DNA from: Morinoia aosen
Taxonomy: Eukaryota; Arthropoda; Malacostraca; Amphipoda; Talitridae
Direction: 5' to 3'
DNA length: 64,000 nucleotides
NCBI GenBank assembly: GCA_030386875.1
Contig: CM059569.1
Location: forward strand, 43,315,842 to 43,379,841
In this document: piece by piece, positions 1-64,000 of the stretch
Position numbering within the stretch: the stretch's first letter is position 1
Layout: every line of letters starts with the position of its first letter
Notes under the pieces: model-generated
Database searches by the model: none
What the model was told of the DNA's origin: nothing
Seen by the model: the letters and a program-made list of their open reading frames with translations, nothing else
Program-made: the position numbers and the translations under genes

Positions 1-215
1 ACAGCACCAGCGAGATCGGAAAAAGTTAACGAAGCAAGCTTAAAGTATAAGAAGAAAGAAATGGGCACTAAAAATGACAACATTGAACCCAGAAAGACGG
101 TGTTTTATTACAAAAAAATGTGCCATTTCGAAAGAAGGCCATCAGTTCAGGACCTCACATCTTCCCTCTAGGAGTACTAATTCACATTGATACAATAGTT
201 GTATCCTCCTATAAA
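1..215 (+). mobile_element. Partial, diverged AAAGAGAGGAAGGA-family repeat at window edge
   Basis: Keeps GAAGCAAGCTTAAAGTATAA, a GGACCTCACATCTTCCCTC-like segment, GGAGTACTAATTCACATTGA and ACAATAGTTGTATCCTCC. Confidence 0.5.
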
Positions 216-607
216 TGGGTTAAGTCATCTCAATATATAACAGTGATATATAGTTAGAAAAATCTAATATTTATTTATATATATAATAGTCATCTATATA
301 ATCGTATAAAGATGTTTCACTTATTGGCTTACGTAAACGATTGAAAAGTTATCGAAGTATTTGCAAGCTTTATAATGCAACGCGTAGGAGTATTAGAACA
401 GATACACTTATGTCTGTACAATTCAAACGTTTAGCAGAACACATTCAGAGATGTACACACACACATACACACGCACGTGAAACAAGAGGCACCATCTTTT
501 AACTGATTAAATACAATAGATTGACTTTTTTCTAGCCATAACTTTCAAATTTAACTTTTTAAAAATAAAATTTGGCCACATTAATACGAAATTTAGCAAT
601 TTTAGCA

Positions 608-830
608 TGAAATTTGGTAATATTGAAATAGCATCTGAGCATATTAAAATGGAATCTGACCTTATTAAAATGACATTTGGCCATAATAAAATGGAATCTG
701 ACCATATTAAAATATCTGACCATATTAAAATGACATTTGGCCATATTGAAATAGCATCTGACCATATTGAAATGGAATTTGGACATGTTAGAAGGGCATT
801 TGGCCACTTCAAGATGACATTTGGCTACCA
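608..830 (+). repeat. 21-bp minisatellite, degenerate
   Basis: About ten units of the type CATTTGGCCATATTGAAAT / CATCTGACCATATTAAAAT. Confidence 0.75.
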
Positions 831-1099
831 AGAAAGCTGGGCATCTGAATCGCTGCTGATCAGCCATGCGCTATGTAGGGCGCACATGCAACGTTGTCTA
901 GTCAACACACGTTCGCTGTAGACATCTGTAGCCAACATAGTGTTGGGTTCAACATTCTCATTAACATTAACATTTGCTACACATCGCCTACTCCAGAACC
1001 TATATACTTGAGCACTTTTCTCAAACGAAATTATTTTTATTGTAGTTATAAATGTATCTGTTAGTACGGGACTCAATGGCCAAATTAAAGCAAAGGCGA

Positions 1100-1435
1100 T
1101 CCCAAGAGAGCGAAGAGAAGGGACCATTTAACGACTGTTAAAAAACGGGAGTCTAAGCACAATTAAGGTGTGTTTCCACACAGGATGCTCAGTGCGTAGA
1201 AACAGTATGCGATGAAGGAAGGCTATGAAGCAAGATAAAAGTTGAAGAAGAAAGTCAAAGGTGCTGAAAAACAGGACAGCAGTGAACCGAAATAAGATCG
1301 TCCTTATCAAAAGAAAACGAATATTTTATTTCAACAAATAGAAGGCCTACCTATACTGAGATCGGGACCTCACATTCCCCCCTAGGAGCGCTAGTTCCCA
1401 TAGATTCAACAGATGTATCCCCCTGAGGAGGCGCA
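1100..1435 (+). mobile_element. Interspersed ~350-bp repeat (AAAGAGAGGAAGGA family)
   Basis: Member of a family whose consensus includes AAAGAGAGGAAGGATGAAGG, GGTGCTGAAAAACAGGACAG, CAGTGAACCGAAAAAAGATG, AGGAGCGCTAATTCCCATAG and ACAATAGTTGTATCCCCCTG. No terminal inverted repeats or tRNA boxes were found, so the class is unknown. Confidence 0.65.
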
Positions 1436-2109
1436 GAGAAACAGTAAATAAAAAGGAAGAGGGAGAAAAAAAGACACAGGCGAGAAAGCGAAGCAGGCAT
1501 GAGAATTAATAACATGTAAATAGTGAGCAGGAAAGACAAATATCACGAAGGCCTATCAATAGGTAAAATAACTTAATTAAGGCTATATTTTACCTAACGC
1601 GATAATCTGCTTAATATCATTGGCACATTCATGAAATATTTTACTAGTTAAATATCACCAGAAAAATGAAAGAACATTTTTTTACAATCTACGATATTTT
1701 TAACATCAATCTTCTGTTTCAACATCGCCCGTGAGCCAAAAAGGACACATGATGTAATGCTATGTAGAGCATCGTCAACACTTCGTTATGTTGATGACAT
1801 AACGACATAAAATTACAACATTGCTAACCTACCATTCGAATTTTATGTTTAAAAAGTCATAAATCATGTCTAACATCGCTAACGTAACATTTTCGAACAT
1901 AATATACCCAGCACATATAGCAAAGAATTTGAGAGAATTCTTTGTATAAAAATCTATCAAATTGTGCACATGAGACTCTAGAAACACACGGAAACGGGCG
2001 CAGGTTTTTAAAATATGTCAGAAAACGGCTTCTAATTTTGGTGACTGAAACCCGTGTATCTTAGTAGCTAAAACAGGTTTTCGACCATTTGGTGACTACT
2101 TCTGCAAAT

Positions 2110-2550
2110 AATAAAGGTGTATCGGCGTATTATCGGACTATCTCTACTATAGGTGGCTGAGGTAGTCCAAAAATACTGCTGGTGGCTGAGGTAGTCCAAT
2201 TCCTCTAATAAAGTATTTTTGGACTACCTCAGCCACTATAGTAGAGGTATATAAATTTATTTTGCTGCTACCTCGGTCACAAGTAGAGGTCTATAAAAGT
2301 ATTGTACTACTACCTCAGCCACTAGTAGAGGTACACAAACGTATTTTGCAACTACCTCAGCCAGTATAGTAGAGGTATATAAAAGTATTTTACCACTACC
2401 TCAGCAACTCGTAGAGGTATACAGACGTAATTTGCGACAATCTCTCCAACAAATAGAGGTATTCAACTATTTTGCAACTACCACAGCAACCAGTCAAGGC
2501 ATATAGACGCATTTTGCTACTACCTTAGTTACTAGTAAAGGTGTTCTACC
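2110..2550 (+). repeat. ~43-bp tandem repeat with an inverted leading unit
   Basis: Units carry CTACCTCAGCCACTAGTAG and a TATAAAAGTATTTTGC spacer. The first two units (2145-2205) are in reverse orientation, giving a hairpin with the next ones. Confidence 0.75.
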
Positions 2551-2884
2551 ATTTTACGACCATTCTGTACATGCGACTCACACCAGAGATGATCTTGGTT
2601 GATATAAATATGATGGTTAATGTAAGAGTTACTGTCCTTGCTTATTTTATTTATTTTGAGATGATGCAAAAGGCTAAACTTCAATATTTATCTCGGTTTA
2701 CACAATTCATCTCCACTGCAAATGGCGCTCGGTGCCGTATCATACTCTATACGGGCCTTATATACTAGCAGTGATATAAACGTGTTGATTATGCTTGTAC
2801 TCAGTATATTATACATACTGTATACTTAGTGAACACAGTGATTGACAACGTTTCGTACACAGTGATTGTCAACATCTTTAAAGA

Positions 2885-3060
2885 CAGTTAACTTGAAATG
2901 GGCAACAATTGGTCGGACTGGACCCTGTTTCAACATGAAAACACCATAAATTACATCACTACTGGTCACGATAATGACATTTAACTTGAAATGGGCATCA
3001 ATTGGTCGGACTGGACTCGTTTCAACATGAAAACACCACAAATTACATCACTACTGGGCA
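2885..3060 (+). repeat. 93-bp tandem duplication
   Basis: Two copies of TTAACTTGAAATGGGCA...AAATTACATCACTACTGG starting at 2888 and 2981. Confidence 0.8.
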
Positions 3061-4369
3061 CCATCACAAGGCAACCCAATTCGACGGAAGCACAACGGAA
3101 TGAGCGAATCACAAATCTAGAAGCCGAAAAGGAGCGCCCACGAAACGCCTGGAATTGAAATGTATAGACACTTCCTTAAGAGGGAAGGAATAGATATGAC
3201 TGAGAATACCCAAGTCCTTATCAAATACTCAATATATATACAAGATAAGCAATGATGAAATATGTAAACACTTCCTTTAATGGTTGGGAAGAGATTTGAC
3301 GTAGAATACCCAAATCATTATAAAATACTCAATATAAATACAAAATATGCAATGAAATTCAAAATATTTCCCGATAAAATTCCAAATAATCGTGTTGCTG
3401 AGCGCCTCTTTAGGGCTACGACAGCATCTTACGAAGAAAAAGAATTAGTACCACATCTGATGTTACTATGTAATTATACATTATTATTTCTAGCTTGATC
3501 TTAGAAGTGTGTAGGTCTTGTACTTCTTTTGAGGTCTTGTAAAATGTGTGTTTAAAATGGAAATTTTCATAGAATGTAAAATATTCATAAATTGCAATAT
3601 ATTCCTTAAATGGAGAATATTCCACAAATGTAAAATATTACTTAGATGTAAAATATTTATAAAATGTAAAATATATTCATAAAATACACACACATAAATC
3701 CGAAAGCGGGTAAACTAGCTTGCGTAGGTACTCCTTCATTTTGTCACTAGCACATTATTCTCTGAAAAGCTGCAATACACTTTTTTTCTCTAGTACTCGT
3801 ATTAGTTCGACCTAAAATGAATGAAAAAGGGAACTAAAACTAGTATGAAGCATGTATAGCTTCACATCAAGGTACACATGCAGCAACATCATTGCAAGAC
3901 TGTCGTAACTCAAACTTTGTAATTTTTCAGAAAAAGCATTTTAAAGTACCTATAAGTCTGAATAATGTAATAAATCTTTCCAGCGCCATCTCTCAACCAA
4001 AAATGCACTTAGACTTTAGACTTTACTGCCAAAAGACGCACAAGTAATTCAGCATTCTTTTAAACATTATAACTCTAGGCTGGAAATATTTGAATTATGA
4101 CAACCATGCAATGACGCGGCGAATTATATCATCGCGCGTCATAACACAAAAAAACAGCAGGCTGAACAGAAGCAGGTGCACATAAGCAGAATATACCAGA
4201 CAGGAAAAAAAAAGAAAAACACTTTATTGGAATGTTGTCAGTAAACAAAAAAGGCAAACTTGGGTACCTCACAGCAAAGCTTGAACAGGATCTCACAACT
4301 CCTGCAGTGTTGGTTGCTGTGGTGCGTCTAGCGAGGCTCCCTCGAGGTGCGTTTGCTGGCCGTCATATA

Positions 4370-4480
4370 GCGGCCGTTGTAGCGACTATCGTTGCAGCCG
4401 TTGTGGATACTATTGTAGTGACCGTTGTGGATACTATTGTAGTGACCGTTGTAGCGACTATTGTAGTGACCGTTCCAAGC
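4370..4480 (+). repeat. 24-bp repeat (GTAGTGACCGTTGT...)
   Basis: Four to five units of GTAGTGACCGTTGTGGATAC type. Confidence 0.7.
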
Positions 4481-4704
4481 ATTGCTGATGAGAGTTGTGT
4501 CGTCTCATCACAAAGGTCTCCAGGTTTTGGTTACGTGCGCATATACAGAAAGGAAAGTTTATTTTCAAAAAGATACAATCATTATTGGAAATAAACAATT
4601 CAAGTATTTGAGATCCAGTATTTGAAAACACGGTCAAGGATTGTCCTCCGTAGAATGCCTGACCGACCCCACAAGAAGCATGCATAGATCGAGAGAGGCA
4701 AATT

Positions 4705-4782
4705 ACAGGGTGCGACAGTCAATCTCGCATTTTTGATAAGGCTGTGGAAGCCAAAAATGCAGGATTGACTGCCGCACCCTGT
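4705..4782 (+). mobile_element. Short hairpin MITE (ACAGGGTGCG ends)
   Basis: Arms ACAGGGTGCGACAGTCAATC and its near-complement ending in CCGCACCCTGT enclose a ~17-bp loop. Mariner-like end sequence. It could also fold as a small hairpin RNA if transcribed. Confidence 0.6.
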
Positions 4783-4984
4783 ATATAAGACCGCGTTCAC
4801 TAGCACGCGAAAGATCAGCGTACGCATAAAGAATGCGACTGGGGTAAGATTTGGTTGTTTTCATCCTGTACGTTAATGTTAATGTTTATTGCTAGAGCAC
4901 GTCGGCAATTTTACGTCACTATTTGTATCATGAACCTAAGTATCACTATACATATATCTGGTCATTTCGCTTTCGTTACAAGTC

Positions 4985-5300
4985 AGTGTGGCATAGCGGG
5001 TACGCGCTGGCCTAGAAAGTAGAACGTCCCGGGTTTGAATCCCAGAGCAGGCAACGGATAGCACTTCAAATTGCCAACACGTTCAAATTTAATTGGGCTG
5101 CAGCTTGACCAGATTAATTCATAATTGCGATGTCATTAAGCAGTTGAACGGAATGTTGAACAAGTCGGAATGTTGTATATCCAGATGATAGAATAGTGTT
5201 GAATTTCTCATGTATCAAGTTGATATAACGTTGAATTCGTCATGTATCAACCTGGTAGGGATGTTGAACATACTATGAATCAACGTAATTAGAAAATTAT
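4985..5300 (+). mobile_element. tRNA-like SINE head with unrelated body
   Basis: Perfect A-box TGGCATAGCGGG at 4989-5000 and near-perfect B-box GGTTTGAATCC at 5032-5042. No acceptor-stem pairing, so it is not a functional tRNA. The downstream body contains repeated GTTGAA/ATGTTGAAC motifs. Confidence 0.55.
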
Positions 5301-6309
5301 TTCACGACGAGGGGAGTAAATCCAATAAACAGAAATAAACATCAGATATAAAACTTGACTCGCTAAAATCCAAGTTTCAGCGAATACTTGAGGATTGCCG
5401 CAACAAAATATTAGCATTTCACAGCTCAACAAATACAGAGAAATAACTTGATGTAAACTCTATATAAGAATGGAATGATATACAGAAGCGCCGCGAGAGC
5501 ACAAGAATGAAGGCAAAACATGTATTTTTATTTCTATATTTTCTTCGAAAATACATAAAATATATCAAATAGATAAATAGACATATTGCATAAATAGATA
5601 TATTGCAACTAGTCTTAAAAGATACCCTGCTTGAGTTATTTATGCGTAGGTCGCAGTTTCATGAATGCATTATCATTATGAATGCCTCATGGATCACGTC
5701 TATAAATATACATACACAAGTAAAATACAATTTAAAACATTTTTCGCATACTTGTTAGGAAGCCTGTTCTCAATCTAATCTGTAGAGTGACTGGCAAAAT
5801 TTGGGATTCAAAGCAGCGTGCTGAATGGCTAGTACCTCCTGTAGGTTCCCCACATTCGAGCCAGGAGGCTCAACGCAGCGTTGTGATTGGCTAGTAGGTC
5901 CTGCAGGTTCCTCTCGGTCATTTATGCCAGAACGGTTAAAAGTTAAAATTTAAGGGTCGTCTAAATTAGGTTTGCGCGATCATTTTATAATCACAGAAAA
6001 AGTCATGAGATCTAAACTCTACAACATCAAAGTATTAAGATATTTACAAATTCAAATAATTTATTTGACAATTACACAAGTTTAAAAAAAACCGCTGCGG
6101 TCAGATTACATACAGGGTTTTTATATATCACGCACATTTGGATGATGTTACATAACTTCAGTATAAATTAGTACCTCTGAAGTCGAAAGCCTCGAAGGTT
6201 GGAAAAATTTGAAGTTGACATAAAAATTCGAGGGAATTTTGTCCCAGAAACCAAACAAGCGTTAGGGCAAATTAAGTTATATCTGAAGTTACGCAGCAGA
6301 TTATTACTT

Positions 6310-6665
6310 AGTTTTAGCCTCCATATCCGCCACAAAGGCGATCCAAAGAAAGGAAGGAGGAAGGCACCACTTAGGATGGAGTTCAGGGAATGCGGAATCT
6401 ATGCGGACAGGGCATAGAAACAGTAAGTAGAGAAAAAAAAGAAGATTATGAAACAAGATCATCAAAGTTGAAAAAGAAAGTAGTAGGTGCTGAAAAACAG
6501 GACAGCAGTGAACCGAAAAAAGATTGTCCGTAACAAAACAAAAACCTATTCTATTTCAACAAAAAGAAAGCCCACCTAACCTTTAGCTCGGGCCCTCGCA
6601 TTGTCCCTCTGGGAGCGCTAATTCCCATAGACACAATAGTTATATCCCCCTAAGGGGAATGCACA
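6310..6665 (+). mobile_element. AAAGAGAGGAAGGA-family repeat
   Basis: Near full-length copy from TTTAGCCTCCATATCCGCCA to ATATCCCCCTAAGGGGAA. Confidence 0.7.
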
Positions 6666-7143
6666 CCGCTGTCATCCCCAAATCTGCCTCTGTGTGGGGA
6701 GCGAGTCATGTATATATATAGGTACAGAAAGATATGCTTAAAAAGTTGTCGAATGCCTCCATTGGTTGCTGGAATACACTGGTATCAAAATCCCTTAGCT
6801 TTGAAGTAATTTAAAAGATAGCACTTGATACCGCATGATTCCATAGGGACCTCATATATAAGTATCACATCGAGGAAAGAATGACTCCATCTTCTCCAGA
6901 CATGAACCTCTTGAACATAAGCGTCGGGTCTAAACTCAAGAGCGCAAGGCTTCAGCAATTTTTAGCCGAGCTTCTACGTGTTTCAATGTTGAACTTATTT
7001 GCAGCGAAGCAAATCTAAATGTTTGAATTTTACGAGCGTGTATGGTTGTTATTATACTCGTGATTTCTTGCGCTCATCTGACATCGAATTATTACTCATT
7101 ATCATTGGTTGCGAGTGCTCAGAAGTGGGCGGGCTGTATATCG

Positions 7144-7146
<3 letters not shown>

Positions 7147-7178
<32 letters not shown>
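7147..7178 (+). repeat. (TTA)n microsatellite
   Basis: About ten uninterrupted TTA triplets. Confidence 0.9.
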
Positions 7179-7239
7179 AGGAGGTTGAGATGTCACAAAT
7201 AGATTTCGGGTATTTCCGTATCGGCAAATACCCGATACC

Positions 7240-8170
7240 TGTGAGCAGGATTTTCGTATCCACTATACGGACGCCGTATTCACAATACGGACGCCGGATT
7301 CACAATACGGACGCCGTATCCACTAAACGAACGCCGTATCCACTATACGAACACCGCATCCACTATACGAACACCGTATCCACTATACGGACACAGAATT
7401 TACTATACGAACAGCAAATTCTACATTTTTTGCACCACCTGATATCTGAACCCTCAAAGACAAGGCCCGTTAAACCCGTCACAGACTCCAGTCGTTTGCC
7501 ATTTTAATTTGAATTATTTGTAGATGAGTTAATTTATTTCATGCAAGTTATCTCAATTATTTGCAAGTAGTTCAGTTATTTGATTTTGCGTAAGTTATTT
7601 CAATTATTGGTAGTTAAGTTATTTGATTTCGTTCAAGTTATTTCAATTATTTTTTGTAGATGGGGTTTGAATAGCTGCTATCTCCATTCCGATATCGAAA
7701 CACATCTATTTAAATGTAAGTTTTTTATCCTAAAACCATATAAAATAATGTAATTAGATAACTTTGACAATCCTACAATAGCGGCAACTTATCGCATCCA
7801 AAATGAAACTAATTCATTAAAAAAACCGTAGCAGCTTAAATTCATGATATTGACACATTTGTTATCTCCTTAACCTTTTTTCCTTAACACCTAGTGTAAA
7901 AATTGAATTTCACACGAACGCCGTATCCACTATACGGACACCGTATCCACCTTACGAAGACCGTACCCTATACAGACACTGTATCCACTATACGAACATC
8001 GTACCCACTATACGAACGCTGTATCCACCAAAAAAAACGCCGTATCCACCATACGAACGCCGTATCCACTGCATGAACACTATTACTGAACATAAAGTAT
8101 ACTCAGTGGACGAACACGGAGTTTGCCACACGAACACCGCATCCACTATACGAAAATAGTATCAGCTCTG
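7240..8170 (+). repeat. 21-bp minisatellite in two blocks
   Basis: GTATCCACTATACGAACACC-type units at about 7240-7420 and 7905-8170, separated by unrelated AT-rich DNA. Confidence 0.78.
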
Positions 8171-8689
8171 CGAATATCGTACATCCCATCACTTCAACAC
8201 TATTCCTATTCGCACAGCACAGTTCATATACGAACACACAATAGTTGCTTGCCAACACAAGACCATTTCCCAGCATTGTTCTTGCGAACTTAGTTTCGAG
8301 CATAAACAAAATATTCTCAAAGAAAACATCGTTGTTGTTACGCAGAAATATTTTTGGAATCCCCTTATTCTCAGGACAACAGCGAGTTTTTTCCGAGTTA
8401 AAGTCAACACCACAAACCTCACAACAAGTTGAACATGCAGTTGAACAGGTCATCACAGTGCGACATCACACGGCTACCACGTTGGAACGCGCAGTTCCAC
8501 ACAACAAACAAACGTGTAGGATGAATGACCACATTTATGACGGGCTGAGAGAATCACTTAGGAATTTATGCACAGTATTTCATACGGATGGTGTCTCGTA
8601 CAGCCTCGGTTCTACACCTGCGGCAGCGGATGGCGAAGCGGAGCAGCTTCTAACTTTTGCAGCTGTTCAAACGCGTCACATATACCGCT

Positions 8690-9090
8690 GCTGGTGGATA
8701 TACAGCTGCTGTAGGGGTGAACCTACAGCTGTTGTAGGGTGTACCTACATCTGTTGTAGGGGTGTACCTACAGCTGTTGTAGGGGTGCACCTACAGCTGT
8801 TGTAGGGGTGCACCTACAGCTGTTGCAGGGATGCACCTACAGCTGCTGTAGGGATGCACCTACAGCTGCTGTAGGGATGCACCTACAGCTGCTGTAGGGG
8901 TGCACCTACAGCTGTTGTAGGGGTGCACTTACAGCTGTTGTAGGGGTGCACCTTCAACTGTTGTAGGGGTGCACCTACAGCTGTTTTAGGGGTGCACCTA
9001 CAGCTACTGTAGGGGTGCTCCTACAGCTGCTGTAGGGGTGCTCCTACAGCTGTTGTAGGGTTGAACCAACAGCTGCTGCAGCAATATTCG
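8690..9090 (+). repeat. 23-bp minisatellite with CAGCTG core
   Basis: About 17 units of GGTGCACCTACAGCTGTTG type. Each unit holds an E-box-like CAGCTG palindrome. Confidence 0.88.
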
Positions 9091-9117
9091 ACTATCAAGA
9101 AGAGCCAAATCACGTGG

Positions 9118-9123
9118 TTTATT
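9118..9123 (-). promoter_or_regulatory. Possible polyadenylation signal of the SLC10-like gene
   Basis: AATAAA on the minus strand about 340 bases after the stop codon, the first clean match downstream. Position is plausible for a short 3' UTR, but AT-rich DNA gives many chance matches. Confidence 0.35.
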
Positions 9124-9179
9124 TTATTTTAACAGAGCGGTTTCTATTTGTAAGGTTGCCTTTTCATTTGATGAAATAG

Positions 9180-9470
9180 CTTCTAGATAATATTGTCGGG
9201 CAGGTCGGTTTCTCGTAGAACTTTATATGGTGTGCAGGTTTCTCAACGGTATTTCGATAAGGTGGTTTCTGAAAGGATTTCTTGTGATATATATTGGTTT
9301 TTCGAACTTTTTATAACGTACCGGTTTCTGCACAGTTTTTGATTAGGCGGTTTCTATTGTTAGGTCGGTTTCTCGAAGAGCTTTTTATAGTGTACTGGTT
9401 TCTCGAAGTTTTTTGATAAGGTGGTTTCTGAACTGGTTTCTAGTGATATAAACTGGTTTCTCAGCGAACT
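9180..9470 (-). repeat. Degenerate AGAAACC repeat in the 3' flank of the SLC10-like gene
   Basis: Minus-strand AGAAACC recurs every 15-40 bases and a ~165-bp block is duplicated. The first copy overlaps the stop codon TGA. Confidence 0.65.
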
Positions 9471-9625
9471 TCGTCCGACAAGTCGGCGGCGGGATTGTCG
9501 ATGCCTTGCCTTTGCGGTTTCGGATTTTGTGTGGGGTCGGTTTCGGGTTTCCGGGGAGTGTCGATACCGGCGGGAGGCTTGACGTCGATCTTCTCCACCG
9601 CGATGCCGGCCTCGGCCACGTCCAC
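9461..9625 (-). CDS. SLC10-like exon 10 (cytoplasmic tail, stop)
   Basis: 54 codons and TGA. Acceptor TCACCCAG. Hydrophilic tail rich in Pro, Asp and Lys with no recognised domain. The stop codon overlaps the start of an AGAAACCAG-type repeat that fills the 3' flank. Confidence 0.83.
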   Translation of the reverse strand: MDVAEAGIAVEKIDVKPPAGIDTPRKPETDPTQNPKPQRQGIDNPAADLSDEVR

Positions 9626-12600
9626 CTGGGTGAGAAGGTCAATTTACAGTAATAAATAAAAGAAAAACAGTAATAATACAGAACGGAAAATACAGGCTTT
9701 TTCAAATAATAAAGAAAATAAAAGCATTTCATATCCAACAATAAAAATAATAAAAGCAGTTCATTTCCAATTATAAGAAGAAACAGATTATTTGTAATTA
9801 TAAAACAAAAACGGCTTATTCGCAATAATGATGAAGGGAGAGGGGGGTGGGAGGGGGTTGTTTGGACAGAAAGAAAGATAGTCAGTTTCTAACGTTAAAG
9901 ATAATAAAAGTATTTCATTGATAATGATAAGAAAAAACAGCATATTTACGACACTAAAGAACAGAAAATTCAGGAAGAAAATATCTTAATCAGGGCTCAG
10001 TAGAAATGAGTAAAATATAGCAACTAAAGGCTGAATTAGTATGTTATCCAAACAAAATAAGGCAGAAATAGGTGAATAGGAGTAACTAACGATAAGCAGG
10101 GCTCAGCAGAAATACGTATATTAGCGTAACTGAAGATAAGTAGGGCTGAGTATAAAAATGCAAACTAGGATAACTAAGGCTAAGTATGGGCTCACCTTGC
10201 CTGACTTGCGTTTGATGACATAGAGGTAGACCAGCCGCACGACGCCCGCAGCGACGAGCGGCACCGGTGTCACCAGGAACACCGTCGCGGGCACCACTGC
10301 AACGCGCCCAGTGTATCAGGGTGTGTTGTGTACGGTGTACTGTGTGTTGTGTACTGAGTGTTGTGTGTTGTGCGGTGTGTTGTGTGTTGTGTTGTACTGT
10401 GTGTACTATGTGCTGTGTGTACTATGTGCTGTGTGTACTATGTGCTGTGTGTCGTTTGTCTATTGCACACTTTCTTCTGGTGGTACTGTGTACCCCAGAC
10501 CTGCAGTACTGTGTACACCAGACCTGCAGTACTGTGTACACCAGACCTGCAGTACTATGTACACCAGACCTGCAATACTGTGTACACCAGACCTGCAATA
10601 CTGTGTACACCAGACCTGCAATACTGTGTACACCAGACCTGCAATACTGTGTACACCAGACCTGCAGTACTGTGTACACCCGACCAGCAGTTCTGTGTAC
10701 ACCAGACCTGCAGTACTGTGTACACCAGACCTGCAGTACTGTGTACACCAGACCAGCAGTACTGTGTACACCAGACCTGCAGTATTGTGTACACCAGATC
10801 AGCAGTACTGTGTACACCAGACCTGTACTACTGTGTACACCAGTCCTGCAGTACTCTGCACACCAGACCTGCAGTACTCTGCACACCAGACCTGCAGTAC
10901 TATGTACACCAGACCTAGAGTACTGTATACACCAGACCTGCAGTACTGTGTACACCAGACCTGCAGTACTGTGCACACCAGACCTGCATTACTGTGTACA
11001 CCAGACCTGCAGTACTGTGTGCACCAGACCTGCAGTAATGTGTACGTACACCAGACCAGCAGTACTGTGTACACCAGACCAGCGGTACTGTGTGCACTAG
11101 CAGTACTGTGTGCGTTAAGGCCTGTTCACACGATCATTGAGTGCGCGCGTGAGCAGTGAAGAGAGGCGCAAGTCCCGCCCACTTGCTCTCGCTTCAGGCG
11201 CATTTACTGCTCAATGACAATGCGTACTATGCTAGTTTTCATGGCGCTGGCCAGAGCTTGTCAGTGTCATTACAGCCGCACTGTCTTTGAGCAATTAAAT
11301 GGGCCAGAAGCGATAACTAATGGGCGGGGCTTGCGCCTCTCTTCACTGCTCACGCGCGCACTCAATGATCGTGTGATCAGGTCTTTAGACTAACATGGAG
11401 GCAAAAGCAAGCACGTTATATAGGTGACATAATATCGATCATTGGCCTAAGTTGAGATCGCAGAGAAGTAACAGAGGTAATATTGATACATGCCTAAAGC
11501 TAATACAAATAAGAGTAATGGAAGTCATAATAACCGATGGGTAAGACCAAGCACAGAATACAAGTAATGGAGTAATAATAGATCACAGTAATGGTAGAGT
11601 GTTCATAACACCGACAAAGCCAAGGTAATAAACTTATCCTACACAAAACCAACACACAAGCAACACTAACCAACACACAAGCAACACTAACCAACACACA
11701 AGCAACACTAACCAACACACAAGCAACACTAACCAACACACAAGCAACACTAACCAACACACAAGCAACACTAACCAACACACAAGCAACACTAACCAAC
11801 ACACAAGCAACACTAACCAACACACAAGCAGCACTAACCAACACACAAGCAGCACTAACCAACACACAAGCAGCACTAACCAACACACAAGCAACACTAA
11901 CCAACACACAAGCAACACTAACCAACACACAAGCAACACTAACCAACACACAAGCAACACTAACCAACACACAAGCAACACTAACCAACACACAAGCAAC
12001 ACTAACCAACACACAAGCAACACTAACCAACACACAAGCAACACTAACCAACACACAAGCAACACTAACCAATACACAAGCAACACTAAACAACACACAA
12101 GCAACACTAACCAACACACAAGCAACACTAACCAACACACAAGCAACACTAACCAACACACAAGCAACACTAACCAACACACAAGCAACACTAACCAACA
12201 CACAAGTAGCACTCACCAATGGACAAAGTACTGTCGGGCGGCTGGAGCGTGACGTTGAGCATGAAGAGCGCGATGGAGTTGTTCTGCAGGCCGGTCTCTA
12301 TGCTGATGGCGACCACGTCCCCGCGGGGCTGCTTGAACACCGACGCCAGGATCAGCCCCAGCAGGTACCCGATGGTAGGCAGCGCGAAGCTCCCTCCAAT
12401 GATCTGGGTGAACATAAATGGGGATTGGAAGGGGAGTTAGGTGTTGTTGTGGGGGTTGCTATCAAGGGTAGTTTTGCGAGGTGCTAGCGTGGGGTAGTTG
12501 CTTCGATATTGCAGTGGAGGGTAGTTGTATGGGTAGTAGGGTGGCGAGGAGCTCGAAGACCGTCGCCAACACAGCTATTGTTTGTAAGAACTGCTTCTCT

Positions 12601-15600
12601 GCGCTTTCAAGTTGTTCGTGTGCACAGAAAACGCAGTGCCTTGGCAACTTACGAACTCTTCAAACCTGGTTAAGATTAACATCGAATCTCACAAAACTTC
12701 AAGCTGTTGCTTCGGACATTTGTGATGGTAAGTCGTAACACAGGCGCTTATTTTGCATTCGAGGTAAGAAGGATAATATACAGCGTATCTCAGATACCCA
12801 CTTTACACTTGAAGTAAAAAGGATAACGATAACTCGTATCTCAGATACATACTTTACACTTGAGGTAAAAAGGATAACGATAACTCGTATCTCAGATACA
12901 TACTTTACACTTGAGGTAAAAAGGATAACGATAAAGCGTATCTCAGATACCCACTTTACATCTGAGGTAGGCAGGATGAGGCGCACCACAGATACTCATC
13001 CATTTTACAACTGACGTAAGGAAGTTTACGACACACCACAGGTTTATTACATTCGAGGATGTACGGTTTACAATGGAGAAGCGCAAGCCAGACCCTCACC
13101 TTGGCATCCATAATACGAAAGACGTAGCGGTAGGCGATGCAGCCGAAAATGATGGTGTAGAGCAGCACGAAGATCATCACAGCGGACATCAACATTTTCA
13201 ATATCTTCGCCACTCTGTCAAGATAAAACAATTTCGAATATCAGTCACCTAAAGAATTTAGATTTGACTAGGAAAGTTATTTTAAGCCGTCATGGGTATA
13301 AAAATAATTTTGAATATAAATTTAGATTTGATTGTTCGAATTTAGATTGCACTGAATAACATTGAACAAATTTAGATTTAATTAGTTTGAGCCGTCACTG
13401 GTATGGAAAAAAAAGTGAATTTGAGTCATCTAACGAATTTTGAATAGATTAAGTAGGTTAATTTAAGCCTATCCTGGTATGAAAACAATTTTGAATATCA
13501 GTCACCTAACGAATTTAGATTAGATAAGTTAGCGTAAGCCTTCACTGACACTAAAAAAGCTGTCCCCAAGAGAGGAATGAACGAATTCCGTGAAAATATT
13601 TGCGTTTGAATCTTAACGCTATAATTTTTTCTCGGCCTAAAAAATAAGCGTAAAAGGCGCCAAATATTCTTATCATAGAAGGGAAAATAACTTTATTCCC
13701 GTACTCACCGCTTAGCACTTGATAGTTCGACTGAACTTCAAGCAGTTTAATGAGCACGCTTCCATGGTGGGAAAAAAGCGTGGACTAAATATACGTGGGT
13801 TGAAAACACGTACACTTCGGTATTGTTATGTCTTCCTGGGCTGCAGTGATGTTCCCCTGGGCTGCAATGATGTTCCCCTGGGCTGCAATGATGTTCACCT
13901 GGGCTACAATGATGTTCACCTGGCCTACAATGATGTTCACCTGGCCTACAATGATGTTCACCTGGCCTACAATGATGTTCACCTGGCCTACAATGATGTT
14001 CACCTGGCCTACAATGATGTTCACCTGGCCTACAATGATGTTCCTCTGGCCTAGAATGATGTTCACCTGGCCTAGAATGATGTTCACCTGGCCTACAATG
14101 ATGTTCACCTGGCCTACAATGATGTTCACCTGGGCTACAATGATGTTCACCTGGGCTGCAATGATATTCACCTGGCCTACAATGATATTCACCTGCGCTA
14201 CAATGATATTCACCTGGGCTACAATGATATTCTCCTGGCCTACAATGATATTCACCTGGCCTACAATGATATTCACCTGGCCTACAATGATATTCACCTG
14301 GCCTACAATGATATTCACCTGGCCTACAATGATATTCACCTGGCCTACAATGATATTCACCTGGCCTACAATGATATTCACCTGGCCTACAATGATATTC
14401 ACCTGGCCTACAATGATATTCACCTGGCCTACAATGATATTCACCTGGCCTACAATGATATTCCAGATATTTCTGAAAACCCGAGACATTTTCGCCACTC
14501 TGCAGTGGGAAGCTAAAATGTAGATGCTGCAAAAAAACGTCGATGCTCCCGCAAATAATAAATGATGACAAAAAATGTTGATGTTTCTGCAAAAAATGAA
14601 TAATCACAAAAAGTATTGATGCTGCAACTGACTTGGGCACAAACTTCTGGATGAGGATGCCGACAAAGCAGGGCCCGATGAGGGAGATGAGCAGCAGGGC
14701 GATGTTGGAGAAGGGTATCTCGAATTCGGCGTCCTTTGCGATCACGGGCCCCAGCAGCAGCACCCACGCCGGCAGCGCCCCTGGCGGGAGGCGCACGGGG
14801 GGCGTTATGCGGTGTCAGGTTGGCTTGTAAGCTAGTTCAAGGGCACCGGTGTTCCGAAGAGAGGAAGGTGTTAATTGGTATGGCCCCGATAAGGTGTTCC
14901 AAAGAGAGGAAGGATTAAGGTGGCACTTTGTATGCCGCCGATTAGGTGTTCCAAAGAGAGGAAGGATAAAGGTGGCGTTTGTTATGCCGCCGATTAGGTG
15001 TTCCAAATAGAGGAAGGATAAAGGTGGCGTTTGTTATGCCGCCGATTAGGCGTTCCAAAGAGAGGAAGGATAAAAGTGGCGTTTGATATGGCCCCGATAA
15101 GATGTTCCAAAGAGAGGAAGGAAGAAGATGACGTTTGCTATGGCCTTGATAAGGTGTTCCAAAGAGAGGAAGGATGAAGGTGCCTTTTGGTGAGGAGTTT
15201 AATAGCCGTTTATAGTAGGGTAGGGGACATTTCGGCCGTGAGGCGCGACACGTGTATACGAGGCTCACCACTGAGGCTCATATTTGTGTTTGTGTGTGTG
15301 TGTGTACTGTGTATACGAAGTTCCCTATTCGCTCTGATCGAATTCGTGAGGCGAGACACACGAGAGCCTCGTAACTACCGTGGCGAATAGGGAAGGGAGA
15401 GGAGCAGCGAATAGGGTGCGAGGCGAATAGGGTCTGTGTGTGTGTGTGTTTCACACACGCACACACAACACAAATATCAGCCTCAGTGGTGAGCCTCGTA
15501 TACACGTGTCGCGCCTCACCACCAAAATGTCCCTAGTGTAAACGGCCCTTTAGAAGATGGAAATTCCATGCACAAGGTGTGTTCCCGCACAAGATCTCAT

Positions 15601-18600
15601 GCGCATAGAAAAAACAAATAAGGAAGGAAGTTTATGAAGCAAGATAAAAGTTAACAGAAAGCAGTGGTAGGTGCTGGAAAACAGCACAGCAGTCAATCCA
15701 AAAAAGATGGCCCGTAGCAAAACAAAAAATCTATCCTGTTTCATCAGCTTATTTAACAAGTGTTTTTACCCAAATGGCACAGCGCTCAACGTGAACTATA
15801 ATGCACATAATCACTATTATAAAAGCAGCCGCGTCCGTCCGTCCGTCCGTCCGTCCGTCTGTGTGACCCCCTCTTGATTATGGTATCCAGAATACGCAAT
15901 CGGCTTATTTTTACAAATAGAAATTTTCTATGGAGCTTTCTCTGTTGAAATTCATCATATTGCTTTGATATTTTTAATTGACAATGAAAAAAGAAATGTT
16001 TTAAATTCGTTTGACCAGTAACCTTGCTACCACTTGGTATAAGGCCCAAGATTTTGAACTTGAGTTATTGTTTTCGAAATTGTGATTTTCTTAAAAAGCT
16101 TTGAAGAGATAATAGACGACATTTCAGAGTCCACCATGGATAGAAATAGAGCTCGTCACCATGGATTGAAATGTGTCCAACCGCAAGAGAGAAGTAGCAA
16201 GACTTCGACAGTAAGAAAAACGCCGAAGACGATCGGATGAACTACGCGAAATGGCAAGACGAAGCAATGCTGCTCGCCAACGAGATGCTAGAGCTAAATT
16301 GACCCTTGAACGGAGTTTGGAAATTCTACGGAATGATGCAGAGCATCACCGAGTAGCTAGAGAGAGCTTAACACATCAAAGAAGCGAAGAAATTCTTCAG
16401 CATAGCGCTGGACAACATCGAGTGGCACGAGAGAATTCAACTCAAGAAAGAAGGGATGAAATTCTTTAGACTAATGCCGACCAGCACGTGTGCACTAGTT
16501 ATAATAATAGTAGTAAGAATAATGAAAATAATAGTTATAGTACATATTAATCTATACTATAATAAGAGCCGCGCCCGTCTGTCTATCTATCCGTCCGAAG
16601 CCAGCCGAAAGTGTGTGAGCGTATCTGTGATACGGGCCGTGTTCAGTCTCATCAACTCTCGCGAGGTTGAATTTTTATTTTTATTTTACGGCCTTGTTTT
16701 CATTTCGCTTTCTTTCTTATTTCAAATAACGGGGGGTGGACTAGTAATAATTATAGTAATAATGGTAATGACGCACCGAAGGCGACGATGGTGGAGATGA
16801 AGGTCATGATGATGGACATGTCGAGGTTGCCCCCCAGCAGGTGGGTCCACATGTTGGACGCCCCGCCCCCCGGGGAGCAGCCCGCCAGGAAGATCCCCAG
16901 CTGGAACACCGGGTACCCGCTGAAGATCGTCTGGCTCAGCGTGAACGCCACCTGGCGGCGGGAACCAGAGTTGCATAAGGTCGTGGTAATAGTAATGTAC
17001 TCGTGGATTTTTATTATGAAAATTATTGTTAGCGACAAAGCAGAAATAAATAATTTCAAAAAGAAAATGAACTTTAATTTTAACTAATCTCATTCATTTG
17101 AACAACAAAAACCACACACGGTACTCACGATAGGCATGAACATGTACTGGCTGAAGAGGCCAACCAGCGGCCCGACGGGTTTCTTGACGATGCCTTTGAT
17201 GAGCTCGAGATCGATGGTAGCTCCGATGAAGACGTTCACGAGACCCACCAAGATACCCAGCGAAGTGGAGAAGATGTTCACGAGCTTCTGGTACGTGAGT
17301 ACCACTGACGCTTGCAGGTCCTCCTGTGCTAGTACCTGAGTGGGTAGCAGATGGTAGGTTTAATACAGTGTTGATGTGTCACAGCTGGGGTGTGTGGTGG
17401 TATGTGTGCCCGTGAACTCTGATTTTATTATTACTCCTGATTAGCAACAGTAATATATGACCGTGATGCGTAACCATGGTACGTTACCATGATACATAAC
17501 CATGACACGCAACAATGATACCTTATTGATTGATTACAATGATGTTTTAGCCTCCCTTTACCCCGACTGAAGATGTTATAAGAAAGGAAGGATGAAGGCA
17601 CCATTCAGTATGGAGTTAAGGGAACTCGGAATCTATACACAAGTTGCGTAGAAACAGTAAGCTAAGAAAGAAGTTCATGAAACAAGAAAAAAGTTGAAGA
17701 AGAAAGTAGTAGGTGCTGAAAAACAGGACAGCAGTGAACCGAAAAAAGATGGTCCTTCACATAACAAAACCTATTTTATTTCAACAAAAAGAATGCCTAC
17801 CTAGCTCTCAGCTCGAGCCCTCACAAGTTTTCCCCCTGGGAGTGCTAATTCCCATAGATACAATAGTTGTATATCCCTGAGGGGAAACAATGAAACGTAA
17901 ACGTACCCCGCAACCATAAGCTACAACCAAGACAATTAACCGTGAAAAGTAACGTACCACGCAACCATAAGCTAGACAATTAACTGTGGAAAGTTAACGT
18001 ACCACGCAACCATAAGCTAGACAATTAACTGTGGAAAGTTAACGTACCACGCGACCATAAGCTACAACGACGACAATTAACCGTGGAAAGCTAACGTACC
18101 ACGCGACCCCCAGCACAGACCTGGCCGTAGCGGTCGAGGAGGGTGACGGTGACAACAGTGGAGCCCAGGAAGTCTGCAGACACATTGAATGTGCCGCTGT
18201 ACGTCGCATTAGTGTCGTCACTCACGATCATCACCTCGGACACCTCCAGCACCGACAACACAGCCTGTGGTCATCGTAAAGAAGAGGTAATGGAATATAT
18301 ATATTGTTTGATGAATAAAGAATGTGCTATTTTGCGATACATTGGATGCTGTGATATATTGTTCTCCTCAAGGTAAAAAGAGAGACACTCAGAGGAGGCA
18401 TTGGATCTTCGAGAGAATGGAGTTTGAAAGAACTAAACAGAGAAGGTCAAAGCCAGTAATATAATTATTCACTTTATTCTAAAGACAACAAACAAACAAC
18501 AAACAACGGAATCTACGGATGCTTTATTTCCCATTTCAAGCCTGATACACATCACCTTGTACATTGGATTTTCAAATGCCTTATAACTAACGCCAGAACG

Positions 18601-20790
18601 CCATGACGCTTTCCCCCGGTCAAGACCGGTACCCATTTCAGACACCTGGGTAGAGAGGGGGGGGGGGGGTATTGTGCTTGGAATTTTCTTCTATACCCAA
18701 CAGAGAAAATCGCCACCCAGCGCCGGGACTCGAACCTTCGTTTGCCCGCACGGAGGCAGGTCCTAAAGCCACACGGCTATGACGAGCTATGCTATGGCTA
18801 TGAAGATAACAATAGAGTTGGAAAAGATTAACTTTAGGTGGGAAATATTCTCCAATTAGCACAGCCACTGGCTGTTGAAAGCGCACTGCGTGTACATGAG
18901 GGTGGTTACATTTCCGGCTAGTGTGGGGGTCCGAGACATGTCAAATACCATTCATGCAAATCACAAGACCTCGAAGAAATGTGAAGATAATATACAACGC
19001 TGTGGCAGTCTTTACGATAGATCATACTATTTCACACGTTATACGTAAAACGCTGTACAGCAGGGTATTACACGCTGTATGCATAACACACCTCTGCATG
19101 ACGTGTGTGCCCGAGACGGCGGTGCTAAGAAGACTTACTTCATCAGTGACGTTGACGCGTACGTAGTCAACCTCCTCCGCGGTGGTGGTCCACACGACAA
19201 GGTACGTCGAGCCTTCCTCCAGCAGGCGGAGGTGCGGCGGGTCGAACGTTATCTGAAAAAACAAAAAAAAGAAAAACAATTTATTTCTGACAAAGGTGAT
19301 GCGAAAAACGTCAGTAGTAAGGAGAGAAGAAAAATGGAGAAACGATTTATTTCATCTAAAGATGATGTGAAAAACGTCATGAGTGGGGCAATGAAAGAAA
19401 TAAAAAACAAATTGTTTCTCAAAAATATGATGCCAATTAACATCAAGTGTGCAGCAAGAAAATAAGAAAGACAATTTACTTCCGATAAAGATGATACAAT
19501 GAGAATCAATAAACAAATATGAGAATAACACATGCTCTGCCGCAGAATTGCTCGTCCGTTAGGCAATATACGAAGCAATGAAATAGATCCTGAGCCTATT
19601 CTGGTGTGTACTGGTTTCAGTCGGCTCATTTGAGAGTGGTTAGTGATTTAAAATAATATTGTCAACTTTAACATAGAATCCCGTGACGATGCAAAAGTCG
19701 GTCACCACTTTAGCGTGTGACTAAGGCCTATTTCACACTGAGCTAGCCAAGCAGCATCTAGCAAGCTCGCATGAACTATCTGGCAAACTGTCTGCGAGAC
19801 TGGTAGGTAGGAATAGCACTATTACGAGCCGTTGCCCTCACACTGAACTTGCACGCTTTATCCAGCATTCAGCGTGCGAGGTGACAATGCTATTCTTACC
19901 TACCAGTCTCGCAGACCATCTGCTAGATAGCTCATGCGAGCTTGCTAGATGCTGCTTTGCTAGCTCGGTGTGAAATGGGCACTAGGCTGACCATAATTGC
20001 AAACATTGTAAAAACGTTTTCATACCTTAAAAGTACATTTTTCTGGGACACGCTGTATTTTGAAATACGTCTAATGTATATCACAGTGTTTAGAGAAAAC
20101 TTTCTTAAATATCACTTGCAGTTAAGCATGGCCCACTCTAAAAGCGAAAACATGTTTAGGGACACCCTTTTCTTGGAGCACCCTTTTTAGAGGGCCCCCT
20201 TAGATTATATTAGATTATACGTTAGCTTAGGCATCCCTAATCGCTAAAAATAAGAGCGCTGCAAAGAGAGGAAGGAATCATTTAATATGGAGTTAAGAGA
20301 ACGCGGAATCAATGCAGAAAGGGCATAGAAACCTTAAGTTGAGAAAGAAGTTTATGAAACAAGATAAAAATTGAAGAAGTAGTAGGTGCTGAAAAACAGG
20401 ACAGCAGTGAGCCGAAAAAGGTGGTCTTAAACATAGCAAAAAAAATTCCTTTCAACGAAAAGAAGGCCTACCTAACTCTCAGCTCGGGCCCTCACACATT
20501 TCCCCTAAGAGCGCTAATTTCCAGAGTTACAATAGTTGTATCCCCCTGAGAGAAGAGAGCATCCTTTTTTTAGAGAGTACCCAGCACATTAAATGAGTTC
20601 ATTGCATCAGTATCAATTAAAAATCATCTTTAAGTATCACTTGGGGTACTTTAAACTGTTCAAATAACTAACTTTAAGTACTCACCAGCCCCAGAGGCGG
20701 CAGCTGGGTGGTGGTAACCTCCTGTCCAACGGAGACACCGAATGCTGTCATCAGCAGCAGGAGCTTGGCGGTTGTCCACTGGGTCGTCAT
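9461..20790 (-). CDS. SLC10-family sodium/bile-acid cotransporter-like gene, 10 coding exons
   Basis: Multi-exon membrane transporter gene assembled by eye. Exons in transcript order: 20686-20790, 19139-19252, 18100-18264, 17129-17335, 16777-16951, 14633-14780, 13100-13214, 12217-12403, 10196-10296, 9461-9625. Total 1,482 nt, 493 codons plus stop, every junction GT-AG and in frame. Residues 1-22 are a signal peptide; about 36-128 form an extracellular domain with N-glycosylation sequons (NVT, NAT, NVS); the rest is a multi-spanning SLC10 core. Seen signatures: GCSPGGGASN near 221-230, and ETGLQN near 379-384, which matches the sodium-site ETGxQN motif of bile-acid transporters. The N-terminal ectodomain and the length resemble P3 (SLC10A3)-like members more than the shorter ileal/hepatic transporters. 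The C-terminal tail (about 440-493) is hydrophilic and proline-rich. Family placement is secure; substrate is unknown. The start is the Met directly before the hydrophobic signal segment; an upstream in-frame Met would bury it. Confidence 0.9.
9962..10195 (-). repeat. ~57-bp degenerate repeat at the donor of exon 9
   Basis: TGAGCCCATACTTAGCCTTA at the donor recurs as CTCAGCCCTACTTATCTTCA and TGAGCCCTGCTTATCGTTAG further into intron 9. Confidence 0.6.
10196..10296 (-). CDS. SLC10-like exon 9 (last membrane helix)
   Basis: 101 bases; the first two bases complete a Val codon. Acceptor GTTGCAG, donor GTGAGC. Encodes a hydrophobic helix (VPATVFLVTPVPLVAAGVVR) then LVYLYVIKRKSGK, a positive-inside end. 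Confidence 0.87.
10490..11105 (+). repeat. 23-bp minisatellite in intron 8
   Basis: About 26 units of ACTGTGTACACCAGACCTGC type. Units keep frames open on both strands, so long open frames here are not genes. Confidence 0.92.
11118..11384 (+). mobile_element. Harbinger-like MITE in intron 8
   Basis: 267 bp with ~60-bp inverted arms (GTTCACACGATCATTGAGTG and its complement). Flanked by TTA at 11115-11117 and 11385-11387. The end AGGCCTGTTCACAC and a TTA duplication fit PIF/Harbinger MITEs. Confidence 0.8.
11640..12216 (-). repeat. 21-bp minisatellite that begins with the exon 8 splice donor
   Basis: About 27 units of minus-strand GGTTAGTGTTGCTTGTGTG type. The unit touching exon 8 reads GGTGAGTGCTACTTGTGTG and is the working donor. 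Confidence 0.92.
12217..12403 (-). CDS. SLC10-like exon 8 (sodium-site ETGxQN)
   Basis: 187 bases, phase 0 in, phase 1 out; acceptor TTCACCCAG, donor GTGAGT. Contains IGYLLGLILA and AISIETGLQNNSIALFML. E, Q and N of ETGxQN are the residues that coordinate sodium in bacterial and vertebrate homologues, so ion coupling may be kept. Its donor is the first unit of a 21-bp minisatellite. Confidence 0.93.
12740..12985 (+). repeat. 51-bp tandem repeat in intron 7
   Basis: Four to five units with GAGGTAAAAAGGATAACGAT and CGTATCTCAGATAC. Confidence 0.82.
13100..13214 (-). CDS. SLC10-like exon 7 (membrane segment)
   Basis: 115 bases; the first base completes a Lys codon. Acceptor TTGACAG, donor GTGAGG. 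Encodes a hydrophobic helix (VMIFVLLYTIIFGCIAYRY) between basic residues. Confidence 0.88.
13230..13525 (+). repeat. Irregular ~80-100-bp repeat in intron 6
   Basis: GAATATCAGTCACCTAACGA and GAATTTAGATT(A/T)GA recur three to four times. Confidence 0.55.
13826..14464 (+). repeat. 21-bp minisatellite in intron 6
   Basis: About 30 units of TTCACCTGGCCTACAATGAT type. Split into a left half ending ATGATG and a right half ending ATGATA, so variants spread by local duplication. Confidence 0.92.
14633..14780 (-). CDS. SLC10-like exon 6 (membrane segments)
   Basis: 148 bases, enters in phase 1 and leaves after two bases of a Lys codon. Acceptor CCGCCAG, donor GTCAGT. Encodes ALPAWVLLLG then IPFSNIALLLISLIGPCFVG, two hydrophobic helices with the family-typical GP kink. 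Confidence 0.88.
14850..15190 (+). repeat. ~51-bp tandem repeat derived from the AAAGAGAGGAAGGA family
   Basis: Six units with GTTCCAAAGAGAGGAAGGAT followed by GGTGGCGTTTG(T/A)TATG. The core is the left part of the interspersed repeat family found elsewhere in the window. Confidence 0.75.
15202..15549 (+). mobile_element. Harbinger-like MITE in intron 5
   Basis: 348 bp; inverted arms share GAGGCGCGACACGTGTATAC and GAGGCTCACCACTGAGG. Flanked by TTA at 15199-15201 and 15550-15552. The interior holds GT-rich simple sequence and the repeated motif GGCGAATAGGG. Confidence 0.78.
15550..15745 (+). mobile_element. AAAGAGAGGAAGGA-family repeat, partial (intron 5)
   Basis: Middle part of the family (GGTGCTGGAAAACAGCACAG), directly after the MITE at 15202-15549, which may have inserted into it. 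Confidence 0.6.
15811..16485 (+). mobile_element. Helitron-like remnant with Arg-rich ORF
   Basis: Starts CACTATTATAAAAGCAGCC followed by a (CGTC)n-like tract, related to the TCTATACTATAATAAGAGCC ends nearby. It holds a 72-codon Arg/Gln/Glu-rich frame (16251-16469: repeats of RRSNAARQRDARAK and HHRVARESLTHQR type). This resembles the basic N-terminal region of arthropod Helitron Rep/helicase proteins. No helicase or Rep domain is present. In intron 5 of the SLC10-like gene. Confidence 0.45.
16551..16760 (+). mobile_element. Helitron-like (non-autonomous) end, copy 1
   Basis: Begins TCTATACTATAATAAGAGCC and contains GAGCGTATCTGTGATACGGG and CATCAACTCTCGCGAGGTTG. Closely matches the reverse strand of 43136-43432. 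Its 3' end runs close to exon 5 of the SLC10-like gene. Assignment to Helitrons rests on the TC...CTATACTA start and hairpin-rich 3' end of the other copy. Confidence 0.5.
16777..16951 (-). CDS. SLC10-like exon 5 (GCSPGG signature)
   Basis: 58 codons plus one base. Acceptor CCGCCAG, donor GTGCGT. Carries GIFLAGCSPGGGASN, the strongest family signature, followed by GNLDMSIIMTFISTIVAFG. Confidence 0.93.
17129..17335 (-). CDS. SLC10-like exon 4 (first membrane segments)
   Basis: 69 codons, phase 0 to 0, acceptor CACTCAG, donor GTGAGT. Contains the first hydrophobic segment (IFSTSLGILVGLVNVFIGAT) and the family-typical KKPVGPLVGLFSQYMFMPI stretch, where SLC10 proteins carry a KxPxGPxxGxxxQ motif. 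Confidence 0.92.
17550..17890 (+). mobile_element. AAAGAGAGGAAGGA-family repeat (intron 3)
   Basis: Near full-length copy starting TTTAGCCTCCCTTTACC and ending TATCCCTGAGGGGA. Confidence 0.7.
17890..18110 (-). repeat. ~45-bp repeat containing the exon 3 donor
   Basis: Plus-strand AACGTACCACGC recurs at 17951, 17996, 18041 and 18093. The last copy is the end of exon 3 plus its donor. Confidence 0.78.
18100..18264 (-). CDS. SLC10-like exon 3 (ectodomain)
   Basis: 55 codons beginning AVLSVLEVSEVMIV, with two N-glycosylation sequons and a strand-like TVVTVTLLDRYG stretch. Acceptor ACCACAG. Donor GTACGT is preferred; an alternative GTCTGT donor 18 bases earlier would also keep frame. The donor region is repeated in the following intron. 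Confidence 0.8.
18487..18800 (-). mobile_element. tRNA-derived SINE
   Basis: On the minus strand a B-box GGTTCGAGTCC (18726-18736) follows an A-box-like TAGCCGTGTGG (18769-18779). Then comes an unrelated body and a GTTGTTTGTTTGTTG-type tail at 18487-18508. A second diverged copy lies near 32470-32660. Located in intron 2. Confidence 0.7.
19139..19252 (-). CDS. SLC10-like exon 2 (ectodomain)
   Basis: 38 codons beginning ITFDPPHLRLLEEGS, between an acceptor TTTTTTCAG and donor GTAAGT. Phase 0 at both ends. The sequence looks like the N-terminal beta-rich ectodomain of P3-like SLC10 proteins and includes the sequon NVT. Confidence 0.85.
19724..19981 (+). mobile_element. Foldback MITE family 1, copy 1 (intron 1)
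   Basis: About 258 bp, both halves largely complementary (GCATCTAGCAAGCTCGCATG and its complement near the other end). Flanked by CTA on both sides, a 3-bp duplication as in PIF/Harbinger-type elements. A second copy lies at 33750-34006 in opposite orientation. Confidence 0.8.
20250..20555 (+). mobile_element. AAAGAGAGGAAGGA-family repeat (intron 1)
   Basis: Contains GCAAAGAGAGGAAGGA, GGTGCTGAAAAACAGGACAG and CAATAGTTGTATCCCCCTGA. Confidence 0.68.
20686..20790 (-). CDS. SLC10-like exon 1 (start, signal peptide)
   Basis: 35 codons from ATG at 20790. Begins MTTQWTTAK followed by LLLLMTAFGVSVGQ, a typical n-region, hydrophobic core and small-residue cleavage region. Donor GTGAGTA at 20685, phase 0. 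An open frame runs further upstream (to about 20904), but the signal peptide favours the Met at 20790. Confidence 0.82.
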
Positions 20791-21779
20791 TTTGGCGTTC
20801 CTTCCGGTGAAATTTTTAACCCTTCTGATGCTCGGCAGGTATTTAACGCGTTTATTCAAGTAATTTAATCCTTTGGGTTTACGGCAAGTAATTATTGAAG
20901 TCAATTGTCGTCGAGTTGACGCCGGTGAAGGTCTTTTTGGTTTTCGAATACGTGATGTAGGAAATTACGTAAAATTTCTTTCGTAAAGTACGTGTTATAA
21001 AGTTTAATTATTTTGCACGTCAATTGGTGTTGTGATGGTTGCTTGTCAATTTTCTTTTTTTTTTGCAGTGAGAAAGTGTTTCGTTGCAATTGAAAACTTA
21101 CTTTAGAAACTACATGGGGATTTTTTAGAACTAACTGTAACGAACTTCATGTGCCGTTGCTCATGATTAAAAATGCTTAATTTTATGTCAAGAAAAGAAG
21201 GGTACGTAACAGTTCAGAAATACAGTTTCAGGGATGGCAAAAAAGAAGAAACTAGAAGAATTTAAACCAGCAGGCAACTCACTTCATGATTTAAAGAGAG
21301 CAATTTGAAAAAAATTTGCTCCGTAAGTTATGGCTAGAAAACGTTTGCAACTTTGCTTGCAAAATTCGCGCATGAACTTTGAACAATAAGTCTTAGAAGA
21401 TTCAGCGATAACGTAACTCTCCGTTTACTGATTCTTGGGGCTTCTTTTAAAATTTTGGCCGAAAACTATAAGTTTACAAAATTAGATTTGGTCGAAAGCT
21501 ATAAGGTTATAAGATTGAATCGCACTTTAACTCAAAATACTGTAAAGAACCTCTGTTTAATATATTCCTAGGTTCATCTCAGCACGATAAAAAGACTGAA
21601 AAATCGTCGTAGTTCCAGGATAGACATGACCATCTGAAAATTCTAAAACAAACATGAGAATAAAGGACACTTTTAGTAATTTTTTAAAAGAATTATTAAG
21701 ATTATAGCCAAACCAAAAAATCCGGATAATTATTGAAAGCATTCTTCAAAACTGCATTGGAGATAGAGGGAAGTAAATA
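20791..21779. other. 5' flank of the SLC10-like gene
   Basis: AT-rich. I see no TATA or initiator that I would assign with confidence, and no further coding frame. Confidence 0.6.
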
Positions 21780-21915
21780 ACCTCCACAGGTGGCGTAGCC
21801 TCAACACCAACAATCACACCACAACCCCAACAACACCAAAAACCCTATCACAACCCCAACAACAACACCAACAACCCCACCACAACCCTAACAACACCAC
21901 AGAGGACACTCCACC
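21780..21915 (+). repeat. ACAACCCCAACAACACC low-complexity repeat
   Basis: C/A-rich, no G; near the 5' side of the SLC10-like gene. Confidence 0.7.
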
Positions 21916-22109
21916 ACCAGAACATGACACCGCATCCCATCTGCTGCAGCGCAAATAATTATTATCAGACCTTCACTTTAACCGAGAGCACTCTGCACCT
22001 TTTTCCTTTCTGAAGCATTTCAGACCATTTTCTAATCATCTCATGTTTTTTCCCATTGGTTCGTTGCACTTAATGATCCTCTGAGGTGCATGGTGAAAAT
22101 AGTACGTAG

Positions 22110-22425
22110 TTCGCATGGTATACTGGAATGGTACAGGATATACTGGAATGGTACATGATATACTGGAATGGTACATGATATACTGGAATGGTACATGATA
22201 TACTGGAATGGTACATGATATACTGGAATGATACATGATATACTGGAATGGTACATGGTATACTGGAATGGTACATGGTATACTGGAATGGTACATGATA
22301 TACTAGAATGGTACATGGTATACTGGAATGGTACATGATATACTGGAATGGTACATGGTATACTGGAATGGTACATGGTATACTGGAATGGTACATGGTA
22401 TACAGGAATGGTACATGGTATACTG
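22110..22425 (+). repeat. 20-bp minisatellite
   Basis: About 16 units of TACTGGAATGGTACATGATA. Confidence 0.92.
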
Positions 22426-22829
22426 AACATTTTTATTCCCATTAGCATACATTGAGCCCCATTTATTCATAGATTTGTATCTCTCATCTGGTGTGTTAGA
22501 ATAGTATTTAACGACCTTTCCTGCTTTAATTTGCATAACACTTTAGTATTTACTGAGCAAAGCTCATTAATTGAACTTGTTTACAAATCAAGGTCAATGA
22601 AAAGAAAACAATTTCACCTTTTAACGATCGGTTGCTGAACTTTTTACGCCTCGCAGGACTAAATATACAGTCCTCCGAAAATAGCCGCAATGAATTGCAC
22701 TTTTTGTGTTTGTTGAATATTAATTATATATCGTACTTGGTAATTTTGTTCCCTAATGTGATCTTTGAAATTCTCTGCAGAGAGGCAGTTCCCCTCGTTC
22801 TGATATCGGTGACTGCCTGATGCCGGTGC

Positions 22830-23045
22830 CAGGCAAATGATGGTGGTGGTAATAACGGTAATATAACGGGGGTTGTAATAGCGGATATATAACGGGGGTT
22901 GTAATAACAGTAATACTCGTATAACGGAAATTGTAATAACGGTAATATAACGGAGGTTTTAATAAAGGTTATATGAGCAGAATTGTAATAACTGATATAC
23001 CGATAATTTTAATAACTGATGTAATAACGGTAATACAGGGTTTTG
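22830..23045 (+). repeat. ~28-bp degenerate repeat
   Basis: GTAATAACGGTAATATAACGG-type units, seven to eight copies. Confidence 0.7.
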
Positions 23046-23611
23046 TGTAATTAACCACGTACAGAAAAATGCTAAACAAAACGATTTTCAGGAGTGACAA
23101 AAACCTTGAAACTTTCATTTTCGAGAAATGGCTCCCTGGAATAATTTTAGATTCCCATAGAAATGGGCTAAAGCGCGCGCCAGCAGCCGGCGGGGTTGTG
23201 ATAACGGTAACCCGAGTGCGATAAGGCTGAGGTCAAAGGGTTCAGCCGCGGCAGAAACAAAAACGATGCGTTACTTTTGAAATCGTTGAAGGGGAAAGAA
23301 AGGATGTACCATTGGACGTGCATCAACACAAGTTCCTTAGCTCTACAGGCCGCGTCTGTGAATAAATTGGCACTTTAATTGCGGCAGGTAGTACTGAAGT
23401 TCAATCTTCAACTCAAATGCAAAGTGAACTGTAGTAAGAAATGCTGTAACTGGCAAACATATATAGGATCGTACCTTTAGTAGTTTTGATTGAGTATTTA
23501 TGGAAATTGTGTTTGTGTCTATTGGTCGGTCAGCAGCATTATGAAAATCCCTCCGTGGCCACCGGTGTCGCACGTCGCAGTTAAAGTGTCAAAATTGATT
23601 GATTGATTTAA

Positions 23612-23890
23612 AGAAAGTTTTAGCCTCCCTTTACCACAACAAAGATGTTCAAAGAGAGGAAGGATGAAGGCGCCATTTAGTATGGAGTTTAAGGGAACGC
23701 GGAATCTGCGCACAAGGTGCATAAAACAGTAAGCTAAGAAAGAAGTTCATGAAACAAGATAAAGTTGAAGAAGAAAGTGTAGGTGCTGAAAAACAGGACA
23801 GCAGTGAACCGTAAAAAATGGTACGGTACAAAACAAAAAATCTATTTTATTTCTACAAAAAGAAGGCCTACCTAACTCTCAGCTTAAGAA
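23612..23890 (+). mobile_element. AAAGAGAGGAAGGA-family repeat
   Basis: Copy from TTTTAGCCTCCCTTTACC to AGGCCTACCTAACTCTCAGC; the last part is missing. Confidence 0.65.
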
Positions 23891-23987
23891 GTGTTCAAAT
23901 TTGAAACAGGTGTCAAGCGCTGGAACCACTACGGGTGCCAGATAATTACCGCCCAGGCCTCGGATAAAACAAGCTTCGGTAATAGAT

Positions 23988-24180
23988 TAACACTTTGACC
24001 GCGACGTGAGCCACCGGTGGCACACGGAGGGAGTTTTCATAATGCTACTGTTCGACCAGAAGTCACAAACTCAATTTTCATAAATGCTAACTCAAAAAAA
24101 TAAATGAAAGAACGATCCGGTTATTGATTGCTAATTCCAACATTGCCTAATACAACTGGCTTTATATCAATTCGAGTTGA
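23988..24180 (+). mobile_element. CCACCGGTGG-family MITE copy
   Basis: Starts TTAACACTTTGACCGCGACG, then GAGCCACCGGTGGCACACGG and the common body with AATTTTCATAAATGC. Confidence 0.6.
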
Positions 24181-24521
24181 ATGGTAAACTTCAGTTTTAC
24201 CTGCCGCTGCCATCTGTTGATAGCTCATGGCCGATACTTCAGGATAGTGTGGCGGCCACCAGTCACCCTCGGGAAGCTCGGTTGTGTGAGTCAGAACTCG
24301 TGCCAGAGCAAAAAAGGGACCGAAGTTCGCGCGACGCAGTTGTTGTTGTTCACAGACAACTGAAAACTGGGTAAAGAAAAGAGCAGTCGAGCCGTGTTCA
24401 GAGAAATTTAGTCTCTTCATAGCTACATACACAGAAAATTATAAAATATATGCCTTTGATTAGAGATGATATTACCTTCTTTATTTACCAATTTGAATAA
24501 ATACTGAGGTACACACCACAA

Positions 24522-24700
24522 CACTTAATATTGGACCGAAATGTGAGCCAACGTGCCACGGAGGGAATTTACATGATGATGCTGACCGACCAGCAGTCTC
24601 AAACTCTATTTTCATAAGTACTTAATTTAAGCTAAATGAAGGCACAATCCTATTAATGTTTGCGATTTTTAAAATTTCTTACTAGAACTGACTTTAAATA
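24522..24700 (+). mobile_element. CCACCGGTGG-family MITE copy, diverged
   Basis: Begins TTAATATTGGACC; keeps ATGCTGACCGACCAGCAGTC and AAGCTAAATGAAGGCACAAT of the family. Confidence 0.55.
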
Positions 24701-25110
24701 TGAGGTTATTTGTCGAGGAGAGAACCATAATCGATTTTCCAATTTTCGCTGCCTAATCATAGTTAATTATATCGCACCAAACAATTTTTTTTCTATGCAC
24801 TTTCCGCGGGAAATGAGTATTTAATGAGTTATAGCGGTAGGTTTAGTTTCGTCTTAGATGAATGCGCTCGAATAAACAGCTACTTATCGATTTTCGAATT
24901 TTTATTGCTTGAATCACGGCAATAACATCAAAATAAACTATTTTTCTTCCATGCACTTTTTGCGGCAAATTAGTACTTACGAGTTAGAGCACCACAACCG
25001 AAATGTGGGCACCGAAATAGGGAAAATCGATTATGGTTCTCTTCTTAACATTTACCAATATGAGTTGAATATCAAACTTCAGTTTAGCCAATTGCATCCA
25101 AGGTGTTAAC
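24700..25110 (+). repeat. Interspersed repeat with GGTAGGTTTAGTTTCGTC
   Basis: AT-rich repeat with TATGCACTTTCCGCGG, GAGTTATAGCGGTAGG and GAATGCGCTCGAATAAACAG. Related copies at 28040-28360 and, inverted, 28430-28590. Internal half-units repeat within each copy. Class unknown. Confidence 0.5.
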
Positions 25111-25363
25111 AAATTTATCCAGTTCAGTGACGGATGTCCCATACGAAGGCACTAAATTCTTGAGCTGGGCGCAAAGCGGACAACGCATGCAGGGTCAATG
25201 TGAGCTGCTGCAAAGTAAACGTTCAGATAAGCAAGCCTAATAAAACCAGAGCAAATTTTTATGATGACATAGATTAGATAGAAGACAAATAAAGCGTGAC
25301 ACATAAACCGCATTTCCGGTGTTGTAAACGCTGGGTTTGGGTAGGTTGTGAGGACCGGTCTGC

Positions 25364-25583
25364 TTTCAACTCTTTGACCTCAACGTGCCCCACCGGTGGC
25401 CACGGATGGAATTTTTATAGCGCTGATGACTGAACAATAGTCACATCCTCAATTTATCAATTAATACTGAGGCGTAATTCAGCTGTTGTTTGCGATTTTC
25501 AAAATTGTTCAATAAATTGACTTTAATTTGAGTTGAAAATTGAACTTCAGTTAAATAAATTTCCGGTCAAAGTGTTGAAATAT
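25364..25583 (+). mobile_element. TTAA/TTCAA-type MITE (CCACCGGTGG family)
   Basis: About 220 bp. Left end TTCAACTCTTTGACC, right end complement TTCAACACTTTGACC. Contains CCACCGGTGG and an A+T-rich body shared with copies near 23988, 24522, 42362, 52575 and 53899 on the plus strand, and near 23516-23596 and 28660-28745 on the minus strand. Consensus start TTAACACTTTGACCGCGACG suggests a TTAA-targeting (piggyBac-like) origin. Confidence 0.6.
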
Positions 25584-26499
25584 GAAACAAAATGGGAGCC
25601 TCGTACGAATGTGAGGAGAATTTTCCTCCCACAAATATATTGTGTAGAATGATAGCAAAGAGACATGTGTAGGCGATTTCATAATATTTAAATCACACAT
25701 AAATATTATTATTAATAATGTTATTATATGTTATGATGTATAATGTTTATATATATAATTGAAACATATTGTGTTCTCCCAAAAAATTTGAATCACGACT
25801 TATACCAAGAAAATACAAATGCTGTAAAGTTTATTACCCAGTGTTGTGAGAAACAAATGAACAAATAAACTTACGTAAACAGGTCAGCCACACGAAGTTT
25901 CTTCGCGTTAGGAAAATTCTTCCGCAAAAGAACTTCGTACATTAAAATTATAAATTGCGCCGCAGCTAATTTGAATCAATTCAATTTTTACTAAGAGTTA
26001 GGGAATTCAGAGGCGCCTAAACTGCGGCCGAACAATCTACTTCGTTGCCGCGGAAGTTTTTCTACGCCGACTTAACTACGCTGCGTGCTTTTCCCAGGCA
26101 AAAATTCTCTACTTGAAGATTTATTTCGAGAAAATTCAAGAATCTATTCCCCAACAACACAACGCAGTAAATGCGAAGTCAAGTCGACGCGGTAATTTCC
26201 GCCAACGGAAATTTTCTTTTGTAAGGCGACCGCTTCTACGACTTGGAAAAATCTCCGCTGCTGGCTGTACCTTTGCGACGACGTAAAAAGTTTCCGCTAC
26301 CAGCTGTACCTTTACGACGACGTAGAAATTTTTCTCAGCCTCACCCACACAATGATTAAGCTACGAAAATGCAGCTCTCGGATAGCAGCACAGCGCCTCA
26401 CCGCACGAAGGAAGGCAGGACACGCTCGGCCCAGCACAAGGTCGACCTCCAAGGCTTCAGCATCCGAGTCGCAACACGCGGCGCAACTGCACACGTCGG

Positions 26500-27165
26500 G
26501 TCGCGTGATGCACGTGGGAATGCGGCGCATGATGCACGTGGGAATGCGGCGCATGATGCACGTGGGAATGCGGCGCATGATGCACGTGGGAATACGTGCG
26601 CGTGATGCACGTGGGAATGTGGCGGCGCGTGGTGCACGTGGGAATGCGGCGCGTGCACCACGTGGGAATGCGGCGCGTGATGCACGTGGGAACACGTGCG
26701 CGTGATGCACGTGGGAATGCGTGCGCGTGATGCACGTGGGAATGCGTGCGCGTGATGCACGTGGGAATGCGTGCGCGTGATGCACGTGGGAATGCGTGCG
26801 CGTGATGCACGTGGGAATGCGTGCGCGTGATGCACGTGGGAATGCGTGCGCGTGATGCGCGCGGGAATGCGTGCGCGTGATGTGCGCGGGAATGCGTGCG
26901 CGTGATGCACGTGGGAATGCGTGGGCGTGATGCACGTGGGAATGCGTGCGCGTGATGCACGTGGGAATGCGTGCGCGTGATGCGCGTGGGAATGCGTGCG
27001 CGTGATGCGCGTGGGAATGCGTGCGCGTGATGCGCGTGGGAATGCGTGCGCGTGATGCGCGTGGGAATGCGTGCGCGTGATGCACGTGGGAATGCATGCG
27101 CGTGATGCACGTGGGAATGCGAGCGCGTGATGCACGTGGGAATGCGTGCGCGTGACGCATGTCTG
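26500..27165 (+). repeat. 25-bp minisatellite with CACGTG and GCGTGCGCGTG
   Basis: About 26 units of CGTGATGCACGTGGGAATGC type. The left end (26500-26690) is more variable. Contains many perfect CACGTG E-boxes and alternating purine-pyrimidine runs. Confidence 0.92.
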
Positions 27166-27513
27166 TTCACTCGAGCACGCGCGACAATAAACTTCCCATC
27201 CCAAAAATTACACAGCATGCGTACATGCAGACAAAGAGCTGCGATTAGGAGTACCTCTATAGAACAAAAGTTCGTAAGCTTCACCTCACTCTTCTACAAT
27301 CTCTCGTAATAAAAGTTTACACAAAAACTAAAAAAATATTATCTTAAAAATCTAAAAGTCTCCCTAAAAATCTGTCAAGTCCATCGAAAAAAAATTAAAA
27401 AGTTCATCTATTAAAAGCTCACCAATAACCTCGCAATAGAGACCGTAAGCGTCAGGTCTCGCTCGAAATCTCGCTTGCTTTTGAAAACCCTGACGCTGAG
27501 GTGACAGTTTTAG

Positions 27514-27738
27514 CGGATCTTTTCCAGATGCGCCCCGCCACTAATGCAACACATAACTTCACCCACTCGTAACTCTCGAAATATTGCACCAATCGATTCC
27601 AAATTAGTCTCAAACGAAAGAATGTTTTAAACTTTCGTTTGAGAGTAATTTGAAGTCGATAAGTGCATTATTTTGAAAGTTACAAGTGGGTGAACTTGTG
27701 TGTTGCATTAGTGGCGAGGCGCATCTGGAAAAGGTCCC
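27514..27738 (+). mobile_element. Foldback MITE family 2, copy 1
   Basis: Nearly perfect inverted repeat: GATCTTTTCCAGATGCGCC at one end and GGCGCATCTGGAAAAGGTC at the other, with ~95-bp arms and a short loop. TTTTAG flanks both sides (27508-27513 and 27739-27744). Confidence 0.85.
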
Positions 27739-28039
27739 TTTTAGTGTCCGTCGTTGTAACCGAAATAAAAGTTAACAGTGAGGTGGACGCCTGATAAATA
27801 ATGCCTTAACATTTCACTTTAGAGGGCATTATTTATTATTATTTCACTTCACTTTAAAGAGCGCAACTCCCGCCATGCTTCATTTGCTGCTTCAAAGTGA
27901 CATGCTGTAGCCTGCGCGCAAGTTGCAGAAACCCTCACATTTACCGAGAACTTTAGATTAACGTGTTGACCGCGACGGGTTAAGCTGAACTTTAGTATTC
28001 AACAAAAAATTTAAAGTCAGTTGTTGAGAGTTAGGTAAA

Positions 28040-28590
28040 TGTTGAGGATTATCCGGGAATCGTTTATCCACACTTTTCGAATCCTAAACATAGTAAATTT
28101 GATCGAAATAAACAACTTTTCTTCTATGCACTTTCCGTCGCAAATGATTATTTTACGAATTATAGCGGTAGGTTTAGTTTCGTCTTTGATGACGAATGCG
28201 CTCGAATAAACAGCTACTCATTGATTTTCGAATTTTTGTTGCTTGAACCATGGTAATAACATCGAAATGAACTACTTTTCTTCTATACACTTTTTTCGTC
28301 AAATGAATGTTTTACGAGTTAGCGCGGTAGGTTTAGTTTCGTCTTTGATAACGAGAAAACCGAAAGCGAGATGCCATTGCAGCGTTGCCATTCGCCGGGC
28401 CAAATGAATTACCTCCCGCTTCAAACCCTTGAGTTGCGGTAACTAATTCACCGTTATAACTCGTAAAATACTTATTTACGCCGGAAAGTGCATAGAAGAA
28501 AACGTGCTTATTTCGATCTAATTAACTATGTTTCGGCACCAAAAAATTAAATATCTATTCCCAGAAAATCCTCAACATATACCGAGAGTT
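28040..28590 (+). repeat. Related AT-rich interspersed repeat, two orientations
   Basis: Two direct half-units (CTTTCCGTCGCAAATG and CTTTTTTCGTCAAATG contexts) followed by an inverted part ending at CTCAACATATACCG. Confidence 0.5.
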
Positions 28591-28859
28591 ATTTTGGAAG
28601 TAGGCCCTAGCATGCAATAACTGGATTATGCTTTCGTTTAGTTTTCAACAGTTATTTATGAAAGTTTAGTTTGTGACTACAGGTCGGTCAGCAGCACAAT
28701 GAAATCTCCCTCAGTGACCACTGGTGGGCCACGTCGCAATTGAATTGATTGTACGCTTAAATGAATTGATAATTGTACGCTGAGGAGATATAGTATAGCA
28801 TAAACTACAGGAATATGGTAAAACATAAAAAGTGCACACACATACAAAGGCTAAGAAAT

Positions 28860-29760
28860 TTTTAAATACTCAGAAAAATGTTGCTATTCGATGCTATAGA
28901 CCAAAAATTACTCACATGTCCCGTCACAAATTCATGTTCCTAGGAGACACTTTCGCGGCAAATATTTCAAAGTAGACCAAACATACAGGAAAAATTCTGC
29001 GAGAAAGTAAAAGTATTGGTTTCTACTTTCCAAAACACTTGTTAGATTAACACGGAGTTAACCCAACTTCTAGCCTTATTTGACCAGCCTTTTTCGTGGT
29101 TTGACAGACTTGCCTAACATTATCTTACTTCTACCTGGCCTGCCCTTACCTCTACCTAACCTTACCTTACCTCTCCTGACCTAACAAATAAAGATGAAAA
29201 ATTCTAAATTTCTTGGACAGTTTATCACGTTGACTGCGATGGATTAAACTGATGTTCAAGGTTCCACTTAAATTTAAAGTCAAAAATTTTTGAAAAAAAT
29301 TTCAAGTACCAAACATTAAGAGGATCCATTAAACACCATTAATTTTGAAAGATTGCTAAAAAATTTTGAACGACTCATCAATGGGTCGTATCGCAAAACA
29401 CGGGCTAACCGTATTCACACGAGAAATGAATAAAATCTTTCAGTTAAAGCATGTGAATTTGGACAATATTCTTATTTGTTTCAGGAGAGTAGCTTTGAGG
29501 CCGAGATATACATAAAATTCTCCATTGTCTCGCACTAGCACCTTCATTTTGTCAAGATTCATTTGCAGGAGCTGCTAGGCTGGCAGTTGAGTAGATTCAA
29601 CAGAGTTACCGGAAGCGAGAAGTCCTGAGAGCCTCACCGAAATAAAATGTTATTCCTTACTAGATTACAAGTGCGAGACTTCACCGTCTACACTCGAGTT
29701 ATAGACCTACACACTTGAGCTATATATATATACATACTACTGACAGAGGAACACAATTGA
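28860..29760. other. AT-rich intergenic DNA
   Basis: Only weak similarity to the CACGTTGACTGCGA end motif near 29226 and a short CCTTACCTCTACCTAACC run near 29150. No gene seen. Confidence 0.6.
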
Positions 29761-29834
29761 GCTATAGACCTCCACTCATGTAGTCACAGTACACACACAT
29801 AAGTCTGGACCGCGAAGAACACAACACACAGCTA

Positions 29835-30030
29835 AATGAGCACACACACACACGCACACAACAGGCGCAACACACATCCCGGACGCAACACGGCCGCCAC
29901 AGATGGTCCGCATCAGCGGATGCGGACAGTTTACATGTAGAAAACGACATGACTGTGCGGTGCACACGTCCTGTAGATGTTGCACTGCACACACACATAC
30001 ACACACGCACACACACACACACACACAAGG
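29835..30030 (+). repeat. (CA)n-rich tracts
   Basis: Interrupted CA/CACACG runs at 29840-29860 and 29990-30030. Confidence 0.8.
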
Positions 30031-30482
30031 TCAGGGACAGGGACACTTGAATGTATCGATCAAGTTAAGAGTCATGAGCGCAAAGTCCACAGTAACACCT
30101 GCACCTGCCGGCGCACATCGAAGTGTGTAGTGACTGCAGCGTGAGCTCAATTTCTACAATATGCATCAAACGGGTCTGCACAACATAGCTTTGCATCAAA
30201 TAACTCAGCAACAAATGGCCCTCCATCAAGCATTCCAGCATCAAGCGTCAGTGGAGAGCATAGCTTTACATCAAATAGCTATGCCAAATAGCCCTGTCTC
30301 ACAAAGCTTTTCATCAAAGGGTGCTTCGTCAACTCGCTGCTTTCCTCACTCCGATGTTGTGGGGACTCCACTCACCAGACTGCCTTTGTGGGGGTAAATT
30401 TTTAGGGTGACGACAAGCGAGGATAGTAGCATTGGCCTTCCAACTCCCCTGATACAGGGTGGCGCAAAAAAAAACGCATGGA

Positions 30483-30622
30483 TTTGACTTGCGTAGCGTC
30501 AGTGCCCAGTCTACTTTTTCGCCGCCTGCATGCAAGTTTTTCGCCGCCCAATAATTAAATCGTTTAGGCGGCGAAAAACATGCATGCTCTGGCGAAAAAG
30601 TTTGACTGGCGTAGTGTCAGTG
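30483..30622 (+). repeat. Composite direct and inverted repeat
   Basis: Ends carry direct copies of GACTTGCGTAGCGTCAGTG (second copy GACTGGCGTAGTGTCAGTG). Between them TTTTTCGCCGCC is paired with GGCGGCGAAAAA. It follows TACAGGGTGGCGCAAAAA, a mariner-like end sequence, at 30453. Confidence 0.5.
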
Positions 30623-30639
30623 GTGGGAGTGGAATGACC

Positions 30640-31500
30640 AATTATACCAGTCAATTATACCAGCCAATTATACTAGTTGTAATGATAATTAGTATAATAA
30701 TTGTGAAAAATTATACCAGTTATAATTATAACTAGTTTAATTAGGTTATTGTTGAATAATTATAACTAATTCAATTTCATAACCATATAATTATAACTAG
30801 TTTAATTGTATAACCATGTATGTAGTAATTAGAAGTAGTATATACTTTAATAAGACAATTATAGCAGTTTGCTATAAATTCGTTCTGTTTGCGCCCCCCT
30901 GTAGCTGCCACATCCCTAAGACTGTTTGATTGAACTAGTTGCTTATTTATTTTAAATCAGAATTCTGACGAGAGGCTTCAATTCAACCATATTAAAATGA
31001 GCAAGAGCCAATTAGACAAAAACAGTCCGCACAACCGTAGTACGGACACAAGCTCTCAAAGCTCTCCGGAAGTACTAAATCTTAGTTTCGATAACTCTAT
31101 AATTCATCAATGCTTTATAACTTAATTATTGTTTGCGTTTTGAAACACGTAGTTACATCTGGCCTGTAACTAACCGCGACAGAAATGTTCCCCAACAGAT
31201 ATTTTTTTTAAAGTTTATTACAAAATATCAAACTTTCCTGTGCATATTTAAAAAAAGTTATTAATAAAAAATACCAAACTTTCCTGTGCATATTTAGAAA
31301 AATTATTAATACAAAATGTCAAACTTTCCTTCAGTGTATCATTCCAAATTCTACCTTTCCGCGAAACACTCGCCATGGTAAGAAAACTCGGACATGTTCG
31401 TAATTTGTTGCATTCCAACCGATACCACGTACGTACTAATTTTCCGCTGATCAAACATACCTTTCGCTTGCTGAACTGGCAAAACACAGAGCCCGGTCTA
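30640..31500. other. AT-rich intergenic DNA
   Basis: Short repeats of AATTATAACTAGTTTAATT between 30650 and 30810 and a doubled CAAACTTTCCTGTGCATATT near 31230-31290. No gene seen. Confidence 0.6.
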
Positions 31501-31519
31501 ACTTTTGCGCCGTATCATC

Positions 31520-31612
31520 TATAATTGAAGGGTGGAAAGCCTTAGTGAACTTTTTGCTATTGATTTCTTATGCAAGTAATCCACTAGGGCTTTCTTTCCA
31601 CCCTTCAATTGT
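31520..31612 (+). repeat. Short foldback repeat
   Basis: ATAATTGAAGGGTGGAAAG at the left is mirrored as CTTTCCACCCTTCAATTGTA at the right, with ~30-bp arms. Looks like a small MITE; no target duplication assigned. Confidence 0.55.
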
Positions 31613-31619
31613 AGCCTCC

Positions 31620-32460
31620 AGCACAGAAAATGTACAAGGGCGGCTAAAATCATCGACGCACTATCGACAAAGTTAGTCAGGGTTATTTAGTGCACGCGAT
31701 AGTTATAAGTAAGGGCGGATGGTGTGCTTCGAGGTCGGAGATCCAGATGGAGTCAACGCGAGCAGCGATCCGGGAAAACAATAAAACCGTACATATCTAT
31801 GAAGAAAGTCGATACAAAACTTCTCCGCAACTAGTGGAAACATCACAATTAGTGTTCTTATATCCCCTACAGTTGTTTAATCATCTAGAAACATTACAGT
31901 AAAAATGTTTATGTTAGCTAGCTGAAAGTTATAAAAAAACACGAAAAGAGGTAAAACACTACCTGAACTGGATCGAACCGACTCAAAGCTTTATAACATG
32001 AACATTCTCTGAACTTCGAAACGCACAATCGGGGAAGCGTCAGTTCCCCATTGCAATGGGATAAGCTCATTTACAGCAGCAGAACTAAGGAGTCGCTCTA
32101 CATCAAAGAGTACATCGCTAATTACCTACAAACAATGTCCCCAAATAAGCAACAATAGAAATACGAAATGGTAGTGGACTCCCCCAACTGTTGTGATGCT
32201 CAGTGTTGCCAGACCGGGCTTCTTCATGGAGAAAAATTATACTTTCGTGTATTTTTACACGAAATTTTGGCTTATAAAGTTACGCAGTGTCTGTGAATCC
32301 TAACAGGGTGGTCCAATGTAGCCATATTTTGAACGGAAAAGCGTAATTTTGTAATTTTATCAGTAAAGTCCTGTTTGCGTTCATACAAGTCGCACACTCG
32401 CACACACACACACGCGCACGCAGCAAATGCGTCGACGGGTTTTGAATTTTCATACACCTA
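31620..32460. other. Intergenic DNA without recognised features
   Basis: No gene, RNA or strong repeat seen; one short CA-rich patch near 32400. Confidence 0.55.
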
Positions 32461-32469
32461 ATTAGCAAT

Positions 32470-32660
32470 AACGAAATGCTAAAACGGCTAACCCCTTTTG
32501 AGCTGGCAACCATTTCAAACACCTGGGTTGTGTAAGACATTGCGGCTAACTTCATCCATTATACGACTCCCAACGGGAAGAAACGCAGGGCTCTCGAATT
32601 CTCAACCTCTAGCACGAGAGACAAACTTGATCTACATTTCGTGCCTGCGCAACGCTGCCA
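32470..32660 (-). mobile_element. Diverged copy of the same SINE
   Basis: Shares GCTGGCAACCATTTCAAACA and CACCTGGGTTG-type body sequence with 18600-18660, with a degraded promoter region. Confidence 0.5.
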
Positions 32661-32885
32661 AAGTTTGAGGACTGCAGCAGTCCACTTGCTGGTTTCCGTT
32701 GGTAAACACGGAAGAAACTTAACGAATTGGAATTAGGGCTGGCGGATGTGCGATATAACGTGACCTGAACAGCAACTGGCGGGTTGACCTCTAACTCGAG
32801 CTTGGTTCCATATTACAGCTTTTATTTGTTGGGCGTAGCTTTTCTTAGGCTTGGCTTTGAATTTTGTACACTAAGTTGTGTTCTA

Positions 32886-34650
32886 AATTGCATGTGATCT
32901 GAACAATGTTCTAGAATCTGGAGTGTTGTGTTTTTCGCAGCATGGTGATGGACTCAGTAAGCGTGAAATATTATCCAAAAATAGATATTTTTCTCCTCCT
33001 CAGTCCTCTTCCAACTCTGTTGTAGTTAAGTATATCCAAAATTATTACCTCAAGCAATTCTGCAACAAGTCATTCTACATCAATCAATTCTGCCACTTCT
33101 TTTATAAAAGATGAGAGCACGCGTTGAGACCTCTAAGTCTATGATTGTTGTTTTAATTTGATGGTATATTATATAGAATGTACATGAAAGCGTTGAGTAT
33201 GCAATTATTTGCGTACTTTATTAAGGGATGAAAACGCGTGCGGCTTCACAAAATGCAGTGCGAGCATGTTCTGTTGGATAAGTTCACAATCGGAGCGCGG
33301 AAGTCAATGCCAGCGCGTTGTTGAGAGCTGATAAGATGCTCCACCTCGTTTGTGGAGGTCGCACTGCACTCGCTGATGTGAATCCGAGTAAGCGAAAATG
33401 AAGTGCTGAGTTACTACTACGTGCTGTTCGCAGGAAATAACATATTCAAAGTTTTTCTACTTTGAGGATTTTAATGCAAAAGAACAATGCCGCAGTGACT
33501 TGTCATGCTCATAGATTGTTCTCAGGTCTCGGATGAAAAGGATAACCTCTAAAAAAAGTAAGCTGTAAAAATATTTGAGCTCGGAAAAAACGACGATGTA
33601 CTAAAAAACGCAGTTTGTAAAAAATAAAAGGCTACCAAAAAGAAATAACCCAGTTATAAAAATTGCAATAGAGTAACATTGAGCAGGAAAACATGCGATC
33701 ATCTTTCATCTCGCACGTGAATGTATAAGGTACATATATCAGGTGACTAAGGCTCATGTCACACTGAGCTAGCAAAGCAGCATCTAGCAAGCTCGCATGA
33801 GCTATCTAGCAGACGGTCTGCGAGACTGGTAGGTAGGAATAGTATTTTCACCTCGCATGCTGGATGCTGGATAAAACGTGCGAGTTCAGTGTGAAGGCAA
33901 CGGCTCGCAATAGTGCTATTCCTACCTGCCAGTCTCGCAGACCGTCTGCTTGACAGCTCATGCGAGCTTGCTAGATGCTGCTTGGCTAGCTCGGTGTGAT
34001 ATGGGCCTAAAAGGCCCAAACTAACACCTGCCTGCCATGGATGCAAGGGTACCTCAAATAGGAATTATCTGTTGCTCTTTTGCATCCCTCTACCGTGCAC
34101 AGACTAGAGTTACTCGTCATCTAATTTAATTGACAAAAAACGAAAGTGGAAAAGTCCAGTACAAAACTGGCTAGAACCATGAGCCAAAACTTCAGGCATC
34201 GTTTTTTTAACATGTTTGAACTTTTTATGGCTAGCAGTACATTCAAAGAATTCTTGGGCAGAGCAAAAAAAGTTGTGGCGCATTACTTTAGTTTTGAGAT
34301 TATCGCCTTGAGTTCAACGAATATCTTGGAAACTTATAAAAAAATTGTTGACTGTTGAGTCGAAAAATATTCATTTTCGGAAAATGTTTCACGACCTTAG
34401 AGTCCTTCACCATGCTGCGAAAAAAAACACAACACTCTAGACTTTTTTGTTGTGCTTTTCTGACAATCATTTTTTGTTTCGACATTTTACATGGGTATTA
34501 CGATACCGATGTGTAATTATCAACTAAGAATGTTAATGGTAAGATATTTTAAAAAACAATGTTAAACATTTCATGTTTCAACTCTAATGGAAATAAACCG
34601 TTTTTCTTTTCTTTCTTTTCTCTAGAACATTGTTCAGATCGCATGCAGTT
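32886..34650. repeat. 30-bp inverted repeats 1.7 kb apart
   Basis: 32886-32915 and the complement of 34621-34650 agree at 28 of 30 bases (core GATCTGAACAATGTTCTAGA). They may be the ends of a DNA element. The region between holds the family 1 MITE and no coding frame. Confidence 0.5.
33750..34006 (-). mobile_element. Foldback MITE family 1, copy 2
   Basis: About 257 bp, roughly 90 percent identical by eye to the reverse complement of 19724-19981. Also flanked by CTA. The asymmetric centre fixes the orientation. Confidence 0.8.
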
Positions 34651-34736
34651 GAGACCGCAAGTGTACCACAATCACAAAGCAAACGAACAAGCACTCGGCA
34701 ACTAGTCGTCCTGTCATGGCCAAATTAACAAGGAAT

Positions 34737-34893
34737 AATAATAATAATGAGGGGTGTTGATACAATCAACATTAAAGCACGGACACGGGTCCTTTACTGC
34801 TCCCCTTTATGCATGTCGTCTGCGATCGAAAGGTCGATTTAGAAACTCATCATTAAAGGTAAGTCAATTGCAATGCAAAGTTACTGAAAACAT
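34737..34893 (-). other. 3' UTR and (ATT)n tail of the retrotransposon
   Basis: 157 bases from the ORF2 stop to the target duplication, ending in four to five ATT/TAA-type triplets instead of poly(A). A simple triplet tail is typical of I-group elements. Confidence 0.8.
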
Positions 34894-37800
34894 TTAAATT
34901 AGGTCATAGACATCTATCACACGAAGATAGTTTATTAATTCCTTGACGTCTAAATGGCGTCCCAATACCGTCTCGACGGTAGGTTGTAGCGTTTGGCAAG
35001 CCTTTATACAATTTCTACTAATTGTTAGACTTTCACATTCTATGATTAGGTGTTTGACAGTTAGTGTTGAGTTGTTGCAAAACTCGCATACTGGTGCAAT
35101 ATCAGGTATCTCGTTGTTCATCAGGTAGCCATGCGTTAAGAATGTGTGTCCTATTCTGAGTCTGTTAACTATTATTTCCTCTTTACGTGATATTTTACCT
35201 AGTTCCAATTTCGTGCCTGGTGATGGCTGTATTTCCCTCAACCTGTCTCTGCAATTTTCCCACCTAGTCTTCCACTGGTCAATCATCTTTTGTTGTATTA
35301 ATGGTTTCCAGTCTGAGTGGCAAATAAGAATGAATTCTTCGGGTCTTCGGGTAGCGTTCTTAGCTGCGGTATCTGCAGCGTCGTTACCGCCTATTCCGAC
35401 ATGGGAGGGGATCCAGCATATGTTGATGAGTTTACCACTTTTTTGCACGTCGTGTATTTCGTGTTGTATTCGGCGTAGTACTGGGTGATGTGTCTCGCAA
35501 TTTAGGCCGTTAACGACACTCAAAGAGTCACAGTAAATTACATATTTTTTATCTCTTTTATCTCTAATGATGTTAAGGGCCAAGTGAATGGCGTGTATTT
35601 CAGCTGAATATATTGAGGCTTCCTTCGGAAGTGTTGCAGTGCGAACAATAGTGCCACATACTGCCGCCGCTCCTGTGCCACCCTCCCCTCGTGAGCCGTC
35701 CGTGTATATGGTCACGTATCCATCATATTGTTCTTTTGTTATTCTTTTATGCTCTCGCCGGATTATGTATTCGGGAGTTTCGTTCTTTGGGAGTTCGGTT
35801 AGTTCTGTATTTATAGTTGGTTTTGTTAAAGCCCATGTAGGGGTATCAATGTTTAATAGTCGGTAGGAAAAGTCTGGTTTAATTCGGTTTTTCCTCAAAC
35901 TTAATTTTTCTATTAGTATTTGCATTCTGATGGCCAAAGTTGGGGTTATTCTCCTATTTTGAAAGAGTAGTCTATTGCTCGCCGTTACAGTGCAACTAAA
36001 AGCGGGGTTTCCGTGCTGACTTCGGACCTTGTAGTAGTAGCAGAGTGAGAGATAATTTCGTCTAATATCGGGAGGCATTTCATTGCAAATAATATATAGG
36101 CTATTTGTTGGGCTGGATCTAAATGCTCCCGTAGCGATTCGTAGTGCCTCGCGCGTAATTGACTCGAGGGGTTTCAAAGTTGTTTGACTGGCAGAGTTAT
36201 AGATTATTGATCCATAGTCGAGAATTGATCTTGTCATACTTCTGTAGATTCTGAGAACTGTGGTTTGGTCGGCTCCCCAGCTTTGAGCTGTTATTGATTT
36301 CAGTACGTTAAGGCTGTCATTTCCTTTTTTCTTTAGAGCAGCGATGTGTTGTTGCCAGTTCAATTTATCGTCGAAGATTAGGCCTAGGAATTTATGTGAT
36401 TTTGTGTATTGAATGTTTTCGTTATTGATTTTGAGTGTTGGGCTGAGGAATAGTCCGGGTATAATATTAAAATGAATTGCTTTACTTTTGCTCAGTGAAA
36501 ATTTGAATCCATGATTTTGAGACCACTTAAATATATTATCAATGCAGGATTGCATTTTGTTTTGAATGACCTGGAGGTCTTGATGGTGGTATCCGACTTG
36601 CAAGTCGTCAACATATAGAGAGTAATGGAAATTGTTGTCCGGTGGAATCTGTTTAGCTATGTCGTTTATTTTGAGGGCAAATAATGTAACTGAGAGGACA
36701 CTGCCTTGAGGGACTCCGTTTCGCTGTTCGTAGGTGTTTGAGTTATAGTTATCCACTCGGACACTCAGTGTTCTATGTTCTAAGAATTTGGTGATGAAAA
36801 TTGGTAGTCTACCCCTGAGTCCAATGTCAAATAAGTCACGTATAATCCCATATCTCCATGTTCTGTCATAAGCTTTTTCGAGGTCAAAAAACACTGAAAT
36901 GAAGTGTTCTCTGTTTGCAAAGGCTAATCTTACGGTTGAGTCTAGTCTGACCAAGTGATCTACAGTGCTACGCCCTCTCCTGCATCCACACTGCGCTTTA
37001 TTTATTATGTTATGCATATCAAAATATTCTATCAGTCGGTTATTGATCATTCGTTCCATAAGTTTGCACAGACAGCTCGTTAGTGCGATCGGTCTGTAGT
37101 TGTTCGGCTTACTGTGGTCTTTTCCAGGTTTTGGGATTGGTATTATTATTGAGTGCTGCCATTGTGGTGGGAAGTAGCCCGTTGTCCAGAATTTGTTAAA
37201 AGTGTTCAAGATGTATTGTTTAGCTGGTAGTTTTAGGTGTTTGATCATGTCGTATGTTATTTTGTCGTTTCCTGGTGATGTGTTTTTAGTTTTTCTTAGG
37301 GCGGATTCAAATTCATGCATATGGAAAGTTTGGTTATAGATTTCTACGTTTGGCGAACTGAAATGGATCGGTATAGTTTCATTTGCGGTTTTTATTTGTT
37401 GAAATTCGGGGGAATAGCTTTGATCGCTTGACACTTCGCTGAAATTCTCAGCCAGTTTATTCACAATATCAGGGATTGTGCTGTAGTGTATATTGTTTTC
37501 TATTAATATATGGACTTTTCTTTGTACTCGACCTTTTATTTTCCTTATTGTTTCGTACACTCTGGCCATTGGTGTATATTTATTAAGTTGGTTTACGAAA
37601 TTCTTCCACGTTTCCTGTTTGCTTGCTCGAATTTTGTATTTATGATTTGCCCTTGCTCGTTTCCAGTTAATTAAGTTAGTAAGATTTTTATTGCGGTGGT
37701 ATTTCTTGTAAAGTTTTTCTCTTTCTTCTTTTGATTCTTGGAGTTCTTTTGTCCACCATGGTTTGGGGTAGTATTTTCCTGGTATATAAGTTGGGATGGC

Positions 37801-38619
37801 TTTTTCAGCTGCTGAGTAGAACCGCTGGTATAAGTCGGTGAGTAGTTGTTCGTTATTAGTTGTTGTGTTCAACATCGGCTTGTTCCATGCATTGTTATTG
37901 GAATATAGATCCCAGTTAGCTTTTGAGTAGTTCCAGATAGTTGATGGGGGTTGGTTGGGACGATTTTCGTTAAGGTAGGTGATCAAAATTGGGCAATGAT
38001 CGCTATCACCCGGCGAGTCGAAAGCAACCCAGTCTAATAGCACGGCCAATGTAGGTGAGCAAATTGTCAGATCAATAGCTGATTCTGAATTGTATCCTAT
38101 TCTAGTGGGTGAACCGGTATTTAATAGGCAAAGGTTATTGTTTGTAATAACAGTTTCTATCAGCTTCCCCCTATTATCTGTATTCTTGCAGCCCCATATG
38201 GTGCTGTGTCCGTTGAAGTCGCCGGCTAGGATGAAAGGATTCGGTAGTTGGTGGATTAGGTTATTTAGTTTTTCGTTTGTGACTGTTTGTCTACCGGGTA
38301 TGTAGATGCTGCAGATGGTTATCAGCTGTCCTATGTTTACTTGAATGGCCACGCTTTGTAGTTCAGTCTGTAGATTCAGTTCACAAAAAGGTATTGAGCT
38401 ATGGACATATATTCCAACACCTCCATGGGGGGTTCTGTTGTAATGACCGTGTCGTAGCACATCACTGTAGCCGTTTATTCTAAACTGGCAGTTATCCCAT
38501 AGCTTTGTTTCTTGAAGTGCTATTATACTGGGTTGGTGGTTGTTTATTGTTTCCATTAGTTCATCTTTCTTTCCCCTGATGCCTTGGCAGTTCCACTGCA
38601 GGATTCCTACGTTAGCCAT
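34894..38619 (-). CDS. Retrotransposon ORF2: endonuclease, reverse transcriptase, RNase H
   Basis: 1,241 residues; enzyme for target-primed reverse transcription. The N-terminal endonuclease shows QWNCQG (Asn10), LQET (Glu37), AGDFNGH (Asp134, Asn136) and SDH (206-208). Reverse transcriptase shows FDLEKAYDRTW, NGVPQGSVLS and the catalytic YVDD at 669-672. RNase H shows YTDGS (Asp974), a Glu in YSAEIHAIHLAL, Asp in YCDSLSVV and WIPSHVGIGGNDAADTAAK, so its catalytic set appears complete. A C-terminal CEFC...HLIIEC is the C-X2-C-X8-H-X4-C motif seen in the I and R1 groups. ATG is 43 bases after the ORF1 stop and in another frame, which points to termination-reinitiation or internal initiation. 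Confidence 0.95.
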   Translation of the reverse strand: MANVGILQWNCQGIRGKKDELMETINNHQPSIIALQETKLWDNCQFRINGYSDVLRHGHYNRTPHGGVGIYVHSSIPFCELNLQTELQSVAIQVNIGQLITICSIYIPGRQTVTNEKLNNLIHQLPNPFILAGDFNGHSTIWGCKNTDNRGKLIETVITNNNLCLLNTGSPTRIGYNSESAIDLTICSPTLAVLLDWVAFDSPGDSDHCPILITYLNENRPNQPPSTIWNYSKANWDLYSNNNAWNKPMLNTTTNNEQLLTDLYQRFYSAAEKAIPTYIPGKYYPKPWWTKELQESKEEREKLYKKYHRNKNLTNLINWKRARANHKYKIRASKQETWKNFVNQLNKYTPMARVYETIRKIKGRVQRKVHILIENNIHYSTIPDIVNKLAENFSEVSSDQSYSPEFQQIKTANETIPIHFSSPNVEIYNQTFHMHEFESALRKTKNTSPGNDKITYDMIKHLKLPAKQYILNTFNKFWTTGYFPPQWQHSIIIPIPKPGKDHSKPNNYRPIALTSCLCKLMERMINNRLIEYFDMHNIINKAQCGCRRGRSTVDHLVRLDSTVRLAFANREHFISVFFDLEKAYDRTWRYGIIRDLFDIGLRGRLPIFITKFLEHRTLSVRVDNYNSNTYEQRNGVPQGSVLSVTLFALKINDIAKQIPPDNNFHYSLYVDDLQVGYHHQDLQVIQNKMQSCIDNIFKWSQNHGFKFSLSKSKAIHFNIIPGLFLSPTLKINNENIQYTKSHKFLGLIFDDKLNWQQHIAALKKKGNDSLNVLKSITAQSWGADQTTVLRIYRSMTRSILDYGSIIYNSASQTTLKPLESITREALRIATGAFRSSPTNSLYIICNEMPPDIRRNYLSLCYYYKVRSQHGNPAFSCTVTASNRLLFQNRRITPTLAIRMQILIEKLSLRKNRIKPDFSYRLLNIDTPTWALTKPTINTELTELPKNETPEYIIRREHKRITKEQYDGYVTIYTDGSRGEGGTGAAAVCGTIVRTATLPKEASIYSAEIHAIHLALNIIRDKRDKKYVIYCDSLSVVNGLNCETHHPVLRRIQHEIHDVQKSGKLINICWIPSHVGIGGNDAADTAAKNATRRPEEFILICHSDWKPLIQQKMIDQWKTRWENCRDRLREIQPSPGTKLELGKISRKEEIIVNRLRIGHTFLTHGYLMNNEIPDIAPVCEFCNNSTLTVKHLIIECESLTISRNCIKACQTLQPTVETVLGRHLDVKELINYLRVIDVYDLI

Positions 38620-38662
38620 GGGGTGTGTTTGATTTGATTTTGTTATTCAATCGTTCAATTAG

Positions 38663-41206
38663 TTACTTTCTTTTGGGTGATCTATCTCTAATCCTAGAGT
38701 CTCGAGAGTAGTATGATTGTTCCTCATCTGAGTAAATTTGTCGTTTATCGTGTCTGTTGCGGCTGTAGGTGGGGGATCGTGATTTTGATCGTGATCTTGG
38801 TCGCTTCTTGTTTTGGGTTTTGGGAGGTTTGTGCTGCTTTGGGGGTTTGAATTCGTTGAATATTCGTCTGGCTTCTTGTCTCATAATAGGGTTGCATTCG
38901 CTCGTGCCATCTTCCTCATTTTCAGATCCTTCGGCTGTAGTTTCAATATTAATTGTGGATTTGAGCAATTGTGTTGGGTTGGGTTTAATGCGGAGTATTT
39001 CTTTTTCGCATGTTTCGTGGTCGCGTTGTGAAGTTTGCGGTGGTTTGGTTTCTGGTGTATCGGTTGTGTTATCAGTTGTACCTGGTTCGTTACAAAGTGG
39101 GGGAGCCATATTTTGTTCGGTGATCGTTTGGTTTTTGGTAGCCGCCATAAAGGGTTGGGGGGTTGGTACTTTGGGTATTTGATCCGTTCGATTTCTGGTT
39201 ATTTGTGCGTAGCTTTGATCGAGTTGTGGGGATCGTTTGTGGTATATTATAAGGGCTTGTTCTCTTGATACGTTTTGTTTAGTACGGATAGAAATTAGTT
39301 CTTGTTGCTTGCGTTGTTCCGGGCAAGTCCGGTCTCCAGTTTTGTGATTGTTTCCGCAGTGGTAGCATGTCAAGTTGTTTTCAGTGCAATTTGTTGCTTT
39401 ATGGCCTTTTGTTGCGCATTTTCCACACACGAACTCTTCACTGGTACATCTTTTAGCAGTATGGTTGTATTCCAAGCACTTTTTACACATCATAGGGCGG
39501 TCGAAGTATTCATATATCCTACTCTTGCAGTCTTGGCCAAGGATGTCGATATACTCAGGGGGGGTTGAGCCTCTGAAAGTTAGAAGTATTGCTTTTGCAT
39601 TTGTGTTACGGCTTTTTATCCAATTTGCTGGTTCAACATTTTTGATTATATGGTTTTCCATTAAACCTTGTTTGAATTTCTCGAAGTTGGTGAAGTCGTA
39701 GTTATAGATGTAGGCGAGTCCTTTTGAAAGATTTACATAGTTATTTTCTGTTACTTGCACAGGGATGTTGTTTATGTCTTTGATTTTCTGTATTTCATCT
39801 TTTTGTCGTGTGTGATCTATTTCTACAATAAATGTGTTTTTGCCGCCCGATCGAATAGATTTGGGTTTTCCTTGGATTTGGTTTGCAATACATTTTTCTA
39901 GGAGCCATGGAGTAATTTTCCGCTTTTCGTTTTCCTGCATTGTTATATTGAAATGAGTTGTGGGGGTGTTCGTATCTGATATTGGTATCTCGGAGTGTCC
40001 TGTGACTATCTGTACAGCACGACGCCTATTAACTCGTTGTTCTTGTTGGACTTTGCATATTTCTGTTTCCATGATATGTTTCGGGCATTCTCTGTGGCCA
40101 GTTTCATGTTGGCGCTTGCAATGCATGCAGGAGAGGGCGCTGCCACAGTGTTCGCTGTCATGGCCTGTTTCTCCGCAGCGTTTACAGTTTGCTTCGTTAT
40201 GGCAGTGTTTGACTGTGTGGCCGTAGTTTTGGCATTTGTGGCAGATCATTGGTCTATTAATAAATGGGTATACTATCGTATCTGATTTTTCGCCTGGGAT
40301 ATATATAGAGTCTGGTGTTGTGTAGCTATTAAAGGTTAGTAGGAGTGGGGTGGTTTGGGAGAATCGAGTTTTAATGAAGCTGGCACGGACAGCGTCACTG
40401 ATATTGTACTGGCTCTTCAGGCCTTCCACAAAATCTTCCATATTATCTACATCGTATTCTTGAATATATATTAGTCCTTTGGATTGATTGTAGTATGGGT
40501 GTTCGCTGATCTGGCAATTAATGCCGTCGACGTTAGTAAGTCTGGTGATGCGCTCAGATTGGGGTTTGTTTCGAGTTTCTATGATAAAGCTATCTTTACT
40601 TGAATAAGTTATTCTTTTCGCCTTCAAACCAGTTATTTTGACTATTTCTTCTTGGAGGCAAAATGGATTTATTTGGTTTCTCTCTTCAATTTTGAATTTG
40701 ACCGAGAAGAACTTTGTATAATGGTCGTTCTTCGTCATTTCTTGGTTCAACGATATGGGTGTGTATTTGTTAGCTTTGCTTTGTTTTCTCACATTTTCCT
40801 TCTCGCAGCCCATGATTTTACTGTTTTTTCCTATGTTCTGCGCTTTCGTCATTTCTAGGATTTTTTCGAGTGTATTTTCGATTTTCCTTATTCGATCGTC
40901 TACATTTTGTGCTTCTTTTTCAACTTCATGTTTATCGGGGTTGATGCATTTGGTTGCATCACCTGCCGCAAGTCTATTCAGCACTTCATTTAATTTAGCC
41001 TCCAATTGGTCCACCTTACAGGTAGCACCGTTTGGTTCTGGTGGAGTTTTTTCGGTTGTTTGGTCAGATGTGTCATTGTTTTCGCTTATCTTCCTGGTGA
41101 TAGCGTTAGTTTTGGGGTTTGTTGCACCTACGTTGGTAGCAGTGCTTAGGTTGTTTTTGTAAGAGTTTATTCGTTGTTTTAATTTGTTTTTATTTTTGGC
41201 GTACAT
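38663..41206 (-). CDS. Retrotransposon ORF1: duplicated gag-like protein with six zinc knuckles and RS tail
   Basis: 847 residues; expected to bind element RNA and form the ribonucleoprotein. In order: a polar N-terminus with a coiled-coil-like heptad region (about 63-120); module 1 (about 165-375), an RRM/gag-like stretch followed by three zinc knuckles starting at Cys322; module 2 (about 417-626), the same arrangement starting at Cys574. The first two knuckles in each module fit C-X2-C-X4-H-X4-C, the third is a longer variant. The modules align along their whole length (for example RPMICHKCQNYGHT against RPMMCKKCLEYNHT), so this is an internal duplication about 252 residues apart. The last ~50 residues are rich in Arg-Ser and Ser-Arg pairs. 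Length is well above usual I-group ORF1 proteins of roughly 400-600 residues. Confidence 0.9.
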   Translation of the reverse strand: MYAKNKNKLKQRINSYKNNLSTATNVGATNPKTNAITRKISENNDTSDQTTEKTPPEPNGATCKVDQLEAKLNEVLNRLAAGDATKCINPDKHEVEKEAQNVDDRIRKIENTLEKILEMTKAQNIGKNSKIMGCEKENVRKQSKANKYTPISLNQEMTKNDHYTKFFSVKFKIEERNQINPFCLQEEIVKITGLKAKRITYSSKDSFIIETRNKPQSERITRLTNVDGINCQISEHPYYNQSKGLIYIQEYDVDNMEDFVEGLKSQYNISDAVRASFIKTRFSQTTPLLLTFNSYTTPDSIYIPGEKSDTIVYPFINRPMICHKCQNYGHTVKHCHNEANCKRCGETGHDSEHCGSALSCMHCKRQHETGHRECPKHIMETEICKVQQEQRVNRRRAVQIVTGHSEIPISDTNTPTTHFNITMQENEKRKITPWLLEKCIANQIQGKPKSIRSGGKNTFIVEIDHTRQKDEIQKIKDINNIPVQVTENNYVNLSKGLAYIYNYDFTNFEKFKQGLMENHIIKNVEPANWIKSRNTNAKAILLTFRGSTPPEYIDILGQDCKSRIYEYFDRPMMCKKCLEYNHTAKRCTSEEFVCGKCATKGHKATNCTENNLTCYHCGNNHKTGDRTCPEQRKQQELISIRTKQNVSREQALIIYHKRSPQLDQSYAQITRNRTDQIPKVPTPQPFMAATKNQTITEQNMAPPLCNEPGTTDNTTDTPETKPPQTSQRDHETCEKEILRIKPNPTQLLKSTINIETTAEGSENEEDGTSECNPIMRQEARRIFNEFKPPKQHKPPKTQNKKRPRSRSKSRSPTYSRNRHDKRQIYSDEEQSYYSRDSRIRDRSPKRK

Positions 41207-41711
41207 ACTCCCGGCTTCAGAGGGGGTTTCCCCGCCTCGAAGTCGGGGTTTGAGGTATTCGCTGATTGTTGCCAGAAGTGCTTAAAGTTTTACTTTGGGA
41301 TCCAAAGTAGTAATCCAAAATGGACTATTGGTCTGCGTAACTTAAGTCTATTCTTATAGGTTATTTAAGGGCCCTGGAGTATAGGGCAAATTAAAGAGAA
41401 AATAACTACGCAAATGAGACCCAAGCTCCGAAGAGCTCGGGCCGCCGCCCGACTTTGTTCTACCCAACAACGGGGATTTGGAAAAAAACCTAAAATCTTA
41501 ATCCCTCGAAAGAAAACTCAAAAGATAGAGGAAAGAGCAGTTGGGTATTTCAACGGTACCACCACGAGAAGGTGCCGGGTCAGCTGGATACCTGCTCGTG
41601 AGTAGGTATTCCTGTATCAATCCTTGTCTACGACTTCTTTCCCTTCACCAAGCTCAATAATTCAATAATTTGGTACCAGTAAACGTGGTAAAGGGAACAC
41701 GTAAAATTTCG
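41207..41711 (-). promoter_or_regulatory. 5' UTR / presumed internal promoter of the retrotransposon
   Basis: 505 bases between the 5' target duplication and the ORF1 ATG. Such elements carry their promoter inside this region; no specific box could be assigned by eye. Confidence 0.6.
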
Positions 41712-41984
41712 TTAACAAGGAATCCAAGGTCAGAGAATCAGAGCGGGTTCCATGTAAGTTTTTATTGTGTTCTAAACTGTATTTTACAGTATGACAATAC
41801 CTCCCTACTAGATAATCAAATAACGTTTTAGTAATTGCCTATTTACAGTTTGGTGCTGCAATCAAATTCTTGCTCCCTAATTTTCGTAACTCATTGTGTT
41901 TTGGCACGTGACGTACTTACTTTACCGATGGATGGAATCTGTTGATTTCATGGAAATCTTAAGGCGATGTTTTATCGTCTGCTG

Positions 41985-42400
41985 ACGTACCGAGCGTCAC
42001 GATTTGTTTCATCTAACACTTCGATCGCAACGTGACCACCGGTGACCAACGTGATCATCTGCTGACGCACTGAGCGTCACGATTTGTTTCATCTAACACT
42101 TTGATCGCAACGTGACCACCGGTGACCACCGGTGACCAACGTGATCATCTGCTGACGCACTGAGCGTCACGATTTGTTTCATCTAACACTTTGATCGCAA
42201 CGTGACCACCGGTGACCACCGGTGACCAACGTGATCATCTGCTGACGCACTGAGCGTCACGATTTGTTTCATCTAACACTTTGATCGCAACGTGACCACC
42301 GGTGACCACCGGTGACCAACGTGATCATCTGCTGACGTACTGAGCGTCACGATTTGTTTCATCTAACACTTTGATCGCAACGTGACCACCGGTGGCCACG
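41985..42400 (+). repeat. 90-bp satellite seeded from the CCACCGGTGG MITE
   Basis: Four to five units of 80-90 bp, each with CTGCTGACGCACTGAGCGTC and ATCTAACACTTTGATCGCAA. The last unit continues into a normal MITE body at 42390. Confidence 0.85.
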
Positions 42401-42899
42401 GAGGAGATTTTTATAATGCTGCTGACTGACCAGCCGGCACAAACCCAATTTTCATAAATACCTAAATAAGGCTACATAAATGGAAGAACGATCCAGATAA
42501 TGTTTTCCTCTTTCAAAATTTCTTGCTACAAATGACTTAGAAATTGAATAGAATACTGAACTTCAGTTTAACCAATTGGAGTATATCCAAAAATCTACTG
42601 AAATTCAGTTTAACCAATTAGGATCGATTCAAAAATCCCCACTTACCAAGAAGCACAAGCGGGTACCAGCTCTCGGACGACAGGTAGGATGCGTCATAGC
42701 TTCTGGTCTTCGATTAAAAACGTTCGGAAACGTACGATGGAATGCATGAGTCAAATTGAGCCTTGTTAGGACATGTGTCAAATCTATATACTTAATAGCA
42801 AAACTCAAAATTTGTGCGAGTCCGTTTGGAAAATTGGCTGAGTCGACATGGTCGAGTGAGGTATTAAATTGAAGCCACTGGTGTCTATATTTGCAGAAA

Positions 42900-43130
42900 A
42901 CTATTTATTCAAATTTTTTTTAATTTTTTTTTTTTATTTTTTTTCTTCTTTATTTCTTTATTTTTTGATTATTTACTTTTCTTTTTTTTTAATTTTTATT
43001 TATTTTTTATTCATTTATTTATTTTTCCCATTTTATTTTTTATTTTTTTTTATTTTTTTTTATTTTTTATTTTTTTTATATTTTTCTTATTTTTTATTTT
43101 TATTTTATTTTTTTTATTTTTTTATTTTTA
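42900..43130 (+). repeat. T-rich low-complexity tract
   Basis: Almost only T with scattered A and C for 230 bases, next to the Helitron-like element. Confidence 0.9.
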
Positions 43131-43432
43131 GGCAAGTCGGACAACCCGATACTCGGGTTGAACCGGCTTAAGCTTAGCCGGTTACCGGAGGTAACCGGCT
43201 AGTTGAGTATTATTAGCACTAGTCCACCCCCTTTTATTTGAAATAAAAAACGGCGAAATGAGAGAAAGGCCGTCAGAAATAAAAAAATACAACCTCTCGA
43301 GAGTTGATGAGGCCGCGTGAACACGGCCCGTCAAAATATATAGGACCGGAGCTAGTATCACTGATACGCTCATCCCACACTGCCTGCAGGCTGGCTTCGG
43401 ACAGATGGACGGGGCTCTTATTATAGTATAGA
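43131..43432 (-). mobile_element. Helitron-like (non-autonomous) element, copy 2
   Basis: On the minus strand it starts TCTATACTATAATAAGAGCC at 43432 and shares its body with 16551-16760. Its other end (43131-43202) holds three short palindromes in a row, including CCGGTTACC-GGAGGTAACCGG and ACCCG-ATACTCGGGT, as expected for subterminal hairpins. Confidence 0.55.
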
Positions 43433-43435
43433 TTT

Positions 43436-43705
43436 GTCTCAAATTGAGCATTATTAATAGATGAGTAAAATTTGAGCATTATTAATACATGTACCAAATT
43501 GAGCATTATTAATACATGTACCAAATTGAGCATTATTAATACATGTTACAAATTGAGTAATACTAATGCGTGTATCAAATAAAACATTAATGATCCATGC
43601 GTCAAATTGGGTAGTATTAATGCACGAATCAAACTAAGAACCATTAATACATATTTCAAATTGAGTATTATTAATAAATGGATCATATTGAGCATTATTC
43701 TTAAA
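43436..43705 (+). repeat. ~27-30-bp degenerate repeat
   Basis: AAATTGAGCATTATTAATAC-type units, nine to ten copies. Confidence 0.75.
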
Positions 43706-44039
43706 CTTTGACGTCAACAAGACGACGGAGAAGCAACGTTCAAATTCATTCGAGCTAAAATTTTTTACGCGTGGGTGAAGTCACGCAAGTTTTTACGTTC
43801 CCGAATGCCAGGAGCCGCGCATGCGCGTAGCAGAACAAAATGTTCTTTGAGTCCAGCAGGAAATGCCGCTCTGGAGACCGTTTCTCTTCAATAGGGCGAT
43901 TTTATAAAGTATATTTTGCGGTATCATTACCTGAAATTTATAATTAAAAGGATTTAAAATATTGAAATTAATGACACTATGATATTATCGTGAAAAGATT
44001 TATAATTTTGGAACGTAGCTCGAGCAAAACGAAATATAT

Positions 44040-44225
44040 TTTCCAACACAAGGAAGGCCTAGTTTACCTTCAACTTGGAACCTCACATCTTTCCCTTTAC
44101 GAGCGCTAATTCCCGTAATTGTCTCCCTCGAGGGGACATAATCTATTTCAACCTAAAGACAGCCGACCTAACGTTTAGCTTGGGACTTCACATCTTCCCC
44201 ACTGGGAACACCAACTCCCTAAATG
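44040..44225 (+). mobile_element. Two 3' fragments of the AAAGAGAGGAAGGA family
   Basis: Both fragments carry AAGG/AGCC..CCTA and the GGGAACACCAACTCCC / GAGCGCTAATTCCCG terminus, in tandem. Confidence 0.55.
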
Positions 44226-44299
44226 CAAAAATAATCTCCCCTCCTCCCGAGGAGCAGCGTTAAAACTACCCATTTAGGACAAGTGAGTAAGAAGCAAAG

Positions 44300-46975
44300 A
44301 CCAAGAGATGACCAAGACCAAAGAAGACCAAAAGATTGACCAAGACCAAAGAAGACCAAAAGATTGAACAAGACCAAAGAAGACCAAAAGATTGAACAAG
44401 ACCAAAGAAGACCAAAAGATTGAACCAGACCAAAGAAGACCAAAAGATTGAACCAGACCAAAGAAGACCAAAAGATTGAACAAGACCAAAGAAGACCAAA
44501 AGATTGAACCAGACCAAAGAAGACCAAAAGATTGAACAAGACCAAAGAAGACCAAAAGATTGAACAAGACCAAAGAAGACCAAAAGATTGAACAAGACCA
44601 AAGAAGACCAAAAGATTGAACAAGACCAAAGAAGACCAAAAGATTGAACAAGACCAAAGAAGACCAAAAGATTGAACAAGACCAAAGAAGACCAAAAGAT
44701 TGAACAAGACCAAAGAAGACCAAAAGATTGAACAAGACCAAAGAAGACCAAAAGATTGAACCAGACCAAAGAAGACCAAAAGATTGAACAAGACCAAAGA
44801 AGACCAAAAGATTGAACAAGACCAAAGAAGACCAAAAGATTGAACAAGACCAAAGAAGACCAAAAGATTGAACAAGACCAAAGAAGACCAAAAGATTGAA
44901 CAAGACCAAAGAAGACCAAAAGATTGACCAAGGCCAAAGAAGACCAAAAGATTGAACAAGACCAAAGAAGACCAAAAGATTGAACAAGACCAAAGAAGAC
45001 CAAAAGATTGACCAAGACCAAAGAAGACCAAAAGATTGAACAAGACCAAAGAAGACCAAAAGATTGAACAAGACCAAAGAAGACCAAAAGATTGAACAAG
45101 ACCAAAGAAGACCAAAAGATTGACCAAGACCAAAGAAGACCAAAAGATTGAACAAGACCAAAGAAGACCAAAAGATTGAACAAGACCAAAGAAGACCAAA
45201 AGATTGAACAAGACCAAAGAAGACCAAAAGATTGAACAAGACCAAAGAAGACCAAAAGATTGAACAAGACCAAAGAAGACCAAAAGATTGACCAAGACCA
45301 AAGAAGACCAAAAGATTGAACAAGACCAAAAAAGACCAAAAGATTGAACAAGACCAAAGAAGACCAAAAGATTGAACAAGACCAAAGAAGACCAAAAGAT
45401 TGAACAAGACCAAAGAAGACCAAAAGATTGAACAAGACCAAAGAAGACCAAAAGATTGAACAAGACCAAAGAAGACCAAAAGATTGAACAAGACCAAAGA
45501 AGACCAAAAGATTGACCAAGACCAAAGAAGACCAAAAGATTGAACAAGACCAAAGAAGACCAAAAGATTGAACAAGACCAAAGAAGACCAAAAGATTGAA
45601 CAAGACCAAAGAAGACCAAAAGATTGAACAAGACCAAAGAAGACCAAAAGATTGAACAAGACCAAAGAAGACCAAAAGATTGAACAAGACCAAAGAAGAC
45701 CAAAAGATTGAACAAGACCAAAGAAGACCAAAAGATTGAACAAGACCAAAGAAGACCAAAAGATTGAACAAGACCAAAGAAGACCAAAAGATTGAACAAG
45801 ACCAAAGAAGACCAAAAGATTGAACAAGACCAAAGAAGACCAAAAGATTGAACAAGACCAAAGAAGACCAAAAGATTGAACAAGACCAAAGAAGACCAAA
45901 AGATTGAACAAGACCAAAGAAGACCAAAAGATTGACCAAGACCAAAGAAGACCAAAAGATTGAACAAGACCAAAGAAGACCAAAAGATTGAACAAGACCA
46001 AAGAAGACCAAAAGATTGAACAAGACCAAAGAAGACCAAAAGATTGAACAAGACCAAAGAAGACCAAAAGATTGACCAAGACCAAAGAAGACCAAAAGAT
46101 TGAACAAGACCAAAGAAGACCAAAAGATTGAACCAGACCAAAGAAGACCAAAAGATTGAACAAGACCAAAGAAGACCAAAAGATTGAACAAGACCAAAGA
46201 AGACCAAAAGATTGACCAAGACCAAAGAAGACCAAAAGATTGAACAAGACCAAAAAAGACCAAAAGATTGAACAAGACCAAAGAAGACCAAAAGATTGAA
46301 CAAGACCAAAGAAGACCAAAAGATTGAACAAGACCAAAGAAGACCAAAAGATTGAACCAGACCAAAGAAGACCAAAAGATTGAACAAGACCAAAGAAGAC
46401 CAAAAGATTGAACAAGACCAAAGAAGACCAAAAGATTGAACAAGACCAAAGAAGACCAAAAGATTGAACAAGACCAAAGAAGACCAAAAGATTGAACAAG
46501 ACCAAAGAAGACCAAAAGATTGAACAAGACCAAAGAAGACCAAAAGATTGAACAAGACCAAAGAAGACCAAAAGATTGAACAAGACCAAAGAAGACCAAA
46601 AGATTGACCAAGACCAAAGAAGACCAAAAGATTGAACAAGACCAAAGAAGACCAAAAGATTGACCAAGACCAAAGAAGACCAAAAGATTGAACAAGACCA
46701 AAGAAGACCAAAAGATTGACCAAGACCAAAGAAGACCAAAAGATTGACCAAGACCAAAGAAGACCAAAAGATTGAACAAGACCAAAGAAGACCAAAAGAT
46801 TGAACAAGACCAAAGAAGACCAAAAGATTGAACAAGACCAAAGAAGACCAAAAGATTGAACAAGACCAAAGAAGACCAAAAGATTGAACAAGACCAAAGA
46901 AGACCAAAAGATTGAACAAGACCAAAGAAGACCAAAAGATTGAACAAGACCAAAGAAGACCAAGAGATGAACCAA
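44300..46975 (+). repeat. 28-bp minisatellite, ~95 copies
   Basis: Unit CAAGACCAAAGAAGACCAAA plus AGATTGAA. Variants are AACAAG, ACCAAG and AACCAG at the junction and rare AAAAAAG. The minus strand is stop-free in all three frames, which yields apparent proteins of 900-1,030 codons of an FWSSLVLFNLLVF type; these are artefacts. Confidence 0.95.
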
Positions 46976-47094
46976 GCGAACACCAAGTGATGAACCAAGA
47001 CAAGACCAAAGAAGACCCTAGTGCTCCAACATCAACAATTTTCAGAAGATTGCTGGTCATGCAGCGTTGTGCTGCTGTCTGTCGTGTCATCCCA

Positions 47095-47150
47095 TCTGGG
47101 GGAGGAGGGGGGAGGAGGGGGGAGGAGGAGGGGGGAGGAGAGGGGAGCAC
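47095..47150 (+). repeat. GGGGGAGGA purine tract
   Basis: G/A-only run able to form G-rich or triplex structures. Confidence 0.8.
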
Positions 47151-47169
47151 CTCAGCACAACAATGGTGG

Positions 47170-48290
47170 AGATGAGTATGCGTGCATGACAGTGCTGGGG
47201 GTATAACTAGCGACTGGAGTTTGGTTATTATTATGTTCAATTGACAGGATTCAATATTATCCTCAAATAAATTTACCGGATGTGGATGACAAACAAATAT
47301 ATCCATCCCAACAGTACCCGCCATTAAAATATTCTTGTACTTGTGCACTGGTGAAACTCGTATCACAGATACGGTCATTGAGCGTCCTTATGAGCGTCAC
47401 AGAGAGAGAGACGGAAGAAGTGGACACCAAACAAATACATAAATAGATAAACACACCAAGGGTATTATTACGTAAGATTTCCGCTTTTCCACCGGGGTTT
47501 CGAGTTTGAGAGTCAAGATGCATACTTGAGTGCGTATCCAAGATACGGGAACCCGAGCGCACTGTCATTCAGGGAACTCATCAAAAGAAGGGATGCATCA
47601 TGCCATTGTGCGGTATGGTCCTGAGCAACACATCCGTTCATTCTTTTGTTTAGGGTAGGTTGTAATTTGTACACAACACCAAATCTGTGGTGCGTAAAAT
47701 TCAGGTATGTCGACAGTTTAATCGTATTCATTGTTTTTCCAATTATATATTTAACCAGTGACTACGATGTTTACTATTGTCTACTTCCTAATTAAGGTAT
47801 GTCTGTCGATTTAGGGCTGTGATGTCAAGAAATATTCGAAATCCAATCAGTGTAACTCATTTCCCGTATCAACATTTTTTTGGGTGAAAAACGGTTTTTC
47901 TTTTTTCTTTTCTTCAGCGATGGGAAATTCATTCCACCTTGTTGATAAACTCAGAGAGTTGTAATGTAAAACTCACAACATTCGCGAAAACTCCCGGTGC
48001 CTCTTTTCCAAATTTCTCCAAACTTTTAGGATAAAATTTCAGCGAAGAATGAGAAGAATGATGAATAATAAAATCCTCTGACCACCACACCAACAATCAC
48101 GTCCTGCCATCGCTCCGTAATGCAGCCCCCTATAATTTACAAGGCCATTACGGTCACTTAGCAGGCGCATGCAGCGTGAATATCTGAATATCACCGCCAC
48201 GAAACCGAATGTGAGAAAATTTACTTGTTTCCGTAGAACCACGAAGTTCTTAAGTTGTAAAATTAATTTTTGAGATCTGAACGAAAGACT
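47170..48290. other. Intergenic DNA without recognised genes
   Basis: Contains scattered GTATC-A-GATACG palindromes near 47360 and 47528 like those in the Helitron-like copies. Nothing coding. Confidence 0.5.
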
Positions 48291-48299
48291 TTACCTTTA

Positions 48300-48375
48300 C
48301 AGGAGGTCTAGTGAACAACCCGCAACTTGGCAGGAGGTCAAGGGAACAACCCGCAACTTGGCAGGAGGTCAAGTG
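48300..48375 (+). repeat. ~36-bp short tandem repeat
   Basis: Two to three units of CCGCAACTTGGCAGGAGGTC. Confidence 0.7.
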
Positions 48376-48679
48376 AACAAATCGAGTTCGGGTTTCAAGT
48401 TCAACGCTCAGAACAAGCCGAATCCATATCGCAAGGCCATTCTAAGAAGCATATCGGGTGTAATTGCAGGGTAGAGGATCGATCCGTGGAGAACGGTATA
48501 TTAGACCCATGCCACAAGTGTTCGACATCGTGAGAAAATAAAAAAGTTTATTTCCAATGAAGAGTATACAATGGCTGGTTTTTAAAATACCTGCAGACGT
48601 GATATGCAACAGCGGTAGAGAATTGAAGAAAGACTGAAGCGCCCGATGCTAAAGGCAACGTAACTTTATTAGAAAGTAT

Positions 48680-48902
48680 GGATTTTTTCCAGATAAGCCC
48701 CGCCACTTATGCAACACATAAGTTCATTCACTTGTAACTTTTGAAATAATGCGCCTATCGACTTCAAATTACTCTCAAACGAAATACGAAAATATTCTTT
48801 CGTTTGAGAGTAATTTAAAGTCGATAGGTGCATTATTTCGAAAGTTACAAGTGGGTGAACTTATGTGTTGCATTAGTGGCGGGGCGCATCTGGAAAAGGT
48901 CC
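48680..48902 (+). mobile_element. Foldback MITE family 2, copy 2
   Basis: 223 bp, the same inverted-repeat structure and sequence as 27514-27738, including ACTCTCAAACGAAA...TTTCGTTTGAGAGT in the centre. Flanking duplication not clear. Confidence 0.83.
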
Positions 48903-48904
48903 GA

Positions 48905-50420
48905 GAGTATAGAAGAACGTTCTAAGACCTCCCGATGCTATTCATTCAAAATAGATTTGACCAACTTGCGCGGAAGGAGGACGGTGAGAGGGGATTTTAA
49001 GTCTTCTATTTGCACCAAACGTTACTGTTTGGAATCGCATATTTGTTTATAAAAATATAAAAATAAAGAAAGGAAATAATCAAATAAAAAACACATGAAA
49101 ATACAAATAAATAGAGAAAAACAAAAATGGCTTAATCACTGAAGAACATACTCGAGGCCAAACAACGTGGAGTTTGGAGGGAAGCGTGCGTGGAATATAC
49201 AGATGTATACTTACGCTTTATGCATGTATTAAGTACAATTTAAAGAGTGAAATGCAATCAACAATACATTAATCATCACGTCAAGTTAATAAAATACTAT
49301 GAAATATATAATAGTATTTTGCACTTGAATTGCACTCACCCAGAAACTTAAAATAAATAGGAAATACCTCTATAAACCGAGGCAGAGAATGGTGACGATG
49401 ATATGGAACGTTATTGCAAACAATACGTTAATTATCATGGAGAGAAATCTCCTTCCACTCCTGACATCAAGCCCCGAACTAGACTTTTTTTCGAAATAAA
49501 ATTCTTATGCTGGCTGAGGCGCATTTTATCGTTGCATTAATAAATAAATTTATTAATCGAAATAAATTAATTCCGATTCCTTGTAACAAACTTTCCTATG
49601 TTTTCGGATGAAAATTTACGTGTCTTCCGTGTGAGGCTATCTCAGAATCTCTACATGTATGACTACATGAATAATGCACGTGCTGAAACTCACTGTAAAG
49701 TAAGTCACTAACTTCAACAACTCAAAAATTGATCAAAATATTTACTTGCTCTCAAGCCAATTTCTTTACCGCTGCATCTATAGTTTTGACCGCCCTGCGC
49801 AGAAAGATATCGAGACTCGGACGACTAAAATGATAGATGCTCCGTCGAAAAAGATAAACAGGGTATACCGGTACACGCGAAGTGCCCCTCAAATGGATGT
49901 AATTATATAAACAATGTTTGTTCAACATTCTAATTGCAACGCGAGTAAAAACTTAATATTTGAGGAAATCGTGGGACAAAATTTGAGTATTTGAGCTCAA
50001 TTTTCGGTAAATTGAGAAGAAAATATACTTCAATATAACTTAACGAACATATTTCATAAAACGAACTTTAATTTACGAGTCCCGTGTAACTTCCGAATGG
50101 AAATTTGTTAGTAAACACAATTTTTACCGAACCTGCAAATGACACCATTGGAGTTGAGATTCGGAAATGCACTCCTTTCCAGCGAAGCAATACATCATTT
50201 TTTTCCCCTTCTCACATCCGCCACAGCAATCCAACACTATTGTTGGGGGAGGCAAAGGACTTATCTCCAAAATAATGATCCATAATTACCTTACCTACAA
50301 TTATAACTAGGTTCATTGTAAACCTTAAACAAGTGCGAATAGAACCCTTCTTATAACTCAATGCATCGTTAAAAATAGACAGCGTACGCCTCAACAGAGT
50401 AATTCAGGGCTCATATTTTC
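48905..50420. other. AT-rich intergenic DNA
   Basis: No coding frame or strong repeat seen. Confidence 0.6.
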
Positions 50421-50423
50421 CAG

Positions 50424-50575
50424 GCAACTGGAAATTTCGACAAGAACACACAGACGGACCAAACACCTCACATCGCGGAGGCTACACCGCGACTGGTCCT
50501 GCAACGCTGGATGGGCGACAACAACACAGGCACCCACATGGCGGTCATGGCCCACCACCGCGGCGAAAGAAACAG
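50424..50575 (+). CDS. Candidate isolated exon, function unknown
   Basis: GC-rich 152-base island bounded by TTTTCCAG at the left and AACAG|GTAGCG at the right. In the preferred frame it would encode a stretch including TPRLVLQRWMGDNNTGTHMA. The minus strand is also open across the same interval, so strand is uncertain. No family recognised and no partner exon found. Confidence 0.3.
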
Positions 50576-50619
50576 GTAGCGTCAAACCAGTTTTTTTGTC
50601 ATCGAGAGTCTTGCAATGC

Positions 50620-51013
50620 TGACGTCATGGCAACGGACCAATAGCGACGCTCTATTTTACATCTGTCAACACTGATGGCTCAAAATCTGGCACCGTTATT
50701 GGCCGAACGACATGTCGCAATGGTGACGTCATAAAGTTTGCTTGAAAAGAAGCCGTTCCATTGGCTAGCCGAACATGTGGAGGTGTATTTTCCCCCACAG
50801 AAATGACTCTACCTTGTTTCCTCTGCCATGCCCACCCCCCCTACCTCCCTCCCACCCATCTAGCGTGACGTCACAGCACCTGGAAACGACTCTGAGTTGT
50901 GCCAATAAGCGTGCAGAAATGGCACGGCAAACACTCCGGGCTCAAGAGATTCACTCAAGAGGGAGGGAGACTTTTTTTCGTAGGTGCAACGGTGCCCCAA
51001 AGTGCTGACGTCA
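50620..51013. promoter_or_regulatory. Cluster of four CRE palindromes with CCAAT boxes
   Basis: Perfect TGACGTCA at 50620-50627, 50724-50731, 50866-50873 and 51006-51013. CCAAT or ATTGG at 50638, 50698, 50760 and 50902. Reads as promoter-like DNA; the gene it might serve is not identified. Confidence 0.5.
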
Positions 51014-51034
51014 TCCACGTGTGGACGGCTTATC

Positions 51035-51375
51035 TATTTAGAAATAACGTATCCGCTCAAGGGGATACAATTATTGAATCTATGGGAATTAGGACCTCCA
51101 GGAGGAATGTGTGAGGTCCCTAGCTGAAAGTTGGGGAGGTTTCCATTTTGTCAATACAGAATAGTTCATTTTTTTTTGTTAAGAAACGTCTGCTTTTCGG
51201 TTCACTGCTGTCCTGTTATTCAGCACCTACTTCTTTCTTCTTCAACTTTTATCTTCTTTCATATCCTACTTTTCCAACTTCCTGTTTCTATACACTTTGT
51301 GCACAATTTCCACGCTCCCTCAAGTCCACGTTAAATAGCGCTTCCTTCCTTCCTCTCTTTGGAACGCCAGTGTCG
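51035..51375 (-). mobile_element. AAAGAGAGGAAGGA-family repeat, reverse orientation
   Basis: Reads on the minus strand from CCAAAGAGAGGAAGGAAGG (51350s) to TTGTATCCCCTTGAGCGG (51050s). Abuts a promoter-like block. Confidence 0.65.
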
Positions 51376-51379
51376 TGGT

Positions 51380-52380
51380 TAGGAAAGCTTAAACAAACAT
51401 ATAATCTAACCTTTAGAAATGAAATAGCTTGAAAATTGAAACGAAGCAGATTTTGCAACACAACACCAGAGACAATGAACGCCACAAGCTTCTAACTTCT
51501 GCAAATGCAGGTCTTTTTCATCAGTGAAGTTCATGGTTATAGGTTGAAACTTAATAGTTCATTCCGCATGATAGGTTCAAGATATTGTCAGCTCTCTGTA
51601 GTGTAATGATTAGGAAGTTATAGGGAACTCACAGCTCCAGCTAACAGCTCAGCTAAAACGAGGAGAAACGATCAATGAGAAATTTAAAAATGAAGAAAAT
51701 TCCGATGAAATTAATAATTTCTACTCATAAAAAGCTAGTTTCGACTCAGCTTCGACACCTCATGATCTCAGGATTTTAGTATTTACATATTTTAAAGGGA
51801 CACTCTGACCTGAACAATTTGGACAGTCCGTTCCCTTCGCTAATGGGGAAGAATGGTAGAAATATCTAATGATAGAAATCGCTAATGGTAGAAATCTCCT
51901 CATATCAGCCTAAATTTATTTCATACATATATTTGGCGTGTTTCTTGAGCCGTTTTTGTTTTTATTCGGTGACGTGCTCTGTGTTTTTAACCCTCACGAT
52001 ACATTTTAATGTCTAGAGTTCATTGTACTTTGATCTCTTATTTTAGACATAATGAGTTGTTTTTTGACCTGATGAAGAAGCGGGACTTCGAAACGTTTTC
52101 TTAGTGACGACGATTTTCTTGGAATTTATTTTCTTATAAGGTTGCAACTAAAGCGAAAACAACCGACATGTTCAGATATTCGAAATGAACCAAACGTCCA
52201 CAAAAAATGAACAAGAGAGAAGCTTTTTACTCCCGTAAATACATCACACTCTCACTCTCTGAATTATAAACAGCGCAGGATGAAGAGAAACACAATGGGG
52301 AGCCAGACAACAATGAAGTTAACAGACGTTCCGTTACACAGCTCACGCCATAGAGTCTTCGTGACGCCATTATTAATTTC
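51380..52380. other. AT-rich intergenic DNA
   Basis: No coding frame or strong repeat seen. Confidence 0.55.
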
Positions 52381-52389
52381 GTTGACATA

Positions 52390-52585
52390 TATCGCACCTG
52401 TAACTGGTCATTTACAATCTACGCTCATCTACACGTTACCTCGCACCTGTAACTGGTCATTTACAATCTACACTCTACACGTCAACTCGCACCTGTAACA
52501 GGTCATTTACAATCTACACTCTAAACGTCAACTCGCACCTTTAACTGGTCATTTACAATCTACACTCATCTACACGTCGGTCTCG
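52390..52585 (+). repeat. ~45-55-bp tandem repeat
   Basis: Four units with CGCACCTGTAACTGGTCATT and TACAATCTACACTC. Confidence 0.8.
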
Positions 52586-52790
52586 ATGTAAGCCGCCGGT
52601 GCACACGGAGGAAATTTCCACAATGCTGCCCACCGACCGGTATTCACAAACTCAATTATCAAAAATGCTTCATCAAAGCTGAATGAAGGCACGATAAGTT
52701 CATATTTGCTGTTCCTAAAATATCTCACAACAACTGACTTCGATACTGAACTACTGTTTAAACCCACCGCGGTCAACGATGAAAATTGAT
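52575..52790 (+). mobile_element. CCACCGGTGG-family MITE copy, 5' eroded
   Basis: Matches the body (CACGGAGGAAATTTCCACAATGCTGC region and GAATGAAGGCACGAT). Its left end adjoins a 45-55-bp tandem repeat. Confidence 0.5.
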
Positions 52791-52999
52791 TTATGAAGTG
52801 CACGTCATGAATAACAATAGTTTAATTTCCTATTGATTTAAAACTTTTCTATTTTCCTTCCTTTACTCTTTACCTATTGAACCGACAACACAACGACCGT
52901 CACTAGCCTGGCACTGACGCGAGGTTGTCACCGCCATCACCATGGAGAAGGTACTGCCAATCGGCAGTGAACTTCACAGAGAACGGAATTGGTCTAAAG

Positions 53000-53615
53000 C
53001 AGGGGTTTCTAACTTGGGGTGTTCGCAACCCCTGGTGGCGCGAGACGATATTCCAGGGGGTGCGAGAAAGTCCAGGTAAATAAGAGGATATTGCCCATTT
53101 GGTGGCATTTTTCAGGGGGTGCGAGAAAGTCCAGGTAAATAAGAGGATATTGGCCATTTGGTGGCATTTTTATTCCAAGGGGTGCTAGAAACTCCAGGTA
53201 AATAAGAGGATATTGGCCATTTGGTGGCATTTTTCAGGGGGTGCGAGAAAGCCAGGTAAATAAGAGGATATTGGCCATTTGTTGGCATTTTTATTCCAGG
53301 GGGTGCTAGAAACTCCAAGTAAATAAGAGGATATTGGCTATTTGGTGGCATTTTTATTCCAGGGGGTGCGAGAAAGTCCACGTAAATAACAGGATCTTGG
53401 CCATATGTTGGCATTTTTATTCCAGGGGGTGCTAGAAAGTCCACGTAAATAACAGGATATTGGTCATATGTTTGCATTTTTATTCCAGGGGGTACGAGAA
53501 AGTCCAGGTAAATAACAGGAAATTGGGTATATATTAGCATTATCATCACAAGGGGTAAGAGGTTCGAACGTAAATTCTTTAGGGGTGGGGGCGAAAAAAA
53601 GCTCAAGAACCGCTG
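53000..53615 (+). mobile_element. Non-autonomous hAT-like element with minisatellite interior
   Basis: Left end CAGGGGTTTCTAACTTGGGG, right end complement CAGCGGTTCTTGAGC: imperfect inverted repeats of the hAT type. Flanks GTCTAAAG and GTTTAAAC agree at 6 of 8 bases, fitting an eroded 8-bp duplication. Inside, a ~65-bp unit (GGGGGTGCGAGAAAGTCC ... AATAAGAGGATATTGG ... GGTGGCATTTTTATTCCA) is repeated about eight times. Confidence 0.7.
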
Positions 53616-53898
53616 GTTTAAACGTACGAGGCACCAGAGCTATTTCTAGGACTGAATTTTGAAGTTTGTGTAGACGGCATACGGCGCGTGCGTTGAGTGC
53701 CACTGAAGACCAGTGATGGAGTGTCACGCACACGTGACCACGCACGCGATATTTACATACGGCACCCTGCTATACATGTAGCTGTCGTACATCTAATGTG
53801 AGTGCCTAACATGCTACACATTCCTCCCCTGAGTTCCTTGTTACGAAAACGGTTAGTGTATCGATTTCAAAATAAAATGTTCAAATAAAACGCTGTTT

Positions 53899-54115
53899 AA
53901 CACTTTGACTGCGACGTGCGCCACCGACGGTACACGGAGGCAATTTTCATAATGTTGCTGAGCGACCAGCAGTCAAAAACTGAATTTTCATAAATACTTA
54001 ATCCAAGCTAAATGAAGGCACGATCCAGTCTACGTGTGCTATTTTAAACATTGCGCACTACAATTGACTTCAAATTTAAGTTGAACATTGAACGGAATAT
54101 TTACCAGCCACAAGT
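53899..54115 (+). mobile_element. CCACCGGTGG-family MITE copy
   Basis: Starts TTTAACACTTTGACTGCGAC and ends near CACAAGTGTTGAAG, so both ends of the family are visible. Shares the CATAATGTTGCTG...GACCAGCAGTC body. Confidence 0.6.
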
Positions 54116-54119
54116 GTTG

Positions 54120-56355
54120 AAGAGAAAATCGGCGTGAGCATTGTTAAATCCATCGTTAGACATTGAAACCAATCTCTATTTTCCATTAAGCTTTGCAATT
54201 TACACAACATGTTTTCCGTTTTGCGTAGTGAATGAATTTTGTAATTTATGCATTCTCTAGATTTGATCTCGTAGGAGAATTGTAAGAAGTTCGTCTTCTA
54301 AGAACGAAACAAAAACTATTTTCCTCGCTTCAAATATGTGAGAAATTTAAATGAAAAGATATCTTTAAATTAATTTTGTAGGCGCATTTGTAACGGTGAT
54401 CTAAGCAACAGACCTGGTATTAGCAGTGTCAATTCTTTTAGCAAATCATGCGGGAGAATTTACGGGATGGTTATAATGTGCAGGGAGACATGACTCTCCT
54501 TTATTCATCTTCACGGCAAAATGTGAAATAATAAATCAGGTTAAACATTATTGCACACCCTAGAAGAACGTTGACGGTAGGATGCCCTAGAAGTCGCTGA
54601 ACTTGTTCGGGCCCACAGGTAGCTATACTCAAATTTAACCATTGTACTAGACTTGAGGAACAATCTACCTCTGTATCACCTGTGGTAAATAAATTGTTTA
54701 AATTAACTACTGCAATACCACCTCAGTAAGCCAAGACTGAAGTGCTACGGGGAAACGTTCTTAAGGCACAAACGAGATGCAACGGTAAAGCAAATTGGCC
54801 CCGGAGTGAAAGAGACACGGGGAATTTCCCTGTGGACGAGCTGCAGTGTACACGGTCACCTCGTTGAACTCGAGAGCACACTGCACAATATCTGCAAATA
54901 CTCGAGATCCTAACGCACCCGAGTGTGCCAAAGAAATACATCGTCGGAGTCAGCATTTCCTCCTTACGTATGCAGAGTGTCAACTTTAGGAGACGAGCAT
55001 GCGGAACCTGAGGCATCATGGTCACGGAGACTAGCACGCGCGTCTTGGACACGTGGACTGATGCGCGTATCAGGACTATGTTAACTGATCCTTGTATCAT
55101 GACGTTAACTGATGCGCGTATCATGACTACGTGGAATGGCGTATCATGAGTACATGGACTGGCAGGTGCATGAAAGCTGCACAGGGCATTGAAACTCCGA
55201 CCTTCTCAACTGAGGACTGTGAGAGTTCTTTCTGACGCTCATCCGAAAAAGGGAAAAGTTCTTTCCCTTTAAAAATGAGAGCAGATAGATTAGACGTCAA
55301 AATTTCTCCTCTGGCACTAAAAAACACGAGATTTTCATAACAGCAAATATTCTTAAAAGTCGGAGTTTTTAACACCAAACAACTCATCGTCACACTTGTA
55401 TTCAAGGAATTAGACTTTCAATACTATCCCTGCACACTCGCATTCAAACCAATCAGCTTTCAAGAACCAGCATTTATTACACAGAAAGTCCACACTACGG
55501 GTATTTCACCGTTGCCGCAATATATGCGCTTTCTTCCTCTCAAGGGAGGAGCGGGTGTGTGTGTGGGGACACTAAGCCGCAGCGTTACGCGAAAACATGA
55601 TCATGCATATTTTGAAGCGTTTGCTCTGCTGATGCCACGGGTCCCAACATGGGCAGCCGGCAGCACCTCTCCACTCAGCACAAGCCACTGCCGGACTTCA
55701 CTCACGAGCGCGGAAAAACCCAGTCGCGGAAAAAGCCAGCGTATGCTGAAAAGACGTTTTCATGTTTGGGCTTTGCCAACCGCTAGATGCCTAAGTCGAG
55801 GCTCTTGAACGCTCAATAGAATTGTTGAAGGAAATGGCGGTGTCTGAACGAGGTTCCATAGGAGGGTTATTAAGACAACAATATCTGATGTATACGTATA
55901 GTTCAATGGAACGCACTTAGAATAAGTTGGAAAAAAACTATGATAAATCCGTATTCTGGCACACCAAACGTAGCCCCGAAGGTAACTGACGAGCAATGCG
56001 GTAAAAGAACCAATGAAACGATCTCAGGGTGTCCGAAGCGAGTTAGAAATGAAACATATCGTAGATTTGCACAGTAGAACTCCGTAATCGCACTGAAGCA
56101 TGAACATAGGTGTACAGGATACCAATAGTTGACCAAACGACGCAAAAGGCACATATTATAAAGAAAAGGCAAACCCCTTACATATATAGCAACACAAAAA
56201 TGCAACACACAACAGGTGAAGCACATCACAAAAACAAACGTTACAATGTAAAGCATCGGCAGCGTGACGTTACAGCTGTAACTTCCACCCAGCACATTAC
56301 AAACACAACCACAAACACGTGAATACCAGAGCGTAAAGGTAGAAACGTGGTCGGT
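54120..56355. other. Intergenic DNA
   Basis: Apart from the weak repeat at 55030-55160 I see no gene. 55500-55760 is more GC-rich, but open frames there lack splice or family support. Confidence 0.5.
55030..55160 (+). repeat. Degenerate ~25-30-bp repeat
   Basis: ACTGATGCGCGTATCATGAC-type units, about five copies. Confidence 0.6.
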
Positions 56356-56359
56356 ATTC

Positions 56360-56572
56360 AAGATTACTAAGTACATACTAAGTAAGATTATAAAATACAT
56401 ACTACGTAAGATTACTAAGTACATACTAAGTAAGATTACAAAATACATACTACGTAAGATTACCAAGTACATACTAAGTAAGACTACAAAATACATACTA
56501 CGTAAGATTACTAAGTACATACTAAGTAAGATTACAAAATACATACTACGTAAGATTACTAAGTACATACGC
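56360..56572 (+). repeat. 48-bp repeat built from two 24-bp halves
   Basis: TACGTAAGATTACTAAGTAC alternates with TAAGTAAGATTACAAAATAC. Confidence 0.85.
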
Positions 56573-56934
56573 AACGTTCGGATAATAACAGAAGCAGCGA
56601 GCAGAGACCGAACGCTACAGTTGATAGAACAGGAATGGCAGAAAGTAATAAACGCTAACCAGCTGACCGACCAATGGCCGCACAGAATATCCAAAACTAA
56701 CGCATACATTGTGAAGGGAAAAACGAGTGGAGGATCCAAAGCAGAACTAGAAGAAACAAGAAATCAACATTAAACAGGCAACGAATATGAGACCACGACG
56801 CTTTTGCATTCGTTGCGGTGTATTGGGTGGTCAAAGTGATGCAAAGGGGAAGTTAAACTAGACGACGGTTATAAATGATAGAACAGGACGCAAACAATGA
56901 GTCATACTGTATGATCAGATTGCGATGAAGCCGA

Positions 56935-57325
56935 TGTATCATATGATGAGATCGTGATACAGTCGGTGTATCATATGATGAGATCGTGATACAGTCGGTG
57001 TATCATATGATGAGATCGTGATACAGTCGGTGTATCAAATGAGATCGTGATACAGTCGGTGTATCAAATGAGATCGTGATACAGTCGGTGTATCATATGA
57101 TGAGATCGTGATACAGTCGGTGTATCATATGATGAGATCGTGATACAGTCGGTGTATCATATGATGAGATCGTGATACAGTCGGTGTATCAAATGAGATC
57201 GTGATACAGTCGGTGTATCAAATGAGATCGTGATACAGTCGGTGTATCATATGATGAGATCGTGATACAGTCAGTGTATCATATGATGAGATCGTGATAC
57301 AGTCGGTGTATCATAAGATCAAATG
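56935..57325 (+). repeat. 32/29-bp minisatellite
   Basis: About 12 units of GAGATCGTGATACAGTCGGT type with a 3-bp length variant (TCATATGAT or TCAAAT). Confidence 0.9.
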
Positions 57326-57424
57326 CCGATGCAGCCAATCAATCAAACATGAAACAAACGAGAAAGAATGAGAAACTGTAACTTCTGAATGAAGTTGTAG
57401 TCCTGAGCGCAGAGCAGGAAGACA

Positions 57425-57793
57425 GGGAGCGTGGGAACAACAGGAAGACAGGGAGCGTGGGAACAACAGGAAGAAAGGAAGCGTGGGAACAACAGGAAGA
57501 AAGGGAGCGTGGAAACAACAGGAAGAAAGGGAGCGTGGGAACAACAGGAAGAAAGGGAGCGTGGGAACAGGAAGGAAGGGAGCGTGTGAACAACAGGAAG
57601 AAAGGGAGCGTGGGAACAACAGGTAGAAAGGGAGCGTGGGAACAGGAAGAAAGGGAGCGTGGGAACAACAGGAAGAAAGGGAGCGTGGGAACATGAAGGA
57701 AGGGAGCGTGGGAACAACAGGAAGAAAGGGAGCGTGGGAACAACAGGTAGAAAGGGAGCGTGGGAACAGGAAGGGAGCGTGGCAACAACACGC
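57425..57793 (-). repeat. 26-bp minisatellite directly after the FSLF-gene stop codon
   Basis: Plus-strand unit GGAAGAAAGGGAGCGTGGGA plus ACAACA, about 14 copies with shortened variants. It lies in the presumed 3' UTR. Confidence 0.9.
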
Positions 57794-57987
57794 TCAGAAG
57801 AGCGAGAAGGCAGAAGACACAGCAGGAGGTGCAGCAGAGTCCTCCGTGTCCCCCGGACCAAAGAGCGACAGGAAGCTGGGGGCTACCGTCCCCCCCAGAC
57901 TGAACAGCCCCCGCGACTCCGGTGCGGACTCCTCAGCGTCACCGAACAGGGAGAAGGTGCACGCCGGCGTCCCGGTGTTGGGGCGGC
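57794..57987 (-). CDS. FSLF-protein exon D (C-terminus, stop)
   Basis: 194 bases ending in TGA; acceptor TTTCGCCAG. Encodes 63 residues after the split Gly codon, with four Phe motifs (TFSLFGD, GLFSLGG, FLSLFGP, AFSLF at the very end) separated by acidic and Pro/Ala spacers. A 26-bp minisatellite starts directly after the stop codon. Confidence 0.8.
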
Positions 57988-60900
57988 CTGGCGAAATATT
58001 TCTAGTTTTTATCGAGTTTATTATCAGTTTTATACATTTTTTAAATGTTTATCTCTATCACATGCTTTGTCACTGTCTATTTTTCTCAAATGTTTTACAT
58101 ATGTATGTCTTGTTTTATCAAATGTTTATATCAATGTCTCTTGTTTTATCAAATGTTTTATATCAATGTCTCTTGTTTTATCAAATGTTTATATCAATGT
58201 CTCTTGTTTTATCAAATGTTTATATCAATGTCTCTTGTTTTATCAAATGTTTTATATCAATGTCTCTTGTTTTATCAAATGTTTTATATCAATGTCTCTT
58301 GTTTTATCAAATGTTTTATATCAATGTCTCTTGTTTTATCAAATGTTTTATATCAATGTCTCTTGTTTTATCAAATGTTTTATATCAATGTCTCTTGTTT
58401 TATCAAATGTTTTATATCAATGTCTCTTGTTTTATCAAATGTTTTATATCAATGTCTCTTGTTTTATCAAATGTTTTATATCAATGTCTCTTGTTTTATC
58501 AAATGTTTTATATCAATGTCTCTTGTTTTATCAAATGTTTTATATCAATGTCTCTTGTTTTATCAAATGCTTATATCAATGTCTCTTGTTTTATCAAATG
58601 CTTATATCAATGTCTCTTGTTTTATCAAATGTTTATATCAATGTCTCTTGTCTTATCAAATGTTTTATATCAATGTCTCTTGTTTTATCAAATGTTTTAT
58701 ATCAATGTCTCTTGTTTTATCAAATGTTTTATATCAATGTCTCTTGTTTTATCAAATGTTTTATATCAATGTCTCTTGTTTTATCAAATGTTTATATCAA
58801 TGTCTCTTGTTTTATCAAATGTTTTATAGCAATGTCTCTTGTTTTATCAAATGTTTATATCAATGTCTCTTGTTTTATCAAATGTTTTATATCAATGTCT
58901 CTTGTTTTATCAAATGCTTATATCAATGTCTCTTGTTTTTTCTAATGTTTATATCAATGTCTCTTGTTTTATCAAATGTTTATATCAATGTCTCTTGTTT
59001 TATCAAATGTTTATATCAATGTCTCTTGTTTTATCAAATGTTTATATCAATGTCTCTTGTTTTATCAAATGTTTATATCAATGTCTCTCGTTTTATCAAA
59101 TGTTTTATATCAATGTCTCTTGTTTTATCAAATGTTTATATCAATGTCTCTTGTTTTATCAAATGTTTATATCAATGTCTCTTGTTTTATCAAATGTTTA
59201 TATCAATGTCTCTTGTTTTATCAAATGCTTATATCAATGTCTCTTGTTTTATCAAATGCTTATATCAATGTCTCTTGTTTTATCAAATGTTTATATCAAT
59301 GTCTCTTGTTTTATCAAATGTTCATATCAATGTCTCTTGTTTTATCAAATGTTTTATATCAATGTCTCTTGTTTTATCAAATGTTTATATCAATGTCTCT
59401 TGTTTTATCAAATGTTTATATCAATGTCTCTTGTTTTATCAAATGTTTATATCAATGTCTCTTGTTTTATCAAATGCTTATATCAACGTCTCTTGTTTTA
59501 TCAAATGTTTATATCAATGTCTCTTGTTTTATCAAATGTTTATATCAATGGCTCTTGTTTTATCAAATGTTTTATATCAATGTCTCTTGTTTTATCAAAT
59601 GTTTATATCAATGTCTCTTGTTTTATCAAATGTTTATACCAATGTCTCTTGTTTTATCAAATGTTTATATCAATGTCTCTTGTTTTATCAAATGTTTTGT
59701 TTATGTCTCTTTCTCTTATCAAATATTTTGCCAATGTTTCTTTCTTTTTTCAAATGTTTTGTCAATGTCTCTTTCTTTTATCAAACATTTTGCCAATGTT
59801 TCTTTCTTTTTTCAAATGTTTTGTCAATGTCTCATTCTTTTATCAAATATTTTGCCAATGTTTCTTTCTTTTTTCAAATGTTTTGTCAATGTCTCATTCT
59901 TTTATCAAATATTTTGCCAACGTTTCTTTCTTTTTTCAAATGTTTTGTCAATGTCTCTTCTTTTATCAAACATTTTGCCAATGTTTCTTTCTTTTTTCAA
60001 ATGTTTTGTCAATGTCTCTTTCTTTTATCAAACATTTTGCCAATGTTTCTTTCTTTTTTCGAATGTTTTGTCAATGTCTCTTTCTTTTATCAAATATTTT
60101 GCCAATGTTTCTTTCTTTTTTCAAATGTTTTGTCAATGTCTCTTTCTTTTATCAAACATTTTGCCAATGTTTCTTTCTTTTTTCAAATGTCTTGTCAATG
60201 TCTCTTTCTTTTATCAAACATTTTGCCAATGTTTCTTTCTTTTTTCAAATGTTTTGTCAATGTCTCTTTCTTTTATCAAACATTTTGCCAATGTTTCTTT
60301 CTTTTTTCAAATGTTTTGTCAATGTCTCTTTCTTTTATCAAACATTTTGCCAATGTTTCTTTCTTTTTTCAAATGTTTTGTCAATGTCTCTTTCTTTTAT
60401 CAAACATTTTGCCAATGTTTCTTTCTTTTTTCAAATGTTTTGTCAATGTCTCTTTCTTTTATCAAACATTTTGCCAATGTTTCTTTCTTTTTTCAAATGT
60501 CTTGTCAATGTCTCTTTCTCTTATCGAATACTTTATCAATGTCTCACATGTGCACCAACAGGGAAATTGCCCATTCACGTGTCGGTATAAATGCACGACA
60601 TTTTATCTGCTTCGCGACGTTTTTTAAAAGTAAATGCAATCATATGAGGTGAAATTTTATCGCGGAATAGTATTTTTCATATTAACTAGAAAGAATTAAA
60701 ACTTATTCAAGGTGAAAAATCGATTTCCCTATTCCGCTACTTACAACCTAGCCAAACCAACCGTTAACAGCCGCAGAAACGCGGAGAACGTGTTAAAAGA
60801 AGAAGAAGAAGAAGAAGAAGAAGAAATTAATAAAAAGAGATAAGGAATAAGTAGGGTTAAGGAATGAGATGGAGTAAGAGATAATAAGAGGCAATGGACA

Positions 60901-63900
60901 TGATAATAAGACTAGGAGCAACCCACTCACCGTGCTGCTGAGGGGAGCCGAACAGGCTGAAAGGAGGCAGGCTGGCCTGAGGGGAAGCCTCCATGCGCTG
61001 GTAGAAGGAGCTGTTGAGGGCACCCCCCGCAGTGCTCCCGCCTGTAGGGGTGTAACAAGTGCAGGGGTACACTGATGTTGGTAATAAATTATGGATAAAG
61101 TGTGCAACAAGTACAGTAGTAGTACAGGAGAACTCTCATGCTGTTGGTAAAGTATGGATGGATAAAGTGCGCAACATGTACAGGAGTGCACAAATGTAGT
61201 TTACCCATGGAGAACTAGTGTAGAAGTGCATGCGTACACTTGTGTTGTTTATCAATATAGGATAAACTGTAGAGTAAGTCTAAGTAAGTGTACACTGATG
61301 TTGTTCACCAATATAGAACAAAGTGTGCAGCAAGTGCAAATGTACACTGATGTTGTTCATCAATACAGAACAAAGTGTACAGCAAGTACAAGCGTACACT
61401 GGCGTAGGTCATCAACAAAGAGCTACACACACACACAGCCGGTACATGTGCACACCAACACAGTCCATCAATAGAAAGCTAAGTGTGCGGAAAGTAAGCG
61501 AGTTTCGTAATTAGCGTGCCGTTGGGCTTTGTTCGGTCCTCAGTTATTGGCAAAACTTTCGCTCATAATTTGCGTCAGACAAAAGGCTGTGAAGCACAGG
61601 GTCACAGTCGATATCAAGAGCTACAATCATTTCTTTGATTCAAGTTCCCAGCACATTACCTAGTACTAGGTACGGGTACACTGCGGTAGTGATAGTAATA
61701 GATATTACCCAAATGTCATATGCTGACTCATTACACACACACAAGCGCAAGTCTTTGTTTCATCTACAAATGTTAGCATTTAATAAACTGATATTTAAAA
61801 AAAGTTCGCACTTTTAACACGTTGACTACGTTTTTACGGTTGGTTTGGTTAGGTTGGAAGTAGTGTAATTGAAAAGCCTTGTTTAATGTTCGATTACATT
61901 ATTGTATTTTTAATAGGCATGAAAAATACAATAATTCGATAATATTTCAACGTGTACGCTATAGTCAGTTTTAAATGAAGGTAGTGAAACAATTGAAGTG
62001 TTGTAAATTGATGTCGATAAATGAATAAGCAATTAACCTAGCGGTTAATTAACCTACCTTCACTGCATTTCCGCGGTTGCTACGCTCGGTTTGGTTAGGT
62101 TGGATGAAGCAGAATGGAAACGCTAATTTCATTGCTTGATTACGTTCTTATCCTTACTAACGAGCCGAAAAAATACAATTGCACGAACACATTTTAACTT
62201 GAACGCCATAGTCTAATTTAAATAAAGGTATTGAAATCAGTGAAATGGTAGCCATTGTTACTGGCACGTAGACGAGCAATTCACCAAGCGGTACACACAC
62301 GGGCCAAAACGTAGTCAACGCGTTAGCACGTAAATTAGACGCAAGCTCATGGCCTAACTTCGTGAACAACCAACACAGCCGCCCTCACGTCCACAACTTG
62401 CACGTGTTGGGCGAGTGGCGGGTTGAAAACACAACATTGAAATCATTGACTTCATAATCCTTTGATATGTTGCTATACTTCGTTCCTGGGTACAAAAAAG
62501 ACGCAGTAGCTCAGAATGTGGAGACTTGAAGACGGCAAGCTTGCCCCTAGCGAAAGAAATGAGAAGTAAGATAATATAGTTCATAGGGACTGTTGGACGG
62601 TGCAGCGTCTTGTTGGAAACTCCACCGCTGTTTTGGATGCGTTTGTTACCTCGCGCCAACAGTGATGACTACGACAAGTATCTTAAACTTCATGAGCAAC
62701 TAAATCACTCCTCCAAAAGAGTGCTCCCCAAAGTCACTGCCCCAAAACTCTCCCAACAAAGTGCTCCCCAAAGTCACTGCCCCAAAACTCCCCCAACAGC
62801 ATGTTCCCCAAAGTCACTCCCCCCAAAATGCCTCACCGGCAGGACTACTGCAGACGGATGTGTTGCCCCCTGCGAAGGTGAAGAGGGGGGAGAACAGGTC
62901 CCCGTCCGGAGCTCTTTGTACGCCTCTGCCGCCTGGTAAACAACAATATCTTCAACATAATGGACAATGAAAACTATAAAAAACTAAAAACTCTTTAACT
63001 AAAACTCTAAAGTCTAATTAAAAACTCTCTAACTCTACAACTCTAAATATTCTGTTTAAAGAGATCTAATCGTACATATTGATTATTTAATCTGATATAT
63101 ATAAATTATAAATTGTGTGAAACAATGTTACTTCCAGTAGAAACTATGACGAGGATAAATTCGATAAATGCTCACAGTATTTACACGAGGGACAAGCTTT
63201 ATTACTACGCTAGCAATTACAGTGCCACTACTTCGAGATCATCGTCTTCGTCCATGTCTTCGTAGCGCGGGCGGTTAAGCATCTGGTTTGAACTAGAAAG
63301 ATCCTGGTTCAATCCAAGTTCAATACCCGAGGTATTTTCCTATAACAGCAGGCCTTCTGGTCTCCGGTGGTTATAAAAAAAACGGAGAAAACGAGTAAGA
63401 GAGGAAGAGGGAAACCTCTTATACTCATAGAGCTTGCTTGCTTTCCTCTCCTTCACTTTCTTTCCTTAGATAAAGAAGCTGAAATGCCATTCGGGCATCC
63501 CAGCTACAACAATGAAGCGATCAATAAAGAGTAATGTAGTGGAAAGCAATGTAATTAGCGAAAGTGATCGTCCTAAAAAAATGAGACTAACTGTATTCTA
63601 CAGACTATGTAGACGTAGAAATTCATGCATGCATCCACAGCTTGTACTAAACTAACATAAAAACTGAATATAAGATGGCTCTATGATAACAAATGTCTGT
63701 TTCTCATAGATTAATACCGACAGCCCCTGCATAAAATAAGAAAATCAATGTTAAATTATTTGAGAAAAATCTAATGAGGTACCTTTCTCAGAAGTTGGAG
63801 TCATGACAGTCGTCTGGAAAGACCCTGCTGCAATTGAGTTAGACGACGCCAGCGACTTACTTGAGGTGGTGACGCCAGGCAATGCTTCAAACGGTGTAGG

Positions 63901-64000
63901 AACTAGAGGGGCAGCAGGCGGCACTAGCAGGGACCGAGCACCACTAGCAGATCGTGGTATCGGTACCATGGAGACAACAGTGTTTCCAGCGCTAGAGTCG
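57794..64000 (-). CDS. 3' part of an unrecognised gene with FSLF(G)-motif C-terminus, four exons
   Basis: Exons in transcript order: 63783-64000 (cut by the window edge), 62837-62932, 60931-61041, 57794-57987. All junctions are GT-AG and all internal introns are class 1, so each internal exon could be skipped without a frameshift. The encoded tail is low-complexity and rich in Ser, Pro, Gly, Ala and Thr. It carries repeated aromatic motifs: DLFSPLFTFAGG in exon B, PPFSLFGSP in exon C, then TFSLFGD, GLFSLGG, FLSLFGP and a terminal AFSLF in exon D. I do not recognise the protein. Such Phe-rich motifs in disordered tails often serve as docking peptides, but that is inference. The N-terminal part lies beyond 64,000. 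Confidence 0.78.
58085..59695 (+). repeat. 31/32-bp minisatellite in the last intron of the FSLF gene
   Basis: About 50 units of TCAATGTCTCTTGTTTTATC plus AAATGTTT(T)ATA. The 31- and 32-bp forms differ by one T. Confidence 0.95.
59696..60535 (+). repeat. 62-bp dimeric minisatellite adjoining the 31/32-bp array
   Basis: Alternates CAATGTTTCTTTCTTTTTTC and CAATGTCTCTTTCTTTTATC half-units of 31 bp, about 13 dimers. Clearly related to the neighbouring array. Confidence 0.95.
60797..60826 (+). repeat. (GAA)n microsatellite
   Basis: About nine GAA triplets in the last intron. Confidence 0.9.
60931..61041 (-). CDS. FSLF-protein exon C
   Basis: 111 bases, phase 1 in and out. Acceptor CCCTACAG, donor CACG|GTGAGTGG. 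Encodes a small-residue stretch, then FYQRMEASPQASLPPFSLFG, then SPQQH. Strong splice sites and clean frame. Confidence 0.8.
61050..61490 (+). repeat. ~55-60-bp degenerate repeat upstream of exon C
   Basis: GTACACTGATGTTGTTCA and ACAAAGTGTGCAGCAAGT recur six to seven times, ending at the exon C acceptor. Confidence 0.75.
61817..62325 (+). mobile_element. Inverted-repeat element starting TTAACACGTTGACTACG
   Basis: Left end TAACACGTTGACTACGTTTT, right end complement TAACGCGTTGACTACGTTTT (19 of 20). About 510 bp. The interior holds two related half-units, each with TTTGGTTAGGTTGG. Related at the ends to the TTAACACTTTGACCGCG family. Lies in an intron of the FSLF gene. Confidence 0.6.
62698..62836 (-). 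repeat. 40-bp repeat starting at the exon B donor
   Basis: Plus-strand (G/A)TG(C/T)TCCCCAAAGTCACT at 62721, 62761 and 62801; the donor complement CCTCACC sits in the same register as CTCCCCC of the other units. Confidence 0.8.
62837..62932 (-). CDS. FSLF-protein exon B
   Basis: 96 bases, phase 1 in and out. Acceptor TTTACCAG, donor CCG|GTGAGG. Encodes GGRGVQRAPDGDLFSPLFTF then AGGNTSVCSSPAG. GC-rich against an AT-rich background. A 40-bp tandem repeat starts at its donor. Confidence 0.75.
63258..63480 (+). mobile_element. Possible tRNA-derived SINE
   Basis: TAGCGCGGGCGGTTAAGC resembles an A-box, and GGTTCAATCC a B-box about 45 bases later. The body reads into GGTCTCCGGTGGTTATAAAA. Not enough pairing for a tRNA. 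Confidence 0.4.
63783..64000 (-). CDS. FSLF-protein exon A (partial at window edge)
   Basis: Open frame from the window edge to donor AAAG|GTACCT at 63782. Encodes a Ser/Pro/Ala/Thr-rich stretch including RSLLVPPAAPLVPTPFEALP. An internal CAA|GTAAGT (minus strand, near 63860) is an equally good donor and could be used alternatively. Confidence 0.65.

Follow-up and report, generated by a model that had tools for sequence, protein, structure and literature searches.

Minisatellite edges align with exon borders in a repeat-rich arthropod genome, a pattern that is mostly ordinary

Introduction

Do minisatellites begin at the edges of exons? The question is raised by a window of 64 kb (G000:C14:43315842-43379841; the whole stretch of DNA that was analysed) from an arthropod genome of 1.99 Gb in 29 contigs, in which an initial annotation placed tandem repeats exactly at splice donors and stop codons of two genes, proposing either that repeat birth is linked to exon edges or that selection halts arrays at the coding border. 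Where minisatellites are born and what stops them is answerable in annotated chromosome-scale genomes. Should an excess at donors hold, mutation would be linked to gene structure, and duplicated splice sites, which have been proposed as raw material for intron gain (PMC3087553), would be supplied continually.

Methods

The exons of both window genes were predicted from open frames and translation, with splice sites placed by eye and checked for GT/AG, and contacts between arrays and borders were taken from TRF plus wraparound alignment of the repeat unit against the border. TRF is strand-dependent: on the minus strand alone it misses the array of intron 3, placed at +56, and 4/11 window donors are counted, and going from the minus strand to both strands left the sampled donors unchanged (22 and 14 of 64) and moved the sampled acceptors from 6 to 7/38.

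Two genes are too few to establish a rule, and a sample across the genome was therefore taken from exons identified through homology to proteins, with 135 hits for kinase exons and 126 for kinesins, used in part. It comprises 64 donors (32 + 32) and 38 acceptors from these two protein families, with hand-curated borders. Curation relied on frame, homology and splice signal, with the aid of conserved kinase and kinesin motifs, and preceded the computation of array distances; the exceptions were L005-L012, whose arrays had been seen beforehand, and L035, whose array was visible when the donor was read. From the 58 loci L005-L062, 41 were used and 17 were excluded as duplicates, intronless kinases or cases with no clear donor (L006, L008, L009, L011, L013, L014, L016, L020, L023-L027, L029, L031, L033, L040). 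Also excluded were exons in which no clear donor could be made out, such as L036, L053 and, probably with a GC donor, the first exon of L056. Donor windows L063-L102 contributed 32/40 (excluded: L063, L064, L073, L080, L087, L089, L091, L096) and acceptor windows 7/10 (excluded: L109, L112, L113). Array edges were counted when they lay within -60..+40 of the border, and a score cut-off of >=60 was applied to binned edges. The background was formed by 85,130 random non-coding positions, and bin expectations came from 115.7 kb of non-coding DNA. How large the donor excess is, and what is seen at acceptors, depends on the TRF thresholds.

Results

The genome gives 115 matches to PF00379, the arthropod cuticle family, on which ground it is assigned to the arthropods. 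Gene 1, on the minus strand (9461..19252), is a predicted SLC10-like transporter, recognised by translation, splice-site check and Pfam SBF (E 4.6e-31), with predicted exons at 9461-9625, 10196-10296, 12217-12403, 13100-13214, 14633-14780, 16777-16951, 17129-17335, 18121-18264 and 19139-19252, the prediction running 5' as far as the last of these. Gene 2, also on the minus strand (57794..64000), is the predicted 3' part of a gene that continues past the window end; open frames and splice sites give predicted exons at 57794-57987, 60931-61041, 62837-62932 and 63783-64000, and a Pfam search with it returned no match. The two genes are separated by DNA that includes a LINE-type element carrying endonuclease, reverse transcriptase and RNase H. 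Arrays of period >=6 cover 31% of gene 1 by strict TRF and 42% with sensitive settings, and 43% and 53% of gene 2 respectively; the exons of both genes are almost without arrays.

The first unit of the intron 8 array had been said to contain the donor, and it does: a 21-bp minisatellite of 27 copies (11641..12219, minus strand) holds the donor TTG/GTGAGT (+1 = 12216; the slash marks the exon end) in its first unit and enters the exon end by 3 bases according to TRF and by 10 in the wraparound alignment. The repeat at the exon B donor (+1 = 62836) also stands as described, a 40-bp minisatellite of three copies (62699..62836, minus strand) having its edge at -4/+1 (wraparound alignment, +1/+2; strict TRF, +8). 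At intron 3, where the repeat was placed from 18099, a 45-bp minisatellite of four copies (17925..18120, minus strand; TRF array 17925-18108) does include GTG/GTACGT (18099) within its unit, and a second in-frame candidate donor, CAG/GTCTGT, lies at 18120, relative to which the array edge falls at +12 by TRF and at +1 by lenient alignment. Degenerate repeats had further been reported at the donors of exons 6 and 9: that of intron 9 (+1 = 10195) is a degenerate 44-bp array of three copies (10062..10194, minus strand) with its edge at +1/+2, and that by the intron 6 donor (+1 = 14632) is weak, a degenerate 38-bp array of 2.4-2.9 copies (14515..14627, minus strand) with its edge at +5 to +11 (+9 by wraparound alignment). 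With sensitive settings the exon 5 donor becomes the sixth window donor, by virtue of a 21-bp array, itself weak, that lies within the end of the exon.

At both stop codons the repeat was claimed to begin at once. By TRF, a degenerate array of ~30 bp and 8 copies (8.2; 9207..9462, minus strand) has its edge at -2 of the gene 1 stop codon (9461-9463), its period being ~30 bp rather than the 57 bp originally given. Three bp past the gene 2 stop codon (57794-57796) comes a 26-bp array of 14 copies (57412..57790, minus strand), the edge lying at +3 in a 75-bp TRF row and only at +25 in the 26-bp row. Repeat homology of the exon side at this stop was considered and rejected, the 34-base alignment being matched by some substituted other exon ends. 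Arrays come within ~4 bp of the border at both stops and at three donors (introns 8, 9 and B), for which "exactly" was an overstatement. On the acceptor side, 16-bp and 23-bp arrays (10311..11125, minus strand) approach the acceptor of exon 9 and end 12-24 bp upstream of it. With sensitive settings only, a degenerate 66-bp array (19264..19495, minus strand) ends 10-11 bp upstream of the exon 2 acceptor, and in gene 2 the degenerate end of a 31-bp array of 78 copies (2.4 kb, 58108-60545; 57997..60545 with this end, minus strand) comes to 6-39 bp from the last exon's acceptor.

With TRF on both strands, a nearby array edge was found at 6/11 window donors using sensitive settings (5/11 strict), the other 5/11 having no such array even then, and at 7/12 window acceptors (1/12 strict), where the sensitive edges lie 8-39 bp upstream and are mostly low-scoring. 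The observed 8/13 donor and stop borders with an edge within 12 bp compare with 1.0 expected when arrays are permuted as rigid blocks in their own introns (reached in 0/20,000 runs), and the observed 2/11 acceptors with 0.87 expected (strict 0/11). This was rejected as proof of extra arrays, since the permutation assumes that exons cannot cut arrays and a test of touch rates leaves edge alignment only. Arrays fill about half of the introns of both window genes, and as many as 59% of intronic positions (45% strict) lie in or <=40 bp from an array, so that window donors are not touched in excess of the intronic background (6/11 against 59%, p 0.74; strict 5/11 against 45%, p 0.61). Window acceptors are at background when settings are sensitive and below it when they are strict (1/12 against 45%, p 0.008); strict donors against strict acceptors (5/11 against 1/12) gave p 0.07. 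Because exons are almost array-free, it is the edges alone that align with exon borders.

In the genome-wide sample, 22/64 donors have an array edge in -60..+40 against 6.9% of random positions (p 1.4e-10), and 14/64 against 4.1% with strict settings (p 3e-7). A rule for donors and stops alone, as first formulated, is not borne out by this sample, acceptors being above random too (7/38 against 7.1%, p 0.016; strict 6/38 against 4.2%, p 0.005). Counted in 100-bp bins from -60, left array edges number 12, 1, 1, 2 in the first sample of 32 donors and 10, 1, 1, 3 in the second, with 2.4 expected per bin; over all 64 donors -60..+40 thus holds 22 edges where ~4.8 are expected. The small number beyond +40 is in part due to arrays at the donor already filling that space. 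If exons are instead allowed to cut arrays, the background is the share of random positions that lie within an array's reach, 21.5% (strict 17.2%). Set against this wall null, donors are at 22/64 with 13.8 expected (p 0.012; strict 14 with 11.0 expected, p 0.20), array presence at donors being 1.3-1.6 times background, and acceptors show no excess (7/38, p 0.74; strict 6/38, p 0.65). Donors are ahead of acceptors in every comparison of the sampled and pooled sets, a bias that is not significant when pooled with the window (28/75 against 14/50, p 0.34; strict 19/75 against 7/50, p 0.18), and Fisher's test on the sample alone found no clear difference (p 0.11; strict 0.61). On this sample, the kind of comparison of edge distances proposed in the initial annotation yields an excess of donors over random positions and no significant excess over acceptors. 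Among 20 kinase ORF ends checked, only that of L015 (PAK-like by eye) has its stop crossed by an array, from -27 to +526; a large part of the other ends belong to intronless ORFs or have unconfirmed stops.

Array edges around donors are spread from -56 to +36, on the scale of a unit length, with 4/26 within 3 bp, and 3/7 acceptor edges in the sample enter the exon (L015, L017, L107), the others ending upstream. Arrays fill about one fifth of the sampled non-coding DNA (baseline coverage 0.18). In the first sample, coverage after donors is 0.15 at 0-10 bp, 0.33-0.37 at 20-80 bp, where it is about double the baseline, and ~0.2 between 80 and 320 bp. On the upstream side of acceptors, coverage is 0.06 at 0-10 bp and ~0.2 at 40-160 bp.

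The suggestion that the donor is itself the seed of the arrays found little in its favour. A donor-centred 40-mer has a local copy (score >=24) at 9/64 donors against 15% of 2,040 random non-coding 40-mers, and donor-like sites that lie off exons and outside arrays begin an array hardly more often than random positions do (13/131 against 6.8%, a count of decoys that omits 54 further donor-like sites lying inside arrays). Units at donors reach a best donor score of -0.60 in sense, -3.33 in antisense and -1.02 when shuffled, with 3/22 units scoring >=3 against 10% of shuffles, and the donor motif was accordingly rejected as array seed. A local copy with >=8 exon bases plus the donor does occur at 8/64 donors (L010, L030, L050, L051, L055, the second donor of L058, L066 and L102). 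In L102 the copied unit carries 56 exon bases, and the L030 unit, present in 24 copies, carries 14 to 21. Elsewhere, local 40-mer copies were found at 1/11 window donors (intron 8), 2/31 acceptors (L015, L017) and 0/12 window acceptors, and for the intron 9 and B arrays alignment and the 40-mer copy check revealed no clear exon portion in the unit. Splice signals are present in the copies of some units only: L010 repeats AGG/GTTAGT, the L058 unit holds a donor scoring 7.8, the L102 unit is CTCAAGGTGA, and further donor-like sites occur in units of L010, L058, L102 and L035.

On the sense strand, arrays at donors have a G+T content of 0.67 against 0.56 in other arrays (p 0.002). Array-less introns are at 0.56-0.57 near the donor, and given this ordinary composition low-complexity intron starts were rejected as the cause. 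From a reading of the unit lists, units vary in sequence and period between introns, which argues against a single inserted element. Three paralogous, near-identical kinesin introns (L078, L103 and L104) share a 25-bp array of the abutting kind, with its donor-side edge at ~+24 and with 9.2, >=13.5 and 11.2 copies respectively; in this one paralog set at least, copy number has shifted within the array over a short time with the donor-side edge fixed.

Discussion

The exon-edge pattern is real but for the most part ordinary. The account that we think somewhat probable is that these are ordinary minisatellites in a repeat-prolific arthropod genome in which exons act as walls. Arrays reach exon borders about as often as any non-coding position (21.5%, against 22/64 donors and 7/38 acceptors) and edges therefore align there; with touch rates this near to the wall expectation, exon borders act as walls, and any birth linked to donors would add a modest amount at most. 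Selection halting arrays at the coding border is the alternative in the initial annotation that fits best, and from repeat birth tied to exon edges there is left a possible modest donor excess (p 0.012; strict p 0.20).

A tandem duplication across a donor or a stop codon would leave intact its first copy, which is the one used in the mRNA, and selection would therefore tolerate such crossing duplications, a tolerance that could in turn make the donor resemble a seed. Duplications that alter exon sequence or the polypyrimidine/branch region would be removed. Edges might arrive at the wall through duplications that take in flanking sequence until the exon is reached, or through a somewhat raised birth rate at edges.

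The main argument against walls alone is a modelled one, namely that arrays born uniformly and keeping their edges would not be expected to have those edges gather at exons: a crude simulation of this kind gave a pile-up of <=1.5-fold, and that only when deletions were omitted at ~85% coverage. With so little simulated pile-up, edge movement or border-linked birth would be called for. A deletion shadow of the exon was rejected, the same simulation with deletions showing no pile-up, at invented rates that make it indicative only. The donor excess with sensitive settings, the doubled coverage at 20-80 bp past donors, the strict asymmetry between donors and acceptors in the window and the richness in G+T leave some room for a donor-specific process.

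Such a process might be that exon-intron junctions, or transcribed 5' splice sites, are the birth sites of minisatellites that then grow into the intron, for example through breakage linked to transcription or stalled forks at the exon-intron step, an explanation that we hold to be possible but doubtful. It would agree with edges at 22/64 donors where random positions give 6.9% (with strict settings 14 and 4.1%), with bins past +40 that are near or below expectation, with edges on both sides of the junction on the scale of a unit length, with a stable edge and variable copy number in one paralog set, and with a G+T-rich sense strand in which units score -0.60 as donors against -3.33 in antisense. 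However, arrays at donors are only 1.3-1.6 times background, acceptors are not clearly different from donors (p 0.11 and 0.61 sampled, 0.34 and 0.18 pooled), and strong donor-like sites off exons are hardly array starts (13/131 against 6.8%). It is rather doubtful that junctions are true hotspots, at which crossing duplications arise or persist several times oftener, grow one-way and mark about a third of donors with arrays that stand at, and are partly built from, the gene's own border.

Arrays at donors might instead be kept for helping or not disturbing splicing, as G/U-rich intronic enhancers or spare donors, others being lost. The G+T content of donor arrays (0.67 against 0.56 elsewhere), the extra donor-like sites in L010, L058, L102 and L035 units, the precedent of human IFI6 and the ~3-fold enrichment of G-quadruplex motifs near mammalian splice junctions (PMC9065059) point this way, but unit donor scores are barely above shuffled ones (-0.60 against -1.02; 3/22 against 10%) and acceptors and stops are left unexplained, so that we consider this explanation improbable. 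More improbable still is chance combined with annotation, that is two genes in a repeat-rich stretch with borders set by eye: contacts are expected where introns are about half array, and the splice sites are predicted only, with that of intron 3 ambiguous, yet edge alignment recurs at 64 donors chosen by homology, in two samples and with strict TRF.

Comparison with known systems

The arrays described here have relatives in the literature. Against the initial annotation's remark that it knew of no established mechanism of this kind can be set lancelet mirage minisatellites, human IFI6 and boundary minisatellites of human paralogs, all of which have been described. Genome-wide alignment of edges is not stated in the titles and abstract openings surveyed, a weak guide to novelty with subscription papers outside its scope, and the main text of a Daphnia tandem-repeat survey does not contain the words splice, exon-intron or border. 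Introners and transposon-derived introns place one element family, ending at the splice sites, in many introns, whereas units here vary, as judged from the unit lists.

In human segmental-duplication paralogs, internal tandem repeats occur at exon-intron boundaries (PMC2812944). The likeness lies in minisatellite expansion at such boundaries, with units there of ~30 bp; the human repeats go together with alternative transcripts and the gain of new introns (PMC2812944). The minisatellite of human IFI6 (G1P3) supplies multiple splice donors (Turri 1995, cited in PMC4526556) and thus also lies at a donor; its units serve as alternative donors, whereas those here are known from DNA alone.

Closest are the mirage minisatellites of lancelets (Adh3, TnC, the globins BflGb6/BflGb9 and PGBD5), whose units contain the exon-intron boundary (PMC3087553, PMC3902484). 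They involve 5' and 3' boundaries, have units of 10-160 bp and an unstable copy number, and lie in genes that are otherwise normal and are spliced normally (PMC3087553, PMC3902484). As in lancelets, exon end and donor are copied into the intron, here at 8/64 sampled donors; both types of boundary are affected (22/64 donors and 7/38 acceptors); and splice signals are found in some, not all, copied units. The differences are that the host is an arthropod, that most arrays here abut the border and few span it, and that the genes are read from sequence alone. Judged by their units, the border-spanning arrays here are mirage minisatellites, in an arthropod. The precedents found concern individual genes of lancelets and groups of paralogs in humans; here the pattern extends to about a third of the sampled donors of an arthropod.

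Arrays at exon borders in the kinase and kinesin sample

Among the stretches fetched from the same genome for the kinase/kinesin homology sample, L015 carries a kinase gene, PAK-like as judged by eye, in which arrays adjoin the last exon on both sides: the upstream array (40-bp x 38) reaches the acceptor of this exon, and the second starts 27 bp before its stop. In L030 (1816-2737, minus orientation) we found an array of 24 copies of a 38-bp unit. Because this unit includes the end of the exon together with donor-like and acceptor-like (CAG) sites, every copy resembles a mini-exon.

Many of the exon matches returned by the homology search were near-identical pairs lying 0.3-4 Mb apart on the same contig (C2, C4, C5, C9, C15 and others of assembly G000), and kinesin-like copies were clustered on C9 near 51.3-51.6 Mb. 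Both the pairs and the C9 cluster may represent segmental duplication or unpurged haplotypes.

Open frames in repeats and other elements

Between gene 1 and gene 2 lies an intergenic array of 96 copies of a 28-bp unit (2.7 kb, window 44297-46972), in which three minus-strand frames are open, each for >900 codons. Long open frames built from amino-acid tandem repeats, such as ADQEAPALP, also occur upstream of gene 2 (L002, 3-1028 and 1308-2021); these may be exons of gene 2 in which minisatellites are translated in frame. The two genes are also separated by a non-LTR (LINE-type) element (window 34894-41281, minus strand), whose 1250 aa ORF encodes endonuclease, reverse transcriptase and RNase H domains; the 872-aa ORF upstream of it gave no match in a Pfam search.

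Kinase reading frames

In L056, translation reads through the end of an exon at about 2710-2725 (minus orientation) as DYQ|ASF, on which basis this exon, casein-kinase-2-like by its consensus, probably ends in a GC-AG intron. The kinase ORFs of L018 and L034, both on contig C27, are without visible introns, and by eye their translations look bacterial-like.
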